A stretch of DNA of 64,000 nucleotides from Geodermatophilaceae bacterium NBWT11 (GTDB taxonomy: Bacteria; Actinomycetota; Actinomycetes; Mycobacteriales; Geodermatophilaceae). A model generated the notes under the pieces. The model made no database searches and was not told the DNA's origin. It saw only the letters and a list, made by a program, of their open reading frames with translations. Positions 1 to 64,000 of the stretch are shown piece after piece. The stretch spans positions 2,108,001 to 2,172,000 of the forward strand of contig CP043652.1 of NCBI GenBank assembly GCA_014218215.1, read 5' to 3'. Position numbers and translations under genes: made by a program. Position 1 is the first letter of the stretch, and each line of letters starts with the position of its first letter.

Positions 1-1865
1 AGCACACCGAGATCGAGCGGAAGTTCGACGTCGAGGAGACGTTCGCGCTGCCCGACCTCAGCGCGGTGCCCGGGGTCGCCTCGGTCGGCGCCCCCGTGGT
101 GCACGAGCTCGCCGCGAGCTACTACGACACCAGCGACCTGCGCCTGGCGCACGCCAAGATCACCCTGCGTCGGCGCACCGGTGGCACCGACGCCGGGTGG
201 CACGTGAAGCTGCCGGCCTCGGCCGGGGCGCGCCTGGAGCTGCAGTCCCCGCTGGGCCGGGCGCTCAAGGCCCCGCCGCGTGCGGTGCTGGCGCCGGTCG
301 TCGGCATCGTGCGCCGGGCCATCCCCGCCCAGGTCGCCACGCTGCACACCCGCCGGACCGTGGTCACCCTGCTCGCCGAGGACGGCCGGGTGCTGGCCGA
401 GGTCGCCGACGACCAGGTCACCGGCACCGCCCTGCCCGCCCGCGCCGGCGAGGCCGCCGTCGTCACCACCTGGCGTGAGGTCGAGGTCGAGCTCGTGGAC
501 GGCGACGAGGAGCTGCTCGGTGCCGTCGGCGCCGAGCTCGAGCTCTCCGGCGCCCGCCCCTCGGACTCCCCGGCCAAGCTCACCCGGGTGCTCGCCGACC
601 GGCTCGCCCCGCCGCCCGCGCCTGCCGCCGACGACGCGGACACCGACGTCGACGAGGACGGCGCCGAGCCCCCGGCCAGCGAGGACGAGCCCGAGGACCT
701 CACGACGGCGGAGCCGGTGGACGAGGAGCCCCTGCCGGAGGGCAAGAAGGCCCGCGCCAAGGAGACCGCCCGCCGCGAGGCGGCCGCGAAGGCCGCGGCG
801 AAGGCGGCGGAGAAGGCCGCGAAGGAGCACGCGAAGCGGGTCGCCGCCGAGGCGAAGGCCGCGAAGAAGGCCGCGAAGGCCCGGGCCGCGGCCGCCGCCG
901 AGCAGGCCCGGCTGGACGCGATCCCCAAGGCCGGGGACGTCGTCGTCGACGCCCTGGCCGCCCAGCTCGCCGCACTGCAGCGGGCCGACGTGATGGTCCG
1001 CACCGACACCGCGGACGGCGTGCACCAGGTCCGGGTGGCCTGCCGCCGGCTGCGCAGCATCCTGGCCGCCTACCGGCCGGTGCTGGACCGGGAGCGCACC
1101 GACCCGGTCCGCGCCGAGCTGCAGTGGCTGGGCCAGGAGCTGTCGGGCACCCGGGACGCCGAGGTGAGCCTCGAGCACCTGCGGGGGCTGGTCGCCGCGC
1201 AGCCCCCCGAGCTGGTGCTCGGCCCGGTGGCCGCCCGACTGCAGCAGGCCGAGCTGCAGGGCGAGACCGGCGGTGCCGACCGGGCCCTGCAGGTGCTGGG
1301 CACCGCCCGCTACCTCACCCTGCTGGACACCCTGTTCGACCTGGTCCAGCACCCTCCGCTCACCGAGCGCGCCGACGAGCAGGCCGCCGACCTGGTCGCC
1401 GAGGTGCTGCGCCGCACGGTGAAGCGGCTGCGCGGCCACGTCGAGGACGCCGAGGTCGCCGAGCGCGGCAACGCCCCGCTCGGCTCGCCGCCCCAGCACC
1501 AGGACGAGTCCACCGGCACCGCCGAGACGCCCTACGAGCTGGCGCTGCACGAGGTGCGCAAGGCCGGCAAGCGGGTCCGGTACACCGCCGAGGTCGCGGC
1601 CCCCGTGCTGGGCGGGTCGGCGATGGGCGTGGTCGACGCGATGAAGCAGCTGCAGGACGTGCTGGGCGACCGGCAGGACACGGTGGTCACCCGGGAGCAG
1701 TGCCGTCAGCTGGGCATCGCCGCCTTCGGGGCCGGGGAGAACGCCTGGACCTACGGCCGGCTGCACGCCCTGGAGGAGGCCCGCGCCCAGCGCGCGGAGC
1801 ACGACTTCTGGGCGCTGTGGCCCTCGCTGGCGCCGGTGCTCAACGCCGTCGCTGCGAAGAAGTAG
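1..1865 (+). CDS. CYTH-CHAD domain protein (5' end outside window)
   Basis: The frame is open from the first bases and reads HTEIERKFDV, which contains the ExExK-type strand that opens CYTH (triphosphate tunnel) domains. The real start therefore lies upstream, and the GTG at 66 is internal. Visible order: CYTH domain to about nt 600, an acidic stretch (about 606-740), a Lys/Ala-rich segment (about 740-910), then an alpha-helical CHAD domain (about 925-1850) with the typical basic motifs VHQVRVACRRLRS and LHEVRKAGKRVRY. CYTH domains act on triphosphates or polyphosphate and CHAD domains bind polyphosphate (family knowledge), so a polyphosphate-related role is likely; the substrate is not proven. 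The stop at 1863-1865 is followed 12 bases later by the next gene, suggesting co-transcription. Confidence 0.9.
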   Translation, partial: HTEIERKFDVEETFALPDLSAVPGVASVGAPVVHELAASYYDTSDLRLAHAKITLRRRTGGTDAGWHVKLPASAGARLELQSPLGRALKAPPRAVLAPVVGIVRRAIPAQVATLHTRRTVVTLLAEDGRVLAEVADDQVTGTALPARAGEAAVVTTWREVEVELVDGDEELLGAVGAELELSGARPSDSPAKLTRVLADRLAPPPAPAADDADTDVDEDGAEPPASEDEPEDLTTAEPVDEEPLPEGKKARAKETARREAAAKAAAKAAEKAAKEHAKRVAAEAKAAKKAAKARAAAAAEQARLDAIPKAGDVVVDALAAQLAALQRADVMVRTDTADGVHQVRVACRRLRSILAAYRPVLDRERTDPVRAELQWLGQELSGTRDAEVSLEHLRGLVAAQPPELVLGPVAARLQQAELQGETGGADRALQVLGTARYLTLLDTLFDLVQHPPLTERADEQAADLVAEVLRRTVKRLRGHVEDAEVAERGNAPLGSPPQHQDESTGTAETPYELALHEVRKAGKRVRYTAEVAAPVLGGSAMGVVDAMKQLQDVLGDRQDTVVTREQCRQLGIAAFGAGENAWTYGRLHALEEARAQRAEHDFWALWPSLAPVLNAVAAKK

Positions 1866-1877
1866 GCGACCACCCCG

Positions 1878-2726
1878 GTGATCGACGGGCACCGGCTGGT
1901 CGACGCGCACGTGCACGCCGCCCGGCTGCCCACGCTCAAGCAGGCCTGGCACGACTGGGCGGCCCGCTTCGGTGACGCCGAGGTGCTCGGCCGCGTCTAC
2001 GACGAGGCGGGCTCCGTGCGCCCGGCCGAGCTGGACGCGTTGTTCGCCGAGCAGGGCGTCGACGTCGCGCTGCTGTTCACCGAGTACAGCCCCAAGGCCA
2101 CCGGCATCCAGCCGGTGGAGGACGTGCTGCCGGTGGTCGAGCACGCCCCCGAGCGCTTCCGGCTGGTCGCCAACGTCAACCCGCACCTGCACTTCCCGCT
2201 CGGCGAGGAGGTCGAGCGCCAGCTGGACCTGGGTGCCGTGGCGGTGAAGCTGCACCCGGTGCACGCCGGGTTCGCCTGCAACGACCGCGCGCTCTACCCC
2301 GCCTACGAGGTCTGCCGGGCCCGCGGCGTGCCGGTGGTCGTGCACGTGGGCACCAGCTCGTTCCCCGGCTCGATGAACCGGTTCGCCGACCCGGTGCTGC
2401 TCGACGAGGTGGTGGGGGACTTCCCCACCATGGACGTCGTCCTCGCCCACGGGGGCCGCGGCTGGTGGTACGACGCGGCCGCCTTCATGGCGCTGGCCCG
2501 GCCGAACGTGTGGCTGGAGCTCTCCGGGCTGCCCCCGCACAAGCTGCGCGACTACTACGCCCGGCACGACTGGACCCGGCTCACCCGGCGGATGGTGTTC
2601 GGCACCGACTGGCCCGGCGTGCCCGGCACCGCGGCCAACGCCCGTGCGGTCGCCTCCCTCCTCCCCGACGACGAGACGGTCGGGCTGGTGCTCGGCGGGA
2701 ACGCAGCGCGGGTCTTCGGCGTCTGA
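1878..2726 (+). CDS. amidohydrolase-related (Amidohydro_2) protein
   Basis: A 282-residue TIM-barrel metal hydrolase of the amidohydrolase_2 type. It starts with GTG shortly after the CYTH-CHAD stop. Metal-ligand motifs appear in family order: the HxH pair in VDAHVHA near the N-terminus, the VKLHPVHAGF strand, VVVHVGTS, VLAHGGRGWW, and the late Asp in FGTDWPG. Members act as decarboxylases or hydrolases on small carboxylates and lactones; the substrate cannot be read from the sequence. No signal peptide is seen, so it is cytoplasmic. Close spacing suggests read-through from the upstream gene. Confidence 0.85.
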   Translation: MIDGHRLVDAHVHAARLPTLKQAWHDWAARFGDAEVLGRVYDEAGSVRPAELDALFAEQGVDVALLFTEYSPKATGIQPVEDVLPVVEHAPERFRLVANVNPHLHFPLGEEVERQLDLGAVAVKLHPVHAGFACNDRALYPAYEVCRARGVPVVVHVGTSSFPGSMNRFADPVLLDEVVGDFPTMDVVLAHGGRGWWYDAAAFMALARPNVWLELSGLPPHKLRDYYARHDWTRLTRRMVFGTDWPGVPGTAANARAVASLLPDDETVGLVLGGNAARVFGV

Positions 2727-2757
2727 CTGCTGATCCCCCTCTGACTGGAGTCCCGGC

Positions 2758-3978
2758 TTGTCCCTGATCGGCCTGCTCGGCTTCGGTTCCGTGGTCCTGC
2801 TCGCGATGGCCGTGCTGCACGGCTGGCTGTGGTTCCGGCTGGTCCGCAGCACGACCCGCCGCGGCCCGACCCGGCGCCGGCTGACCGTGCTCACCGTCGT
2901 GCTCATGGTGCTGCCGGTGGCCGCGGTCGTCGGCCGCCGCGACCTGCCCTACGCGATCGCCACCCCGCTGGACTGGGTCGGCTACTCCTGGTTGGGCATC
3001 GCGTTCTACGCGTTCCTGGCGCTGCTGGTCCTGGAGCCGGTCCGCTGGGTGCTGCGGGCGGTGCAGCGCCGGCGGACCCCGGCCGCCGTCCCCACGCCCG
3101 TCGAGGAACCCGCCCCCGAGCCGGCGCCCGAGCCCGCCGACGTCTCCCGACGGCTGTTCCTGGCCCGCTCGCTGGCGGTGACCGCGGGCGTGGCCGCCGT
3201 GAGCACCGCCGGCTACGGCGCGTGGGCCGCGAACTCCGCCCCGCTGGTGCGCCGGGTGCCGATCACCATCCCGGGGCTGGCCCCCGAGCTCGCCGGCTAC
3301 CGGATCGTCACCTTCTCCGACGGCCACCTGTCGGCGACCTACGGCGGCCGGCGCTTCGAACGGCTGGTGGAGACGGTCAACGCCCAGGACGCCGACGTGG
3401 TGGCCATCGTCGGCGACCTGGTCGACGGCGAGGTGTCCGAGCTGCGCGAGGACGCCGCTCCGCTGGGCGACCTGGTCAGCCGGGAGGGCGCGTTCTTCGT
3501 CACCGGCAACCACGAGTACTTCGTGGACACCAACGCCTGGCTGACCCACCTCGGCGGCCTGGGCATCGACGTGCTGCGCAACGAGCGGGTGGCGCTGGGC
3601 CGAGGCGGGGCGACGTTCGACCTGGCCGGCATCGACGACCGCACCGCGGCGGCGTCCGGGCTGCCCGGGCACGGCGCGGACCTGGACGCCGCCCTCGACG
3701 GCCGGGACGAGTCGACCCCGGTCGTGCTGCTGGCCCACCAGCCGGTGCAGGTGGAGCAGGCCCGCCGGGCCGGGGTGGACCTGCAGCTGTCCGGGCACAC
3801 CCACGGCGGGCAGCTGTGGCCCTTCGACTACGCGGTGCTGCTGGACCAGCCGGCCGTGGAGGGGCTGTCCCGGCAGGGCGACACCCAGCTGTACGTCACC
3901 GCGGGTGCGGGGTACTGGGGCCCGCCGATGCGCGTCGGCGCCCGACCGGAGGTCACCGTGATCGAGCTGGTGCCCTAG
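2758..3978 (+). CDS. membrane-anchored metallophosphoesterase (YkuE-like)
   Basis: The 406-residue protein starts at TTG 2758, chosen because GGAG (2749-2752) lies five bases upstream. Three or four hydrophobic segments (residues about 2-150) include one after a twin-Arg-like SRRLFLARS stretch. A calcineurin-type phosphoesterase domain follows. All five metal and phosphate motifs are present: FSDGHL, GDLVDG, GNHEYF, AHQPVQ and SGHTHGGQ. YkuE-type relatives are surface phosphohydrolases, some acting on UDP-diacylglucosamine-like lipids; the substrate here is unknown. Its stop overlaps the stop of the convergent TetR gene by 4 bases. Confidence 0.88.
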   Translation: MSLIGLLGFGSVVLLAMAVLHGWLWFRLVRSTTRRGPTRRRLTVLTVVLMVLPVAAVVGRRDLPYAIATPLDWVGYSWLGIAFYAFLALLVLEPVRWVLRAVQRRRTPAAVPTPVEEPAPEPAPEPADVSRRLFLARSLAVTAGVAAVSTAGYGAWAANSAPLVRRVPITIPGLAPELAGYRIVTFSDGHLSATYGGRRFERLVETVNAQDADVVAIVGDLVDGEVSELREDAAPLGDLVSREGAFFVTGNHEYFVDTNAWLTHLGGLGIDVLRNERVALGRGGATFDLAGIDDRTAAASGLPGHGADLDAALDGRDESTPVVLLAHQPVQVEQARRAGVDLQLSGHTHGGQLWPFDYAVLLDQPAVEGLSRQGDTQLYVTAGAGYWGPPMRVGARPEVTVIELVP

Positions 3979-4550
3979 ATCGAGCGGAGTGCCTCGAAGG
4001 CCTCGTCGACGAACTGGGCGAGCGAGCGCTCGCCGTCCCCGGCCGCCCAGCGCAGGAACGAGGTGGTCGAGGCGTTCATGCAGGCAGCGACCACGACGGT
4101 GTCGGCAGCGCCGTCCGAGCCCGTCGGGTCGACGCCCAGGTGTCCCAGCAGCACCTGCACCGAGGCCGTCTCCCGCTCCATGCTGCGGCGCCGGAGCACC
4201 GGGACGGTGAGCACGAGCCGCCACCGGCGCAGCAGCTCGGCGTGGCGCTCCGGGGGGAGGGCGGCGATCATCGACTGCAGGCCGAGCCGGATGCGCTCGG
4301 GCAGCGGCTGGTCGGCGGGGGTGCTCTCGAGCAGGGCGACGATCCAGCCCGGGTCCTGCGGCGGCAGGACGACGTGCTCCTTGTCGGCGAAGTACTTGTA
4401 GAACGTCGGGACCGAGACGCCGGCGCGGGCGGCGACGTCGCTGACCGGGGTGGCGTCGTAGCCACGGTCCTCGAACAGCTCGAAGGCGGCGTCGGAGAGC
4501 CGTTGCCGGGTGGCGTCGCGCTTGCGCTCCCGCCAGTCGCCTCCGGTCAT
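3975..4550 (-). CDS. TetR-family regulator (first)
   Basis: A 191-residue TetR-type repressor. The N-terminal helix-turn-helix is clear at about residues 30-52 (VSDVAARAGVSVPTFYKYF), followed by a variable helical ligand domain with no recognisable ligand signature. ATG at 4550 is preceded by AAAGCT with a six-base gap, fitting a leaderless -10 element. An imperfect inverted repeat (4553-4569) overlaps this promoter, so self-repression is plausible. The gene is convergent with the metallophosphoesterase and lies downstream of the second TetR gene, with a hairpin between them. Confidence 0.9.
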   Translation of the reverse strand: MTGGDWRERKRDATRQRLSDAAFELFEDRGYDATPVSDVAARAGVSVPTFYKYFADKEHVVLPPQDPGWIVALLESTPADQPLPERIRLGLQSMIAALPPERHAELLRRWRLVLTVPVLRRRSMERETASVQVLLGHLGVDPTGSDGAADTVVVAACMNASTTSFLRWAAGDGERSLAQFVDEAFEALRSI

Positions 4551-4552
4551 CC

Positions 4553-4569
4553 GACCAGCTTTGCAGGTC
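4553..4569. promoter_or_regulatory. inverted repeat at TetR start, possible operator
   Basis: GACCAGC-TTT-GCAGGTC has arms that match at six of seven positions. It sits directly upstream of the minus-strand ATG at 4550 and covers the -10-like AAAGCT. The position fits an autoregulatory TetR operator; no binding data are available. Confidence 0.4.
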
Positions 4570-4581
4570 AGGAAGGTGGGA

Positions 4582-4609
4582 GCGACCCGGGTGGGCCACG
4601 CCGGGTCGC
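4582..4609. terminator. hairpin between the two TetR genes
   Basis: GCGACCCGG and CCGGGTCGC form a perfect 9-bp stem around a 10-base loop. It begins 37 bases downstream of the second TetR gene's stop (minus strand). There is no U tract, as is usual for actinobacterial terminators. Confidence 0.5.
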
Positions 4610-4645
4610 CACCAACGAGACCGCGGAGTCGGATCGTCCTGGGTG

Positions 4646-5236
4646 TCAGCTGTGCAGGTGGGGGCGGACGACCGCGTCCACGAGTGCGTCGACGAGGGTG
4701 TCGTCGACCGGACCCATCTGCATCAGGAACCGCTCGGTGAGCAGGGCCGCGGCAGCCCGCAGCGCCAGCTCGGGGAAGCCACCCGGCGCCACCTCGCCCC
4801 GCTCCTCGGCCCGTCGGACGACGGCGGCCGTCGCGACGTCCCAGGCCCGGGCCCGGCCGTCGCGCAGCACCTCGACCAGTTCCGGGTGCCGGGGCAGGTC
4901 GGGGGTCAGCTGTCGGGTCGCCCGGGCCAGCGGCGTGCCCAGCGCCGCGCGCAGCCCCTCCAGGTGGGCCCGGGCGTCCTCGACGAGGCTGCCGCGGTCG
5001 CCCTCGGGGACGGGCAGCGTCGTGGCGTTGCGGAAGGCATCGAGGACCAACGCCTCCTTGCTGGGCCAGCGCCGGTAGATCGTCGCCTTGCCCACCCCGG
5101 CGCGGCGGGCCACCTCGTCGAGGGCACAGGCGTCGAGGCCGCCCTCGGCGAGGAGCTCGATCGCGGCAGCCCGGATCGCCACGTCCAGACCGGGGTCGCG
5201 CGGTCGACCGGCCGAGCGGGGCTGCTGGGGGTCCAT
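4646..5236 (-). CDS. TetR-family regulator (second)
   Basis: A 196-residue TetR repressor with a clear helix-turn-helix (LDEVARRAGVGKATIYRRW) followed by PSKEALVLDAF, as in the subfamily with a TetR_C_11/16-like C-terminal domain. The ligand is unknown. The start at 5236 (ATG) has a -10-like TACCCT (minus strand, 5277-5282). A perfect 18-bp palindrome at 5311-5328 lies just upstream and is the best operator candidate. It is divergent from the GntR gene, so the 204-bp gap holds both promoters. Confidence 0.9.
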   Translation of the reverse strand: MDPQQPRSAGRPRDPGLDVAIRAAAIELLAEGGLDACALDEVARRAGVGKATIYRRWPSKEALVLDAFRNATTLPVPEGDRGSLVEDARAHLEGLRAALGTPLARATRQLTPDLPRHPELVEVLRDGRARAWDVATAAVVRRAEERGEVAPGGFPELALRAAAALLTERFLMQMGPVDDTLVDALVDAVVRPHLHS

Positions 5237-5310
5237 CAGGGCGTCCTGTCGGTGCCGGGGGGCGGGTCGGGGGCTGAGGGTAGACCGGTGTCCTGGCGTC
5301 CCGGCAAGGG

Positions 5311-5328
5311 TCTGGGATCGATCCCAGA
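5311..5328. promoter_or_regulatory. perfect 18-bp palindrome, likely regulator operator
   Basis: TCTGGGATCGATCCCAGA reads the same on both strands. It lies about 30 bases upstream of the -10-like element of the second TetR gene, in the divergent TetR/GntR promoter region. Its symmetry and length fit a TetR dimer site. Confidence 0.55.
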
Positions 5329-5385
5329 TGTCTTGCGGACGATCCTGTTGCGCATCGCTGAGTCTCCTGACCCCCTCGTCGTCAT

Positions 5386-5433
5386 GACGTCTAGACGTCT
5401 GCTCGTGCTAGACGTCTCGTCGTGGCGTAGGTT
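5386..5433 (+). promoter_or_regulatory. GntR promoter with repeated TCTAGAC-type operator
   Basis: GACGTCTAGACGTC (5386-5399) is a perfect 14-bp palindrome. Its right part, CTAGACGTCT (5391-5400), recurs at 5408-5417, 17 bases on. The GTCTAGAC core resembles known HutC-subfamily GntR operators such as the DasR site. TAGGTT (5428-5433) lies seven bases before the GTG at 5441, so it can act as the -10 of a leaderless transcript, with the second repeat in the -35/spacer region. Negative autoregulation is the natural reading. Confidence 0.6.
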
Positions 5434-5440
5434 CGCCGTC

Positions 5441-6181
5441 GTGGCGAGCCCGGAGGCAGGTCCGAAGTACCTCGCCGTCCGGGAGCACCTCCGGCGCCGG
5501 GTCGCCGGGCTCCCCGAGCACACGCTGCTGCCGCCGGAGCCGGTGCTGTGCGAGGAGTACGGGGTCAGCCGGATCACGCTGCGGCGGGCCGTGGACGGCC
5601 TGGTCGCCGACGGCCACCTGGTCCGGGAGCAGGGTCGTGGCACCTACGTCACCCGCCCGGGCATCCGGCACGAGTACCGCGAGAGCTTCGTGCACCGCAT
5701 CGCCGGCTTCCGGTCGGCGATGACCGAGGGCGGTGCGCAGGTCGGCACCACGGTGGTCACCCAGCACGTCGCCCCGGTGCCGCCGTCGGTGGCCGCTGAG
5801 CTGGGTCTGGACCCGGCCGACGAGGTGGTGGAACTCGTGCGGCTGCGGTCGGTGGACGGGCTGCCCAACCACGTCGTGCACTCCTACCTGCACGCCGAGA
5901 CCTACCCCAAGGTCGCCACCGAGGACTTCGGGCACGGCTCGCTCTACGAGTTCCTGCGCACCGAGTACCAGGCCGAGCTCGCCCAGGCCCGGATCAAGGT
6001 GGACGTGGCCACCGCCGGGGCCGCGGAGGCCGAGCTGCTCCAGGTCAGCGCGGGGTCACCGCTGCTGGTGGTGCGGACGACGGTGCACGACCCCGCCGGC
6101 CATCCCCTCGTGCACTCCTTCGCCCGGCTGCGTCCCGACGTCAGCCAGGTCGAGTTCGAGGTCTCGGTCAGCGGCCACTGA
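5441..6181 (+). CDS. GntR-family (HutC/UTRA subfamily) regulator
   Basis: A 246-residue regulator. The winged helix is N-terminal (residues about 8-75), with EEYGVSRITLRRAVDGLVADG followed by the wing EQGRGTYV. A UTRA-type effector domain follows (about 95-240), with the usual LVRTTVHDPAGHPLVHSF end. The frame is open far upstream, but GTG 5441 is chosen because the protein family starts there and a -10-like TAGGTT precedes it by seven bases. UTRA regulators sense small metabolites such as sugars, amino acids or phosphonates. No transporter or catabolic gene is adjacent, so the target is unknown; the repeated palindromes upstream suggest self-control. Confidence 0.88.
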   Translation: MASPEAGPKYLAVREHLRRRVAGLPEHTLLPPEPVLCEEYGVSRITLRRAVDGLVADGHLVREQGRGTYVTRPGIRHEYRESFVHRIAGFRSAMTEGGAQVGTTVVTQHVAPVPPSVAAELGLDPADEVVELVRLRSVDGLPNHVVHSYLHAETYPKVATEDFGHGSLYEFLRTEYQAELAQARIKVDVATAGAAEAELLQVSAGSPLLVVRTTVHDPAGHPLVHSFARLRPDVSQVEFEVSVSGH

Positions 6182-6300
6182 GGTCTGGCGCTCCCGCGCG
6201 CACGGGGGACGTCTTCCGGCGCTGGGTCCCCCTGCACCCCGACGGGCTCGCGGCACGTGTCGGCTGACGACCCGGTGCAGGTCGGTACTGCCGGTGCCGG

Positions 6301-6344
6301 ACGGCCTGGCACCGCTCCCTTCCCGCCGGGGAGGGCCAGGCCGT
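6301..6344. terminator. hairpin downstream of the GntR gene
   Basis: ACGGCCTGGC (6301-6310) and GCCAGGCCGT (6335-6344) are perfectly complementary 10-base arms. An inner CTCCC/GGGAG pair sits in the loop. It lies about 120 bases after the GntR stop, in the 284-bp gap before the HNH gene, which holds nothing else but the HNH promoter. Confidence 0.5.
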
Positions 6345-6453
6345 TGCTGAGCTGTCGGAGGCCGGTTCGCATCACCCTGCGTGGCGATGTCGTAGCGGAG
6401 AAATGTCCTGCTGAGGGCCCTGTCATGGACCCGTTTCTGTCAGACCCCTCCTC

Positions 6454-6459
6454 TAGCTT
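6454..6459 (+). promoter_or_regulatory. -10 element of the DUF222/HNH gene (leaderless)
   Basis: TAGCTT ends six bases before the ATG at 6466, so transcription probably begins at or next to the start codon. No Shine-Dalgarno sequence is present. Confidence 0.5.
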
Positions 6460-6465
6460 CGTGTC

Positions 6466-8077
6466 ATGGAGACGGGGCTGCGGTGGGAAGTCGGGGTGTC
6501 GGCGTCCTTGGCCGTGCCCGACCCGTGGCCTGACGAAGACCTCCCTGCTGGGGTGACTCGTCGGCGGACGCGCTTGTCGGAGATCGTGGACGTCTCCCAC
6601 TGGGACGACGCCGCGTGCGCTCAGGCTCTGCAGGCGCTGGCCGACGCGGACTCCCAGCTCGCCGCCTTCCGGGCCGATGTGGTGAAGCGGTTCGCCGACG
6701 TGCGCCCGGACCTGTGGGACCTGAACCCCGACGATCCGGCCGCGAAGGTGGAGGGCTGGGGGTCCGGGAGGACGTTCAACGGGGTGACGGAGTTCTTCAC
6801 CGACGAGCTGGCCACGGTGTTGGGCACCTCGCGGATGCGGGCGGACACCCTGGCCAACTTCTCCCTGGTGCTGCGCGAGCAGCTCATCGACACCTGGCAT
6901 GCCCTCGCTGAGGGCCGCATAGACGAGCCGCGGGCGCACGCCCTGGTGAAGGCCCTGGGTTGGCAGGCACCGGCGGTGGACCCCGAGGTCGTGGCTTCTG
7001 TCGAGCGCGAGGCGCTCGGGTGGGCTTTGGCCGGCGAGGGCCCCTACCGGCTGCGGGAGCGGGCAGCGGCCTTGTTGCTGCAGTACGACGCCGAAGCCTC
7101 CGACCGGCGGCGGAAGGCCGCCAAGAAGCTCACCGACGTGGTGGTCCGCAACCCGGCAGACGGGTTCGCGGACTTCGTGGTGCGGATGCCCACCGAGGTG
7201 GCTGCCGCCAGCTGGGACACCTGCGACACGTACGCCCGGATGCGCAAGGCGGCTGGGGACACCCGCCCGATCGGGGAACTCCGGGCGCTGGTTGCGAGCG
7301 ACCTGATCCTGCGGCCGTGGGACACCTCCCGGGAACCGGTCACGGCGCACCTGACGCTGTTCGCCCCGTTGCCCAGCCTGGTCGACGACCCACGCGCCGA
7401 CCAGCCAGACCCCGACGCTCCGACCGAGTGCGGCCGGGTCGGGAACCAGCCCATCACCGCAGCCCACCTCCAGGAACTCCTCACCCATCTGGGGTTCTGC
7501 ACCGCAGCCGGCCTCGACGTCCCATCGGGCAGCACGGTCGACATCGGCCTCACCGACCCCGACACCGGGGCACTGAGCCGTCGTGACCCCGCACCAACTG
7601 CGCCACCTCGCCCGCAGGGGGTGCACAGAGCACCAGGGGACAGCTGTGTCCTGCGACTGCGCCGTCCTCGATGCGCCCCCGCCCACCGACGCCTACCGGC
7701 CCACCCCTGCACAGAACCGGTTCATCGACGCCCGTGACCGCACCTGCCGCCACCCTGGCTGCCAGAGACCAGCCCGGTTCACCGACGCCGACCACGTCAT
7801 CGCCTTCCACGACGGCGGCCGCACCGAGTGCGCCAACCTCTGCAACCTCTGCCGCAGACACCACCGGCTCAAGACCCACGCCCCCGGCTGGCGCTACTCC
7901 ATGACCCCGGACGGGCGGCTGTCGGTCACCACACCCAGCGGCGTCACCCGCACCTCAGCGCCACCGGGCACCCACCACCGGCTCCGACCCGACGACCTGC
8001 TCCACCCCCTGGAGACCGCGGTCCCCGAGCTGCCCGCACCCACCGTGGACCCCGCGGACGACCCACCACCGTTCTGA
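6466..8077 (+). pseudogene. DUF222/HNH endonuclease gene split by a frameshift
   Basis: The first frame (6466 to about 7575) encodes the DUF222 (13E12-like) domain and ends in-family at DPDTGAL. It then becomes an unrelated low-complexity tail up to 7737. The family sequence continues in the +1 frame as AVVTPHQLRHLARR, then the HNH module: CRHPGCQRP, DADHVIAFHDGG, NLCNLCRRHHRLKTH, stop 8077. One extra base near 7576 (or two lost) explains the switch. The C-terminal piece could start alone at GTG 7583 (164 residues, complete HNH). Such genes are multi-copy, mobile-like nucleases in actinobacteria. Either a decaying copy or a sequence error is possible; no classic slippery site is seen. Confidence 0.8.
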
Positions 8078-8178
8078 GCTCCACGGTCGAGGTGGCGGCA
8101 CGCGCGCTGGGGCCCCAGGTCGCGCGGTTACCGTCAGGGGCGCACCAGGACCCCCGTCCGCACCACCTCAGGAGCTGC

Positions 8179-8664
8179 ATGACCACCGCGACCGGCACCC
8201 GAACGGTCCCGCAGAGCCGGGCCGAGGTCTGGCGCGCCCTGGCCGTGCTCGAGCCCTACTGCGCGGTCTGCGACGTCTCCTACGTCGTCACCGGCACGGC
8301 TGGCCTGGGAACCACGTTCGTCTGCGTCCCGGGCCGCATCGAGGCCGACCGGCCCCCGGCGGCCACGGCACCGCGCGGGGAGATCGTCGAGTGGGAACCG
8401 CAGAAGACGGTCGCCACCCGGCTGGAGCTCACCCCGGAGACCTGGACCACCCGCATCGAGCTGGCCGACGCCGCCGACGAGGCGGGCACCGCGGTCACCA
8501 TCACCGTCACCCACCAGCCCAAGGGCGGCTCCAAGCTGGTCCGGTTCGTGCAGAAGGGCGCCACCACGCGCCTGGTGCAGCACACCGTCGACTCCGAGCT
8601 CGCCAAGTTGCCCGAGCACCTCGCCCAGGTGAACTCTCCGGACGCTGCCGACACCGGGAACTGA
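8179..8664 (+). CDS. SRPBCC-like small protein
   Basis: A 161-residue protein beginning at ATG 8179, with AGGAG four bases upstream and a -10-like TACCGT at 8129-8134. The order of an N-terminal SRAEVWRAL helix, alternating beta strands and a long C-terminal helix (VQHTVDSELAKLPEHL) fits the START/polyketide-cyclase-like (SRPBCC) fold. That fold binds hydrophobic ligands. There are no catalytic signatures, so function is unknown. It is followed 77 bases later by the alpha/beta hydrolase, which has its own promoter. Confidence 0.65.
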   Translation: MTTATGTRTVPQSRAEVWRALAVLEPYCAVCDVSYVVTGTAGLGTTFVCVPGRIEADRPPAATAPRGEIVEWEPQKTVATRLELTPETWTTRIELADAADEAGTAVTITVTHQPKGGSKLVRFVQKGATTRLVQHTVDSELAKLPEHLAQVNSPDAADTGN

Positions 8665-8741
8665 CCCGGGCGCGGAACCCGTGCACCGCACCTACCGTTG
8701 ACGAAGACGGACCCCCGCCGCTCGACCTCTGGAGCACTGCT

Positions 8742-9851
8742 GTGAGCGCTGCTGCGCACGCCCTCGAGTGGCAGGCCGCCGCCGCCGCGTTGATCCGCGC
8801 CATGCCCCGGCACCGGATGGTCGGCAACGGCATGCAGGCCACCGACGCCGACGAGCTGCACGCCGGGGTCTCCGCCGGCGCCGCCTGGTCGGAGGTGGCC
8901 GCCCGGCTCGCCCGCCGGCAGACCCGGCTGGCCGTCGAGGCGATGGCGGTCGGTGACCCGGTGACGGCCCGGGAGAAGTTCCTCCGCGCCGCCGCCTGCT
9001 GGTCCTTCGGGCAGATCCCGCTGGAGGACGGCCCGGCCAAGCAGGCCCACTACCGCAGCCTGGTCGAGGCCTTCGGTCGCGCCGGCGCCCTGCTCGACCC
9101 CCCGGCCGAGCACGTCGAGGTGCCGTGGGCCGGGAAGAGCCTGCGCGGTTGGCTGCTCCGTCCGCACGGCGTCGTCCGCCCGCCCGTGGTGATGGTGCTC
9201 GGCGGGATGGACGCCTGGCGCGAGGAGTACGCCGCCGGTGCCGAGCTCGTCCGCGACCGTGGCGTGGCGCTGTTCCTGCTCGACGCCCCCGGCCAGGGCG
9301 AGACCCGCGTCCTGGGCGGCCTGCACCTGGACCGCGACGTGCGGCTGGCGCTGTCCGCGGCCGTCGACCACGTGCTCGCCGACGACCGCCTCGGGGACCG
9401 GGTCGCCGTCTGGGGCAACAGCATGGGCGGGCACCTGGCCGCCCTGCTCGCCGCGCAGGACCCGCGGATCGCCGCCTGCGTCGTCACCGGCGGCACGGTG
9501 ACCCCGTCGGAGACCCACACCCGCTTCCCGCGCTTCATCGGCAAGGTCCAGGCCATGCTCGGCCTGCAGCACGACGAGGACGCCGCGCGCAGCCTGATGG
9601 ACGGCCTCGCCCTGGACGCCGAGACGCTGTCCGGCCTCACCTGCCCGCTGCTGGTGCAGCACGGCAAGCGGGACGCCGTCTTCAAGATCGCGAACGCGCG
9701 GCCGATCCACGACCTCGCCGCCTCGACGGACAAGACCTGGCAGGAGTGGGCGGACGGCGACCACTGCGTCGACAACCACGCCGACGAGAAGTACCTCGAG
9801 GTCGCCCGCTGGCTGGCCCCCCGGCTGACCGGGGCACCCGTCCCCGCCTGA
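8742..9851 (+). CDS. alpha/beta hydrolase with helical N-terminal cap (DUF1100/FrsA-like)
   Basis: A 369-residue serine hydrolase. GTG 8742 is chosen for its GGAG (8731-8734) and the TACCGT -10-like element (8693-8698). A helical N-terminal region (about 1-125) precedes the hydrolase core: VMVLGGMDAW (oxyanion region), nucleophile motif GNSMGG, acid in HGKRDAVF, and His in DGDHC. The layout resembles 2,6-dihydroxypseudooxynicotine hydrolase and FrsA-like enzymes, which cleave C-C or ester bonds. The substrate is not readable. A hairpin overlaps its stop. Confidence 0.8.
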   Translation: MSAAAHALEWQAAAAALIRAMPRHRMVGNGMQATDADELHAGVSAGAAWSEVAARLARRQTRLAVEAMAVGDPVTAREKFLRAAACWSFGQIPLEDGPAKQAHYRSLVEAFGRAGALLDPPAEHVEVPWAGKSLRGWLLRPHGVVRPPVVMVLGGMDAWREEYAAGAELVRDRGVALFLLDAPGQGETRVLGGLHLDRDVRLALSAAVDHVLADDRLGDRVAVWGNSMGGHLAALLAAQDPRIAACVVTGGTVTPSETHTRFPRFIGKVQAMLGLQHDEDAARSLMDGLALDAETLSGLTCPLLVQHGKRDAVFKIANARPIHDLAASTDKTWQEWADGDHCVDNHADEKYLEVARWLAPRLTGAPVPA

Positions 9852-9862
9852 GAGCGGCGGGG
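9842..9862. terminator. hairpin over the alpha/beta hydrolase stop
   Basis: CCCCGCC (9842-9848) and GGCGGGG (9856-9862) are perfectly complementary around TGAGAGC, which contains the stop codon. It precedes the parS-like site by four bases. Confidence 0.4.
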
Positions 9863-9866
9863 CCGG

Positions 9867-9880
9867 GTTCCACGTGGAAC
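9867..9880. other. parS-like ParB binding site (intergenic)
   Basis: GTTCCACGTGGAAC is a perfect 14-bp palindrome. It is identical to the core of the bacterial parS site TGTTCCACGTGGAACA (14 of 16 with flanks). It lies in the convergent gap between 9851 and 9885. Two related sites occur at 36175 and 47828. Confidence 0.7.
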
Positions 9881-9884
9881 GCGG

Positions 9885-10157
9885 TCAGCCGGTGACGGCG
9901 TCCTCGTAGTCCTCATAGGTCGCCAGCACGTCCTCGATGTCGATGATGTCGGGGAAGTCGGCGACGTCCTGGTGCTTCTTCAGGAAGTCGATCGTCGTCA
10001 CGATGAAGTCCGGCTCGTCGTCGTCGGACACGCCCAGGCGGTCCAGCACGGCGGGGGAGAGCTTGAACCAGACCTCGACGGTCTCGCCCTGCTCGTTCAG
10101 CCGGACGACGTACTCGTGGTCGCCCTGCTCCTCGATGTCGTAGTCCTCAGCAGGCAT
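9885..10157 (-). CDS. small acidic protein of unknown function
   Basis: A 90-residue, strongly acidic protein (runs such as SDDDEPDF and DIEDVLATYEDYED) with two short beta-rich stretches (YVVRLNEQGE, VEVWFKL). There is no signal peptide, membrane segment or cysteine. I do not recognise a family. The start at 10157 (ATG) is the first in frame. It is probably cytoplasmic and may share a transcript with the MBL hydrolase gene behind it, 47 bases upstream on the same strand. Confidence 0.65.
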   Translation of the reverse strand: MPAEDYDIEEQGDHEYVVRLNEQGETVEVWFKLSPAVLDRLGVSDDDEPDFIVTTIDFLKKHQDVADFPDIIDIEDVLATYEDYEDAVTG

Positions 10158-10204
10158 GGCCGCCGCCTACCCGGGCCCGCGGGAGCCCGAACGTGACCCC
10201 GGTG

Positions 10205-10840
10205 TCACAGCTGGACCGACTCCCCGGGGGCCAGCCGGTGATAGGTCGACGGCGAGCCGGGACCCTTCTCCCCGACCATCCCGCCGATCGCCTGCAGCCC
10301 GATGTCGTTGAGCAGCCCGTCGTGCACGGCGTAGGCCTGCGGGGCGGCCACCTCGCGCAGGTAGTCGACCAGCTCGGAGACCTTCGACCAGGGCGCGTGC
10401 AGGGGCAGCAGCAGGGTGGGGACGGCGACACCGGGCGCGGTGAGCGCGTCACCGGGGTGGAAGACCTGCCCGTCGACGAGGAACCCGGTGTTCAGGATGG
10501 TCGGGACGTCGGGGTGGATGACCGCGTGGTGCTCGCCGTGCGCGGTGACCTCGAAGCCGGCCGCGGTGAAGGCGTCGCCGTCGCCGACGACGTGCACCCG
10601 GGAGCCGCCGTCGAGCTGCTCGGCCACCGAGCGGTTGGTCCACACCTCCAACGCCGGGTCGTCGGCCAGGGCCTGCTTCGTGCGGCCGACGTCGAGGTGG
10701 TCGAAGTGCTCGTGGGTGATGAGCACCGCCGAGGCGCCGGTCCAGGCGCTCTCCTCGGTCAGCGAGCCGGGGTCGAGGACCAGGCGGCGGTCGCCGTCGG
10801 ACAGGACGACGCAGGCATGTCCGTGCTTGGTGAGCTGCAT
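10205..10840 (-). CDS. MBL-fold metal-dependent hydrolase (UlaG-like)
   Basis: A 211-residue metallo-beta-lactamase-fold protein. The metal motif HEHFDH is present near residue 40, along with the early Asp-containing strand VLDPGS and later His residues (HHAVIHPD, LPLHAPWSK, AYAVHDGLL). The short UlaG-like form acts on phosphodiester or lactone bonds in relatives; the substrate is unknown. ATG 10840 is preceded by TAGCGT with a seven-base gap, so the transcript is probably leaderless. Confidence 0.85.
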   Translation of the reverse strand: MQLTKHGHACVVLSDGDRRLVLDPGSLTEESAWTGASAVLITHEHFDHLDVGRTKQALADDPALEVWTNRSVAEQLDGGSRVHVVGDGDAFTAAGFEVTAHGEHHAVIHPDVPTILNTGFLVDGQVFHPGDALTAPGVAVPTLLLPLHAPWSKVSELVDYLREVAAPQAYAVHDGLLNDIGLQAIGGMVGEKGPGSPSTYHRLAPGESVQL

Positions 10841-10847
10841 GCGCCCG

Positions 10848-10853
10848 ACGCTA
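10848..10853 (-). promoter_or_regulatory. -10 element of the MBL hydrolase gene (leaderless)
   Basis: On the minus strand TAGCGT lies seven bases before ATG 10840. This is the same geometry as several other genes in the window. No ribosome binding site is visible. Confidence 0.5.
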
Positions 10854-10914
10854 TGTCGAGGACGGGTGGAGCGCAGCGTGTTCGGCCGGCCGGTGTGCGG
10901 GGCAGGAGCCGGGC

Positions 10915-11745
10915 ATGGAACACGTGAGGCTGAACAACGGCGTCGAGATCCCGCAGCTGGGCCTGGGCACCGCCCGGGTGGAGGACGAGGAGATCCGGCG
11001 CATCGTGCGGGAGGGCCTCGAGGTCGGCTACCGGATGGTCGACACCGCGGCCAAGTACGAGAACGAGGTCGGTGTCGGGCAGGGGCTGGTCGACTCCGGG
11101 CTCGCCCGGGACGACGTCTTCGTGACCACGAAGCTGCGCGGCGCCGACCAGGGCGGCGAGTCGGCGAAGCAGGCGCTCACCGACAGCCTGCGCCGGCTGG
11201 GCCTGGACCACGTCGACCTCTACCTCGTGCACTGGCCGCTGCCGCAGCAGGACCGCTACCTCGAGTCGTGGCAGGCCCTGCAGGAGCTCACCGCGCAGGG
11301 CCTGACCCGGGCGATCGGCGTCTCCAACTTCCTGCCCGAGCACCTGGACCGGTTGGCCGCCGAGACCAGCACGGTCCCGGCGGTGAACCAGATCGAGTGC
11401 CACCCGCGCTTCCCGCAGGTCGCCCAGCGCGACGACGACGCCCGCCGCGGCATCGTCACCCAGTCCTGGTCACCGCTGGCCAACGGCGGGGACCTGCTGG
11501 GCGACGACGTCGTGACCCGGATCGCCGCCGAGCACGACGTCACCCCCGCGCAGGTGGTGCTCCGCTGGCACGTGCAGCAGGGCCTGGTCACCATCCCGAA
11601 GGCCAGCTCGCGCGAGCGCCTGGTGGCCAACCTGGACGTGTTCGGCTTCGCCCTCACCGACGCCGACCTGGCCGCGATGACCGCCCTGGACACCGGTGAG
11701 CGCACCGATCCGCGTCAGGACCCCGCCACCTGGGAGGAGTTCTGA
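10915..11745 (+). CDS. aldo/keto reductase
   Basis: A 276-residue NADPH-dependent (beta/alpha)8 oxidoreductase of the 2,5-diketo-D-gluconate reductase type. The tetrad is visible: Asp in MVDTAAKYENE, Tyr in the same segment, Lys in VTTKLRG, His in LVHWPLP. The cofactor-binding end IPKASSRERLVANLDVF is intact. AGGAG (10904-10908) lies six bases before ATG 10915. The substrate is not predictable; members reduce keto acids, methylglyoxal and other aldehydes. Confidence 0.92.
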   Translation: MEHVRLNNGVEIPQLGLGTARVEDEEIRRIVREGLEVGYRMVDTAAKYENEVGVGQGLVDSGLARDDVFVTTKLRGADQGGESAKQALTDSLRRLGLDHVDLYLVHWPLPQQDRYLESWQALQELTAQGLTRAIGVSNFLPEHLDRLAAETSTVPAVNQIECHPRFPQVAQRDDDARRGIVTQSWSPLANGGDLLGDDVVTRIAAEHDVTPAQVVLRWHVQQGLVTIPKASSRERLVANLDVFGFALTDADLAAMTALDTGERTDPRQDPATWEEF

Positions 11746-11862
11746 CACGCAGGGCGACCAGCGGGTTCCCGACCTGGAGGGCGAGAAGGTGACCAACCCG
11801 GACGGGTGAGTTCGTCAGCGACGCAACTGCACACCACACCCGCGGCGGCCGACGGTGGGGAC

Positions 11863-12072
11863 ATGAGCAGCGAACTGGTCCTCACCCTCGCCGCGGCCCA
11901 GGGCCGCAGCACCGGCCTCTGGCACGCCGTCGAGCTGCACCGCAGCCCCTCGGAGGTGGACGGCGCCTGCGAGGTCGCCGTCTGCGGCGCCCTGGCCCGC
12001 GTCGACGTCGAGCAGCGCTGGGACGGCGCGGACGACGAGTCCTGCGAGGCCTGCGCCGACCTCCTGTACTGA
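11863..12072 (+). CDS. small protein of unknown function
   Basis: A 69-residue protein from ATG 11863, preceded by GACGGT six bases upstream; the same frame is open from GTG 11806 (88 residues). It begins with a hydrophobic-mixed strand (LVLTLAAAQG). It has four cysteines, two in CEVAVC and two in CEAC near the C-terminus, a spacing that could bind a metal. I do not recognise a family. It is convergent with the histidine phosphatase gene, whose stop lies 5 bases away. Confidence 0.55.
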   Translation: MSSELVLTLAAAQGRSTGLWHAVELHRSPSEVDGACEVAVCGALARVDVEQRWDGADDESCEACADLLY

Positions 12073-12077
12073 GCCCC

Positions 12078-12737
12078 TCAGACCGGGGGCGCCACCGGCG
12101 CGTCCTCGTCGGGCACCTCGAAGGGCGCCACGTGTGCCCCGAACCGCTCGCACACCCAGCCGCCCTCGACCGGGGCCAGCACCGCGAACTCGGTGTTCGC
12201 CAGGTGCGTGGTCATCGCGAACGTCGCCGGCAGGTCCGACACCGACGTCGCCACCCAGCGGATCGCCGCCCCGTGGCTGACCACGACCACCGAGCGCGCC
12301 GGATCGGCCTCGAGCAGGCGACGGACGTCCTCGACCACCGGCAGGTAGCGGGCCAGCACGTCGTGCCCGCTCTCCCCGCCCGGCGGGGCCACCTCGGGTG
12401 CGCCGGTGAACCACTGCCCGTAGGCGCGGTCGTACTCCTCCAGCACCGGCCAGCCGGCCTGCCCCTCGAGGTCACCGACGAAGGTCTCCTGCAGCCCGTC
12501 GCGGACGTCGACGTCCAGCCCCAGCCCGGCCGCCAGCGGGGCCGCGGTCTGCTGCGCCCGCAGCGCGCGCGAGGCCAGCACCGCCGCGACGGGGATGCCG
12601 CGCAGGGTGTCCACCAGCGCGCGGGCCTGTGCCTGCCCGTCCTCGGTCAGCGGGGCGCCCGGCGGCAGCGAGTCCAGCCGCATCGCCACGTTGGCCTCGG
12701 ACTGGCCGTGCCGCACCAGCAGCAGTCGGCCGTTCAC
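12078..12737 (-). CDS. histidine phosphatase family protein
   Basis: A 219-residue phosphoglycerate-mutase-like phosphatase. LVRHGQSEAN carries the phosphorylated His near residue 8, and VVVSHGAAIR the second His. LQETFVGDLEG supplies the acid. GTG at 12737 is chosen because it overlaps the upstream hydratase stop as GTGA, implying translational coupling as the last gene of the beta-oxidation operon. The substrate is unknown; family members dephosphorylate sugars, nucleotides or cofactors. Confidence 0.88.
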   Translation of the reverse strand: MNGRLLLVRHGQSEANVAMRLDSLPPGAPLTEDGQAQARALVDTLRGIPVAAVLASRALRAQQTAAPLAAGLGLDVDVRDGLQETFVGDLEGQAGWPVLEEYDRAYGQWFTGAPEVAPPGGESGHDVLARYLPVVEDVRRLLEADPARSVVVVSHGAAIRWVATSVSDLPATFAMTTHLANTEFAVLAPVEGGWVCERFGAHVAPFEVPDEDAPVAPPV

Positions 12738-13510
12738 TCGCCGGTGAAGACCGGCGGACGCTTGGCCAGGAACGCCTCGACGGCCTCGGTGTGGTCGTGC
12801 GTCTGGCCCAGGGCCTTCTGCAGCCGACCCTCCAGCGCGAGGGTGTCGGCCAGGGAGTCCGTCGCCGCCGTCGCGAGCACCTCCTTGATCGCCCGGTAGG
12901 CCGCGGTCGGGCCGGCGGCGAGCCGGCCGGCCAGCTGCTGCGCGGTCACCAGGACCTCCTCGGCGGGGACGACGTGGTGCACCAGGCCCCACTCGCCGGC
13001 CTGCTCGGCGGTGAACGTGTCGGGGAAGAGCAGCAGCTGGGTGGCCCGGGAGCCGCCCACCGAGTGCACCAGCGCGGAGGCCAGGGCGGAGTCGCTGCCC
13101 AGCCCGATGCCGGCGAACGCGGTGCCGAACTTCGCGCCCGCCGCGGCCACCCGCAGGTCACCGCGCAGGGCGAGCCCCAGCCCGGCCCCGACGCAGGCGC
13201 CGTTGACCGCCACCACGGTGGGCACCCGCAACGCGGCGAAGGCCAGCACCATCGGGTTGTAGGAGTCGGCGACGACGTCCAGGGAGGTGCTCGCGTCCCC
13301 GTGCAGCGCCTGCACGTGCTCGGCGAGGTCCTGCCCGACGCAGAACGCCCGGCCGGAGCCGGTGAGCACCACGGCGCGCACCGACCGGTCGCCCGCCACG
13401 CCCTCGATGGCCGCGGTCAGGTCGGCGCGGGACTGCCGCGACAGCCCCGGGACCAGCAGGGTCAGGGTGGCGACGCCGTCGGCGTCCGTACGAGTGACGG
13501 TGTCGGACAT
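12734..13510 (-). CDS. enoyl-CoA hydratase/isomerase family protein
   Basis: A 258-residue crotonase-fold enzyme. The oxyanion-hole segments are visible: LTGSGRAFCVGQDLAEH, and VAVNGACVGAGLGLALRGDLRVA with FGTAFAGIGLGSDSA. The position of the usual first catalytic Glu near the GAGLGLAL helix is not obvious, so isomerase or hydratase activity cannot be fixed. ATG 13510 is preceded by a GAGGGG-type ribosome site; longer in-frame starts reach into the upstream gene. It shares an operon with thiolase and 3-hydroxyacyl-CoA dehydrogenase, giving a fatty-acid or phenylacetate-like beta-oxidation set. It resembles PaaG-type proteins. Confidence 0.88.
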   Translation of the reverse strand: MSDTVTRTDADGVATLTLLVPGLSRQSRADLTAAIEGVAGDRSVRAVVLTGSGRAFCVGQDLAEHVQALHGDASTSLDVVADSYNPMVLAFAALRVPTVVAVNGACVGAGLGLALRGDLRVAAAGAKFGTAFAGIGLGSDSALASALVHSVGGSRATQLLLFPDTFTAEQAGEWGLVHHVVPAEEVLVTAQQLAGRLAAGPTAAYRAIKEVLATAATDSLADTLALEGRLQKALGQTHDHTEAVEAFLAKRPPVFTGE

Positions 13511-13520
13511 CGTCGTCCCC

Positions 13521-14366
13521 TCAGCTGTAGTCGTGGAAGCCGCGACCGGTCTTGCGACCCAGGTCACCGGCGGCCACCTTGTCACGCAGCAGCTGGGGGG
13601 CGGCGAACCGGTCGCCCAGGGTCCCGGCCAAGTAGTCGGCGATGGCCAGCCGGACGTCGAGACCGACCAGGTCGGTGGAGCGCAGCGGGCCCATGGGGTG
13701 CCGGTAGCCCAGCTCCATGGCCTGGTCGATCGCCTCGGCGTCGGCCACGCCCTCCTCGAGCATCCGGATCGCCTCCAGGCCGAGCAGCACGCCCAGCCGG
13801 GACGACGCGAAGCCGGGGGAGTCCTTGACCACGACGTCGGTCTTGCCCAGCTCGCGCACCCACGTCCGCGCGGTCTCGACGGCGTCGGCGGCGGTCTCCG
13901 GCGCGACGACCACCTCGACCAGCTTCGACGCCGGCACCGGGTTGAAGAAGTGCATCCCGAGGAAGCGCGCCGGCCAGTCCAGTGCCGCGGCCAGTTCGGT
14001 CACCGACAGGGAGCTGGTGTTGGTGGCCAGCACCGCGTCCGGGCCGATCGCGGCCTCGGCGGCCCGCAGCACCGCGATCTTCAGCGCCGGCACCTCGGGC
14101 ACGGCCTCGACGACGAGCACGGTGTCGCCGGGCAGCTCGGCGGCGGAGTCCACCATCGTCAGGCGGGCGGCCACCTCGGCGACGGACCCGGTCAGCTTCC
14201 CGCGGCGGTCGGCCTCCTCGAGACCGGCGACGATCCGGTCGTGGGCGGCCTGCGCGGCGTCGTCGCCGGCCTCGACCACGTGCACCTGCGCGCCGGTGCC
14301 CAGCAGCGCCTGGGCGATCCCGCCGCCCATCCGCCCGCCGCCCACGACGCCGACCGGGCGGGCCAT
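13521..14366 (-). CDS. 3-hydroxyacyl-CoA dehydrogenase
   Basis: A 281-residue NAD-dependent dehydrogenase. The Rossmann motif GVVGGGRMGGGIAQAL begins at residue 5. The family motifs ATNTSSLSVTELA and FLGMHFFNPVPASKLVEVV (catalytic His region) are intact, as is DSPGFASSRLGVLLGLEAIRM. It is a single-domain form like 3-hydroxybutyryl-CoA dehydrogenase and oxidises L-3-hydroxyacyl-CoA. ATG 14366 overlaps the thiolase stop by one base. The hydratase starts 11 bases downstream, completing a three-step beta-oxidation set. Confidence 0.93.
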   Translation of the reverse strand: MARPVGVVGGGRMGGGIAQALLGTGAQVHVVEAGDDAAQAAHDRIVAGLEEADRRGKLTGSVAEVAARLTMVDSAAELPGDTVLVVEAVPEVPALKIAVLRAAEAAIGPDAVLATNTSSLSVTELAAALDWPARFLGMHFFNPVPASKLVEVVVAPETAADAVETARTWVRELGKTDVVVKDSPGFASSRLGVLLGLEAIRMLEEGVADAEAIDQAMELGYRHPMGPLRSTDLVGLDVRLAIADYLAGTLGDRFAAPQLLRDKVAAGDLGRKTGRGFHDYS

Positions 14367-15604
14367 CAGACCCGCTCCACCAGCATCGACACGCCCTGGC
14401 CGACACCGACGCACAGCGTGGCCAGCCCGCGGCGGCCGCCCTCGCGCTCCAGGCGGCCGAGCAGGGTGACCAGCAGCCGGGCGCCGGAGCAGCCCAGCGG
14501 GTGGCCCAGGGCGATCGCGCCGCCGTCGGCGTTGACGATCTCCTCGTCGATGCCCAGCCGGCGCAGCACCCCGAGGGACTGAGCGGCGAAGGCCTCGTTC
14601 AGCTCGACGGCGTCGAGGTCGGCGGTGCTCCAGCCGGCCTTGGCCAGCGCCTTCTCCGTCGAGGGCACCGGACCCAGGCCCATCACGTTGGGGGCCACGC
14701 CGGCCGAGGCGGAGACGACGACGCGGGCCCGGGGGGTGAGCCCGTGCCGCTCGACGGCCTCGCCGCTGGCCAGCACCAGCGCAGCCGCGCCGTCCGAGAG
14801 CGGGGAGCTGTTCCCGGCGGTGACGATGCCGCCCTTCCGGAAGACCGGCTTGAGCTTCCCCAGCGACTCCAGCGAGGAACCGGGGCGGGGGCCCTCGTCC
14901 CGGGTGACGGTGACGGTCTCCTTCTTGCCGACGACCTCGACCGGGACGATCTCGGCGTCGAACCGGCCGGCCTCCTGCGCGGCGACGGCCCGGGCGTGGC
15001 TGCGGACGGCGAAGGCGTCGCACTCGTCGCGGGTGAGCCCGTCCAGCGCCGCGATCTCCTCGGCGGTCTCGCCCATGGTGAGGGTGATCTTGCGGGTGGT
15101 CGGGTCCTCGGGGTGCTCGACGGCGCGGTCGTGCGCGGCGAAGGTCGGGTTGGTGAAGCGCCAGCCCAGCGAGGTGTCCACGACCTCGCCCGGGCGCGCC
15201 CACGGGGTGCCGGGCTTGGCCATGACCCAGGGGGCGCGGGTCATCGACTCGACCCCGCCGGCGATGGCCAGGTCGATCTCCCCGGCCCGGATGGAGGCCG
15301 CGGCCGAGGCGGTGGCGGTCAGCCCCGACGCGCACAGCCGGTTGGTGGTGTACCCGGGCACGGTGTCGGGGAGGCCGGCCAGCAGCACGGCCATCCGGGC
15401 CACGTCGCGGTTGTCCTCCCCGGACTGGTTGGCCGCACCGAGCACGACCTCCTCGACGAACTCGGCCCCGGCACCCGAGCGGCGCAGCGCCTCACCGACG
15501 ACGAGGGCGGCCAGGTCGTCGGGCCGGACCCCGGCCAGGGCCCCGCCGTACTTGCCTTGGGGCGTGCGGGCCCCGCTGACCAGGTAGACCTCGGTGGACG
15601 GCAT
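14366..15604 (-). CDS. acetyl-CoA acyltransferase (thiolase)
   Basis: A 412-residue thiolase. The acyl-accepting Cys is in [11 protein letters not shown], the His in [19 protein letters not shown], and the second Cys in TLCVGVGQG. The start [21 protein letters not shown] is typical. It cleaves 3-ketoacyl-CoA, or condenses acetyl-CoA in reverse. ATG 15604 has GAGGAG a few bases upstream. A perfect palindrome at 15638-15653 lies 34 bases before the start and probably controls this four-gene minus-strand operon. Confidence 0.94.
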
Positions 15605-15637
15605 CGTCGCTCCTCGCAGCTGGGACGTCCGGTGAAA

Positions 15638-15653
15638 CTGACCGGACGGTCAG
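15638..15653. promoter_or_regulatory. palindromic operator of the beta-oxidation operon
   Basis: CTGACCG-GA-CGGTCAG has perfect 7-bp arms and lies 34 bases upstream of the thiolase ATG, in the expected promoter zone. It resembles TetR-type operators of acyl-CoA-responsive regulators. No TetR gene is adjacent; two lie at 4-5 kb. Confidence 0.55.
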
Positions 15654-15696
15654 GAAAGCCTGTCGCCACCTTCGTGCACACCGATGGGCAGGGCAA

Positions 15697-15727
15697 GTCC
15701 CCGCTCCCGACCAGCGGGAGCGGGGAC
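15697..15727. terminator. strong hairpin in the thiolase/furA divergent gap
   Basis: GTCCCCGCTCCC (15697-15708) and GGGAGCGGGGAC (15716-15727) form a perfect 12-bp stem with a 7-base loop. It sits between two divergent genes, where no coding transcript should end. It may end a short transcript or insulate the two promoters. Confidence 0.45.
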
Positions 15728-15848
15728 GGCGGGCGCGCCGGTGACCTGCCCCGTCACCGGCGGACCCCGGTCGGGTGCCCCGTGGGCGACACGGTGGTCA
15801 GGGGCACCGGTCGTGTCAACGGCCGTGCAACGTTCGCCGGCCCTTTAC

Positions 15849-15877
15849 TTGACTCGTTCCAGAACAGCCCGCATGCT
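15849..15877 (+). promoter_or_regulatory. furA promoter with GTTC/GAAC operator in the spacer
   Basis: TTGACT (15849-15854), a 17-base spacer and CATGCT (15872-15877) form a near-ideal promoter. The GTG of furA follows after six bases, so the transcript is leaderless. The spacer holds GTTC-CA-GAAC (15856-15865). This resembles the conserved element upstream of actinobacterial furA genes, where FurA represses itself and katG. Confidence 0.7.
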
Positions 15878-15883
15878 CGGGGG

Positions 15884-18617
<2,734 letters not shown>

Positions 18618-18626
18618 CGTAGCAGC

Positions 18627-18662
18627 CAGGAGGCCCCCGTGCGTGTGCACGGGGGCCTCCTG
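18627..18662. terminator. strong katG terminator
   Basis: CAGGAGGCCCCCGTGC (18627-18642) and its exact complement at 18647-18662 enclose the loop GTGT. The 16-bp perfect stem starts nine bases after the katG stop. Confidence 0.85.
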
Positions 18663-18711
18663 CGTGTCTGGGAACTCCCTGGGGGGCCTCGACGTTCTCG
18701 TGCACCCCGTC

Positions 18712-18730
18712 TAAGGTCAGCCTGCCCTTG
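18712..18730 (+). promoter_or_regulatory. DtxR/IdeR-like iron box before efeUOB
   Basis: TAAGGTCAGCCTGCCCTTG matches the actinobacterial iron-box consensus TTAGGTTAGSCTAACCTAA at about 13 of 19 positions. Its 17-base core is 14/17 self-complementary. TAAGGT (18712-18717) can also be the -10 element, so a bound iron regulator would block initiation. It lies 43 bases before the efeU start. Confidence 0.55.
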
Positions 18731-18773
18731 GTCGACCGACCCCGCGGCAGTGACGTGCCAGGAGGTGTCCGCC

Positions 18774-19643
18774 GTGGGCCAGGTCTTCTTCCCCAGCTAC
18801 CTGATCGGCCTGCGCGAGGGCCTCGAGATGGTGCTCATCGTCAGCGTGCTGGTCGCCTACCTGGTCAAGACCGACCGCCGCCGGCACCTGCTGCCGGTCT
18901 GGGGCGGGGTCGCCGCCGCCGTCGTGCTGTCGGTCGGGTTCGGCGCCGCGCTGTCCTACGTGTCCACCACCGTGCTGGGCGGCCCCGGCCAGGAGCTCTT
19001 CGACGCGATCACCTCGGTGGTCGCCGTCGCCCTGGTCACCTGGATGGTCTTCTGGATGCGGCGCACCGCCCGCAAGCTGTCGGGTGAGCTGCGCGGCAGG
19101 CTCGACGACGCCGTGGGCCTCGGGCTGGGCGCCGTCGTCGGCATCGCGTTCGCCTCCGTCGTCCGCGAGGGCCTGGAGACGACGCTGCTCTTCTTCGCCT
19201 CCGCCCAGGGTGCGGTGAGCGCGACCCCGCTGGTCGGGCTGCTGGCCGGGCTGGCCACCGCCGTCGTCCTCGGGTTCGCGCTGTACGCCGGCGCCGTCCG
19301 GATCGACCTGTCGCGGTTCTTCACCGTCTCCGGAGTCCTGCTGATCTTCATCGCCGCCGGGATCTTCAAGTACGGCGTGCACGACTTCCAGGAGGCCGGC
19401 GTGCTGCCCGGCCTGACCACGTACGCCTACGACGCGTCGGGCTGGCTGGACCCCGGCAGCTGGTACGGCGCGGTCCTCGACGGCGTCTTCCACGTCTCGG
19501 CGCAGCCCACGGTGCTGGAGATGGTCGCCTACGTGGCCTACCTCGTGCCGGTGCTCGCCCTCTTCCTGCTGCCCGGCCGCTCGGCAAGGCAGACCCCCCG
19601 CACCACCACCACGGAGCCCCAGCATGTCGACGCCACTGCGTAA
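18774..19643 (+). CDS. efeU: EfeU/FTR1-type iron permease
   Basis: A 289-residue membrane protein with seven hydrophobic helices. Two REGLE motifs mark the FTR1 iron pathway: GLREGLEMVLI near residue 15 and VVREGLETTLLF near residue 130. GTG 18774 is chosen because AGGAGGTG lies seven bases upstream. It heads a compact EfeU-EfeO-EfeB system that imports iron, with its 3' end overlapping efeO by 20 bases. An iron box lies upstream. Confidence 0.93.
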   Translation: MGQVFFPSYLIGLREGLEMVLIVSVLVAYLVKTDRRRHLLPVWGGVAAAVVLSVGFGAALSYVSTTVLGGPGQELFDAITSVVAVALVTWMVFWMRRTARKLSGELRGRLDDAVGLGLGAVVGIAFASVVREGLETTLLFFASAQGAVSATPLVGLLAGLATAVVLGFALYAGAVRIDLSRFFTVSGVLLIFIAAGIFKYGVHDFQEAGVLPGLTTYAYDASGWLDPGSWYGAVLDGVFHVSAQPTVLEMVAYVAYLVPVLALFLLPGRSARQTPRTTTTEPQHVDATA

Positions 19644-20781
19644 GTCCCTCGGCAACGCCCTCGCCGCGACCTCCCTCGCCGCGGTCACCCTGCTCGCGGC
19701 CTGCGGCGGCGCCACCGACTCCTCGGCGGGCGGCGCGGGCGAGGCCTCCGACGACATCGCGGTCGCCGCCAGCGACGACACCTGCGACGTCGCGGCCAGT
19801 GAGCTCGAGGCCGGCACCCACCAGTTCACGGTGACCAACTCCGGCAGCAAGGTCACCGAGTTCTACGTCTACGCCGAGGGCGACCGGGTGATGGCCGAGG
19901 TCGAGAACATCGCCCCCGGGGTGGCCCGCGACCTGCTCGTCGAGCTCCCGGCCGGGGACTACGAGACCGTCTGCAAGCCCGGCATGGTCGGCGACGGCAT
20001 CCGCAACGACCTGGTCGTCTCCGGCGAGGCCGTCACGCTCTCCGAGGACGAGAACCTGCAGCAGGCCGGGGTGGACTACCAGCGCTACGTGCAGAGCCAG
20101 ACCGGGGCGCTGCTGGAGCAGACCACGGCCTTCACCGACGCCGTCAAGGCCGGGGACGTCGCGACCGCGCAGGCGCTGTTCCCGGTCGCCCGCACCTACT
20201 GGGAGCGGATCGAGCCGGTCGCGGAGAGCTTCGGCGACCTGGACCCGCTGATCGACGGCCGCGAGGGCGACCAGGCCGAGGGCGAGGACTTCACCGGGTT
20301 CCACCGCATCGAGCAGGCGCTGTGGGAGACCGGCGACGTCTCGGACATGGGCCCCTACGCCGACGACCTGCTGGCCAACGTGCAGGAGATCGTCGCCCGG
20401 GCCAACGAGGTCACCCTCGACCCGCTGCAGCTGGCCAACGGCGCCAAGGCCCTGCTCGACGAGATCGCCACCGGCAAGATCACCGGCGAGGAGGACCGCT
20501 ACTCGCACACCGACCTGTGGGACTTCGCCGCCAACCTCGAGGGCTCCGAGGCCGCCGTGCAGGCGCTGCGCCCGTTCCTCGAGGAGGCCGACCCCGACCT
20601 GGTGGCCGAGATCGACGCCCGCTTCGCCGCCACCGAGGCCGAGCTCGAGCAGTACCGTGTGGGGGACGGATGGGCCCTGCACGACACGCTCACCGAGGAC
20701 CAGCTGCGCGGCCTCAGCGACAGCATCACCGCGCTGAGCGAGTCGGTGAGCCAGGTGGCCGCCGTCGTCGCCGACCAGTAG
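19624..20781 (+). CDS. efeO: EfeO, iron-uptake lipoprotein (cupredoxin + M75)
   Basis: A 385-residue exported lipoprotein. A signal peptide ends in lipobox LLAAC (Cys at about residue 27). A cupredoxin-like domain follows (about 45-135, with AGDYETVCKPGMVGDG). An M75 peptidase-like domain (about 150-380) carries the HxxE motif in FHRIEQALWE. In EfeUOB systems EfeO hands iron to the EfeU permease. ATG 19624 overlaps efeU, implying translational coupling. Confidence 0.94.
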   Translation: MSTPLRKSLGNALAATSLAAVTLLAACGGATDSSAGGAGEASDDIAVAASDDTCDVAASELEAGTHQFTVTNSGSKVTEFYVYAEGDRVMAEVENIAPGVARDLLVELPAGDYETVCKPGMVGDGIRNDLVVSGEAVTLSEDENLQQAGVDYQRYVQSQTGALLEQTTAFTDAVKAGDVATAQALFPVARTYWERIEPVAESFGDLDPLIDGREGDQAEGEDFTGFHRIEQALWETGDVSDMGPYADDLLANVQEIVARANEVTLDPLQLANGAKALLDEIATGKITGEEDRYSHTDLWDFAANLEGSEAAVQALRPFLEEADPDLVAEIDARFAATEAELEQYRVGDGWALHDTLTEDQLRGLSDSITALSESVSQVAAVVADQ

Positions 20782-20793
20782 GGAGTCCCGGAG

Positions 20794-22064
20794 TTGGGTG
20801 CCGAGCAGGGCGGGCTGTCCCGCCGACGCTTCTTCGGCCTGGCCGGGGCCGGCACCGCCGGGGTGCTGGCCGCCGGGGCCGCCGGCGGGGTGATCGGCCG
20901 GGCCACGGCCGAGGAGCCGACGTCGAGCGGGCCCAGTGCCAGCGACGCCGTGGACTTCGAGGGCACCCACCAGGCCGGGATCGTCACCCCGCGCAGGACC
21001 GGCTGCACTTCGTCGCCTTCGACGTGACCACCGACGACCGCGACGCCCTGGTCGAGGTGCTGCAGGCCTGGACGGCGGCCGCCCGGCGGATGACGGCCGG
21101 TCAGGACGCCGGCCCGGTGGGCGCGGTCGCCGGCAGCGAGTACGCCCCGCCGGACGACACCGGGGAGGCCATCGACCTGCCCCCGGCCGGGCTGACCATC
21201 ACCGTCGGGTTCGGCCCGACGCTGTTCACCACCGCCGAGGGCGCCGACCGCTTCGGGCTCGCCGACCGCCGTCCCGACGCGTTGACCGAGCTGCCCGCCT
21301 TCCCCGGCGACGCCCTGGACCCCGCCCGCAGCGGCGGCGACCTGTGCGTGCAGGCCTGCGCGAACGACCCGCAGGTCGCCGTGCACGCCGTGCGCAACCT
21401 GTCCCGGCTGGGCGCCGGGGTGCTCAGCGTCCGGTGGTCCCAGCTCGGCTTCGGGCGGACGTCGTCCACCTCGTCGGGGCAGAGCACCCCCCGCAACCTC
21501 TTCGGTTTCAAGGACGGCACCGACAACCTCAAGGCCGAGCAGCCCGAGACCCTCGACCGGTTCGTCTGGGTGTCGGGCACGGACAGCTGGATGGACGGCG
21601 GCTCCTACCTGGTCAGCCGGCGCATCCGGATGCGGATCGAGCCGTGGGACACCTCCACGCTCGTCGAGCAGGAGCAGACCATCGGCCGGGCCAAGGGCAG
21701 CGGGGCGCCGCTGGGCCAGCGCGACGAGTTCGACCCGGTCGACTTCACCCAGCAGGTGGACGGCGAGTTCGCCGTCCCCGAGACCTCGCACGTGTTCCTG
21801 GCCCACCCCACCAACTCGGGGACGGCGATCCTGCGCCGCGGCTACAGCTTCGTCGACGGCTCGGACGGGCTGGGTCGGCTGGACGCCGGGCTGTTCTTCC
21901 TCTGCTACCAGTCGGACCCTGCGACCGGGTTCACCCAGGTGCAGCGCAACCTGCGGCTGGACAAGATGAACGAGTACGTCCAGCACACGTCCTCGGCGGT
22001 CTTTGCCTGCCCGCCCGGGATCACCGGCCCCGACGACTGGTTCGGCCGGGCGCTGTTCAGCTGA
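20794..22064 (+). pseudogene. efeB: EfeB, Tat-exported Dyp-type peroxidase, frameshifted
   Basis: TTG 20794 (GGGAG upstream at 20781-20785) opens a frame with a twin-arginine signal SRRRFFGLAGAG and the EfeB start EGTHQAGIVTP, but it hits a stop at 21027. The family sequence resumes in the -1 frame as AQDRLHFVAFDVTTDD and runs intact to 22064. It includes the Dyp signature FKDGTDN and the haem-ligand region HPTNSGTAILRRGYSF. Restoring one G near 20991 (CCCCGCG to CCCCGGCG) rejoins the frames into about 423 residues. All other motifs are sound, so this is either a very recent loss or a sequence error. EfeB normally supplies the haem peroxidase step of EfeUOB iron uptake. Confidence 0.85.
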
Positions 22065-22115
22065 GGCTGGCGGGGCGGCTGGTCCGCGACGGCCGTCCCG
22101 GGTGAGGATGGGGGA

Positions 22116-23627
22116 GTGGAACCGGCTGCCCGCACCCTCGGTGGGCGCTACGAGCTCCGCTCGCTGATCGCCTCGGGCGGCATGGGCCAGGTGTGGCGGG
22201 CCCACGACCAGCTGCTCGGCCGGGCCGTCGCGGTGAAGGTGCTGCGCAGCGAGTACGCCGGCGACCCCGCGTTCCTGGGGCGCTTCCGGGCCGAGGCCCG
22301 GCACACCGCGCTGCTGCACCACCCCGCCGTCACCTCCGTCTTCGACTACGGCGAGACCGACGCGTCCTCCGGGGAGCACCTGGCCTACCTGGTGATGGAG
22401 CTGGTCGAGGGCGAGTCGCTGGCCGACCTGGTGCGCCGGGAGGGCGCGCTGGACCCGGCCCGGGCGCTGGAGGTGCTCCGGGCGACCGCCTCGGGGCTCG
22501 CCGCCGCGCACGAGGTGGGCGTCGTGCACCGCGACGTGAAGCCCGGCAACGTGCTGGTGGGCTGGGACGGCGCGGTGTCGGTCACCGACTTCGGCATCGC
22601 CTGGTCGGCCTCCAGCGTCTCCCTCACCGACACCGGCCAGGTCATCGGGACCGCGCACTACCTCTCCCCGGAGCAGGCCGAGGGCCGCCCGGCCACCCCG
22701 GCCAGCGACGTCTACGCCCTGGGCATGGTCGGCTACGAGCTGCTCAGCGGCCGCAAGGCGTTCCAGGGCGAGAGCTCGGTCGCGGTGGCGCTCAGCCAGA
22801 TCCGCGAGGAGCCCCCACCGCTGCCGGCCACCGTCCCGGCGCCCGTGCAGGCGCTGATCGCGGCCATGACCACGAAGGACCCCCGGGCCCGGCTCGCCGA
22901 CGGCGACGCAGTGGTCGCGGCGATCGACCGGCTGCCGGCCGCGGTGCGCGAGGACCCCACGCTGCTCCTGCCCACGACCGCCTCGGTCCCCGCCGCCGAC
23001 GAGCCCGGGTCCCGACGTCGCCGCCCGCTCGTGCTGGCCCTGCTGGCCGGCGCGGTGCTGCTGGCCGGGGTGGGCGTCGCCGTCCTGCTCGGGGTCGGCG
23101 GCACCGAGGCCACCGCGGACGCCGGCCCCGCCCCCTCGGCCGCGTCCTCCACGACGGCTGCTGCGCCCACCACGACGGCCGACGTCGTGCTGACCGCCGG
23201 TGACCTCCTGGGCCGCCCGGCCGACGAGGTGGTCGCCGAGCTGACGGCGCTCGGGCTCGCGGTCACCCGCGCGGAGACCGCCAGCGCCCAGCAGACCGTG
23301 GGGACCGTCCTGGCCGTCGACCCCACCGGCACCCCGCTGGCCCCGGGATCGGCGGTCACGGTGACCGCCGCGGTGGCCCCGCCGACCGAGTCGCCGGGGT
23401 TGACCACCGTCGGCGGCACCACGGGCTCCGGGGCCGAGGGTGTGCCCGTCGTCCCCACCGCGGAGCCCGCGCCCACGACCGCGGCCCCGGCGCCCGCCCC
23501 CGGGCCGGGCAACGGGAACGGCAACGGCAACGGCAACGGACCGGGGAACGGGAACGGCCCGGGCGGCGGCGGGCCGGGGAACGGGAACGGCCCCGGCGGC
23601 GGGCGGGACGACGAGGACGACGACTGA
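22116..23627 (+). CDS. Ser/Thr protein kinase with one PASTA domain
   Basis: A 503-residue membrane kinase. The kinase domain spans residues about 10-275: glycine loop LIASGGMGQVWRA, VAVKVL lysine, HRDVKPGNVLV catalytic loop, DFGIAWS, YLSPEQAEG. A single transmembrane helix follows (about 306-330). Outside lie a Thr/Ala linker, one PASTA-like repeat (about 360-430: DLLGRPADEVVAELTALGL) and a Gly-Asn-rich tail ending in acidic residues. PknB-type kinases usually carry three to five PASTA repeats and sense peptidoglycan, so this is a reduced form. GTG 22116 is preceded by GAGGAT, a plausible leaderless -10. Confidence 0.92.
   Translation: MEPAARTLGGRYELRSLIASGGMGQVWRAHDQLLGRAVAVKVLRSEYAGDPAFLGRFRAEARHTALLHHPAVTSVFDYGETDASSGEHLAYLVMELVEGESLADLVRREGALDPARALEVLRATASGLAAAHEVGVVHRDVKPGNVLVGWDGAVSVTDFGIAWSASSVSLTDTGQVIGTAHYLSPEQAEGRPATPASDVYALGMVGYELLSGRKAFQGESSVAVALSQIREEPPPLPATVPAPVQALIAAMTTKDPRARLADGDAVVAAIDRLPAAVREDPTLLLPTTASVPAADEPGSRRRRPLVLALLAGAVLLAGVGVAVLLGVGGTEATADAGPAPSAASSTTAAAPTTTADVVLTAGDLLGRPADEVVAELTALGLAVTRAETASAQQTVGTVLAVDPTGTPLAPGSAVTVTAAVAPPTESPGLTTVGGTTGSGAEGVPVVPTAEPAPTTAAPAPAPGPGNGNGNGNGNGPGNGNGPGGGGPGNGNGPGGGRDDEDDD
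23508..23606 (+). repeat. Gly-Asn coding repeat in the kinase tail
   Basis: Tandem units of GGCAAC/GGGAAC encode GN repeats interspersed with GPG and GGG. The stretch is low complexity and prone to slippage. It forms the extracytoplasmic end of the kinase before RDDEDDD. Confidence 0.8.
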
Positions 23628-23643
23628 CCCCGATGATGGGCCG

Positions 23644-24567
23644 GTGCCCCTGCTGCGTCCCACCCCGCCCGCCCTGCCCGACCTGAGCGACCGCACGGTG
23701 CTGGTCACCGGGGCGAACGCGGGGCTCGGCCGGTGGGCGGTGGAGCAGCTGGCCGGGGCCGGTGCCCGGGTGCTCATGGCCTGCCGGTCGGCGCAGCGGG
23801 CGGCCCGGGCCGCCGACGACGTCCGCGCGCGGGTGGCGGGGGCCCGGCTGGAGCTGCTGACCCTCGACGTCGCCGACCTGGCCTCGGTCGCGGCCTGCGC
23901 GCGGGCCGTGGACACCGAGCTGGACGCGGTGCTGTGCAACGCCGGGGTGACCGAGACCCGGGGCCGGCAGGAGACCGCCGACGGCCTCGAGCTGATGATG
24001 GGCGGCAACACGTTCGGCCACGTCGCGCTGGTCGCGCAGCTGGCCGACCGGATCGCCCCCGGTGGGCGGGTGGTCACCGTGGGCTCGATCGCGCACCGCT
24101 GGTCGCCGCTGGACCCGACCGACCTGCAGGCGCAGCGGTCCTTCTCCTCGTTCCGGCAGTACGGACGCTCGAAGACCGCGTCGATGGCGTTCGCGTTCGA
24201 GCTGGACCGGCGGTGGCGGGCCGTCGGCCGGGACGCGGTCGCGGTGACCGCGCACCCCGGGTTCGCACTGGACTCGCTGTCCCCGGCCCGTCGGGGCGAC
24301 GGCGTGCCCGCGGCGCTGCGCGCGGTGGCGGCGCCGGCCCGGGCGTTCAGCCAGGGCAAGGACGAGGGCGCCTGGCCGCTGGTGCACGCCTGCGTCGCTG
24401 ACGGGGTGCAGGGCGGGGAGTACTGGGGTCCCGGCGGCTGGCAGGAGATGACGGGCCGGCCCGCGCTCTCCCGGGCCCGCGACCACGCCCGCGACCCGCT
24501 GACCGGCGCCCGGCTGTGGGCCGCGGTGGAGCGGGCGACCGGGGTGTCGTTCCCGATCGCCCCCTGA
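23644..24567 (+). CDS. short-chain dehydrogenase/reductase
   Basis: A 307-residue SDR of the retinol-dehydrogenase/protochlorophyllide-reductase-like branch. NAD(P) motif TGANAGLG at about residue 22, VLCNAGV (NAG), catalytic Ser in VGSIAHRW, and YGRSKTA (YxxxK). The motif SIAHRWSPLDPTDLQ and the C-terminal extension fit that branch. GTG 23644 is chosen because GATGAT (23632-23637) lies six bases upstream and the family begins there. The substrate is unknown. Confidence 0.88.
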   Translation: MPLLRPTPPALPDLSDRTVLVTGANAGLGRWAVEQLAGAGARVLMACRSAQRAARAADDVRARVAGARLELLTLDVADLASVAACARAVDTELDAVLCNAGVTETRGRQETADGLELMMGGNTFGHVALVAQLADRIAPGGRVVTVGSIAHRWSPLDPTDLQAQRSFSSFRQYGRSKTASMAFAFELDRRWRAVGRDAVAVTAHPGFALDSLSPARRGDGVPAALRAVAAPARAFSQGKDEGAWPLVHACVADGVQGGEYWGPGGWQEMTGRPALSRARDHARDPLTGARLWAAVERATGVSFPIAP

Positions 24568-24569
24568 GC

Positions 24570-24872
24570 TCAGGCGGGGGCTGTCGTCCTCGTCGCACGG
24601 TGGGCGGCGAGCAGGGCGGCCGCTGCGCCCAGCAGGGCGAGGCGGCCCGGGCTGGCGTCCAGGCCGCCGAGGACCACCCCGACCCCGGCGGCGGCCGCCG
24701 CGGCCAGCAGCAGCCGGTCCCGGCCCGTGCGGACGGCGACCAGCGCGCAGGCCAGCGCCGCGACGACGGCGACCCGCGCCGGGTGCGCCGCGCCGGGCCC
24801 GACGCCCCAGGAGAGCCCGAGGGCGAGCAGTCCGAGCACCCCTCCGAGGGCGGCCAGCGACCGCGGGGTCAC
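24570..24872 (-). CDS. small membrane protein
   Basis: A 100-residue protein made almost entirely of hydrophobic helices (three or four), with short Arg-rich turns (VRTGRDR, HRATRTT). No family is recognised. GTG 24872 overlaps the upstream gene's stop as GTGA, so the two are coupled and probably work or evolved together. Confidence 0.65.
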   Translation of the reverse strand: MTPRSLAALGGVLGLLALGLSWGVGPGAAHPARVAVVAALACALVAVRTGRDRLLLAAAAAAGVGVVLGGLDASPGRLALLGAAAALLAAHRATRTTAPA

Positions 24873-25588
24873 GGGGTGGCGGTGCGACCGGGGGTCAGCC
24901 ACAGCGCGGCGCCCGCCAGCCCGAGGGCCGCGGTGAGCAGGAAGCCCTGGTCGCTGGCCACCAGCGGCAGCACGACCAGCACCCAGAACAGCGCCAGCCC
25001 GCCGACGCCGGCCGCGCCGACCCGCCACGCCTGCCGGCGGCTCAGCCCGCCACCGGGCACGAAGGGCACCAGGGCGACGAGGGCGGCCACCGTGGCGAAC
25101 GCCGACCAGGTGGGCACGGCCGACCACAGCGAGGTCAGTCCGAACGACAGCGCCAGGCCGAGCTGGAGGACGACGAGGGCCAGCACGCCGAGCACCGTCG
25201 CGGTGAGCCTGGCCCGGTCGGCGGTGCCGCGGTTGCGCGGTGAGACCTGGGGGGCGCGGCCGGTGTCGTGCTGGCCGGGGGGCCCGGCCTGCGGCGGCGG
25301 GCGGTCGCCCGGGAAGCCGGGGACCCAGTCCATCGGGCCGGTCGGCGCGGCCGGGTAGGCCGGGTCGTAGCCGGTGGGCACCCGGTACTCCTGCGGTCCG
25401 GTGGGCTGTCCGGGCGGCGGGCCGACGGGCTGGGACCACTGCGGCTGACGCTGCACGGGCTGCGAGTGCTGCTGGGCGACCGGCTGCTCACCGGTGGGCT
25501 GCGCGGGGATCTGCGCGGTCCGGGGCGCCCTGGGGTTCTCGGAGGGGTCGTCGGCCGGCGGGTGGGGCGGGTACGGCGGCTGGCTCAC
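24869..25588 (-). CDS. membrane protein with Pro/Gln-rich cytoplasmic N-terminus
   Basis: A 239-residue protein. Residues 1-125 are disordered, rich in Pro, Gln and Gly (PPYPPHPPADDP, QPVQRQPQWSQPVGPPPGQ). Four hydrophobic helices follow (about 128-235). Such Pro-rich-plus-TM proteins are common in actinobacteria and mostly uncharacterised. The start ATG 25588 is divergent from cinA; only 89 bases separate them. Confidence 0.75.
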   Translation of the reverse strand: MSQPPYPPHPPADDPSENPRAPRTAQIPAQPTGEQPVAQQHSQPVQRQPQWSQPVGPPPGQPTGPQEYRVPTGYDPAYPAAPTGPMDWVPGFPGDRPPPQAGPPGQHDTGRAPQVSPRNRGTADRARLTATVLGVLALVVLQLGLALSFGLTSLWSAVPTWSAFATVAALVALVPFVPGGGLSRRQAWRVGAAGVGGLALFWVLVVLPLVASDQGFLLTAALGLAGAALWLTPGRTATP

Positions 25589-25664
25589 CGGCCCACCGTA
25601 TCGGCGGCCGGGGGTGCGACCGGGGACCCGACGCCGACGGGCGGCGAGGCCCGGTCATCCCGCC

Positions 25665-25670
25665 TACGGT
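25665..25670 (+). promoter_or_regulatory. -10 element of cinA (leaderless)
   Basis: TACGGT lies seven bases before GTG 25678. No ribosome binding site is present and no -35 is obvious. Confidence 0.5.
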
Positions 25671-25677
25671 CGCAGGC

Positions 25678-26958
25678 GTGGCAGTCCGTGCAGGCATCGT
25701 GGTCACCGGCACCGAGGTCCTCACCGGGCGGGTGACCGACCGGAACGGCCCCTGGCTGGCCGAGGCGTTGCGCGCCCGCGGCGTGGACGTCGGGCAGGTG
25801 GTCGTCGTGGGCGACCGGCCGGAGGACCTGCGCTCGGCGCTGGCGTTCCTGTCGGCCGGCAACGACCTGGTCATCACCTCCGGTGGGCTCGGGCCCACCG
25901 CCGACGACCTCACCGCCGAGGTGGTCGGGGACGTGCAGGGCCGGCCCAGCGCCGTCGACGAGGAGCTGGCCACCCGGATCGGCGCGATCGTCGAGCGGTT
26001 GATGAGCCGCCGCGGTTGGAAGGTCGACCCGGAGGCGACGCTGGCCGGCACCCGCAAGCAGGCCCGGGTCCCGGCCGGGGCCCTGGTGCTCGACCCGGTG
26101 GGCACCGCGCCGGGTCTCGTCGTCCCCCCGGCGCAGGGCGACGGGCCGCCGGTCGTCGTCCTCCCCGGGCCGCCGCCGGAGCTGCAGGGCATGTGGCCGG
26201 CCGCGCTGGCCGCCGCCCCCGTGCAGGCGGTGCTCGCCCGGGCCACCGAGCTGCGCCAGGACACGCTGCGACTCTGGGGCACCCCCGAGTCCGAGCTCGC
26301 GGCCACCCTGCGCCGGGTCGACGACCAGCTCGCGGGGCTCGAGATCACCACCTGCCTGCGCGACGGCGAGCTGGAGATCGTCACCCGCTACGCCCCCGAC
26401 GCCGCGGACGCCTACGGCCGGCTCACCGACGCCGTCCGCGGCGACTTCGGCCCGACCCTGTTCAGCGAGGGCGACGACGTCGACACCCTGGTCGCGGCCG
26501 GCCTCGTCGACCGGGGCTGGACCGTCGCCACCGCGGAGTCCTGCACCGGCGGGCTGCTCGCCGCCCGGCTCACCGACCGGGCCGGCGCCTCGGCGTCGGT
26601 GCTGGGCGGGGTCGTGGCCTACGCGAACAGCGCCAAGGAGCAACTGCTCGACGTCCCGGTGGCGACGCTGGAGGCGCACGGCGCGGTCAGCGCCGAGGTC
26701 GCCCGGGCGCTCGCAGAGGGCGCCTGCGCCCGGTTCGGCTCCGACGTCGGCATCGGGGTCACCGGCATCGCCGGGCCCGGCGGCGGGACGGCGGACAAGC
26801 CCGTGGGCACCGTCCACCTGGTCGCGGTCGGCCCGGACGGGGCGTCGGCGAGCCGGTCCCTCGTCGTCCCCGGCGACCGGTCGGCGTTCCGGAAGCGGAC
26901 CGTCACCGTCGGCCTGCACGTGCTGCGCGAGCTGCTGCTGGGCGGGCCGCCCGCCTGA
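25678..26958 (+). CDS. cinA: CinA, NMN amidohydrolase / MoCF-domain protein
   Basis: A 426-residue two-domain protein. The N-terminal molybdopterin-binding-like (COG1058) domain includes VVTGTEVLTGRVTDRNGPWLAEALRARG and ITSGGLGPTADD. The C-terminal PncC nicotinamide-nucleotide amidase domain (about 265-420) includes ATAESCTGGLLAARLT and GVTGIAGPGGGTADKPVGTVHLV. It recycles NMN in NAD metabolism and may also hydrolyse ADP-ribose; it is linked to competence in some bacteria. GTG 25678 is set by the leaderless promoter and family start. Confidence 0.95.
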   Translation: MAVRAGIVVTGTEVLTGRVTDRNGPWLAEALRARGVDVGQVVVVGDRPEDLRSALAFLSAGNDLVITSGGLGPTADDLTAEVVGDVQGRPSAVDEELATRIGAIVERLMSRRGWKVDPEATLAGTRKQARVPAGALVLDPVGTAPGLVVPPAQGDGPPVVVLPGPPPELQGMWPAALAAAPVQAVLARATELRQDTLRLWGTPESELAATLRRVDDQLAGLEITTCLRDGELEIVTRYAPDAADAYGRLTDAVRGDFGPTLFSEGDDVDTLVAAGLVDRGWTVATAESCTGGLLAARLTDRAGASASVLGGVVAYANSAKEQLLDVPVATLEAHGAVSAEVARALAEGACARFGSDVGIGVTGIAGPGGGTADKPVGTVHLVAVGPDGASASRSLVVPGDRSAFRKRTVTVGLHVLRELLLGGPPA

Positions 26959-27001
26959 GCCCCACGGTTCCACGGGGGACGGATCGGGCAGGGTGGAGGG
27001 C

Positions 27002-27391
27002 ATGACCTCTGTGCGCCTGCACGCCACCGGTCCGGTCCACCCCGACGAGGCCTGGGACCGGTACCTCCACCCCGCCCGCTGGTCGGACTGGTCACCGCAG
27101 ATCCGCGGGGTGCTGACCGACGCGGTGCGGATCGACCCCGGGGTGACCGGTCGGGTGCAGGGTCCGCTGGGGGTCTCGGTGCCCTTCGTCGTCGACGCGG
27201 TGGACGACGAGGCCCGCGAGTGGACCTGGTCGGTGGACATCGGCCCGGGCACGTTGGTGCTCGTGCACTGGGTGCGCCCCGGCCCCGGCGGGGGGACGAC
27301 CACCGGCCTGCGGGTGTCCGGGCCGCTGCCGCTGGTCGTCGGCTACCTGGCGCTGGCACAGGTGGCACTGCAGCGGCTCGTGCGTCGCTGA
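27002..27391 (+). CDS. SRPBCC-family protein
   Basis: A 129-residue START/SRPBCC-like protein. It begins VRLHATGPVHPDEAWDRYLHPARWSDWSPQIRGV, the common W-x-x-W-S-P signature of polyketide-cyclase-like proteins, and ends in a long helix. ATG 27002 is favoured over GTG 26993 because CAGGGT (26989-26994) lies seven bases before it. Ligand and partner are unknown. It probably has its own promoter. Confidence 0.8.
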   Translation: MTSVRLHATGPVHPDEAWDRYLHPARWSDWSPQIRGVLTDAVRIDPGVTGRVQGPLGVSVPFVVDAVDDEAREWTWSVDIGPGTLVLVHWVRPGPGGGTTTGLRVSGPLPLVVGYLALAQVALQRLVRR

Positions 27392-27430
27392 TCTCCCCTC
27401 CGGGTCCCCGGGGACGGGCCTGCACCTCCG

Positions 27431-27436
27431 TAACGT
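27431..27436 (+). promoter_or_regulatory. -10 element of aidB (leaderless)
   Basis: TAACGT lies seven bases before ATG 27444. No ribosome binding site is present. Confidence 0.5.
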
Positions 27437-27443
27437 CGGGGGC

Positions 27444-29081
27444 ATGAGCTCCACGCACGAGGTGACCAACCAGGTGCCCCCGCTGGTCGGTCACGACCCC
27501 ATCGCCGGTGACACCGCGCTGGTCGAGGCCTGTCTGCGGCACGCCGACGAGCTGACCCTGGACTCCCTGGAGGAGCTCGGCGCGCTGGCCGGCAGCGAGC
27601 AGGCCGCGGAGTGGGGGCGGCTGGCCAACGAGAACCCGCCGCGGCTGCGCACCCACGACCGCACCGGGCACCGGGTCGACGAGGTCGAGTTCCACCCGGC
27701 GTGGCACGAGCTGATGGGCGCCGCCGTCGGCCACGGGCTGGCCGGGGCGCCGTGGGCACTGGCCGACGACCCCGAGCACCCCGACCCGCACGCACACGTC
27801 CGCCGGGCGGTGGGCTACCTGGGCTGGACGCAGGTGGAGATGGGGCACGCCTGCCCGGTGACGATGACGTACGCCGTCGTCCCCGCGCTGCGTCGGGCGC
27901 CCGAGCTCGCGGTGGTGTTCGAGCGCGGGCTGACCAGCACCTCCTACGAGGCCGGGCTGGCCGATCCGCGCACCAAGGCCGGGCTGGTCGCCGGGATGGG
28001 GATGACCGAGAAGCAGGGCGGCTCCGACGTGCGGGCCACCACCACCCGCGCCGTGGCCCAGCCCGACGGCACCTACGCGCTCACCGGGCACAAGTGGTTC
28101 ACCTCGGCGCCGATGAGCGACCTGTTCCTCGTGCTCGCGCAGCTGGAGGAGGGCGTGTCCTGCTTCCTGGTGCCCCGGATGCTGCCCGACGGCGACCGCA
28201 ACGTGTTCCGCCTGCAGCGGCTCAAGGACAAGCTCGGCGACCGCTCCAACGCCAGCAGCGAGGTGGAGTTCGACGGCACCGCCGGCTGGCTGGTCGGTGA
28301 GCCCGGCCGCGGCGTGCCGGCGATCCTGGAGATGGTGGCCACCACCCGGCTGGACTGCGTGCTCGGCTCGGCGGCCACCGTGCGGGCGGCGCTGACCCAG
28401 GCGCTGCACCACGCCCGGCACCGGGAGGCCTTCGGCGCCCGGCTGGTCGACCAGCCGCTGATGCAGAACGTGCTCGCCGACCTGGCCGTGGAGAGCGAGG
28501 CCGCCACCGCGCTGGCGATCCGGCTGGCCGCCGCCCAGGACGCCGGGGAGGCCGACTTCCTGCGGCTGGCCGGGGCCGCGGCGAAGTTCGCCGTCTGCAA
28601 GCGGACGCCGACCGTGGTCGCCGAGGCCCTCGAGGTGCTCGGCGGCAACGGCTACGTCGAGGAGTCGGTGCTGCCGCGGCTCTACCGGCAGGCGCCGCTG
28701 AACTCGATCTGGGAGGGCTCGGGCAACGTCATCGCCCTCGACGTGCTGCGGGCGATGGACCGCCGCTCGGAGTCCGCCGAGGCCGTGCTGGCCGAGATCG
28801 AGGCCGCCACCGGCGCCGACGACCGGTACGACACGGCCGCCGCCCGGCTGCACGCCGAGCTCGCCGACCCCGAGCAGCTGCCCTTCCGCGCCCGGCGGGT
28901 CGCCGAGCTGCTGGCCCTGTGCCTGCAGGGCTCGCTGCTGCTCCAGCACGCCCCGGGCGCCGTCGCCGACGCCTTCTGCGCCACCCGGCTGGGCGGTGAC
29001 TGGGGCTCCGTCCTCGGCACGCTGCCCGCCGGCACCGCGACCGCCGAGATCGTCGACCGCGCGGTGGTCGCCCCGGCCTGA
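27444..29081 (+). CDS. aidB: AidB-type acyl-CoA dehydrogenase
   Basis: A 545-residue flavoprotein with a clear AidB identity. It shares the N-terminal THEVTNQVPPL, LGRLANENPPRLR, FHPAWHELM, MGMTEKQGGSDVRATTTRA, GHKWFTSAPMSD, RLKDKLGDRSNAS and LGGNGYVEES segments with E. coli AidB. AidB is induced by alkylation damage in E. coli, binds DNA and FAD, and has weak dehydrogenase activity. The gene stands alone between an SRPBCC gene and a DUF1992 gene. No Ada-type regulator is nearby. Confidence 0.93.
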   Translation: MSSTHEVTNQVPPLVGHDPIAGDTALVEACLRHADELTLDSLEELGALAGSEQAAEWGRLANENPPRLRTHDRTGHRVDEVEFHPAWHELMGAAVGHGLAGAPWALADDPEHPDPHAHVRRAVGYLGWTQVEMGHACPVTMTYAVVPALRRAPELAVVFERGLTSTSYEAGLADPRTKAGLVAGMGMTEKQGGSDVRATTTRAVAQPDGTYALTGHKWFTSAPMSDLFLVLAQLEEGVSCFLVPRMLPDGDRNVFRLQRLKDKLGDRSNASSEVEFDGTAGWLVGEPGRGVPAILEMVATTRLDCVLGSAATVRAALTQALHHARHREAFGARLVDQPLMQNVLADLAVESEAATALAIRLAAAQDAGEADFLRLAGAAAKFAVCKRTPTVVAEALEVLGGNGYVEESVLPRLYRQAPLNSIWEGSGNVIALDVLRAMDRRSESAEAVLAEIEAATGADDRYDTAAARLHAELADPEQLPFRARRVAELLALCLQGSLLLQHAPGAVADAFCATRLGGDWGSVLGTLPAGTATAEIVDRAVVAPA

Positions 29082-29100
29082 GGCTGGGAAGCTCGAGCGG

Positions 29101-29574
29101 GTGACGCAGCGCAAGCCCGAGGGGGTCTCGTTCGAGACCTGGGTCGAGCACCAGATCCGGACGGCGGACGAGCGGGGCGAGTTCGCCGACCTGCCCGGCG
29201 CCGGCAAGCCGCTCCCGAAGCGGGACGGCCCGGAGGACGCGTACTCCTGGGCACTGTCCTGGGCCCGCCGGCAGGAGCCCGACGCCACCTTCCTGCCGCC
29301 GTCCCTGGCGCTGCGCCGGGAGTACGACGACCTGCCCGCGCGACTGGCCACGCTGCGCGAGGAGTCGCAGGTCCGGGCTGCGATCGCCGAGTTCAACGGC
29401 CGGGTCGCCGCGGCCTGGCGGCAGCCGCTGGACGGGCCGCCGGTCGTCGTCCCGATGCGGGAGGAGGAGGCGGCGGTCGAGGTGTGGCGGGCCTCCCGGC
29501 CGCCGGAGCCCGAGCCGGAGGAGCCGGCGCCGGAGCCCGTCGTCCGCACCCGGTGGTGGCGCCGGACCCGGTGA
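29101..29574 (+). CDS. DUF1992 (DnaJ-homologue C28-like) protein
   Basis: A 157-residue protein with the DUF1992 signature: FETWVEHQIRTADERGEFADLPGAGKPL at residues about 10-37, followed by SLALRREYDDL. The C-terminal third is acidic and Pro-rich, then basic (RTRWWRRTR). Family function is unknown. GTG 29101 is 19 bases after the aidB stop, so co-transcription is likely, although GAAGCT seven bases upstream could also serve as a leaderless -10. Confidence 0.8.
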   Translation: MTQRKPEGVSFETWVEHQIRTADERGEFADLPGAGKPLPKRDGPEDAYSWALSWARRQEPDATFLPPSLALRREYDDLPARLATLREESQVRAAIAEFNGRVAAAWRQPLDGPPVVVPMREEEAAVEVWRASRPPEPEPEEPAPEPVVRTRWWRRTR

Positions 29575-29612
29575 CACCGGTGCGGCTCACTGTCGGTCGG
29601 GGAGCCCGGGTC

Positions 29613-29618
29613 TAGCGT
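29613..29618 (+). promoter_or_regulatory. -10 element of the GNAT gene (leaderless)
   Basis: TAGCGT lies seven bases before ATG 29626, which decides that start over the GTG at 29617. Confidence 0.5.
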
Positions 29619-29625
29619 GGTGACG

Positions 29626-30270
29626 ATGTCGATCGAGGAGCAGCGCCGGGCGGTCCCCGTGCCCGGCAGCTCCCTGGTGACCCCCCGGTTGCGGCTCCGA
29701 CCGGTCCGCGCGGGGGACGGCGACGACGTCGTCGCCCTGCACGGGGACGCCGAGGTGATGCGCCACCTGGGCACCGGCCACCCCGTCCCGCCGGCCCGGG
29801 TGCGCGGGCGTGACCTGCCCCGGCTCCTGGCCAACCACGGCGCGCACCCGCTGGGCTGCTGGGCCGCCGAGGACCGGGCGACCGACGCCTTCGTCGGGTG
29901 GTTCGAGCTGCGACCGATGGCCACCACGCCGGTCGTCGCCGTCGAGCTGGGCTACCGGCTGCGACGCGCTGCCTGGGGTCGCGGGCTGGCCACCGAGGGC
30001 GCCCGCGCGCTGGTCGAGGCGGTGTTCACCGGCACCGACGTCGACGAGGTGGTGGCCACCACGATGGCGGTGAACACCGGGTCGCGGCGGGTGATGGAGA
30101 AGGTCGGCCTGACCTGGCGGCGGACCGTGACCGAAGAGGCCCCCGGTCCCCTCCCCGGTGCCGAGCACGGCGAGGTCGAGTACTCCCTCGCCCGCGCCGA
30201 CTGGCGCCCGGCCCGCACCGAGCCGTTCCACCGCCGCCAGCCCCGCCGCTGGTCCACCCGCCGCCCCTGA
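29626..30270 (+). CDS. GNAT N-acetyltransferase (RimJ/RimL type)
   Basis: A 214-residue acetyltransferase. It opens with VTPRLRLRPVRAGD-type RimJ sequence. The acetyl-CoA loop is in ELGYRLRRAAWGRGLATEGARAL, and the C-terminal NTGSRRVMEKVGLTWRRT is typical. It uses acetyl-CoA to modify an amine on a protein or small molecule; the target is unknown. The stop lies one base before the convergent NUDIX gene's stop. Confidence 0.88.
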   Translation: MSIEEQRRAVPVPGSSLVTPRLRLRPVRAGDGDDVVALHGDAEVMRHLGTGHPVPPARVRGRDLPRLLANHGAHPLGCWAAEDRATDAFVGWFELRPMATTPVVAVELGYRLRRAAWGRGLATEGARALVEAVFTGTDVDEVVATTMAVNTGSRRVMEKVGLTWRRTVTEEAPGPLPGAEHGEVEYSLARADWRPARTEPFHRRQPRRWSTRRP

Positions 30271-30271
30271 C

Positions 30272-30802
30272 TCAGCTCCCGCGGTGCACGCGGAGGACGG
30301 CGTGGGCGGCCAGGGACGGGGCGTCGGTGAAGCGGCCCTCGCGCACCCGGGCGAGGAACTCGGCCTCGGTGACGAACGCGCTCACCATGTCGGCCTCGCT
30401 GACCTCGCGGGCGGTCGGACCCCGGGTGAGGTCGGTGGCCAGCCACAGGTCGAACTGCTGGGTCATGATCCCGGGCGCGAGGTCCAGGTGGGCCAGGTGC
30501 TCGAGCCGGCCGGCCCGCAGCCCGGTCTCCTCGGCGAGCTCGGCCCGGGCCAGCTCCTCCGCCGTCCCCGACGCGCCGGCCGGCCACCCGCCCTGCGGGA
30601 ACTCCCAGCTGCGCCGGCCGATCGGGTGCCGGTGCTGCTCGACCAGCCAGAACCCGTCGCGCTCGGCCGGCACCACCATCGCGAAGTCCGGGCGCTCGAC
30701 CACCCCGTACACGCTGGTGGAGCCGTCGGCCAGCACGACGGTGTCCTCCCGGACCGTCGTCCAGGGGTTCCGGTAGACCTCGCGACTGCCCGTGGTGCGC
30801 AC
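30272..30802 (-). CDS. NUDIX hydrolase (ADP-ribose pyrophosphatase-like)
   Basis: A 176-residue NUDIX protein. The box segment GGWPAGASGTAEELARAELAEETGL (spans 25 residues; key parts GGW, AEEL, AELAEETGL) keeps the catalytic EExG. The usual Arg of REL reads Ala. The layout (VYGVVERPDF, LVEQHRHP, WEFPQGG) is that of ADP-sugar pyrophosphatases. ATG 30802 is the first good start. It is convergent with the GNAT gene. Confidence 0.88.
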   Translation of the reverse strand: MRTTGSREVYRNPWTTVREDTVVLADGSTSVYGVVERPDFAMVVPAERDGFWLVEQHRHPIGRRSWEFPQGGWPAGASGTAEELARAELAEETGLRAGRLEHLAHLDLAPGIMTQQFDLWLATDLTRGPTAREVSEADMVSAFVTEAEFLARVREGRFTDAPSLAAHAVLRVHRGS

Positions 30803-30929
30803 CCCGGCAGCGTGGCAGCAACGCGCCCGGGTGACCCGGTCGGGTGACGCTCCAGGTGTTTCGGACGAATGTGGCCCGTATCGTCCTCGTCACACGGGCC
30901 GGTGCGGCCCCGACGGGGGGAGCAGCGGG

Positions 30930-32693
30930 GTGTTCGGACTCGGTGCCCGGGACGGCGCAGCGCCGCTCGCCGCGGTGCTGGACACCCTGCCGGCGGCCAC
31001 CGTCGTCATCGACGGCTCCTTCACGATGCTCGCGGTGAACGCGGCCTGGCGGCGGGCCGGGGGCACGATGCTCGAGCCGGGCAGCGAGATCTCGCTGGAC
31101 GGCGACTCCTACCCCGACGCGCTGGACCGGGTGCTCCCGCCGCCCGAGCGGGCCCGGCTGGTGACCGCGCTGCGCGGGCTGCGCGCCACCGGGGAACCCA
31201 CCGAGGTGCTCCGGTTCGCCGTCAGCGGTGCGTCGGGGGTCGTCTGGACCCAGTGGCAGGCGGCCGCGCTGCCGGAGGACGCCGGGCCCGGCGGAGCGCT
31301 CTTCGTCGTCACGCACACCGACATCACCGAGCTGGTCCGGCGGGAGCAGGAGCTGGCCTGGCGGGCCGGGCACGACGACCTCACCGGGCTCCCCGGGCGC
31401 AGCCGGCTGCACGAGCTCGTCGGCGAGGTGGTCGACGCCGGGGCCGGGGCCGCGGTCCTCTTCCTCGACGTCGACGGCTTCAAGAACGTCAACGACAGCC
31501 TCGGCCACCGGGCCGGCGACGAGCTGCTCACCCAGGTCGCCGCCCGGCTGGAGCGCCGCACCCGCCCCGGGGACGTCGTGGGCCGGGTGGGCGGCGACGA
31601 GTTCCTGGTGCTGGCCCGGGACTGCGACGTCGACGGTGCGGTGGCCATCGCCGAACGGCTCCGGGCGGCCTTCGAGGAGCCGTTCCTGCTGGGCGTCGAG
31701 CGGGTGTCGCTGACCGCGAGCGTCGGCATCTCGGTGACCCCGTGCCCCTCCGGGGCGGCCGCGGCCGACGACGGCGAGCCCCCGGCCGACGGCCTCATCG
31801 GCGACGCCGACGCCGCGATGTACGCCGCCAAGTCCGCCGGGCGCGACCGCACCGTCGTCTTCAGCACCGAGCTGCGGCAGGCCGCGCGCTGGCGGCTGGA
31901 GGTGTCCTCCCGGCTGGGCGACCCGGCCACGTACGCCGAGCTCGTCGTCCACTACCAGCCCATCGTGCACCTGCCCTCGGACCGGATCACCGGCCTGGAG
32001 GCGCTGGTCCGCTGGCAGCACCCCCGTCGCGGGCTGCTGCTGCCCGACGAGTTCGTCCCCCTGGCCGAGGAGACCGGGACCGTCGTGCCGATGAGCCGCT
32101 GGCTGCTGCACGAGGTCTGCCGGCAGGGCGCGGCCTGGTCGGCCGCGGGCACCCCGGTGGTCATCGGGGTCAACGTCTCCGCCCGGCACTTCGGCGCCGG
32201 GACCCTCGTGCAGGACGTGGTCGCCGCACTCACCGCCGCCGGCCTGCCGCCGTCCCAGCTGGTGCTGGAGCTGACCGAGACCGCGCTGGCCGACGAGCCG
32301 CACACGGTGGCCGCGCAGCTGCTGGAGCTCGACGCACTGGGCGTCAGCATCGCGGTCGACGACTTCGGCACCGGCTGGTCGACGCTGGCCCGGCTGCTCG
32401 CCCTGCCGCTGGACACCCTCAAGATCGACCGGTCGCTGCTGGACGCGGTCGACGGCATGAGCACCGACCAGGCGCACGGGGTGATGGCCGCCATCGTGGC
32501 GCTGGCCGACACCCTGGGCATCCGGGCGCTGGCCGAGGGGGTGGAGACCCCGGCGCACCTGGCCCGGGTGCGCGCGGCCGGCTGCGTCTTCGCCCAGGGC
32601 TGGCTGTTCGGCCGGCCGGTGCCGGCCGAGGAGCTGGGGCCGATGCTGGACGGGGTCGGGGAGCCGTGGGCGGACGTGGCCCGCGCGGGCTGA
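30930..32693 (+). CDS. PAS-GGDEF-EAL cyclic-di-GMP enzyme
   Basis: A 587-residue soluble signalling protein. A PAS-like domain (about 8-125) is followed by a GGDEF domain with an intact GGDEF at residues 221-225, and an EAL domain (about 335-575). The EAL domain keeps GLEALVRW, NVSARHF, ELTET, DDFGTG, LKID and AEGVET, so both diguanylate cyclase and phosphodiesterase sites look competent. GTG 30930 is chosen because GGGGGAG lies seven bases upstream; the frame is open further 5'. TATCGT (30879-30884) may be the -10. There are no membrane segments, so the signal is cytoplasmic. Confidence 0.92.
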   Translation: MFGLGARDGAAPLAAVLDTLPAATVVIDGSFTMLAVNAAWRRAGGTMLEPGSEISLDGDSYPDALDRVLPPPERARLVTALRGLRATGEPTEVLRFAVSGASGVVWTQWQAAALPEDAGPGGALFVVTHTDITELVRREQELAWRAGHDDLTGLPGRSRLHELVGEVVDAGAGAAVLFLDVDGFKNVNDSLGHRAGDELLTQVAARLERRTRPGDVVGRVGGDEFLVLARDCDVDGAVAIAERLRAAFEEPFLLGVERVSLTASVGISVTPCPSGAAAADDGEPPADGLIGDADAAMYAAKSAGRDRTVVFSTELRQAARWRLEVSSRLGDPATYAELVVHYQPIVHLPSDRITGLEALVRWQHPRRGLLLPDEFVPLAEETGTVVPMSRWLLHEVCRQGAAWSAAGTPVVIGVNVSARHFGAGTLVQDVVAALTAAGLPPSQLVLELTETALADEPHTVAAQLLELDALGVSIAVDDFGTGWSTLARLLALPLDTLKIDRSLLDAVDGMSTDQAHGVMAAIVALADTLGIRALAEGVETPAHLARVRAAGCVFAQGWLFGRPVPAEELGPMLDGVGEPWADVARAG

Positions 32694-32718
32694 CCGCGCG
32701 GCTGGGACGATCCCCGAC

Positions 32719-33555
32719 GTGGCCTTCCCCGCGATCGCGCGTCGCTCCCGCCGGGCCACCTCCCCGGCGGGTCCCCCCTCCCGGGTGACCGCCCCGGCGG
32801 ACCGGCCCTCCGGGACCACCGACGACACACCGACCCGGCACACTGCGGAGGTGACCGTGACCGAGAGCCCCGACGTCGAGAGCGGCTGGGAGCCCAGCAC
32901 GGAGGCGTCGCCCGCCCGTCCGCGGCCCTCCCTGGACCTGCTGGTCTGGGACGCACCCAACATCGACATGACCCTGGCGACCGTCATCGGCGCCCGGCCC
33001 ACCGCGGCGTCGCGCCCCCGGTTCGACGCCATCGCGTCCTGGTTCGTCAACGGCGCCGGCGACCCGGCCGGCAGCGGCTCCGACGACGTCGAGGCCTGCG
33101 TCTTCGCCAACGTGCCCCCGCAGCACGTCACCACCCTGCGCGGCTGGGTCGAGGCGCTGCGCAGCTTCGGCTACTCGGTCTTCGCCCGCCCCAAGAGCCG
33201 CCCGGACGACGACATCGACCAGTCGATGCTCGACCACATCGAGGTCCGCGCCGCCAGCCACGACCTGCGTCGGCTGGTCGTCTTCTCCGGTGACGGCCGC
33301 AACTTCGCCGAGCCGCTGGAGACCCTGGCCCGCAGCGGCACCGAGGTCGTCGTCGTCGCCTTCTCCGAGGTCGCCGGTTACGCGCTGAGCTCGGACCTGC
33401 TGCGCTTCGTCGACATCGAGGACGTCCCCGGCGCCTTCGCCGCCCCGCTGGACCGGGTCCGGCTGGACTCCCTGCCGGTGGACGGTGCCTGGCTGCGGCC
33501 GACCAAGAGCCTGCGCGAGGCGGCTGCGGCGTTCGTGGCGAAGCGGTCCACGTGA
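32719..33555 (+). CDS. NYN-domain (LabA/DUF88-like) putative ribonuclease
   Basis: A 278-residue protein. The first 70 residues are disordered. The NYN/PIN-like domain (about 72-250) begins LDLLVWDAPNIDM, with the first conserved Asp, and contains DDDIDQSMLDHIEVRA and VVFSGDGRNFAEPLETL. The last usually reads SGDxDF; here the second Asp is Asn. GTG 32719 has GACGAT seven bases upstream; GTG 32851 (after CACACT, six-base gap) would remove 44 disordered residues and is a fair alternative. The end overlaps the phospholipase-D-like gene as GTGA. NYN domains cut structured RNA in some proteins; activity here is not proven. Confidence 0.78.
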   Translation: MAFPAIARRSRRATSPAGPPSRVTAPADRPSGTTDDTPTRHTAEVTVTESPDVESGWEPSTEASPARPRPSLDLLVWDAPNIDMTLATVIGARPTAASRPRFDAIASWFVNGAGDPAGSGSDDVEACVFANVPPQHVTTLRGWVEALRSFGYSVFARPKSRPDDDIDQSMLDHIEVRAASHDLRRLVVFSGDGRNFAEPLETLARSGTEVVVVAFSEVAGYALSSDLLRFVDIEDVPGAFAAPLDRVRLDSLPVDGAWLRPTKSLREAAAAFVAKRST

Positions 33556-35108
33556 GCGCCGAGGAGGTCGGCACCACCACCGACCCGGACACCGGCGGCT
33601 TCTCCGCCGCCGTCCCCAGCCCGCGGGAGCCGGTCGACGACGACCCCACCCGCGGCAGCGTGCTGGTCCCGGGCGAGACCGTCTGGCGGATCGAGCGGGC
33701 CACCTCCCACGCGGTGTTCGTCGACGCCGCGGACTACTTCGCCACCCTCAAGCAGCTGATCCTGCGCGCGGAGAAGCAGGTGCTGTTCATCGGCTGGGAC
33801 TTCGACCCGCGGATCCGGCTGGACCCCCGCACCCCCGGCAGGGGCCGCGACGACCGGGTCGGCCGGGTGCTGGAGCAGGTCGTGCAGGACAAGCCCGACC
33901 TGTTCGTCGGCGTCCTGCAGTGGGACCTGGGCATGTTCGAGGCCCTCGGCCGCGGTCTGGTGCCGATCGTGCTGCTGAACCGGCGCACCTCCGACCGCTT
34001 CCAGATGAAGGTCGACGCGCACCACCCGCTCGCCGGCGCGCACCACCAGAAGATCGTGGTGGTCGACGACTCGCTGGCCTTCGCCGGCGGCATCGACGTC
34101 ACCGCCGACCGCTGGGACGACAGCCGGCACCTGGACCGCAACCGGTACCGGCACCGCCCCCGGTCCCGGCGCTCCACCCAGCCCTGGCACGACGTGACCA
34201 GCCTGGTGTCCGGGCCCGCGGCGAAGGCCCTGGGCGAGCTCGCGCGGCGGCGCTGGGCGGCCGGCACCGGCCAGCAGCTGGACCCGGTCGAGGGCATCGA
34301 GCACGCCTGGCCCGAGCAGGTGCCGGTGCTGCTGCGCGACGTCGACGTGGCCATCTCCCGCACCCGCCCGGAGTTCCGGGAGTGGGAGCTGGTGCACGAG
34401 ATCGAGGACCTGTGGCTGGCCAGCATCGCCAGCGCGCAGACCTGCGTCTACATCGAGAGCCAGTACTTCGCCAACCGCCGGGTGGCCGAGGCCATCGCCG
34501 CCCGGCTCGGTGAGGACGACGGGCCCGAGTTCGTCGTGGTCAACCCCGAGACCGCCGACGGCTGGCTCGAGGAGAAGGCCATGGGCACCGCCCGGGCCAA
34601 GCTGCTGCGGATGGTCCGCGAGGCCGACGTGCACGGCCGGTTCCGGCTCTACGTCCCGGTCACCGCGACCCGGCAGCCGATCTACGTGCACGCCAAGGTG
34701 TGCGTCGTCGACGACCGGCTGCTGCGGATCGGGTCCTCCAACCTGAACAACCGCTCGATGGGCACCGACACCGAGTGCGACCTGACGATCGAGGCGACCG
34801 CCGACGACCCGCGGCGGGAGGAGATCGCCGGTTCCGTGCTCGGCATGCGCGACCGGTTGCTGGCCGAGCACCTCGACGTCACCCCCGACGAGGTGGCTGC
34901 CGCGATCGCCGGGCACGACGGCTCGCTGGTGGCGGCGGTGGAGTCCCTCGTGCGTGCCGAGGGCCGGTCGCTGGCGCCCTTCGAGATCCCCGAGCAGGGC
35001 CTGCTCGACACGGTGCTGGCCGACACCGAGCTGCTGGACCCCGAGACCACGCCCAACCGCGCCCAGCGGGTGGTCGCCCGGTTCCAGCGGCGCGGGCACC
35101 ACGGCTGA
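33552..35108 (+). CDS. phospholipase D-like protein (cardiolipin-synthase superfamily)
   Basis: A 518-residue protein with two complete HKD motifs: HHQKIVVVDDSLAFAGGID (about residue 160) and VHAKVCVVDDRLLRIGSSN (about residue 380). Each HxKxxxxD is followed by the usual small-residue turn, so the two halves can form one active site. Relatives make or cleave phosphodiester bonds in phospholipids. There is no N-terminal transmembrane anchor, unlike typical Cls proteins, so a soluble PLD is more likely. GTG 33552 overlaps the NYN stop, implying coupled synthesis. Confidence 0.9.
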   Translation: MSAEEVGTTTDPDTGGFSAAVPSPREPVDDDPTRGSVLVPGETVWRIERATSHAVFVDAADYFATLKQLILRAEKQVLFIGWDFDPRIRLDPRTPGRGRDDRVGRVLEQVVQDKPDLFVGVLQWDLGMFEALGRGLVPIVLLNRRTSDRFQMKVDAHHPLAGAHHQKIVVVDDSLAFAGGIDVTADRWDDSRHLDRNRYRHRPRSRRSTQPWHDVTSLVSGPAAKALGELARRRWAAGTGQQLDPVEGIEHAWPEQVPVLLRDVDVAISRTRPEFREWELVHEIEDLWLASIASAQTCVYIESQYFANRRVAEAIAARLGEDDGPEFVVVNPETADGWLEEKAMGTARAKLLRMVREADVHGRFRLYVPVTATRQPIYVHAKVCVVDDRLLRIGSSNLNNRSMGTDTECDLTIEATADDPRREEIAGSVLGMRDRLLAEHLDVTPDEVAAAIAGHDGSLVAAVESLVRAEGRSLAPFEIPEQGLLDTVLADTELLDPETTPNRAQRVVARFQRRGHHG

Positions 35109-35139
35109 CCCGACCTCGGGGCCGGTGACCCCGGCGGGT

Positions 35140-35145
35140 TAGGGT
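35140..35145 (+). promoter_or_regulatory. -10 element of the ABC exporter operon (leaderless)
   Basis: TAGGGT lies eight bases before ATG 35154. No ribosome site is present. Confidence 0.45.
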
Positions 35146-35153
35146 CCCCTCAC

Positions 35154-36800
35154 ATGGACGGGGTGCCGCAGACCGCGGGGGCGTTGCTGCGTCGTGCGCT
35201 GCGCCGGCACCCCCGTCGGCTGGGGGCCGCCGTCCTCCTGCTGTCGGTGCACCAGGCCTGCGAGGCGCTGGTCCCGGTGGCCATCGGGGTCACCATCGAC
35301 CGGGCGGTGGCGACCGGGTCGGTGCCGGCGCTGATCGCCTCGCTCGGTGGCACGGCGCTGCTGTTCCTCGTGCTGTCCCAGGCCTACCGGTACGGCGCCC
35401 GCAACGTGGTCACCGGCTGGTACCGGGAGAACCACCTGCTGCGGGTCGAGGTGACCGCCCGGGTGCTGGATCCCCGCGGGCTGCGGGGCGCGCCGCCCAC
35501 CGGTGAGCTGCTCTCGATCGCCACCTCCGACGCGGAGAAGTCCGGCCGCGTGCTGGAGGCGGCCGCGATCGTCGTCGGCGGGACCACCGCGCTCGTCGTG
35601 TCCGCGGTGAGCCTGCTGCTGATCAGCGTGCCGCTGGGGGTCGGGGTGCTGCTGGGCGCGCCCCTGCTGGTCGCGGTCCTCCAGCTCCTCGCCCCCGTGC
35701 TCACCCGGCGCACCGCCACCCAGCAGGAGGACGTCGCCCGCACCGCGGGGCTGGCCACCGACCTGGTCCGCGGTGTCCGGGTGCTGCGCGGGATCGGGGC
35801 CGAGGACGCCGCCGCCGCGCGCTACCGGGCCACCAGCGCGACCGCGCTGGGCTCCACGCTGCGGACCGCCGGCGTGATCGGGGCCTACCGCGGTGCCACC
35901 GTGCTGGGCAGCGGGTTGTTCCTGGCCGCCGTGGCCGGCGTCGCCGGGGCGCTGGCGCTGGAGGGCCGGCTGTCGGTGGGTCAGCTGGTCACCGTCGTGG
36001 GGCTGGCGCAGTTCCTCGCCGAGCCGGTCGGCCTGCTGGGCTTCGCCGGGCAGAAGCTCGCCGAGGCCCGGGCCTCCGCGGCCCGGGTGGTCGGGGTGCT
36101 CACCGCGCCGCCGCTGCACCCGGCCGGGGTCGTGCCCGCCCCCGGCCCGGGTGCCCTGGAGCTGCGCGGCCACGGGTTCCACGTGGAACCGGGCCAGGTG
36201 CTGGGGGTGGTCGCCCCCGACCCCGCCGACGCGGAGGGGCTGGTCGGCCTGCTGGCCGGCCGACGCCCGGCCGACCCCGGTGAGCTGCTGCTCGACGGCG
36301 TCGACGTCGGCACGTTGGACCCCGGCACCGTCCGGGCCGCGGTGCTGGTCGAGCCGCACGCGGTGGTGCTGTTCGAGGGCACCCTCCGGACCGCGGTCGA
36401 CCCCGCCGGGGACGCCGACGACGACCGGCTGACCGGGGCGCTGGCCGCGGCCGGCGCCGCCGACCTGACCGACCTGGAGCTGGCGGTGGCCGACCGCGGG
36501 CGCTCGCTGTCCGGGGGCCAGCGGCAGCGGGTCGGGCTGGCCCGGGCGTTGCTGCGCGACCCCCCGGTGCTGGTGCTGCACGACCCCACCACCGCCGTCG
36601 ACGCGGTGACCGAGGAGACCATCGCCGAGGGGCTCACCCGGCTGCGCCGGACCCGCACCACCGTGCTGGTCACCAGCAGCCCGGCCCTGCTCGGCCGGTG
36701 CGACCACGTGGTCGTGCTGGCCGGCGGCCGGGTCCGCACCCGCGGCACGCACACCGAGCTGACCGCCGACGCCGACTACGCCGCGGCGGTGCTGCGGTGA
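35154..36800 (+). CDS. ABC exporter half-transporter with degenerate ATP site
   Basis: A 548-residue membrane-NBD fusion with six predicted helices (about 15-300). The NBD lacks key ATP residues: the Walker A region reads VLGVVAPDPADAEG with no GxxGxGKS/T. The residue after the Walker B Asp is Pro (VLVLHDPTTAVD), and the H-loop His is missing (VLVTSSPALL). The signature LSGGQRQRVGLARALL is perfect. This is the mirror image of its partner, which has the catalytic residues but a poor signature, so the two must heterodimerise. The stop overlaps the partner's GTG. A parS-like sequence lies inside it (36175). Confidence 0.9.
   Translation: MDGVPQTAGALLRRALRRHPRRLGAAVLLLSVHQACEALVPVAIGVTIDRAVATGSVPALIASLGGTALLFLVLSQAYRYGARNVVTGWYRENHLLRVEVTARVLDPRGLRGAPPTGELLSIATSDAEKSGRVLEAAAIVVGGTTALVVSAVSLLLISVPLGVGVLLGAPLLVAVLQLLAPVLTRRTATQQEDVARTAGLATDLVRGVRVLRGIGAEDAAAARYRATSATALGSTLRTAGVIGAYRGATVLGSGLFLAAVAGVAGALALEGRLSVGQLVTVVGLAQFLAEPVGLLGFAGQKLAEARASAARVVGVLTAPPLHPAGVVPAPGPGALELRGHGFHVEPGQVLGVVAPDPADAEGLVGLLAGRRPADPGELLLDGVDVGTLDPGTVRAAVLVEPHAVVLFEGTLRTAVDPAGDADDDRLTGALAAAGAADLTDLELAVADRGRSLSGGQRQRVGLARALLRDPPVLVLHDPTTAVDAVTEETIAEGLTRLRRTRTTVLVTSSPALLGRCDHVVVLAGGRVRTRGTHTELTADADYAAAVLR
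36175..36190. other. parS-like site inside the ABC gene
   Basis: GGTTCCACGTGGAACC is a 16-bp perfect palindrome and encodes GFHVEPG just before the missing Walker A. It matches the parS consensus TGTTCCACGTGGAACA at 14 of 16 positions, including the whole 14-bp core. Confidence 0.7.
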
Positions 36801-38521
36801 GCGTGCCGGTGCCCGGGACCACCGACCAGCTGCTGCCGATCGCCACCGGCCGCCGCGCCGCGCAGGTCGTCGGTGCCCACCTGCGGGAGCGGCCGTGGGT
36901 CAGCGCGCTGACCGCGCTCACCGCGGTGGCCGCCTCCGCGGCCGGGCTGATCGCCCCCTGGGTGCTGGGCCGGCTGGTGGACGCCGTGGGGGGTGGCGGC
37001 TCGGTCTGGCCCTACGTCGGCGGGCTGCTGGGTGCCGCGGTGCTGGTCGCCGTCCTCACCGGGCTGTCGGCGCTGCTCATCGCCCGGCTCGGGGAGACCG
37101 TGCTGGCCCGGCTCCGCGAGGCCGTGGTCGACCGCGCGCTGCACCTGTCCTCGGCGACCCTGGACCGGGTGCGCGGCGGGGACCTGCTCTCCCGGGTCGG
37201 GGACGACGTGGCGAAGGTGGCCGACTCGGTCACCAGCGGGCTGCCCCAGGTCGCCGGCGCCGGGCTCACCGTGCTGCTGACCGTGGTCGGGCTGGGCGCG
37301 CTGGACGGGCGGCTGGCACTGGCCGGTCTGGTGGCCATCCCGCTCTACGTCCTCGCACTGCGCTGGTACCTCCCGCGCTCGGCCCCCCGGTACGCCGCCG
37401 AGCGGGTCGCGATGGGCGAGCGGTCCCAGGCGCTGGTCAGCTCCGTGCAGGGCGCGGACACCGTGCACGCCTACGCCGACGAGCAGCGCCACCGTGACGT
37501 CGTCACCGACCGCTCGGCCCGGGCGCTGGACATCGGGGTCGGGGTCTTCCGGCTGTTCACCGACTTCGGCTGGCGGATGAACCGGGCCGAGTACGTGGGC
37601 CTGGCCGCCGTTCTCGGGGTGGGGTTCGCGCTGGTGCGCAGCGGGGACGTGACCGTCGGCGCGGTGACCACCGCCGCGCTGCTGTTCCACCGGCTGTTCG
37701 GCCCGCTCGGGCTGCTGTTGTTCAGCTTCGACGACGTGCAGTCGGCCGGGGCGAGCCTGGTGCGCATGGTGGGCGTCGCCGACCTGCCCGCCGTCCCGGA
37801 CCGGGAGCCCGCGCGCACCCCGCACCGGCCGGCGGTGGAGCTGCGCGGGGTGACGCACGGCTATGGCGACGGCCCGCCGGTGCTCACCGACGTCGAGCTG
37901 CGGCTGGCCCCGGGCGAGCGGGTGGCGCTGGTGGGGGCCTCGGGGGCCGGCAAGACCACGCTGGCCGGGGTGCTCGCCGGTGGACTCACCCCGCGGGCCG
38001 GCACGGTGCTGCTCGACGGCGCCCCGGCCGACCTGCGCGCCCACGTCGGGCTCGTCAGCCAGGAGGTGCACGTCTTCGCCGGCACGCTGGCCGACGACGT
38101 CCGGCTGGCACGGCCCGGGGCCAGCGACACCGAGGTGCGTGCGGCGCTGGCGGTCGTGGGTGCCGACTGGGCGCAGCTGGACGACCGGGTCGGCGAGGGC
38201 GGGCGTGAGCTCACCGCCCCGCAGGCCCAGCAGCTGGCCCTGGCCCGGCTGGTGCTGGCCGATCCCCCGGTCGCCGTGCTCGACGAGGCCACCGCCGAGG
38301 CCGGCAGCGCCGGCGCCCGCGACCTCGAGGAGGCCGCCCTCGCCGCCACCGCCGGCCGCACGACGCTGGTGGTCGCCCACCGGCTCACCCAGGCGGCCCG
38401 GGCCGACCGGGTCGTGGTGCTCGAGGCGGGCCGGGTGGTGGAGGAGGGCACGCACGCCGAGCTCGTCGCCGCCGGCGGGCGCTACGCCGGGCTCTGGTCG
38501 GCCTGGACCGCGCGGGGGTGA
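36797..38521 (+). CDS. ABC exporter half-transporter with intact Walker motifs
   Basis: A 574-residue membrane-NBD fusion with six predicted helices. Walker A GASGAGKTT, Walker B VAVLDEATAE and the H-loop VVAHRLT are intact. The signature is degenerate (ELTAPQAQQLALARL instead of LSGGQ). With the first subunit's good signature this gives one working ATP site and one dead site. GTG 36797 overlaps the upstream stop (GTGA). Substrates of such heterodimeric exporters include drugs, peptides and lipids; none can be assigned. Confidence 0.92.
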   Translation: MSVPVPGTTDQLLPIATGRRAAQVVGAHLRERPWVSALTALTAVAASAAGLIAPWVLGRLVDAVGGGGSVWPYVGGLLGAAVLVAVLTGLSALLIARLGETVLARLREAVVDRALHLSSATLDRVRGGDLLSRVGDDVAKVADSVTSGLPQVAGAGLTVLLTVVGLGALDGRLALAGLVAIPLYVLALRWYLPRSAPRYAAERVAMGERSQALVSSVQGADTVHAYADEQRHRDVVTDRSARALDIGVGVFRLFTDFGWRMNRAEYVGLAAVLGVGFALVRSGDVTVGAVTTAALLFHRLFGPLGLLLFSFDDVQSAGASLVRMVGVADLPAVPDREPARTPHRPAVELRGVTHGYGDGPPVLTDVELRLAPGERVALVGASGAGKTTLAGVLAGGLTPRAGTVLLDGAPADLRAHVGLVSQEVHVFAGTLADDVRLARPGASDTEVRAALAVVGADWAQLDDRVGEGGRELTAPQAQQLALARLVLADPPVAVLDEATAEAGSAGARDLEEAALAATAGRTTLVVAHRLTQAARADRVVVLEAGRVVEEGTHAELVAAGGRYAGLWSAWTARG

Positions 38522-38522
38522 G

Positions 38523-40292
38523 TCAGGCGAGGACGCGGACGGCGAGGACGGCGATGTCGTCGTCCCGGGCCGGGCCGGTGAGGTTGGTCAGCACGTCGTC
38601 GAGCAGCTCGTCCACCGGGCGGTGCTGCTGGCCGGCCAGGGCCCGGGCGAGGTCGCCGGTGCCCACGTCGAGGTCGCGGTCGCGGTGCTCCACCAGGCCG
38701 TCGGTGTAGAGCACCAGGGTGCTGCCCACCGGCAGGTCGCGGACGTGGTCGTGCCGCAGCCGCGTCGGGTCGACGCCGATCAGCACGTCGGGCGGGGTGA
38801 CCAGCAGCTCGACCGCGCCGTCGGGGTGCACCAGCAGCGGGGGCGGGTGCCCGGCGTTGGACCAGGTGACCCGGGCACCCAGGTCGAGCCGCTCGACCCG
38901 GGCCAGCAGCAGGGTGGCCAGGGTGTCCAGGTCCAGACCCGCGGCGGCGCGGTCGACCCGGTGCACCGACTGCGAGGGCACCTCGGAACGGTCGAAGGCG
39001 AACCCGCGCAGCAGGGTGCGCAGCTGGCCCATCGAGGCGGCCGCCGCGGTGTCGTGCCCGGTCACGTCGCCGATGGCCAGCACGGTGGTGCCGTCGGGGG
39101 TGGTGAAGGCGTCGTACCAGTCCCCGCCGACCTGGTCCTGGGCGTGCGAGGGCAGGTAGCGGGCCGCCACGGCCAACCGGTCCGGTGCCGGGAGCTCGGT
39201 GAGCATCGCCCGCTGCAGCGTCTCGGCGACCCCCCGCCGCTCGGCGAGCAGCAGTGCCCGCTGCAGCGCCTGGGCCACGTACCGGGCCAGGGCCCGGATC
39301 ACCAGCCGGCCGGCCGGGGTGATGTCGCGTCGGGAGGTCCAGACGAGGCTGAGCACCGCGCGCTCCTGGCCGACCAGGTCCAGCGGCAGGTGCAGGTTGG
39401 CCTCGAAGGGGGCCACGTCCTCGGTCAGCCCGGGGACGGCGGCCCGGGTGGCGGCGGCGTCGGCGAACCAGCGCTCCCGGCCGTCGAGCGCGGTGAGGGT
39501 GGCCGGGTGCGGCTCGTCCTGGGGGCGGGGCCGCCAGCTGCCGGTGCCGGGGCGCCCGTCGGCGGTGACCGGCACCAGGTCCCGGCGGTGGCCCTCCTGC
39601 AGCGAGACCACGGCCCGGTCCACCCCGAGCCGGCGGGTGGCCAGCTGGGCGACCGTGGAGGCGACGTCCGCGACGGTCTCGGTGCGGTTCAGCGTCTCCG
39701 ACAGGGCCAGGAGCAGCCGGGACTGCCGGCCGGACTCGGCCTCGGCGTCCGCGGCGGCGTCGGCACGCAGCTGCAGGGTGCGCAGTCGCAGCTCCGACGA
39801 GCAGGCCGAGGCCAGGTCGGCCAGGCTGCCCAGGTCGTCGGTGGTCCAGGTGCGGGTCTCGGTGTCGATCGCGCACAGCGCCCCGATCACCCGGCCCTCG
39901 GCGTCGACCAGCGGGTGCCCGGCGTAGGCGATGAGCCCCAGCCCGGGGATGGCCAGGCTGTCGCGCAGCAGCGGGTGCTCGCGGGCGTCGGGGACGGCCA
40001 GCGGACCGGCGGTGGTGACCACGTGCTGGCACAGCGACCAGGAGATCGGCATCGAGCGCTCGGTGGCGAAGGGCTCGGGCAGGCCGACCGCTCCGGGGAA
40101 CACCTGCCGGTCGGCGTCGACCAGGCTCACCAGCGCGATCGGCACCCGGAGCTGGCGGGCGGCGAGCCGGGCGAAGCGCTCGAAGGCCTCGTCGGTGCGG
40201 GCCGGCAGGGGGGTGGCGACGGGCAGCGGCAGCGGGAGCCGGAGCGGCTGGGTCAGCTCGCCGCTGTCGGTGCCCTGGCGGGAGATCGTCAC
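38523..40292 (-). CDS. GAF-GAF-SpoIIE (PP2C) phosphatase
   Basis: A 589-residue cytoplasmic sensor phosphatase. Two GAF-like domains (about 30-175 with PISWSLCQHVV and GHPLVDAEGRVIGALCAID, and about 195-345) are joined by a helical linker ending in ETLQRAMLTELP. The SpoIIE-type PP2C domain (about 365-585) has metal motifs GGDWYDA, IGDVTGHD, NAGHPPP, YTDGLVE and RDDDIAVL. Such phosphatases dephosphorylate STAS anti-anti-sigma proteins. GTG 40292 overlaps the DUF1905 stop (GTGA). It belongs to the partner-switching set at 43-51 kb. Confidence 0.92.
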   Translation of the reverse strand: MTISRQGTDSGELTQPLRLPLPLPVATPLPARTDEAFERFARLAARQLRVPIALVSLVDADRQVFPGAVGLPEPFATERSMPISWSLCQHVVTTAGPLAVPDAREHPLLRDSLAIPGLGLIAYAGHPLVDAEGRVIGALCAIDTETRTWTTDDLGSLADLASACSSELRLRTLQLRADAAADAEAESGRQSRLLLALSETLNRTETVADVASTVAQLATRRLGVDRAVVSLQEGHRRDLVPVTADGRPGTGSWRPRPQDEPHPATLTALDGRERWFADAAATRAAVPGLTEDVAPFEANLHLPLDLVGQERAVLSLVWTSRRDITPAGRLVIRALARYVAQALQRALLLAERRGVAETLQRAMLTELPAPDRLAVAARYLPSHAQDQVGGDWYDAFTTPDGTTVLAIGDVTGHDTAAAASMGQLRTLLRGFAFDRSEVPSQSVHRVDRAAAGLDLDTLATLLLARVERLDLGARVTWSNAGHPPPLLVHPDGAVELLVTPPDVLIGVDPTRLRHDHVRDLPVGSTLVLYTDGLVEHRDRDLDVGTGDLARALAGQQHRPVDELLDDVLTNLTGPARDDDIAVLAVRVLA

Positions 40293-40720
40293 CCGCGCAG
40301 CGCCACCAGCACGGCCTCGACCCGCCGGTCGCGGGTGGCGTCGGTCTTCGCGCCGTCCACGGCGAGGGCGTGCGCCTTCTGCTTCGACGGCGAGAGCGCG
40401 GCGAACGCGGCCCGGTCGGCGTCGTCCATCACCGCGGCCAGTGCGGCCGGGGGCTCCACGGTGCGCGGCTCGGTGTCCAGCTCGAGGTCGACCACGACCT
40501 CCTGGCCCGCCTCGACACCCGCGGCGGCCCGGTACTCGGCGGCCAGCGGCACCAGGTCCTGCCCGCCCATGACCGCCACCGTGCTGCGGTAGGAGTACCC
40601 GTTCAGCCTCACGGTGACGGCCGGTCGCCGCCCACCGCCCAGGGCGGTCACGACGTCGTCCGGGACCGGCAGACCGGTGGCGGTCTGCCGGGCCGCGAGG
40701 ACGGTCGTGCGGAACTGCAT
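40289..40720 (-). CDS. DUF1905/YdeI-type protein
   Basis: A 143-residue protein. The N-terminal DUF1905 barrel (about 1-90) has FRTTVLAARQTATGLPVPDDVVTAL and VTVRLNGYSYRSTVAVMGG. The C-terminal segment with AALSPSKQKAHALAVDGAKTDATRDRRV is the YdeI/OmpD-associated helical tail. Function is unknown; YdeI relatives are linked to resistance to membrane stress. ATG 40720 has CAGGAT about six bases upstream. It is coupled to the following SpoIIE gene by a GTGA overlap. Confidence 0.85.
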   Translation of the reverse strand: MQFRTTVLAARQTATGLPVPDDVVTALGGGRRPAVTVRLNGYSYRSTVAVMGGQDLVPLAAEYRAAAGVEAGQEVVVDLELDTEPRTVEPPAALAAVMDDADRAAFAALSPSKQKAHALAVDGAKTDATRDRRVEAVLVALRG

Positions 40721-40817
40721 GGCCTCATCCTGCCCGACGTGACCACCCCCCGGGAACGTCCGTGGCCGGAGGCCCTGCGGTGGCTCCCGTCCACCAGGGA
40801 CGCGGCATGATCGCGGC

Positions 40818-41396
40818 GTGTCCGACTGGCTGGCCCGTGTCCCCCTCCTCGGCTCCCGCGTGCACCTGGTGCCGCTGGGTCCCGAGCACGCCGGGGCGTG
40901 GCTGACCGGCCTGACGGCCGACGTCGCCGAGCACCTGTCCATCGGCCCGCCGGCCGACCGGGTGGCCGCCCTCGACCAGGTCGCCACCGCTCTGACCCAG
41001 GCCGGCCGGGTGCCGTTCGTGCAGCTGACCCCGGCGGGGGAGTTCCTCGGGTCGACTTCGTTCTACGACGTGGACGAGGCGAACCGGTCGCTGGCGGTCG
41101 GCTACACCTGGCTGGTCCCGGCCGCGCAGCGCAGCGGGGTCAACCGGGAGGCCAAGCTCCTGCTGCTCACCCGGGCCTTCGACGAGCTGGGCGCGGTGCG
41201 GGTCGTCTGGCACACCGACGAGCGCAACGAGCGCTCCCGGGCGGCCATCGCGGCCCTCGGCGCGGTCGAGGAGGGCCGGCTGCGCAAGCACCGCCGCCGG
41301 CGGGACGGCAGCTGGCGGACGACGGTGCAGTTCGCGATGACCGACGAGGACTGGCCGGCGGTGCGCGACCGGCTGCGCGCCGGGTCGTCGTCGTGA
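40818..41396 (+). CDS. GNAT N-acetyltransferase (RimJ/L-like)
   Basis: A 192-residue GNAT. Motifs include LVPLGPEHAGAW, GSTSFYDVDEANRSLAVGYTWL and the CoA loop around VNREAKLLLLTRAFDELGAVRV, with typical WHTDERNERSRAAIAALGA. The shape is that of RimJ/RimL and protein N-terminal acetyltransferases. CATGAT (40806-40811) lies six bases before GTG 40818. Its stop overlaps the pentapeptide-repeat gene start, so the pair is coupled. Confidence 0.9.
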   Translation: MSDWLARVPLLGSRVHLVPLGPEHAGAWLTGLTADVAEHLSIGPPADRVAALDQVATALTQAGRVPFVQLTPAGEFLGSTSFYDVDEANRSLAVGYTWLVPAAQRSGVNREAKLLLLTRAFDELGAVRVVWHTDERNERSRAAIAALGAVEEGRLRKHRRRRDGSWRTTVQFAMTDEDWPAVRDRLRAGSSS

Positions 41397-41968
41397 GCGA
41401 CCTGCGCGGGCCGGACTGGTACGGCGAGGACCTCTCCGGCCGCGAGCACACCGGCGACGCGTTCTGGGACGGCGACCTGTCCGAGGTGACCGGCACCGCC
41501 GCGACCTTCACCGACTGCACGTTCGGTGGCGTCCGGTTCAACGCGGCGCGGCTGACTGGCTCGGCCTTCCGGTCCTGCACCTTCACCCGCTGCTCGTTCT
41601 TCGCCGCCGAGCTCGAGGAGTGCAGCTTCGTGGGCAGCCGGTTCACCGACTGCACGCTGCGGCCGTTGACCGTGCGCGGTGGGGACTGGTCGTTCGTCTC
41701 GCTGGTCGGTCAGGACCTGCGGGGGACGACCTTCGACGGCGTCCGGCTGCGCGAGGTGGACCTGACGCGGGCCGACCTGTCGACCGCGGCGGTGACCGGC
41801 GCCGACCTCTCCGGCGCCGAGCTCACCGACAGCACCTGGACCGGTGCCGACCTGCGCGGCAGCGACCTGAGCGCCTTCGACGTCCGCGAGGTGGCCCTGG
41901 CCGGCGTGCGGATCCGCGCCGAGCAGGCCGTCACCCTCGCCCAGGCCCTGGGCCTGCGCATCGGCTGA
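41393..41968 (+). CDS. pentapeptide-repeat protein (Qnr/McbG/MfpA-like)
   Basis: A 191-residue right-handed beta-helix protein made of A(D/N)LxX units: FTDCTFGGVRF, FRSCTFTRCSF, DLTRADLSTAAVTGADLSGAEL. Size and even repeat register match MfpA and Qnr proteins, which mimic DNA and protect gyrase from quinolones. Other pentapeptide proteins have unrelated roles, so the function is open. GTG 41393 overlaps the GNAT stop (GTGA). Confidence 0.85.
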   Translation: MSDLRGPDWYGEDLSGREHTGDAFWDGDLSEVTGTAATFTDCTFGGVRFNAARLTGSAFRSCTFTRCSFFAAELEECSFVGSRFTDCTLRPLTVRGGDWSFVSLVGQDLRGTTFDGVRLREVDLTRADLSTAAVTGADLSGAELTDSTWTGADLRGSDLSAFDVREVALAGVRIRAEQAVTLAQALGLRIG

Positions 41969-41978
41969 CGCGGGGGCC

Positions 41979-43166
41979 TCAGCCGCAGGAGCCGACGTCG
42001 ATGCCGTGCGCCTGCAGCCAGGGGGCCGGGTCCTGCCGGTCCTGGTAGAGGCCGGCGTAGTGCGTCTCGATGTGCAGGTGCGGCCCGGTGGACTGGCCGC
42101 GGTTGCCGACCTCGGCGATCTTCTGGCCGGTCTCGACCACCTGTCCGGCGCGGACGTCGAAGGAGTCGACGTGGCCGTAGAGGGTGATCACGCCGTTGGG
42201 GTGCTGGAGGTAGACGGCCTGGCCGAACCCGCTGGCCGGGCCGGCCTGCAGGACGACACCACCCTCGGGGGCGTAGATGGGCGTCCCGATCGGGGCGGCG
42301 ATGTCGATGCCGTAGTGCGTGGTGCCCCAGCGCGAGCCGTAGCAGGAGGTGATCCGGCCGGTGACCAGCTGCCCGGTGCCGGCGGTCGCGACCTCGGTGG
42401 CCCGGGTGGCGGCGGCGGTCGCAGCGGCCTCGGCGTCCTCGACGCCCTGGGCAGTGAGCAGCGCGACCTGGGCGTCGAGCAGCTGCTGGGCCAGCGCGGC
42501 CCGCTCGGCCTCGGCGGTGGCGTAGGAGGCCTGGGCGGCGGCGAGCTCGCCCTGCGCGGCGGCGTCGGCCTGGGCGGCGGTGGCCGCGGCGGCGTCCAGC
42601 TGGGTGACGGCGGTCTGCGCGGCGGCGTCGGCGTCCTCCTGCTGGTCCTGCACGAGCTCGACGGCCTCCAGGCGCTCGGCGCGGTCCACCCCGAGCCGCT
42701 CCAGCGTGGCGGCCCGCTGCAGCACGTCCTCGGGGCCGGCGGCGTCGAGCAGCACGGTGGCCGCACCGAGGGACTGCTGGCCCATGAAGGCCTCCCGGCC
42801 CAGGGTGGCGACGTCGGCCTCGGCCACCTCGGTGGCGGCGATCGCGGTCTGCAGCTGGGCGGCGGTCTGCACCTGGGCGGCCTGCGCGGCCACCAGGGAC
42901 TCCTGCGCGGCCCGGTCGGCGTCCGCGGCGGCCTCGGCGAGCACGGTGACCCGGGCCAGCTCCTCCTCGGCGGCGGCGACCAGCGCGGTCACCCGGTCGA
43001 CCTCGGCGGAGGCGGTCGCGATCCCGGCGGCGTCGGTGGGCACGTCCCCGGGAGCGGCGGACGCCGAGGGCGCCCAGAGGCCGGAGAGCGACAGCGCCGC
43101 GAGGGTGGCGACCAGGGCTGCCAGCAGGCGGCTCCGGTGGGTGTGCTCGGGGCGCAGCGACAGCAG
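41979..43166 (-). CDS. secreted M23 peptidase with coiled-coil domain
   Basis: About 395 residues. A signal peptide (LLAALVATLAALSLSGLWAPSASA) is followed by a long Ala/Glu-rich coiled coil (about 40-265) and a C-terminal M23 metallopeptidase with HYGIDIAAPIGTPIYAP and TGPHLHIETHY. It cuts peptidoglycan cross-bridges or activates other amidases. No ATG, GTG or TTG lies in frame near the signal peptide. The start is set at CTG 43166, with GGAG six bases upstream; CTG 43163 is equally possible. TACGGT on the minus strand (43223-43228) gives a short leader. Confidence 0.85.
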   Translation of the reverse strand: MLSLRPEHTHRSRLLAALVATLAALSLSGLWAPSASAAPGDVPTDAAGIATASAEVDRVTALVAAAEEELARVTVLAEAAADADRAAQESLVAAQAAQVQTAAQLQTAIAATEVAEADVATLGREAFMGQQSLGAATVLLDAAGPEDVLQRAATLERLGVDRAERLEAVELVQDQQEDADAAAQTAVTQLDAAAATAAQADAAAQGELAAAQASYATAEAERAALAQQLLDAQVALLTAQGVEDAEAAATAAATRATEVATAGTGQLVTGRITSCYGSRWGTTHYGIDIAAPIGTPIYAPEGGVVLQAGPASGFGQAVYLQHPNGVITLYGHVDSFDVRAGQVVETGQKIAEVGNRGQSTGPHLHIETHYAGLYQDRQDPAPWLQAHGIDVGSCG

Positions 43167-43222
43167 GACGGACTCCGTTCGAGGTGTGACGAATGGTGTG
43201 GGTGGGGCGCGGGGCCCTGGCG

Positions 43223-43228
43223 ACCGTA
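43223..43228 (-). promoter_or_regulatory. -10 element of the M23 peptidase gene
   Basis: TACGGT on the minus strand, with a GTGACA -35-like element 18 bases upstream. It predicts a leader of about 50 bases before the CTG at 43166. Confidence 0.4.
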
Positions 43229-43337
43229 GCCGGAGACACCCCCGCCTGTCACGAACGGGTAACGGACCTGTGGAGGAACCCACACCCCCGGGGGGCCACG
43301 GACGGGTGAGCCCGGCCCCGGGTCGGGTCGCGCTCAC

Positions 43338-43343
43338 TACCAT
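43338..43343 (+). promoter_or_regulatory. -10 element of the LOV phosphatase gene (leaderless)
   Basis: TACCAT lies seven bases before GTG 43351 and decides that start within a longer open frame. Confidence 0.5.
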
Positions 43344-43350
43344 CGGGCGC

Positions 43351-45537
43351 GTGGGTTCTGCACACACCCGGCTCGGACGGGCCGGCGACGCGGTCTCCGA
43401 GGAGCTGGTCGAGGCCGCCGAGGCGGCCCTGGCCGGGCCGTCGGGGGGATCCGCGGTGCTGCCGCGGGTGGTGGGCGAGGCCCCCGTCGCGGTGCTGCTC
43501 ATCGACCGCGGCACGGGCGAGGTCACCTACGGCAACACCGCCGCCCTCCGCCTGGCCGGTGACCTCGAGCTGCCGCTGGGCACCGACGCCTGGGCCGATG
43601 CCGTGGGGCTCACCGACCTCGACGGCCACCCGCTCTCGGGCACCGACGGGCCGCTCTCGGCCATCGCCACCGGGCTCCCGGTCGCCGGCGAGGCCGTGCG
43701 GGCACCGGGGGCCGACGGCGGCCCGGAGCAGGTGCTGTGGGTGACCGGTTTCCCGCTGGGCCCCGGGGTGGACGGGCTGGACCTCTCCCTCGTCGTCCTG
43801 CTGGCCGTGGACGAGGGGCCCGACGCGGCGACCGGCCTGGTGCTGCAGTCCCTGCGCGACCGGGCGGTCGTCGCCACCGACATCTGCTTCACCATCTCCG
43901 ATCCCCGCCGCCCGGGGAACCCCCTGGTGTGGGTCAACCCCTCGTTCACCCGGGTCACCGGGTACAGCGCGGAGGAGGCGCTGGGCCGCAACTGCAGCTT
44001 CCTGCAGGGCCCGGCCACCGACCCCGCGGTGGTCGCCGAGATCCGGGCCGGGATCGCGGCCCGCCGGCAGACCACGGTCACCCTGCTCAACCACCGCAAG
44101 GACGGCACCGCGTTCTGGAACCAGCTGTCGATCTCCCCGGTGTTCGACCGGATCGGTGAGCTGACCGGCTTCGTCGGCGTGCAGTCCGACGTGACGGCCC
44201 GGGTGCTGCTGGAGGCCGAGCGGGCGGCCGCGCACGCAGCGGAGCGGACGGCCCGCCGGGACGCCGAGGCCGCCCAGGAGCGGCTGCGCCTGATGGCCGA
44301 GGCCACCACGCTGCTGGCCGGCACCCTGGACACCGGGGAGCTGCTCGACCGCCTCGCCGGACTCTGCGTCCCGTCGCTGGCCGACTGGGTGTTCATCGCC
44401 CGGCTGGACGGCGACGGGGTGGTGGACGAGGTCGTGGTGCACCACACCGGTGGCGACCCGGCGCACCTGCAGGACGTGCGCTCGGCCTTCCTGGGCCGGC
44501 ACCTGCCCGAGTCGTCCCCGGCGTACGAGGCGGTGCGCACCGGGGGGCCGGTGGTCGTCCGCGACCTCCGGCCCGAGACGCTGCAGCCCTTCTCCCGCGG
44601 CCTGGACCCCCGGATGCTCGCCGAGCTGGGCACCCGGTCGCTGCTCGCCGTCCCGTTGCCGGCGCGCGGGGGCACCCGCGGGGTGATGACCCTGGTGCGG
44701 GCGATCGACGACGGCTTCTCCGCCAGCGACGTCGGTCTGGCCGTCGACCTGGGCACCCGGGCCGGACTCGCGCTGGACAACGCGCGGCTCTACGAGCAGG
44801 AGGCGTCGGTGGCCGAGGCCCTGCAGCGCTCCCTCCTGCCCGAGCTGCCGGCCATCGACGGCGTCACCGGGGCTGCGCACTACACCAGCGCCTCGGCCGC
44901 GGCCGCCGTCGGCGGGGACTTCTACGACCTGCTCGCGCTGCCCGGCGACCGGATCGGCATGGTCATCGGCGACGTGGCCGGACACGACCTGAACGCCGCG
45001 GCGACGATGGGGCAGCTCCGAGGCCTGCTCCGGGCCGGGTGCTGGGACCTCGACGCCCCCGACCCCGCCGTCGTCCTGGGTCGGGTCGACCGTCTGCTCG
45101 ACGTGCTCGACGTCCCGGGGCTGGCCACCACCGTGCTGCTGCGGGCCGACCGACCGGCCGACGGCGGGCCGTGGCGGGTGGAGTGCTCGAACGCCGGCCA
45201 CCCGCCGGTGCTGGTGCGCGGCCCGGACGGGTCGGTGCGGCCGCTCACCGAGGAGCACGACCTGCTGCTGGGCGCCGCGCCGCAGGCCCGGCGCCGCACC
45301 GCGGTGGTCGAGGTGGAGCCCGGCAGCCTGCTCATCGGCTTCACCGACGGGCTCATCGAGCAGCCCGGCGCCGGCGGCGGGCCGGCCCGGGACGTCGACT
45401 CGGGCACCGCAGCGCTGGTCGGGCTGCTCGCCGGGCTGCCGGTGGGTCTGCCCGCGCCGGACGTGTGCGAGGCGATGACCGCGCTGGTCTCCGCCCGGCT
45501 GGACGACGTGGCCTGCCTCGTCGTCGCCCTGCACTGA
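43351..45537 (+). CDS. LOV-GAF-SpoIIE phosphatase, candidate blue-light sensor
   Basis: A 728-residue protein. An N-terminal PAS-like segment is followed by a LOV domain (about 168-280). GRNCSFLQG carries the photoreactive Cys at residue 215, and NHRKDGTAFWNQLSISP with FVGVQSDVT provides the flavin-contacting Asn and Gln. A coiled linker and a GAF domain (about 314-480) follow. The SpoIIE PP2C domain (about 490-728) has metal motifs GGDFYDL, IGDVAGHD, NAGHPPV, FTDGLIE and LDDVACL. LOV domains bind FMN and form a Cys adduct in blue light, so light may switch phosphatase activity toward a STAS protein. GTG 43351 is set by the TACCAT promoter. Confidence 0.95.
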   Translation: MGSAHTRLGRAGDAVSEELVEAAEAALAGPSGGSAVLPRVVGEAPVAVLLIDRGTGEVTYGNTAALRLAGDLELPLGTDAWADAVGLTDLDGHPLSGTDGPLSAIATGLPVAGEAVRAPGADGGPEQVLWVTGFPLGPGVDGLDLSLVVLLAVDEGPDAATGLVLQSLRDRAVVATDICFTISDPRRPGNPLVWVNPSFTRVTGYSAEEALGRNCSFLQGPATDPAVVAEIRAGIAARRQTTVTLLNHRKDGTAFWNQLSISPVFDRIGELTGFVGVQSDVTARVLLEAERAAAHAAERTARRDAEAAQERLRLMAEATTLLAGTLDTGELLDRLAGLCVPSLADWVFIARLDGDGVVDEVVVHHTGGDPAHLQDVRSAFLGRHLPESSPAYEAVRTGGPVVVRDLRPETLQPFSRGLDPRMLAELGTRSLLAVPLPARGGTRGVMTLVRAIDDGFSASDVGLAVDLGTRAGLALDNARLYEQEASVAEALQRSLLPELPAIDGVTGAAHYTSASAAAAVGGDFYDLLALPGDRIGMVIGDVAGHDLNAAATMGQLRGLLRAGCWDLDAPDPAVVLGRVDRLLDVLDVPGLATTVLLRADRPADGGPWRVECSNAGHPPVLVRGPDGSVRPLTEEHDLLLGAAPQARRRTAVVEVEPGSLLIGFTDGLIEQPGAGGGPARDVDSGTAALVGLLAGLPVGLPAPDVCEAMTALVSARLDDVACLVVALH

Positions 45538-45561
45538 CCTTCAGGCCTTCAGGCCTTCAGG
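45538..45561. repeat. three tandem CCTTCAGG units with stops in all minus frames
   Basis: CCTTCAGG occurs three times in a row. Because the unit is 8 bases, the minus-strand TGA (TCA at 45541, 45549 and 45557) falls in all three frames. It sits between two convergent genes and contains the ATPase stop. Confidence 0.8.
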
Positions 45562-46033
45562 CGCGGGTGGACCTCGGGGCCGGGGTGGCACCGGGGACGC
45601 CGACGCCGGAGGTGAGCTGGGCCCACACGTGCTTGCGGTCCTGACCCACGGCGTAGCCGTAGTGGGCCGACAGCTGGGCCACCATCGGCAGGCCCATGCC
45701 GCCCAGCGCCGGGTCGCGGTCGACCGCGGGCACCGGCGGACGGTCGGGGGCCTCGTCGGACAGGGTCAGCAGCCAGCCGTCGCGGGTGGCCACGATGACG
45801 GCCTCGACGGCGCCGCCGCCGTGCCGCAGCGCGTTGGAGGCCAGCTCCTCGAAGGCCAGCAGCAGGCCCTCGCGGGCGTCCTCGGTGGAGGACGAGGTGA
45901 GGGAGGGGTGCGCCAGCCGCGCCCGCAGGTCCATCCGGACCCGGGAGGCGTCGTGCACGCTGGGCAGCTGCCACCGCCAGACGTCGCCGACGATGTCGGG
46001 CACCGGCGCAGCCGGCCAGGCGTCCTGGTTCAC
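45557..46033 (-). CDS. RsbW-like ATP-binding protein (HATPase_c_2)
   Basis: A 158-residue GHKL ATPase of the anti-sigma kind. The N box is FEELASNALRHGGG, the D box TLSDEAPDRPPV and the G box GGMGLPMVAQLS. Such proteins bind a sigma factor or phosphorylate a STAS partner. GTG 46033 is preceded by GGGGAGGA with good spacing. It is convergent with the LOV phosphatase gene and close to the STAS gene at 50.3 kb. No sigma factor gene is present in this window. Confidence 0.88.
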   Translation of the reverse strand: MNQDAWPAAPVPDIVGDVWRWQLPSVHDASRVRMDLRARLAHPSLTSSSTEDAREGLLLAFEELASNALRHGGGAVEAVIVATRDGWLLTLSDEAPDRPPVPAVDRDPALGGMGLPMVAQLSAHYGYAVGQDRKHVWAQLTSGVGVPGATPAPRSTRA

Positions 46034-46224
46034 CGTCGGTCCTCCCCGGATGTCGTGGTCCGACGGGCCGTGCCGACCCGGTGACGGCTGGTGCGCACGT
46101 TCACGGGGCCTCCACTGCTCGAAGGGCGGTCGTCGTCCATGGTGCGGGACGGCGCAGCTCCCCGCACGGGGGAGCCGGTCCTCAGGAGGTGCTGGGCGCT
46201 CCGTGGACCGGGATGATCCCCGGG

Positions 46225-47940
46225 GTGACCCCCCGCAGCACGGCCGTGCCCGGTCAGGACGTCGTGGACCTGCCGACGGCCCTGGAGCAGCTGCGCGACC
46301 GGGTGGCGGCCGTCCCGCTGGTGCTGGCCACCCCCGGTCGGGACGCCGCCGACCGCACCGCCCGGTCGGTCGTCGACCAGGTCACCGACCACCTGCTGCC
46401 CCGGGTGCGCGACATGGACGCCCCGCTGCTCACCGTGGTCGGCGGCTCGACCGGGGCCGGCAAGTCGACGCTGGTCAACAGCCTGCTCGGCGCCACGGTG
46501 ACCACCCCCGGGGTGCTGCGCCCCACCACCCGCTCACCGGTGCTGGTCTGCGCCCCGGCCGACCGCGCCGCGTTCGCCGACGACCGGGTGCTGCCCGGCC
46601 TGGCCCGCACCACCGGGGGCTCCGGCGGCCCGGGGACGCTGCAGCTGGTGGTCACCGACGCGCTGCCGGCCGGCCTGGCCCTGGTGGACGCCCCCGATGT
46701 GGACAGCGTGGTGGAGGCCAACCGCGACCTCGCCGGGCAGCTGCTGTCCGCCGCCGACCTCTGGGTCTTCGTCACCACCGCGTCCCGGTACGCCGACGCC
46801 GTGCCGTGGGACCTGCTGCGCACGGCCGCGGAACGGGGGACGGCGCTGGCCGTGGTGCTGGACCGGGTGCCCCCGGAGGCCGTGCGGGAGGTGGCCGAGG
46901 ACCTGCACGGGATGCTCGGGCGGGCCGGCCTCGCGCAGGCGGCGTTGTGGGTGGTCGAGGAGCGACCGTTGGTCGACGGGTTCCTGCCCGAGGACCAGGT
47001 CGCCCCGCTGCGGTCCTGGCTGCACGGCCTCGCCGCGGACGCCGGGGCCCGGGCCGCCGTCGTCCGGCAGACCCTGGTCGGTGCGCTGGCCAGCCTGGAC
47101 GAGCGGGTGGCGGTGGTGGGTGTCGCGGCCCAGGAGCAGGCCGCGGCGGCCGGGGCCCTGGCCGCCGCCGCCGACACGGCCTACCGGCGCGCGGAGGAGG
47201 CGGTGGACGAGGGCGTGCGCAGCGGCACCCTGCTCCGTGGGGAGGTGCTGGCCCGCTGGCAGGAGTTCGTCGGCACCGGGGAGTGGATGCGCAGCCTGCA
47301 GGCCGGGATCGGCCGGCTGCGCGACCGGGTCACCGCGGCGTTCACCGGGAAGGCGACCCCGGCCGAGGACCTGCAGGTGGCGCTGGAGTCCAGCGTGGAG
47401 CACCTGCTGCGGGCCTCGGCCGACGAGGCGGCCGAGCGCACCGTCACCTCCTGGCGCGGGCTGCCCGGCGGGGCCGCGCTGGTGGCCGGCCGGGAGCGCG
47501 AGCTGGGCACCGTCACCCCCGGCTTCACCGAGGCCGCCGCCGACGAGGTGCGCGGGTGGCAGGGCGCCGTCCTCGGGCTGGTGCGTGACGAGGGGGCCGG
47601 CAAGCGCTCCCGGGCGCGGCTGCTGTCCTGGGGCGTCAACGGTGCCGGTGCCGTGGTCATGGTCGCGGTGTTCGCGCAGACCGCCGGACTCTCCGGGGCC
47701 GAGGTCGCGGTCGCCGGCGGGACGACGGTGGTCGGCCAGCGGGTGCTGGAGGCCGTGTTCGGCGACGCCGCCATCCGCCAGCTCGCCGACCGGGCCCGCA
47801 CCGACCTCGACGCCCGGGCGGCCCGGTTGCTCCACGTGGAACACGACCGCTTCGTCGCCCTGCTGGAGCCCGCCGCGACCCCGGCGGACGCCGAGGAGCT
47901 GCGCGCCGCGGTCGCCGTGCTGGCCCGGGCCCGCTCGTGA
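46225..47940 (+). CDS. dynamin-like GTPase, first of pair
   Basis: A 571-residue GTPase. P-loop GGSTGAGKSTLVNSLLG is at residue 73, followed by PTTRSPVLV (G2 Thr) and LVDAPDVDS (G3). The G4 NKxD motif is degenerate (VVLDRVPPE). A long helical region (about 270-460) follows, with one hydrophobic stretch (VNGAGAVVMVAVFAQ). GTG 46225 is preferred over ATG 46213 because GATGAT (46212-46217) lies seven bases before it. It is coupled by GTGA to the second GTPase, as in actinobacterial dynamin pairs such as Streptomyces DynA/DynB, which act at the cell division membrane. A parS-like site lies inside (47828). Confidence 0.85.
   Translation: MTPRSTAVPGQDVVDLPTALEQLRDRVAAVPLVLATPGRDAADRTARSVVDQVTDHLLPRVRDMDAPLLTVVGGSTGAGKSTLVNSLLGATVTTPGVLRPTTRSPVLVCAPADRAAFADDRVLPGLARTTGGSGGPGTLQLVVTDALPAGLALVDAPDVDSVVEANRDLAGQLLSAADLWVFVTTASRYADAVPWDLLRTAAERGTALAVVLDRVPPEAVREVAEDLHGMLGRAGLAQAALWVVEERPLVDGFLPEDQVAPLRSWLHGLAADAGARAAVVRQTLVGALASLDERVAVVGVAAQEQAAAAGALAAAADTAYRRAEEAVDEGVRSGTLLRGEVLARWQEFVGTGEWMRSLQAGIGRLRDRVTAAFTGKATPAEDLQVALESSVEHLLRASADEAAERTVTSWRGLPGGAALVAGRERELGTVTPGFTEAAADEVRGWQGAVLGLVRDEGAGKRSRARLLSWGVNGAGAVVMVAVFAQTAGLSGAEVAVAGGTTVVGQRVLEAVFGDAAIRQLADRARTDLDARAARLLHVEHDRFVALLEPAATPADAEELRAAVAVLARARS
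47828..47843. other. parS-like site inside the first GTPase gene
   Basis: TGCTCCACGTGGAACA matches the 16-bp parS consensus TGTTCCACGTGGAACA at 15 of 16 positions. It is the closest match of the three in this window. Confidence 0.75.
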
Positions 47941-49502
47941 GCCGCCGCGAGCTGTCCCTGGCCGACCGGCTGACCGCGCTGCGCGAGGCGGTCGAGGTCG
48001 CCGACGGCCGGCTCGAGGTGCCCGAGGTCGGCAGGGCCCGCGCCCTGCTGGCCAAGGCCGGGGCCCGGCAGGCGCTGGGCGACGCGACCGTCGTCGCGTT
48101 GGCCGGGGCCACCGGCAGCGGGAAGTCCACCCTGTTCAACGCGCTCAGCGGCAGCGAGGTCAGCACCCCCGGGGTGCGCCGGCCCACCACCGGCGTCGCG
48201 CACGCCACGGTCTGGGGGGAGGGTGCCGACGGGCTGCTCGACTGGCTCGAGGTGCCCCGCCGGCACCGGCACGCCCCAGACCCGGCGCTGGACGGGTTGG
48301 TGCTGCTCGACCTGCCCGACCACGACAGCGTGCGCCTGGAGCACCGGCTGGAGGTCGACCGGCTGGTCGAGCTGGTCGACGTGCTCGTGTGGGTGCTCGA
48401 CCCGGAGAAGTACGCCGACGCCGCGGTCCACGACCGGTACCTGAAGCCCCTGGCCGGGCACGCCGGCACCCTGCTCGTGGTGCTCAACCAGGTCGACCGG
48501 CTCACCGACGAGGCCGCCGCGGCCTGCCTGACCGACCTGCGCCGGCTGCTGGACGCCGAGGGGCTGGCCGGCACCGAGGTGGTCGCGGCCAGCGGACGCA
48601 CCGGTCAGGGCCTGCCCGAGCTCGTCGACCGGCTGACCCGCCGGGTCGCTGCCCGCCGGGCCGCCGCGGAACGGCTGACCGCCGACGTGCGCGGGGCGGC
48701 CCGCGGCCTGGCCGAGCACTGCGGGACGGCGGGGGAGACGTCGCGGGCCGACCGGGAGGTGCTCACCCGCGCCCTCGGCGACGCGGCCGGGGTGCCGGCG
48801 ATCACCGCTGCGGTGGAGCGCTCGACCACGAAGGCGGGGACAGCGGCGACGGGGTGGCCCGTCGTCCGGTGGGTCGGCAAGCTCCGCCCGGACCCGTTGA
48901 AGCGGCTGCACCTGGGCAACGCCGACAGCCGCAGCTCGCTGCCCGAGGCCGGGGCGGTGCAGCTGGCCGGGGTGGCCACCGCGGTGCGCCGGGCCCGGGA
49001 CTCCGCGGGCGAGGGCCTGCCGGTGGCCTGGACCGACGACCTGCGGCGCACCGTCGAGGTGCACTCCGACCGGCTGGGCGACCGGCTCGACCGCGCGGTC
49101 ACGGGCACCGACCTGGGCTCCGAGCGCACCCCGGTCTGGCAACGGGTCGTCGGCGGGCTCCAGTGGCTGCTCGCCGCGGCCGCCCTGGTCGGGGTGCTCT
49201 GGCTGCTGGGCCTGGTGGTCCTCGGGTGGCTGCAGCTGGACGACGTCGTGCCGCTGCCGCGGGTGGAGGGCCTGCCGGTGCCCACGCTGCTGCTGGTCGG
49301 CGGGTTGCTGGCCGGTGCGTTGCTCGCCCTGCTGGTACGACCGTTCGTCGCGCTCCGGGCCCGACGCCGGGCCCGCCGGGCGCGGAAGCGGTTGGACACC
49401 GCGGTGGCCGCGGTCGCTCAGGCCGAGGTGCTCGACCCGCTGGCCGAGACGACCGCCGACCACGCGCGCTTCTGCGCCGCGGTCACCCGCGCCGGCAGCT
49501 GA
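47937..49502 (+). CDS. dynamin-like GTPase, second of pair (two TM helices)
   Basis: A 521-residue GTPase. P-loop GATGSGKSTLFNALSG is at about residue 58, with PTTGVAHATVW (G2), LLDLPDHDS (G3) and LNQVDRL (G4) all present. A helical region leads to two transmembrane helices (about 400-425 and 440-465) and a basic cytoplasmic tail (RARRRARRARKRL). GTG 47937 overlaps the first GTPase stop, so equal synthesis is likely. Such pairs remodel membranes. A bidirectional hairpin overlaps its stop. Confidence 0.86.
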   Translation: MSRRELSLADRLTALREAVEVADGRLEVPEVGRARALLAKAGARQALGDATVVALAGATGSGKSTLFNALSGSEVSTPGVRRPTTGVAHATVWGEGADGLLDWLEVPRRHRHAPDPALDGLVLLDLPDHDSVRLEHRLEVDRLVELVDVLVWVLDPEKYADAAVHDRYLKPLAGHAGTLLVVLNQVDRLTDEAAAACLTDLRRLLDAEGLAGTEVVAASGRTGQGLPELVDRLTRRVAARRAAAERLTADVRGAARGLAEHCGTAGETSRADREVLTRALGDAAGVPAITAAVERSTTKAGTAATGWPVVRWVGKLRPDPLKRLHLGNADSRSSLPEAGAVQLAGVATAVRRARDSAGEGLPVAWTDDLRRTVEVHSDRLGDRLDRAVTGTDLGSERTPVWQRVVGGLQWLLAAAALVGVLWLLGLVVLGWLQLDDVVPLPRVEGLPVPTLLLVGGLLAGALLALLVRPFVALRARRRARRARKRLDTAVAAVAQAEVLDPLAETTADHARFCAAVTRAGS

Positions 49503-49518
49503 CCTGCCGGCGCGGGTG
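49484..49518. terminator. bidirectional terminator overlapping the GTPase stop
   Basis: CACCCGCGCCGGCAG (49484-49498) and its perfect complement at 49504-49518 enclose the loop CTGAC, which holds the stop codon. It serves the convergent GTPase and PEP-mutase-family genes. Confidence 0.7.
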
Positions 49519-49523
49519 GTCGC

Positions 49524-50300
49524 TCAGTTGAGCGGCCGGACCCCGTCGGGCAGGTTGCCGCCGGCGATCGCGTCGGTGGCGAAGTCGGCGAACGCGGTGA
49601 GCGCCAGGCGCTGGGTCCACGGGCCGAAGGACACCCGGGCCACGCCGAGCTCGGCGAGCCGGGCCTGGGGCAGCGAGCCCGGGACGTTGATGACCGAGAC
49701 CCGGCGCTCGCCGATGCCCTCGACCAGCTGCACCACGGTGGGCTCGTCGAGCAGGCCGGGCACGAACACGCAGGAGGCCCCGGCCTCCAGGAAGGCCCTC
49801 CCGCGCTCGATCGCGTCGGCGACGACGTCGGCCCTCGGACGGTCGCCGGCCTTGACGAAGGCGTCGGTGCGGGCGTTGAGCACGAAGGGCACGCCCTCGG
49901 CCTCACCGGCGGCGACCACGGCGCGGACGGCGGCCACGGCCTGCTCCAGCGGCTTCATCTGGTCCTCGAGGTTGGCGCCCACGATGCCGACGCCGATGGC
50001 CTTGCGGGTGGTCTCGCCGGCGTCGCCGTAGCCGCCCTCGAGGTCGGCCGACACCGGCACGGACACGGCGGCGGCGATCCGGCCCACGGCCTCGATCATG
50101 GTGTCCACCGGGATGTTCTCCCCGTCGGCGTAGCCGTACGAGGCGGCGATCGAGTGGCTGGCGGTGGCCAGCGCCCTCGTGCCGGGCAGGTCGGCCACCA
50201 CGGTCGCGGTGATCACGTCCCAGACGTTGACGACGGTCAGCAGCTCGGGGTCGGTGTGCAGGCGGAGGAGCTCCGCGGCCTTCTCGGCGTTCGTGGGCAT
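49524..50300 (-). CDS. isocitrate lyase/PEP mutase family protein
   Basis: A 258-residue (beta/alpha)8 enzyme of the ICL/PEPM superfamily. SADLEGGYGD supplies metal-binding acids, VGANLEDQ the next, and VLNARTDAF the substrate-side residues. It lacks the KKCGH motif of true isocitrate lyase. Relatives include oxaloacetate hydrolases and 2-methylisocitrate lyase-like enzymes; the reaction here is unknown. ATG 50300 is the only sensible start. It is convergent with the GTPase gene and lies close behind the STAS gene on the same strand. Confidence 0.85.
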   Translation of the reverse strand: MPTNAEKAAELLRLHTDPELLTVVNVWDVITATVVADLPGTRALATASHSIAASYGYADGENIPVDTMIEAVGRIAAAVSVPVSADLEGGYGDAGETTRKAIGVGIVGANLEDQMKPLEQAVAAVRAVVAAGEAEGVPFVLNARTDAFVKAGDRPRADVVADAIERGRAFLEAGASCVFVPGLLDEPTVVQLVEGIGERRVSVINVPGSLPQARLAELGVARVSFGPWTQRLALTAFADFATDAIAGGNLPDGVRPLN

Positions 50301-50308
50301 GCCTCCAG

Positions 50309-50734
50309 TCAATCCGAGACCTGGGCGGACGGCCCGTCGGCGGGCGGCACCGCGGGCCCGGTGCGGTCCTCGGGGGGCACGGAGTGCGCGGGCATCCCGC
50401 TGACGTCGAGCTGCTGCAGGAGACCGGTGAGCTCCAGCGGCCCGGTGACGATCCGGCTGGTGGCGACCACCCGCACCCGCTTGCCCGCGGCCTCCGGGTG
50501 CTGGCTGAGCCAGACCAGCGCCGTCACCCCGGCGGAGCCGAAGAAGTGCACCGCGGAGAGGTCGACGGTGAGCACGTCGTCGGCCTCGCGCAGCGCGGTG
50601 AGCAGGTCGTGCTGCAGGGCCGGGTTGTAGGCGGAGTCCAGCACCCCGGTGACCGCGGCGACGAGGTCGCCCTCGGTGCCGGGGTGCGTGGACACCGTGT
50701 AGGGGACGTCGTGGGCGTGGTCGTGCACGGTCAT
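50309..50734 (-). CDS. STAS-domain protein (anti-anti-sigma-like)
   Basis: A 141-residue protein whose STAS domain covers residues about 5-105. LTVDLSAVHFFGSAGVTALVW carries the usual phosphorylatable Ser position (GSAG). The C-terminal 30 residues are disordered. It fits the RsbV role, binding an anti-sigma ATPase when dephosphorylated by a SpoIIE phosphatase. The likely partners are at 45.6 and 43.4 kb. The gene stands 8 bases before the PEP-mutase-family gene. Confidence 0.88.
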   Translation of the reverse strand: MTVHDHAHDVPYTVSTHPGTEGDLVAAVTGVLDSAYNPALQHDLLTALREADDVLTVDLSAVHFFGSAGVTALVWLSQHPEAAGKRVRVVATSRIVTGPLELTGLLQQLDVSGMPAHSVPPEDRTGPAVPPADGPSAQVSD

Positions 50735-50874
50735 GTCGGGCTCCTCTGCTCGCCCTCTTCCTCACCGCTGGCGGCGGGTCCGAAACGCGCTGGTCGGACG
50801 CCTTCGTGACGGCATCGTGATCTCCACGGGGTCGACAGGTGGGGCTGGTGTGGCACGGTGGAACGCAGTCGAAA

Positions 50875-50963
50875 CGGACCGGGTGCGTACTGCACCGGTC
50901 CGGCAGCGGGGGCAGCCGACACGGTTCTCCGTCGCGTCCGGGCCACCCCGACCGGGGTGGCCC
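50875..50963 (+). promoter_or_regulatory. structured leader with two hairpins before the OpuC operon
   Basis: Hairpin 1 (50875-50902) pairs CGGACCGG and TGC with GCA and CCGGTCCG, with one bulged G and the loop GTACT. Hairpin 2 (50940-50963) pairs GGGCCACCCC with GGGGTGGCCC around GACC. It ends 11 bases before the AGGAGG ribosome site. The two stems suggest attenuation or a structured 5' leader in the 256-bp gap. Confidence 0.5.
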
Positions 50964-50990
50964 TCCCGAGGACCGAGGAGGTGGACCCGT

Positions 50991-51632
50991 GTGTGGCAGT
51001 ACCTCGTGGACCGCCGTGAGCTGATCGCGTTCCAGGCCTACCAGCACGTCAGCCTGGTGGTGCAGTGCGTGCTGCTGGCCACCGTGCTCGCCGTCGGGCT
51101 GGCCGTGCTGGCCTACCGCAGCCCACGGATCACCAGCCTGGCCAACAGCGTCTCGGCGATCGGGCTGACCATCCCGTCGTTCGCGCTGCTGGGTCTCCTG
51201 CTGGCCCCGTTCGGCTTCGGCATCACCCCCGCGGTGATCGCCGTCGTCTTCTACGCCGCGCTGCCGGTGCTGCGCAACGCCGTGGTCGGCCTGGCCGGCG
51301 TCGACCAGTCCCTGGTCGAGTCCGCGCGGGGCATCGGGATGAGCCGGCTGACCACCCTGCGCCGCGTCGAGCTGCCCCTGGCCTGGCCGGTCATCCTGGC
51401 CGGCGTCCGGGTGTCCACCCAGATGGTCATGGGCATCGCCGCCGTCGCCGCCTACGTGCTGGGGCCCGGCCTCGGCAGCCTCATCTTCTCCGGACTCTCC
51501 CGGCTCGGTGGCGCGAACGCGCTCAACGCCACCCTCGTCGGGACCATCGCGGTCGTCCTGCTCGCCCTCGTCCTGGACGTGGTGCTCGTGCTGGTCGGCC
51601 GCCTGACCACCTCGAGGGGCATCCGTGTCTGA
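50991..51632 (+). CDS. OpuC/ProU-type permease (first)
   Basis: A 213-residue inner-membrane permease with five or six helices. The EAA-like loop VDQSLVESARGIGMSRLTTLRRVELPLAWPVILAGVR binds the ATPase. It imports compatible solutes such as glycine betaine together with the next three genes. GTG 50991 follows an AGGAGG ribosome site; the frame is open further upstream only as low-complexity sequence. The stop overlaps the ATPase gene start. Confidence 0.9.
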   Translation: MWQYLVDRRELIAFQAYQHVSLVVQCVLLATVLAVGLAVLAYRSPRITSLANSVSAIGLTIPSFALLGLLLAPFGFGITPAVIAVVFYAALPVLRNAVVGLAGVDQSLVESARGIGMSRLTTLRRVELPLAWPVILAGVRVSTQMVMGIAAVAAYVLGPGLGSLIFSGLSRLGGANALNATLVGTIAVVLLALVLDVVLVLVGRLTTSRGIRV

Positions 51633-52794
51633 GACGACCGTGACGCAGCAGGACGACCGCACCGTCAGCGGGGTCGCCATCCGGCTGGAGGGCGTCACCA
51701 AGCGGTACCCCGGGCAGACCACGCCCGCCGTGGACGCCGTCGACCTGGACATCGCCGCCGGTGAGACGGTCATGTTCGTCGGCCCCTCGGGCTGCGGGAA
51801 GACCACGCTGCTGAAGATGCTCAACCGGCTCATCGAGCCCAGCGGCGGGAAGATCTACCTGGGTGACGAGGACGTCACCGACCAGGACCCCGACCAGCTG
51901 CGCCGCCGGATCGGCTACGTCATCCAGGCCGGCGGGCTCTTCCCGCACATGACCGTGGGCACCAACATCGGGCTGGTCCCCGGCATGCTCAAGTGGGAGA
52001 AGCAGCGCATCGCCGAGCGGGTCGACGAGTTGCTGGACCTGGTGGGCCTGGACCCCGAGGTCTACCGCGACCGGTTCCCCAAGGAGCTCTCCGGCGGCCA
52101 GCAGCAGCGGGTCGGGGTGGCCCGCGCGCTGGCCGCGGACCCGCCGGTGCTGCTCATGGACGAGCCCTTCGGCGCGGTCGACCCGATCACCCGCCAGCGC
52201 CTGCAGGACGAGCTGCTGCGGATCCAGGAGGAGCTGGGCAAGACGATCGTCTTCGTCACCCACGACTTCGACGAGGCGGTGAAGCTCGGGGACAAGATCG
52301 TGGTCTTCGACGTCGGCGCCCGGGTGGTGCAGTACGACACCCCCGAGGCGATCCTGGCCGAGCCGGCCGAGGAGTACGTCGCGGACTTCGTCGGCGCCGG
52401 GGCGACGCTCAAGCAGCTGACCCTCACCCGGGTCGCCGACACCGACCTGCACACACCGGTCACCGCACAGGCGGGCGAGGACAGCGCGGCCGTCGTCGCC
52501 CGCGCCACCGCGGCCGGCGAGCAGTACGTCGTCGTCACCGATGCCCGGGACCGCCCGGTCAGCTGGCCCTCGGTCGCCGAGCTCACCCGGACGACGACCG
52601 TGCCGGCCACCCGGGACGACCGGCTGCCCGTGGTCGGCCTGCGCTCCACCCTCAACGACGCCCTGGACACCATGCTCGCGGCCAGCCAGGGCGGCGTCGT
52701 CGTCACCGGCCGGCGGGACGTCGTGGCCGGCGTGCTGGTCGTCGAGCAGGTCATGGCCGCGATCCAGGCCACGCGCGGGGAGACCCGCGGATGA
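51625..52794 (+). CDS. OpuC/ProV-type ATPase with CBS-like domain
   Basis: A 389-residue ABC ATPase. Walker A GPSGCGKTT, the Q-loop VIQAGGLFPHMTV, signature LSGGQQQRVGVARAL, Walker B VLLMDEPFGAVDP and H-loop VTHDFDEAV are intact. The C-terminal region (about 265-385) has two CBS-like halves (VVVTDARDRPVSW, GVVVTGRRDVVAGVLVVE), as in OpuA/OpuC ATPases that sense ionic strength. It energises the importer. GTG 51625 overlaps the upstream permease by 8 bases. Confidence 0.93.
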   Translation: MSETTVTQQDDRTVSGVAIRLEGVTKRYPGQTTPAVDAVDLDIAAGETVMFVGPSGCGKTTLLKMLNRLIEPSGGKIYLGDEDVTDQDPDQLRRRIGYVIQAGGLFPHMTVGTNIGLVPGMLKWEKQRIAERVDELLDLVGLDPEVYRDRFPKELSGGQQQRVGVARALAADPPVLLMDEPFGAVDPITRQRLQDELLRIQEELGKTIVFVTHDFDEAVKLGDKIVVFDVGARVVQYDTPEAILAEPAEEYVADFVGAGATLKQLTLTRVADTDLHTPVTAQAGEDSAAVVARATAAGEQYVVVTDARDRPVSWPSVAELTRTTTVPATRDDRLPVVGLRSTLNDALDTMLAASQGGVVVTGRRDVVAGVLVVEQVMAAIQATRGETRG

Positions 52795-53579
52795 CGGCCG
52801 CGGTCGGCGGGGCGATGGACGAGGCGGTCGACGTCGAACCCGGGGGGCGCCGTACCGGCACCGCCTGGCGGGGGCTGCTGGTGCAGCCCGTGCTGATCCT
52901 GGCCGTCCTGGCGGCGTTCGTGGTCTGGCGGTCCACCGCCACCCTCACCGATGCCGAGGCCCGGCCACTGGCCTGGTCGGCGCTGGGCAGCAGCATCGCC
53001 GACCACCTGTGGCTCGTGCTGGTCTCCGCCGTCGTCGTGCTGGTGGTGGGCGTCCCGCTGGGCGTGTTGCTCACCCGCGGCCCGTTCCGCCGCGCCACCC
53101 CGGTGGTGCTGGGCATCGCCAACACCGGGCAGGCGGCCCCGGCGATCGGGCTCTTCGTGCTGCTGGCCACCTGGCTGGGGTTCGGCTTCCGGTCCGCCGT
53201 CCTGGCCCTGGTCCTGTACTCGGTGCTCCCGGTGCTCCGGAACACGATGGTCGGGCTGCAGGGCGTGGACGCGCGGCTGGTCGAGGCCGGCCGGGGGATG
53301 GGCATGAGCTCGCTGGCGGTGCTGCTGCGGGTCGAGCTGCCGCTGGCCGTGCCGGTGATCCTGGCCGGCGTCCGCACCGCCCTGGTGCTCCTGGTCGGCA
53401 CGGCGACCCTGGCCACCTTCATCGACGGCGGCGGCCTGGGCCTGCTGATCACCACCGGGATCAACCTCAACCTCGACGTGCTGCTCTACAGCGGCGCGCT
53501 GCTGGTCGCGCTCCTGGCGTTGGCCGTGGACTGGCTGGGGCGGGTCGTGGAGACCGTCGCCCGGCCGAAGGGACTCTGA
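52791..53579 (+). CDS. OpuC/ProU-type permease (second)
   Basis: A 262-residue permease with six helices. The EAA-type loop is VDARLVEAGRGMGMSSLAVLLRVELPLAVPVILAGVR. Two different permeases with one ATPase is the OpuC (heteromeric) layout, unlike homomeric OpuA. ATG 52791 overlaps the ATPase stop (ATGA). Confidence 0.92.
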   Translation: MTAAVGGAMDEAVDVEPGGRRTGTAWRGLLVQPVLILAVLAAFVVWRSTATLTDAEARPLAWSALGSSIADHLWLVLVSAVVVLVVGVPLGVLLTRGPFRRATPVVLGIANTGQAAPAIGLFVLLATWLGFGFRSAVLALVLYSVLPVLRNTMVGLQGVDARLVEAGRGMGMSSLAVLLRVELPLAVPVILAGVRTALVLLVGTATLATFIDGGGLGLLITTGINLNLDVLLYSGALLVALLALAVDWLGRVVETVARPKGL

Positions 53580-54544
53580 TGCGCCGCTACACCACCGCTC
53601 TGCTGATCGCCCCGCTCCTGCTGGCCGGGTGCGGCCTGCAGGCCGCCAACCAGTACACCCCCGACGCCGACCCCGGCCTCATCGAGCCGATCGCCGGTGC
53701 CGAGGGCGTCGAGCTCGTCGTCGGCAGCAAGAACTTCACCGAGCAGCTGATCCTGGGCAAGGTCGCGGTCATCGCGCTGCAGACCGCGGGGTTCGACGTG
53801 CTGGACCGCACCAACATCCCCGGTTCGGTGCCGGTGCGCACCGGTGCGACCAGCGGTGAGATCGACATGAACTGGGAGTACACCGGCACCGCCTGGCTGA
53901 CCTACCTGGGCATGTCCGAGGGCATCCCGGACCGCACCGAGCAGTACGAGGCGGTGCGCCAGGCCGACCTGGCCAACGACCTGACCTGGCTGCCGCCGGC
54001 GGAGATGAACAACACCTACGCCTTCGCCATCCGCAGCGAGGCCGCCGCCGACCTCGGCGTGAGCACGCTGAGCGACATCGCCGAGCTGCCGGTGGAGCAG
54101 CGGACGTTCTGCGTCGAGGCCGAGTTCGCCAGCCGCAACGACGGGTTCGTGCCGATGCTGGAGGCCTACGGCATCCCGCTGGGCAGCCCGGACGGCGTCC
54201 CCCGCGACAACGTCTCGACGCTGGACACCGGGGCGGTCTACACCGCCACCGACCAGGGCGCGTGCAACTTCGGCGAGGTCTTCACCACCGACGGCCGGAT
54301 CGAGTCCCTCGACCTGACCGTGCTCGAGGACGACCGGCAGTTCTTCCCCGCCTACAACGTGGCCCCGGTGGTCTACACCCCCACGCTGGAGGCGCACCCC
54401 GAGCTGGCCGACGTGTTCGCCGAGATCACCCCGCTGATCACCGACGAGGTCATGATCGAGCTCAACCGCCGCGTGGACGTCGACGGCGAGGAGCCAGTGG
54501 ACGTGGCCCTGGACTGGATGCGCTCGGAGGGCCTGGTCACCTGA
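53579..54544 (+). CDS. OpuC/ProX-type substrate-binding lipoprotein
   Basis: A 321-residue lipoprotein. The signal peptide ends at lipobox LLAGC (Cys at about residue 18). The ligand-binding body starts VELVVGSKNFTEQLILG and includes MNWEYTGTAWLTYLG, AYNVAPVVYTPTL and LADVFAEI, the fold of betaine- and choline-binding proteins. It captures solute outside the membrane. ATG 53579 overlaps the permease stop (TGATG). Confidence 0.92.
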   Translation: MRRYTTALLIAPLLLAGCGLQAANQYTPDADPGLIEPIAGAEGVELVVGSKNFTEQLILGKVAVIALQTAGFDVLDRTNIPGSVPVRTGATSGEIDMNWEYTGTAWLTYLGMSEGIPDRTEQYEAVRQADLANDLTWLPPAEMNNTYAFAIRSEAAADLGVSTLSDIAELPVEQRTFCVEAEFASRNDGFVPMLEAYGIPLGSPDGVPRDNVSTLDTGAVYTATDQGACNFGEVFTTDGRIESLDLTVLEDDRQFFPAYNVAPVVYTPTLEAHPELADVFAEITPLITDEVMIELNRRVDVDGEEPVDVALDWMRSEGLVT

Positions 54545-54608
54545 CCCGCTGGCCCCGTGGCGTGGCAGGGCGCGGTCCCCGCGCCCTGCTCACTCCATGA
54601 TGGGCACC

Positions 54609-55568
54609 GTGGACTTCGACGAGGTCGCCGACGAGCTGTATGCCGCGCTGCCCGGGGAGTTCATCGCCGCCCGGGACGACGCCGTGGCGGCGGCCAAGCG
54701 CACCGACAAGGTGCTGGCCCGCCGGCTGGGTGCGCTGGGCAAGCCGACGCTGGCCGGCTGGACGGTGAACACGCTGGTCCGCTCCGCGGGGGACCAGGTG
54801 CAGGAGCTGGTGTCGCTGGGCGAGCTGCTCCGCTCGGCCCAGGACTCCCTGGACCCCGAGGCCATGCGCGAGCTGGGCAAGCAGCGTCAGCAGGTGGTGC
54901 GGGCGCTGGCCCGGGAGGCCGCCAGGCTCGCCCGGCGCGCCGGGCACCCGGTGAGCGAGCAGGTGGTCGGCCAGGTCGAGGAGACGCTGCGGGCCGCGGT
55001 GGCCGACCCGGCGGCGGGCGAGGCGGTGCTGGCCGGCCGGCTCACCGGGGCGCTGACCTACAACGGCCTGGGGACGCCGGAGCCCGCGGCCCGCCCCGCC
55101 GGCCCGGCGCGCCGTCCCCCCGCACGCGCGGCCGCCCCGGAGGAACCCGAGGAACCCGCCGCCCCGCCGGTCGACCTGGACGCCGCCCGGGCGGCCAAGG
55201 CCGACCGGGCCGCCCGGCGGGAGGCCGAGGAGCGGTTGCGCCGGGCCCGGGCCGAGCTGCGCACCGCCCGCACGGTGGCCGACGACGCCGCCGGCGAGGT
55301 CGAGCAGGCTGTGACGGCGGCGCACGAGGCCGAACAGGCCGCCGCCGAGGCGCGTCGCGGCCGCGACGACGCCGACCGACGGGTCACCGAGCTGGAGTCC
55401 GCGCTGGAGGCCGCCCGGGAGCGGGCCACCGCGGCCGCCGACGACGTGACGCAGGCCGAGGACGCCGCCGCCCGCGCCGAGGACGACCGGCAGACCGCCC
55501 GGGCCGAGGCCGAGCGGGCCGCCGAGCAGCGGGACAGGGCCCAGCAGGTCGTCGACGAGCTGTCCTGA
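54609..55568 (+). CDS. coiled-coil protein of unknown function upstream of phaC
   Basis: A 319-residue protein with two parts. Residues 1-155 are helical (VDFDEVADELYAALPGEFI, LAREAARLARRAG). A Pro/Ala linker is followed by a highly charged coiled coil (about 190-318). GTG 54609 is preferred because CATGAT (54596-54601) lies seven bases upstream; ATG 54597 and 54600 are alternatives. The family is not recognised. Its place before phaC invites a phasin-like idea, which is unproven. Confidence 0.6.
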   Translation: MDFDEVADELYAALPGEFIAARDDAVAAAKRTDKVLARRLGALGKPTLAGWTVNTLVRSAGDQVQELVSLGELLRSAQDSLDPEAMRELGKQRQQVVRALAREAARLARRAGHPVSEQVVGQVEETLRAAVADPAAGEAVLAGRLTGALTYNGLGTPEPAARPAGPARRPPARAAAPEEPEEPAAPPVDLDAARAAKADRAARREAEERLRRARAELRTARTVADDAAGEVEQAVTAAHEAEQAAAEARRGRDDADRRVTELESALEAARERATAAADDVTQAEDAAARAEDDRQTARAEAERAAEQRDRAQQVVDELS

Positions 55569-55603
55569 GCACCCTGCCGGGTTGCCGCTGGAGCTCGTCG
55601 GGG

Positions 55604-55644
55604 CAGGATGTGACGCACAGCACTCACCCGCCTGGACGGGTGAG
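55604..55644 (+). promoter_or_regulatory. phaC promoter with inverted repeat in the leader
   Basis: TTGCCG (55582-55587), a 16-base spacer and CAGGAT (55604-55609) look like a promoter. CTCACCCG-CCTGGA-CGGGTGAG (55623-55644) is a perfect inverted repeat just downstream, upstream of the ribosome site, and may be an operator or RNA hairpin. Confidence 0.45.
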
Positions 55645-55670
55645 GCGGCCGATCGTGCGGAGACCCACAG

Positions 55671-57437
55671 ATGACGACCAGCCAGCGGCGCACCCGACCG
55701 GAGACCACCGTGGCCGAGCCCGCGGAGCAGCAGTCGGACCTGGAGCTCGTCGAGGCCGCGATCGAGGCGCTCACCGGGGCGCTCCCGGTCGCGCTGAGCC
55801 CCACCCAGGGGCTGGCCGCCGCCCGTCGGCTGGTGGGCACCGTCGTCCGGCAGCCCCGGGCGCTCACCAAGCGGGGGGTGGACCTCACCGCGCAGCTGGC
55901 CCGGATCGCCGCGGGCACCTCCGACATCGCCCCCGACCGCAAGGACGCCCGCTGGAAGGACCCGGCCTGGCAGACCAACCCGCTCTACAAGCGGGTCGGC
56001 CAGTCCTACCTGGCCTGGAACCGCGCGGTGCACGGCGTCGTGGAGGACCTCGACCTCGACGAGAAGAGCAAGTTGCGCGCACTGTTCCTGCTCAAGCTGG
56101 TCACCGAGGCGGTGGCGCCCACCAACACGCTGGTCGGCAACCCGGCGGCGCTCAAGCGGGCCCGCGAGACCCGGGGCAGGAGCCTGGTCGACGGGGCCCG
56201 GCACGCCCTCTACGACGTGCGCAACAACGGGGCGATGCCCTCGATGGTCGACTCCCGGCCCTTCGTGATCGGCGAGACCATCGCCGCGACCCCGGGCGCG
56301 GTGGTGTGGAAGAACGAGATCGCCGAGCTCATCCAGTACTCCCCGAGCACCGGGAAGGTGCACGAGCGGCCGATGCTGGTCATGCCGCCGCAGATCAACA
56401 AGTACTACGTGCTGGACCTGGCCCCGGGCCGCAGCATGGTCGAGCACCTGGTCTCCCACGGACACCAGGTCTTCATGCTCAGCTGGGCCAACCCCGGCAA
56501 GGGCGACGCGGCCTGGGACTACGACTCCTACGCCCGCACCGCGCTGGAGGCCTCCGACGTCGTCCGGGAGATCACCGGGTCCTCGGACATGAACCTGCTC
56601 GGCGTCTGCGCCGGCGGGATCACCGCGGCCGGGCTGCTCGGGCACCTGGCCACTGCCGGTGACGACCGGTTCGCCAGCGTCACCTTCCTGGTCACCCTGA
56701 TCGACTTCGAGGTGCCCTCCCAGGTGGGCACCTTCATCTCCAGGCCGGTCGTGGCGGCGGCGAGCCGGAAGAGCCGGAGCGAGGGCGTGCTGTCCGGCCG
56801 GGAGCTGGCCCGGGTGTTCGCCTGGCTGCGGCCCAACGACCTGGTCTGGAACTACTGGGTCAACAACTACCTGATGGGCAAGAACCCGCCGGCCTTTGAC
56901 GTCCTGGCCTGGAACGCCGACGCCGTCGACCTCCCGGCGTCGCTGCACGGGGACTTCATGGACATGGCGCAGAGCAACTCCCTCACCCACCCCGGCGAGC
57001 TGCGGGTGCTGGGGACGGGGGTCGACCTGGGGAAGGTGACCGTCGACAGCTACGTGGTCGGCGCGGTCACCGACCACATCTGCCCCTGGCGGGCCTGCTA
57101 CCCGGTGGTGGACCTGATGGGCGGCTCGGTGGAGTTCGTGCTCAGCAGCCAGGGCCACATCCAGGCGCTGATCAACCCCTCGGGCAACCCGAAGGGTTCT
57201 TACCGGACGACGGACGGCGACGACCCCGCCCGCGGTGCGGACGACAGCGCCGGCAGGCCCACCGCCGACGAGTGGCTCGAGCGGGCCACCGAGCACCCGG
57301 GCTCCTGGTGGGACCACTGGGTGGAGTGGCTCGAGCCCCGCTCGGGGGCGGAGAGGAACGCCCGGCGGAAGCTGGGCAGCAAGGCCCACCCACCGATCGA
57401 GGACGCCCCGGGCAGCTACGTCCGGGCGAAGGTCTGA
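55671..57437 (+). CDS. phaC: polyhydroxyalkanoate synthase
   Basis: A 588-residue PHA synthase of class I/II type. The lipase-like box is GVCAGG with the catalytic Cys near residue 312. The Asp lies in VGAVTDHICPW and the His in SSQGHIQALINP. MLVMPPQINKYYVLDLAPGRSMVEHLV and LMGKNPPAFDVLAWNADAV are typical. It polymerises 3-hydroxyacyl-CoA into storage granules. ATG 55671 has GGAG eight bases upstream. A PhaZ-like hydrolase gene starts two bases after its stop. Confidence 0.95.
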   Translation: MTTSQRRTRPETTVAEPAEQQSDLELVEAAIEALTGALPVALSPTQGLAAARRLVGTVVRQPRALTKRGVDLTAQLARIAAGTSDIAPDRKDARWKDPAWQTNPLYKRVGQSYLAWNRAVHGVVEDLDLDEKSKLRALFLLKLVTEAVAPTNTLVGNPAALKRARETRGRSLVDGARHALYDVRNNGAMPSMVDSRPFVIGETIAATPGAVVWKNEIAELIQYSPSTGKVHERPMLVMPPQINKYYVLDLAPGRSMVEHLVSHGHQVFMLSWANPGKGDAAWDYDSYARTALEASDVVREITGSSDMNLLGVCAGGITAAGLLGHLATAGDDRFASVTFLVTLIDFEVPSQVGTFISRPVVAAASRKSRSEGVLSGRELARVFAWLRPNDLVWNYWVNNYLMGKNPPAFDVLAWNADAVDLPASLHGDFMDMAQSNSLTHPGELRVLGTGVDLGKVTVDSYVVGAVTDHICPWRACYPVVDLMGGSVEFVLSSQGHIQALINPSGNPKGSYRTTDGDDPARGADDSAGRPTADEWLERATEHPGSWWDHWVEWLEPRSGAERNARRKLGSKAHPPIEDAPGSYVRAKV

Positions 57438-57439
57438 GG

Positions 57440-58279
57440 GTGGCGCGCACCGCTGCTGCCCGCGGTCGCTCCGGCGCCCGCACCCTCGAGGTCGCTGGGT
57501 ACTCCCTCCGCGTGCGGGTGGAGCACGCCGGGGCCGGCCGGCCCCTGCTGCTCGTCAACGGCATCGGCGCCACCGGCGACCTGTTCGACACGTTCCGCTC
57601 GCACCTGGGGGACAGGGAGACCGTCTCCTTCGACGCGCCCGGGGTGGGGGAGAGCTCCACCCCGACCTACCCGCCGACGATGCGCAAGCTGGCCGGCGTG
57701 GTCGCCGAGCTGGTCCGCGCGGTGGGCCACGAGCAGGTCGACGTCCTGGGGCTGTCCTGGGGCGGGGCGCTGGTCCAGGAGCTGGCCCGCCGGCACCCCG
57801 ACGTCGTCCGGCGGCTGGTGCTGGCCGGCACCACCCCGGGCTGGGTGTCGCTGCCCGGGCGGCCGGCGGCGATCAGCATCCTGGCCTCCCCGATGCGCTA
57901 CTACTCCCCGGGCTACCTGACCCGGGTGGCCCCGACGCTCTACGGCGGCGGCATCCAGCACCACCCCGACCTGCTCGGCGAGCACGCCGCGCAGCGCTCG
58001 GCGCACCCGCCCACGCCCTACGGCTACCTCTGCCAGCTCGCGGCGCTGCGCCGCTGGTCGAGCCTGCCCTGGCTGCACCGGCTGGAGATGCCGACACTGG
58101 TGCTCGCCGGGGACGACGACCCGATCATCCCGCTGGCCAACGCCCGGCTGATGGCCTCCCGGCTGCCGCACGGCGAACTGCACGTCGTCCGCGGTGGGGG
58201 GCACCTGTTCCTGTTCACCCACGCCGACCGGATGGCCGGCGTGGTGCGCGAGTTCCTCGACTCCCCTCAGGCGCCGTAG
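57440..58279 (+). CDS. alpha/beta hydrolase, PhaZ-like PHA depolymerase
   Basis: A 279-residue hydrolase. LLLVNGIGATGDLF resembles the oxyanion segment of intracellular medium-chain PHA depolymerases. The nucleophile is in GLSWGG, the acid in GDDDPIIPL and the His in GGGHLFLF. Next to phaC it would mobilise stored polymer. GTG 57440 follows the phaC stop after two bases. The stop overlaps the convergent nucleoside hydrolase stop region by 13 bases. Confidence 0.85.
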   Translation: MARTAAARGRSGARTLEVAGYSLRVRVEHAGAGRPLLLVNGIGATGDLFDTFRSHLGDRETVSFDAPGVGESSTPTYPPTMRKLAGVVAELVRAVGHEQVDVLGLSWGGALVQELARRHPDVVRRLVLAGTTPGWVSLPGRPAAISILASPMRYYSPGYLTRVAPTLYGGGIQHHPDLLGEHAAQRSAHPPTPYGYLCQLAALRRWSSLPWLHRLEMPTLVLAGDDDPIIPLANARLMASRLPHGELHVVRGGGHLFLFTHADRMAGVVREFLDSPQAP

Positions 58280-59217
58280 GACTCCAGCCGGCCCACCAGG
58301 AACTCCACCGCGGCCTCGCTGTCGACGGTGTCGGCGACCTCGACGGCGGTGTCGGCGGTGCTCACCGCACGCAGGTCGGCGAGCGTCTGGCCGCGGGCGG
58401 CGCCCAGCGTGGTGCCGACGACGACGTCCCGGCGGGTGGTGCCCAGCGTGCCGGGCACGACCGCCTCGGTGAGCGCCAGGGCGTCGTGCACGCACACCCC
58501 GCTGATCCCGTAGCTGTTGCGGGCGGCGTCCACGTACTGCTGCAGCACCGCCGCGGCGGTCCGGCCCACGTGACCGCCGTGGGCGCGGAAGCGCTCGATG
58601 CCGGGCTCGGTGAGCACGGTGGGCAGCGTGACGTCCAGCCCCACCATGGTCACCGGCAGCGGGCTCGTGAGCACCGCGTGCGCGGCCTCCGGGTCGGCCC
58701 AGGCGTTGAACTCCGCCGCCGCGGTGACGTTGCCGCCGCGGGCCGCCGAGCCGCCCATCCAGACGACGCGGCCGATCCGGGCCGCGGCCTCGGGGAAGAC
58801 GGCCAGCAGCAGCGCGATGTTCGTCAGCGGGCCGATCGGGGCGACGGTGACGGTGCCCGGGTCGTGGGCCATCAGCAGCTCGGCCAGCGCGACCACGGCC
58901 GGTCGCGGGTCGACCGCGGCCGGGGAGGGGTCCAGCTCCACCCCGCCCATGCCGGCCGCGCCGTGCACGTGCCCGGCCCGCTCGGGCAGCGGGTGCACGA
59001 GCGGGCCGGCGGCACCCACCGCGACCGGTACGTCCGAGCGCCCGGCCAGGTGCAGCACCCGCAGCGCGTTCTCCGTCGTCTGCGCGAGCTCGACGTTGCC
59101 GTGCACCGTCGTCACCAGCTGCAGGTCGACCTCCGGGCTGGCCAGGGCCAGCAGGATCGCCAGCGCGTCGTCGATGCCGGGGTCGGTGTCGATCACCAGG
59201 GGGATGCGGTCGGTCAC
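58267..59217 (-). CDS. nucleoside hydrolase
   Basis: A 316-residue Ca-dependent ribohydrolase. The signature LVIDTDPGIDDALA near the N-terminus binds the metal, and VTVAPIGPLTNIALLL, VVWMGGSAA and GVCVHDALAL follow the family order. It cleaves ribonucleosides to base and ribose for salvage. GTG 59217 is favoured over a longer frame because CAGGGT lies seven bases before it. It overlaps the PhaZ-like gene tail-to-tail by 13 bases. Confidence 0.9.
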   Translation of the reverse strand: MTDRIPLVIDTDPGIDDALAILLALASPEVDLQLVTTVHGNVELAQTTENALRVLHLAGRSDVPVAVGAAGPLVHPLPERAGHVHGAAGMGGVELDPSPAAVDPRPAVVALAELLMAHDPGTVTVAPIGPLTNIALLLAVFPEAAARIGRVVWMGGSAARGGNVTAAAEFNAWADPEAAHAVLTSPLPVTMVGLDVTLPTVLTEPGIERFRAHGGHVGRTAAAVLQQYVDAARNSYGISGVCVHDALALTEAVVPGTLGTTRRDVVVGTTLGAARGQTLADLRAVSTADTAVEVADTVDSEAAVEFLVGRLESYGA

Positions 59218-59542
59218 GGCGGCCACCCTGCCGCACGCCCCGCCCCCGACGAGAGGCGCCCTTCTCGTCGGCAGTCCCACGCGACACGCCAGCCCCACGT
59301 GTCGCGTCCGGAGGTCACCGTCCCGGAAACCGCGGTTTCCGGGGGATCTGGGCCCTGGGGGTCGACAAGTGACCGGATCGCGAGGGGGGTCACCGGCCCG
59401 CGACACGGGTTGCGCATCGGTTCGGTCACGCGGGCTCCAGAGCGTGTCCGTGGTGGCCGATCACGGGAGTCCCACGCGTCACTCTCGTCCCTGACCGGAG
59501 CTCCTCCCCGGCTCCGGCCCACTCCCGCCCAGGAGACAGACG
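59218..59542. other. 325-bp gap with no supported gene
   Basis: It holds the nucleoside hydrolase promoter (minus strand) and the ribosome site GGAGACAG before 59543. I see no RNA gene or operon start signal beyond these. Confidence 0.5.
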
Positions 59543-60580
59543 ATGACGATGACCGCGGTCCCCGTCCCCACCACGCTCGTGCTCGACGCCCTGCCCGCCC
59601 TCTCCTTGACCTCCATCGACACCGACGTCGAGTTCCTGGAGCCCCGACCCCGCCGGTCCGAGGTGAGCGACCTCTGGGCCGCGCTGGAGGCCTCCACCGA
59701 CCCGCAGGTGCCCGCACCGACCCGGTTCGCCGGCCTGCTGCAGACCCTGGTCGGCTGGCTGCGCCGCCAGTGGCTGCGGCTGGGCTCCTGGGGCGCCGGC
59801 CCCCGGGGCGAGCACCTGGCCTGGGGCGGACGCCGGTACGCCCCGCTCCAGCCGGCCGCCCCGGCCCTGCGCCACCGCGCCCCGGACGACGACGACCCGG
59901 TGCCGATGCGCGAGCTGCCCAGCACGCCGACCACCGCACCCCGGCCCCGGCACACCGGCGCACTGCGGACGACGTCCCTGCAGGCACCGCACGTGCTGCT
60001 CGGCCGCCGGGCGCCGGCCCCGCTGCCGCCCCGGCCCGCCCCTGCGCCGGTCGTCGTCCGGCCGCTGCCCCCGCTGGTGCACGCCCGGCGGACCACGTCG
60101 GTCGTGGTGCGACCCAGCGGCGCCGACCGCTCCGTGCCCCGCTCGGTGCGCCCGGGACTGCGCACGGTGAGCCGGACCACCCGACCGGTCCTTAGTCTGG
60201 CTACGTGTCCAGCCCCGCTTTCACCACCCGACCCGAGCTCGCCGGCACGTTCGGGATGGTCGCCTCGACGCACTGGCTCGCCAGCCAGGCGGGCATGGCG
60301 ACGCTCGAGGCGGGCGGCAACGCCTTCGACGCCGCCGTCGCGACCGGTTTCGCCCTCCACGTCGTCGAGCCCCACCTCAACGGCCCGGGGGGCGAGGTCC
60401 CGATCCTCTTCGCCCGCGGCGGGAGCGGGGCAGGCGCGGGGCAGCCCGTCCTGCTGTCCGGTCAGGGGGTCGCCCCCGCGACCGCCACGATCGACGCCTT
60501 CGAACACCTGGGCCTCGAGCTCGTCCCCGGCACGGGACTGCTCGCCGCCACCGTCCCCGGTGCCGTCGGCGCCTGGCTGA
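59543..60580 (+). CDS. unknown protein; reading frame probably overextended
   Basis: ATG 59543 follows a GGAG ribosome site by seven bases. The first 220 codons give a plausible Ala/Pro/Arg-rich protein (VPTTLVLDALPALSLTSIDTDVEFLE, LVGWLRRQWLRLGSWG). From about 60200 the frame overlaps the gamma-glutamyltransferase gene in another frame and turns into Ser/Pro/Arg shadow sequence. The natural stop may have been lost by a frameshift, or the gene may be shorter. No family is recognised. Confidence 0.4.
   Translation: MTMTAVPVPTTLVLDALPALSLTSIDTDVEFLEPRPRRSEVSDLWAALEASTDPQVPAPTRFAGLLQTLVGWLRRQWLRLGSWGAGPRGEHLAWGGRRYAPLQPAAPALRHRAPDDDDPVPMRELPSTPTTAPRPRHTGALRTTSLQAPHVLLGRRAPAPLPPRPAPAPVVVRPLPPLVHARRTTSVVVRPSGADRSVPRSVRPGLRTVSRTTRPVLSLATCPAPLSPPDPSSPARSGWSPRRTGSPARRAWRRSRRAATPSTPPSRPVSPSTSSSPTSTARGARSRSSSPAAGAGQARGSPSCCPVRGSPPRPPRSTPSNTWASSSSPARDCSPPPSPVPSAPG
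60193..60198 (+). promoter_or_regulatory. -10 element of the gamma-glutamyltransferase gene (leaderless)
   Basis: TAGTCT lies six bases before GTG 60205, inside the 3' part of the preceding open frame. Confidence 0.5.
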
Positions 60581-62049
60581 CCCTGCTGCGCGACCACGGC
60601 ACGATGCCGCTGGACGCCGTCCTCCGCTTCGCCATCGAGTACGCCGAGACCGGCCACCCGCTCACCGCACGGGTGGCAGCGACCGCGGCCTCGGTCTCCG
60701 AGCACTTCCGCACCCACTGGCCGACCTCGGCCGCCACCTGGCTCACTTCCGACGGAGCACCCCCCACCGCCGGCCGCCTGTTCCGCAACGACGTCCTCGC
60801 CTCGACCTACCGCCGACTGCTCGACGCAGCGCGCGGACCCTCCCGGGAGGCGGGCATCGACGCGGCGCTGGCTGCCTGGTACCAGGGGTTCGTCGCCGAA
60901 GCGATCGACGTGTTCTCCCGGTCCCCCGTTCGTGACGACTCCGGTCGTGATCACGCGGGCTTCCTGACCGGACACGATCTGGCCGGCTGGCGACCGACGT
61001 ACGAGCCGCCGGTCACGACCGACTGGCGTGGGTGGAGTGTCTCGAAGGCCGGGCCCTGGTCCCAGGGACCGGCGCTGCTCCAGGCGCTGGCGATGCTGGA
61101 CGGCGTCCCGTCGGTGTCACCGGGTTCCGGCGCGGGTCGGCAGGCGCCGACGGCCGACGTCGTCCACGACACCGTGGAGGCGGTCAAGCTGGCCATGGCC
61201 GATCGCGAGGCCTGGTACGGCGACGAGGCCGACGTCCCCCTGCACGACCTGCTCTCCCCGGCCTACACCGACGGCCGCCGCGCCCTGATCGGCGCACGCG
61301 CCGACCTCGGGCTCCGCCCCGGCTCCCCTGGGGGCCGTGCGCCCCGGCTGCCCCGGCACGTCACCGACCCGAGCGGTTCGTTCGCGGTCGGGGCCGGGGT
61401 CGGCGAGCCCACCGTGGCCCGCACCGGTGAGCAGGTGGTCTCCCCCGACGGCACCACCCGCGGCGACACCTGCCATGTCGACGTCGTCGACCGCTGGGGC
61501 AACGTCGTCTCGGCCACCCCCTCGGGCGGCTGGCTGCAGAGCTCGCCCGTCGTCCCCGGCCTGGGCTTCCCGCTGGGCACCCGGGCGCAGATGTTCTGGC
61601 TGGACCGCGGGCTGCCGAACTCCCTGGCCCCGCGCAAGCGGCCCCGCACCACGCTCACGCCGTCCCTGGCGCACGACCGGGAGACCGGCCGCTGGCTGGC
61701 CTTCGGCACCCCGGGCGGTGACCAGCAGGAGCAGTGGCAGCTCTGCTTCTGGCTGGCGCACACCGTCCGCGGGCTGGACCTGCAGGCCGCGATCGACGCC
61801 CCGGCCTGGCACACCACGTCGTTCCCGTCGTCGTTCTACCCGCGGGAGACCAATGCCGGTGAGGTGGTGGTCGAGTCCCGGGTGGGGGACGACGTGATAG
61901 CCGACCTCCGCGGCCGCGGACACTCCGTCGTCGTGGCCGACGCCTGGTCGCTGGGCCGGCTGTCCGCGGTCAGCACCGACCCGTCGACCGGGATCGTCCG
62001 TGCCGCCGCCAACGCCCGCGGCATGCAGGGCTACGCGATCGGCCGCTGA
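60205..62049 (+). CDS. gamma-glutamyltransferase family protein
   Basis: A 614-residue Ntn-hydrolase. It starts MVASTHWLASQAGMATLEAGGNAFDAAVATGFALHVVEPH, the usual opening of GGT proteins, with GPGGEVPILF. The autocleavage Thr and nucleophile are in RGDTCHVDVVDRWGNVVS (about residue 422), followed by SATPSGGW and GTPGGDQQEQW. Cys replaces the usual second Thr after the nucleophile. No signal peptide is visible. It acts on glutathione or other gamma-glutamyl compounds, or as a cephalosporin-acylase-like relative. GTG 60205 is set by the leaderless TAGTCT. Confidence 0.9.
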   Translation: MSSPAFTTRPELAGTFGMVASTHWLASQAGMATLEAGGNAFDAAVATGFALHVVEPHLNGPGGEVPILFARGGSGAGAGQPVLLSGQGVAPATATIDAFEHLGLELVPGTGLLAATVPGAVGAWLTLLRDHGTMPLDAVLRFAIEYAETGHPLTARVAATAASVSEHFRTHWPTSAATWLTSDGAPPTAGRLFRNDVLASTYRRLLDAARGPSREAGIDAALAAWYQGFVAEAIDVFSRSPVRDDSGRDHAGFLTGHDLAGWRPTYEPPVTTDWRGWSVSKAGPWSQGPALLQALAMLDGVPSVSPGSGAGRQAPTADVVHDTVEAVKLAMADREAWYGDEADVPLHDLLSPAYTDGRRALIGARADLGLRPGSPGGRAPRLPRHVTDPSGSFAVGAGVGEPTVARTGEQVVSPDGTTRGDTCHVDVVDRWGNVVSATPSGGWLQSSPVVPGLGFPLGTRAQMFWLDRGLPNSLAPRKRPRTTLTPSLAHDRETGRWLAFGTPGGDQQEQWQLCFWLAHTVRGLDLQAAIDAPAWHTTSFPSSFYPRETNAGEVVVESRVGDDVIADLRGRGHSVVVADAWSLGRLSAVSTDPSTGIVRAAANARGMQGYAIGR

Positions 62050-62070
62050 CCCGTCAGGGGCGGGCGGGGG

Positions 62071-62703
62071 TCAGCGGGCGAGGGCGAGGAGGGCGGGGGT
62101 GTCCTGGCCGGCCCAGGTGCCGCGCAGGACGGGGCCGCCGACGGAGCCCTCCTCGGGGCCGCCGAGCACCCGGAGCAGCACGAGCTCGCCGCCGTCGGTG
62201 CGCAGCACGGTCGTCGTGCCCTCGGTGGTGACGGTGACCTCGGCGTCGGCCGGGGGTCCGCTGAGCGTGCCCAGCGCGCCGTCGACGTGCACCCGGGCGG
62301 TGGGCTCGCGCACCTCGGGGCCGTCGGGGGTCTGGTACTCCAGCTCCGCCTGCGGGGTGCCGGTGAGCAGCGCGGAGGAGAGCGCGGCGGCGTAGACCGG
62401 GTCGGTGGGGCCGTCGTAGACGAAGCGGTGGCCCAGCACGGAGTGCTCCGTCGTCCCGACCAGGACGGCGTCCTCCAGCGGCTGGGCCCGGTAGGTCACC
62501 GGCACGTGCAGCACGGTGCCGTCCCCGGTGCGCAGCAGGAAGGTCTCGGTGCCGACCTCGCCGGCGGGGTCGTCGAAGCGGTAGGCGCCGGCGAGCTCGA
62601 GGGCGGTGGTGTCCAGCCCGGCGGCCCACGGCTGGGTGGGCACCCACGCCTGGAGCAGCTCGAGCTTGCCGGGGACGAGGGTGGCGAGGTGGATGACGGC
62701 CAT
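62071..62703 (-). CDS. maltokinase N-terminal cap-like protein
   Basis: A 210-residue protein of the actinobacterial family named for the maltokinase N-terminal cap. AVIHLATLVPGKLELLQAWVPTQPWAAG is its opening signature, followed by YRFDDPAGEVGTETFLL and LVGTTEHSVLGHRFVYDGPTDPVY. There is no kinase domain. Corynebacterium CG0192-like relatives are of unknown function. ATG 62703 is the natural start. It is convergent with the gamma-glutamyltransferase gene. Confidence 0.85.
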   Translation of the reverse strand: MAVIHLATLVPGKLELLQAWVPTQPWAAGLDTTALELAGAYRFDDPAGEVGTETFLLRTGDGTVLHVPVTYRAQPLEDAVLVGTTEHSVLGHRFVYDGPTDPVYAAALSSALLTGTPQAELEYQTPDGPEVREPTARVHVDGALGTLSGPPADAEVTVTTEGTTTVLRTDGGELVLLRVLGGPEEGSVGGPVLRGTWAGQDTPALLALAR

Positions 62704-62712
62704 GCCCGGACG

Positions 62713-63111
62713 CTAGCGCCGGACGTCGGCCGGCCCGCGCCCGACCGGGAACCCGGCGTCCCGCCACGCGGCGAACCCGCCGGCCAGGTCGGTCGCCCGG
62801 TGCAGCCCGACGGCACGCAGGCTCGCCGCGGCCAGCGAGGAGCTGTAGCCCTGGTGGCAGACCACGACCACCTCGACGTCCCAGCCGGTCGCCTCCGGGA
62901 CGCGGTGGCTGCCGGTCGGGTCCAGCCGCCACTCCAGCACGGTCCGGTCGATCACCAGGGCGCCGGGCAGCTCGCCCTGCTCGGCGCGCTGGGTCTCGGT
63001 GCGGGTGTCCACCACGAGCGCCCCGCGGGCCAGCGCGGCCGCGGTCTCCGCCGGTCCGGGTCGGTGCACGCCGTCCCGGGCCCGGGCGAGCACGTCGTCC
63101 ACGCCGGTCAC
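62713..63111 (-). CDS. rhodanese-like sulfurtransferase
   Basis: A 132-residue single-domain rhodanese. The active-site loop is VVCHQGYSSSLAA (Cys at about residue 83), with LVVDTRTETQRAEQGELPGA upstream and DLAGGFAAWRDAGFPV at the end. It moves sulfane sulfur. GTG 63111 overlaps the stop of the upstream membrane protein gene (GTGA). Confidence 0.9.
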   Translation of the reverse strand: MTGVDDVLARARDGVHRPGPAETAAALARGALVVDTRTETQRAEQGELPGALVIDRTVLEWRLDPTGSHRVPEATGWDVEVVVVCHQGYSSSLAAASLRAVGLHRATDLAGGFAAWRDAGFPVGRGPADVRR

Positions 63112-64000
63112 CGGGGTGCCTGCTCGGCCGGCCCGGGGGCGACGACGGCGGTGAGGCAGCGCCGCAGGGTGGTCACCACGCTGCCGGCCACGAACAGGTC
63201 CTGGCCGCTCTCGACACGCTGGGCCCGGACCCGGTCGGCGAGCGCCTCCACCGCGACCCGGGCCCGGGCGACCACCGCGGGGTCGCCGACCACGTCGTCC
63301 CCGATGGCGTCGTCGGCGACCGAGCGCAGGACGTCGGCGATCGCGGTGAGGGCCCGTGCGGTGTCCGGACGGAGCCTCGGGCCCATCGCGATCTCGTCCC
63401 AGGGCAGCTCGGCGGTCTCGTGCTCGCGCACCAGCTCGGTGAGGTCGGCGACCAGGAACGCCAGGCTCTCCAGCGCCCGGGCGTGCTCGTACTGCTGCTG
63501 GGCGGTGTCGGCGTGCCGGCGGGCCCGCCGGTTGCCGCGGCGGGCCTCGTCGCTGAGCCGCACCGCCTCCCGCATCCGGGTGAGCACCGGGTCCACCGCC
63601 CGCATCCGGCCCCGCCACTGGGCTCCGTCGGGCAGCTCGTCCTGGGTGAGCCCGGCGGCCAGGTCGTCGAGCTGCTCGGCCAGCAGGTCGCGCAGCAGGG
63701 CCAGCTGGGTCTGCGCCGGGGCCAGCGGCAGCGGCGGGAACGCGGCGGTGACCGCGAGGCCGATGGCCGCGCCCAGCAGGGTCAGCCCTGCGTAGCCGGA
63801 GACGTACCCGACGGGGTCGGCGTCCCCGATGATCAGGGTGAACAGCGCGGCGGTGGCCACCCAGCTGCCCGCGGTCCCCAGTGCCCGCCACCCGGCCAGC
63901 AGCACCCCGAGGGCGATGACCAGCGCGACGGTGGCCACGTTGGGGTAGGCCAGCGCGTCGACGGCGAGGGCCACCACCGCACCCAGCGAGATCGCCCCGA
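63108..64000 (-). CDS. FUSC-like membrane protein (5' end outside window)
   Basis: The frame runs off the window end and remains open past the GTG at 63977, giving at least 297 residues. Hydrophobic helices (AVVALAVDALAYPNVATVAL, LGTAGSWVATAALFTLIIGDADPVGYVSGYAGLTLLGAAIGLAV) precede a long cytoplasmic helical region (LLRDLLAEQLDDLAAGL). The pattern fits aromatic-acid exporter/FUSC family proteins. It is coupled to the rhodanese gene by a GTGA overlap. Confidence 0.8.
   Translation of the reverse strand, partial: GAISLGAVVALAVDALAYPNVATVALVIALGVLLAGWRALGTAGSWVATAALFTLIIGDADPVGYVSGYAGLTLLGAAIGLAVTAAFPPLPLAPAQTQLALLRDLLAEQLDDLAAGLTQDELPDGAQWRGRMRAVDPVLTRMREAVRLSDEARRGNRRARRHADTAQQQYEHARALESLAFLVADLTELVREHETAELPWDEIAMGPRLRPDTARALTAIADVLRSVADDAIGDDVVGDPAVVARARVAVEALADRVRAQRVESGQDLFVAGSVVTTLRRCLTAVVAPGPAEQAPR

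Follow-up and report, generated by a model that had tools for sequence, protein, structure and literature searches.

A predicted 24-site chromosomal parS array and its dnaA-side arm in a Geodermatophilaceae genome

The palindromic words described here are almost certainly chromosomal parS sites, at which the single ParB of this soil actinobacterium is predicted to land. They were found in a window of 64,000 nucleotides (C1:2108001-2172000) from the one-contig, 4,594,226-bp (~4.59 Mb) chromosome of genome G000. The window contains three likely usable sites and a decayed one, located in an array with 24 sites, on its dnaA-side arm. The observation made in the initial annotation was real and its interpretation is supported. 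Chromosomal parS is a well-known kind of element, and the finding is ordinary in kind; it is the size and placement of the array in Geodermatophilaceae that looked unusual. G000 is close to Klenkia (Geodermatophilaceae): its ParB is 86-89% identical to those of Klenkia, its nearest named relatives, and less so to those of Modestobacter, Blastococcus and other Geodermatophilaceae. The genus is called Klenkia here because, for K. marina, K. taihuensis and K. terrae, the site coordinates coincide with those of three genomes of the same genus wherever a site is in both lists.

Location of the sites around dnaA and parAB

The exact 14-mer GTTCCACGTGGAAC was re-found at the two places originally reported (Table 1), and the third reported word, TGCTCCACGTGGAACA, differs from TGTTCCACGTGGAACA at one of 16 positions (15/16), as claimed; against this same 16-letter word, each of the two exact 14-mers scores 14/16. 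The window therefore has the parS consensus palindrome, with the 14-mer core exact twice and with one mismatch once. When up to two mismatches were allowed in the 14-mer, four matches were obtained vs 0.13 expected, a number reached in 0/100 shuffles. The fourth match, GTTCCACGGGGGAC, was absent from the original list.

Table 1. Predicted parS sites of the window and their neighbouring or host genes
Feature	Position	Strand	Context
parS, exact C-type palindrome	9867-9880		33-bp gap between two convergent gene ends
alpha/beta-hydrolase gene	8391-9851	+	flanks the 9867 site
ORF	9885-10157	-	flanks the 9867 site; without Pfam match
decayed parS GTTCCACGGGGGAC, 2 mismatches	26967-26980		between cinA and ORF 26993-27391 (+)
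cinA	25240-26958	+	neighbour of the 26967 site
parS, exact	36176-36189		inside ABC-transporter gene; frame GGG TTC CAC GTG GAA CCG (GFHVEP)
ABC transporter, membrane and ATPase domains	35154-36800	+	host gene of the 36176 site; PF00664, PF00005
imperfect parS TGCTCCACGTGGAACA	47828-47843		inside Dynamin_N gene; frame CTC CAC GTG GAA (LHVE)
dynamin-like protein	46081-47940	+	host gene of the 47828 site; PF00350, E 2.9e-8; no NCBIfam match

Throughout the genome, the exact 14-mer is present in 11 copies, all at 1,708,064-2,144,189 (436 kb around parAB/dnaA), and a tolerance of one mismatch yielded 24 sites, all at 1,708,064-2,508,688, i.e., 17% of the chromosome; the reversed-pattern control gave 0 in both cases. 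If the sites are treated as independent, the chance of 24 evenly scattered points fitting some arc of this size is ~8e-17. With up to two mismatches, 41 places were found vs 11 in the reversed control. Since the control rises to 11 and only 4 of the 17 places with exactly two mismatches lie within 1.70-2.51 Mb, such words are mostly chance occurrences. The chromosome-wide clustering anticipated in the initial annotation was thus borne out: the copies occupy one arc, with no even scatter, and this arc holds dnaA and parAB.

In whole-genome searches, DnaA and ParB_N gave a single match each, at 2,064,942 and 2,058,340, respectively, with parA adjoining parB. The window spans the region 43-107 kb from dnaA, inside the arc with these sole matches, in agreement with the near-origin placement originally proposed. 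The sites therefore cluster around oriC, with dnaA and parAB taken as the origin marker. Two other markers were discarded: the cumulative GC skew at 1.95-2.17 Mb, which is weak, turns several times with a minimum ~24 kb past dnaA and did not locate the origin, and a scan for the DnaA-box consensus with one mismatch, which gave at most 4 boxes per 2-kb bin.

The array extends over ~800 kb around parAB/dnaA, with 23/24 sites within 566 kb; the side of dnaA that holds parB has 15 of the 24, and that of the window the other 9. Relative to dnaA, the window places 9867, 26967, 36176 and 47829 (the 14-mer of the 47828 word) are located at +53, +70, +79 and +91 kb, respectively. An apparent symmetry was also observed, with sites ~14, 46 and 84 kb out on both sides.

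Conservation and turnover of the sites

For each of the 24 sites of G000, the unmasked flanks were compared by alignment with stretches from nine Geodermatophilaceae genomes. In the 10/24 sites covered by the comparison with overlapping control 14-mers treated alike, the exact word was present within 40 bases of the aligned place in 52/64 comparisons vs 12,090/84,824 (14%) for the controls. The sites compared are therefore conserved as DNA independently of their surroundings, which indicates selection on them as such.

We also grouped the sites by orthology in 11 genomes with available stretches, 10 of them array-bearing; the groups are named here by their offsets from the parA pair. The parA-side pair and the -14 kb site are present in 10/10 array-bearing genomes from four genera, the -46 kb and +43 kb sites in 9/10, and the -62, +75 and +84 kb sites in 6 genomes each. 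The eleventh genome, G012, is represented by a 15.6-kb contig only, with two T-type sites at parA, and most distal G000 sites stood alone in the grouping, where few stretches of relatives cover those places. Invariance within these groups is partly circular, because the groups are defined by site presence, a flaw from which the 52/64 comparison is free. In the -46 and +84 groups, every site-bearing member uses GAA for glutamate, the members being related and not independent draws. Given that GAA represents only ~4% of glutamate codons in the Geodermatophilaceae training set (0.0023 vs 0.0503 for GAG), its retention indicates that sites inside genes force unusual codons.

By the alignments, the window sites have had different fates from species to species: the 36176 site is conserved, the 9867 and 47828 sites were gained, and the 26967 site is decaying. 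The 36176 site is exact in 5/6 other Klenkia, the sixth (G005) having GTTCCATGTGGAAC. The place aligned to 26967 carries the exact 14-mer in 6/6 other Klenkia compared and no site in G009, from another genus; a word mutated in the window genome and exact in all six Klenkia points to a decaying site. The 9867 site is absent at the aligned place in the 5/5 other Klenkia whose alignment spans it (six compared). The 47829 14-mer, GCTCCACGTGGAAC, is letter-identical in G001, G002 and G005 (3/6 other Klenkia) and absent at the aligned place in G003, G004, G006 and also in G009; as we read the aligned bases, this region gave LLHVE with the word vs LLAAE or LLAGE in the Klenkia without it. The 47829 mismatch retains the leucine codon CTC, where an exact site would yield phenylalanine (TTC), and imperfect sites, the 47828 site included, may bind ParB weakly. 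The 9867 site without ortholog among the Klenkia compared and the decay at 26967 indicate that not every site is indispensable.

ParB, coding context and array size

A pair of parS sites, spaced by 56 bp, is found at the parA 5′ end, within the longest possible parA ORF. Since the codon model scores this pair as non-coding, it is probably located just upstream of the true parA start. The genome therefore has a linked parA-parB operon with adjacent parS. Its ParB is canonical, the best solved relatives being Spo0J/ParB proteins, and its HTH (GRSR...NT...SAGHAR) has the parS-type recognition residues matching Caulobacter R173 and G201, a numbering assigned by motif, not by structure. Both residues are described as absolutely conserved in ParB (PMC7383237).

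We compared the ParB proteins of 18 Geodermatophilaceae with 29 others (46 of 80 loci plus the protein of G000); among the family rows, L031, a MAG with no title beyond Frankiales, was placed by identity. Three positions of the DNA-binding region fully separate the two groups, namely S202 (P in 29/29 others), K216 (0/29 others) and T219 (R in 29/29 others); further separating columns fall outside this region. The idea that these substitutions are required for C-type sites was rejected, as the sister genome G012, with T-type sites, has a ParB with S202 and without K216 and T219, and G246, from another family, has 5 exact C-type sites and an ordinary ParB that retains P and R at two HTH positions specific to Geodermatophilaceae. 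The substitutions follow lineage and are not needed for C-type sites.

In the T-type word, GTTTCACGTGAAAC, one reading frame per strand contains TGA and another requires the codons TTT and AAA, each of which represents ~0.0001 of codons in Geodermatophilaceae; the C-type word GTTCCACGTGGAAC has no stop in any frame. The coding status of the sites was assigned with a codon-model classifier; sites no more than 150 bp from the end of a stretch, duplicated stretches and words that do not fit GTTNCACGTGNAAC were excluded. A figure of 20/24 coding sites from a first gene caller was dropped because it counted the parA-side pair as coding. In G000 alone, 12/20 scored sites are coding. Within Geodermatophilaceae, the coding fractions are 32/86 for C-type, 11/14 for C/G and 0/9 for C/T sites, and none of 28 more sites from named family loci, all at parA, is coding. 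Outside the family, where the counts pool two runs that were trained separately on the loci of each and with cut-offs that differed slightly, the fractions are 0/178 for sites that are T-type on both halves, 2/77 for mixed C/T and 22/49 for C-type sites, and one GG and one GT site are non-coding.

The coding contrast by raw site counts is inflated by related loci. Based on their flanks, the 178 T-type sites form 10 neighbourhoods, one of them with 147 sites, and no neighbourhood is coding. The 49 C-type sites from the outgroup form 25, and coding members are present in 11 of these; 12 of the 22 coding sites come from two groups, of 8 and 4 sites. The 100 C-type and C/G sites of the family form 31 neighbourhoods, 18 with a coding member. 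By neighbourhood (10 vs 25), the one-sided chance for the C-type vs T-type contrast is ~0.01 by our own arithmetic. Two confounders apply to this contrast: most outgroup loci were taken from the vicinity of parB, in which parS is intergenic in any case, and C replacing T is also expected from high G+C.

Tentatively, and with considerable doubt, we suggest that the Geodermatophilaceae centromere became coding-compatible via a parS change from T to C/G, growth of the array through genes and a parallel change in the ParB DNA-binding domain. Replacement of the variable parS letter T by C (or G) would eliminate the TGA in frame as well as the TTT/AAA codons, which are very rare, and new parS sites could then arise within GC-rich genes. 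The array would have grown from the parA-side pair to ~20 sites spread across hundreds of kb, among which the imperfect ones (GTTGCAC, GCTCCAC) would be compromises to retain a leucine codon, and the ParB DNA-binding domain would have been altered along the same lineage. The spread of the array through genes owing to the C-type is thus proposed, with modest statistical support. The C-type alone would not be sufficient, since other families have C-type sites in genes without a large array.

Among 200 genomes of the order, GTTNCACGTGNAAC is present 8-23 times in 28 Geodermatophilaceae (at least 10 in 27/28) and 0-15 times, mostly 1-9, in 172 genomes of other families (at least 10 in 3/172; none in 6). 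Named examples of the family are Klenkia (16, 19 and 21 sites), Modestobacter (20 and 23) and Blastococcus (13 and 14), and those of the others are Amycolatopsis (4), Kibdelosporangium (3), Kribbella (4), Mycobacterium (2), Nocardia (1), Micromonospora (5) and Saccharothrix (10). Only 2 sites are present in G012, a Geodermatophilaceae genome with a completeness of 79%. Across the class, the exact C-type word is present in 30/197 genomes, with 11 copies in G000, the sole Geodermatophilaceae of this sample, and at most 5 elsewhere. As in Geodermatophilaceae, other families of the order have parS just upstream of parA; they differ in having mostly 1-9 sites per genome, largely T-type or mixed, located no more than a few kb from parB in the majority of the 29 outgroup loci (21-kb loci only).

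A large array is not new in itself, because streptomycetes reach similar numbers with the general consensus. According to PMC8743542, 20 streptomycetes have a mean of 22.8 parS per chromosome (range 11-65), asymmetric about oriC. Streptomyces ParABS thus resembles the present case in having ~20 sites near oriC in an actinobacterium; a difference is the C-type palindrome of the present case, many of whose sites are in genes. Myxococcus xanthus also has multiple parS, in an unrelated lineage. Noc binding sites (NBS) are similar palindromes bound by a ParB-family protein and differ from parS at two half-site positions (PMC7383237). A Noc-type ParB-family protein (Q/K/K/R) beside ParB was not found in the window genome, which has a single ParB_N match with R and G at the switch positions; the K that it has at the equivalent of Caulobacter position 184 is frequent among outgroup ParBs as well. 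In the open-licence PMC literature, we found no paper on parS in Geodermatophilaceae, a search with Geodermatophilus and parS gave no title about parS arrays of this family, and no paper on the coding compatibility of parS (codon, stop codon, synonymous) was among the matches listed.

Alternative explanations and significance

CACGTG is a common operator core, and the palindromes could be operators of a transcription factor that recognizes it, their clustering representing a regulon near the origin. This is very improbable: the 12/20 scored G000 sites in genes and the 9867 site between gene ends are not promoter positions, the word is identical to the parS consensus and has two copies at parA, and confinement to the origin arc is the behaviour of ParB sites. 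Even less probable is dispersal by a mobile or repeated element, which would account for one word in many copies within one region; the flanks are common to aligned orthologs across species, the 100 family sites fall into 31 separate neighbourhoods without shared flanks between them, and host genes and reading frames differ among sites. A narrower proposal, unlikely though less so than these two, is that only the exact palindromes are functional and that the one-mismatch words (GCTCCACGTGGAAC of the 47828 site, GTTGCACGTGGAAC) are chance coding products (LHVE, GAA codon). These words are indeed imperfect, and 7/13 one-mismatch G000 words encode LHVE. Nevertheless, all 13 lie within the same 17% of the chromosome, with none in the reversed control, and the 47828 word is retained in three other species, with other residues where it is absent.

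With the sites read as chromosomal parS, known ParABS biology predicts that ParB would load with CTP on each site, slide onto adjacent DNA and recruit SMC, and that ParA would pull the ParB-bound origin region for segregation; any division of labour among sites would likewise be expected by analogy. The expectation of the initial annotation that the sites seed partition complexes follows from established ParB biology.

In a 2020 review (PMC7333895), the reason for the variation in parS number, though one site is often enough, and the driver of clustering are named as open questions; the same review reports that extra parS are tolerated within a roughly 600-kb zone in two proteobacteria. The 566 kb that hold 23/24 sites in G000 are near this zone. 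The sampled Geodermatophilaceae combine large arrays, vs few sites in most sampled relatives, with positions that can be traced species by species, and the coding and non-coding parS types offer a concrete, testable constraint on where centromere sites evolve. What is worth following up is the expansion across the family, together with the coding context of the sites and their gain and decay, which can be traced.

Decay and possible replacement of sites

One parS copy in the window, the palindromic landing site inferred for ParB, is decaying and carries two mismatches, while an exact site is kept at the aligned place in six other Klenkia genomes. In three family genomes of other genera (G009, G010 and G011), some parS sites lie close to a Klenkia site and are not orthologous to it; for example, the G009 site at +81 kb, counted from the parA-side parS pair, is located approximately 400 bases from the Klenkia site. 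It is as if in these genera the word had been replaced and the slot retained.

Other genes in the window

The best NCBIfam matches of the 985-aa protein were LOV/PAS blue-light receptor and kinase models, with a best E-value of 3.1e-41, and the top models score under their own cut-offs.

Coordinates of the features in the window
Feature	Window position	Relation to neighbor
Decaying parS	26967-26980	
985-aa protein	42580-45537	
Dynamin_N-domain gene	46081-47940	
Large ORF	47937-49502	Directly after the Dynamin_N-domain gene, same strand, overlapping its end

Sites outside the family and at its margin

Further parS expansions are scattered outside Geodermatophilaceae: one genome of family f4 (G054) carries 15 sites, each of two genomes of genus g47 carries 12, and G246 (family f43) has five exact C-type sites. 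Exactly one exact C-type parS was found in 13 of the 15 sampled genomes of family f34, eight of these sites forming a single neighborhood of similar flanks within a gene.

Within Geodermatophilaceae, G012 (L190; 79% complete) has only two parS sites, both T-type and located at parA, and its ParB is intermediate between the family type and the outgroup type. This genome may represent the state before array expansion.
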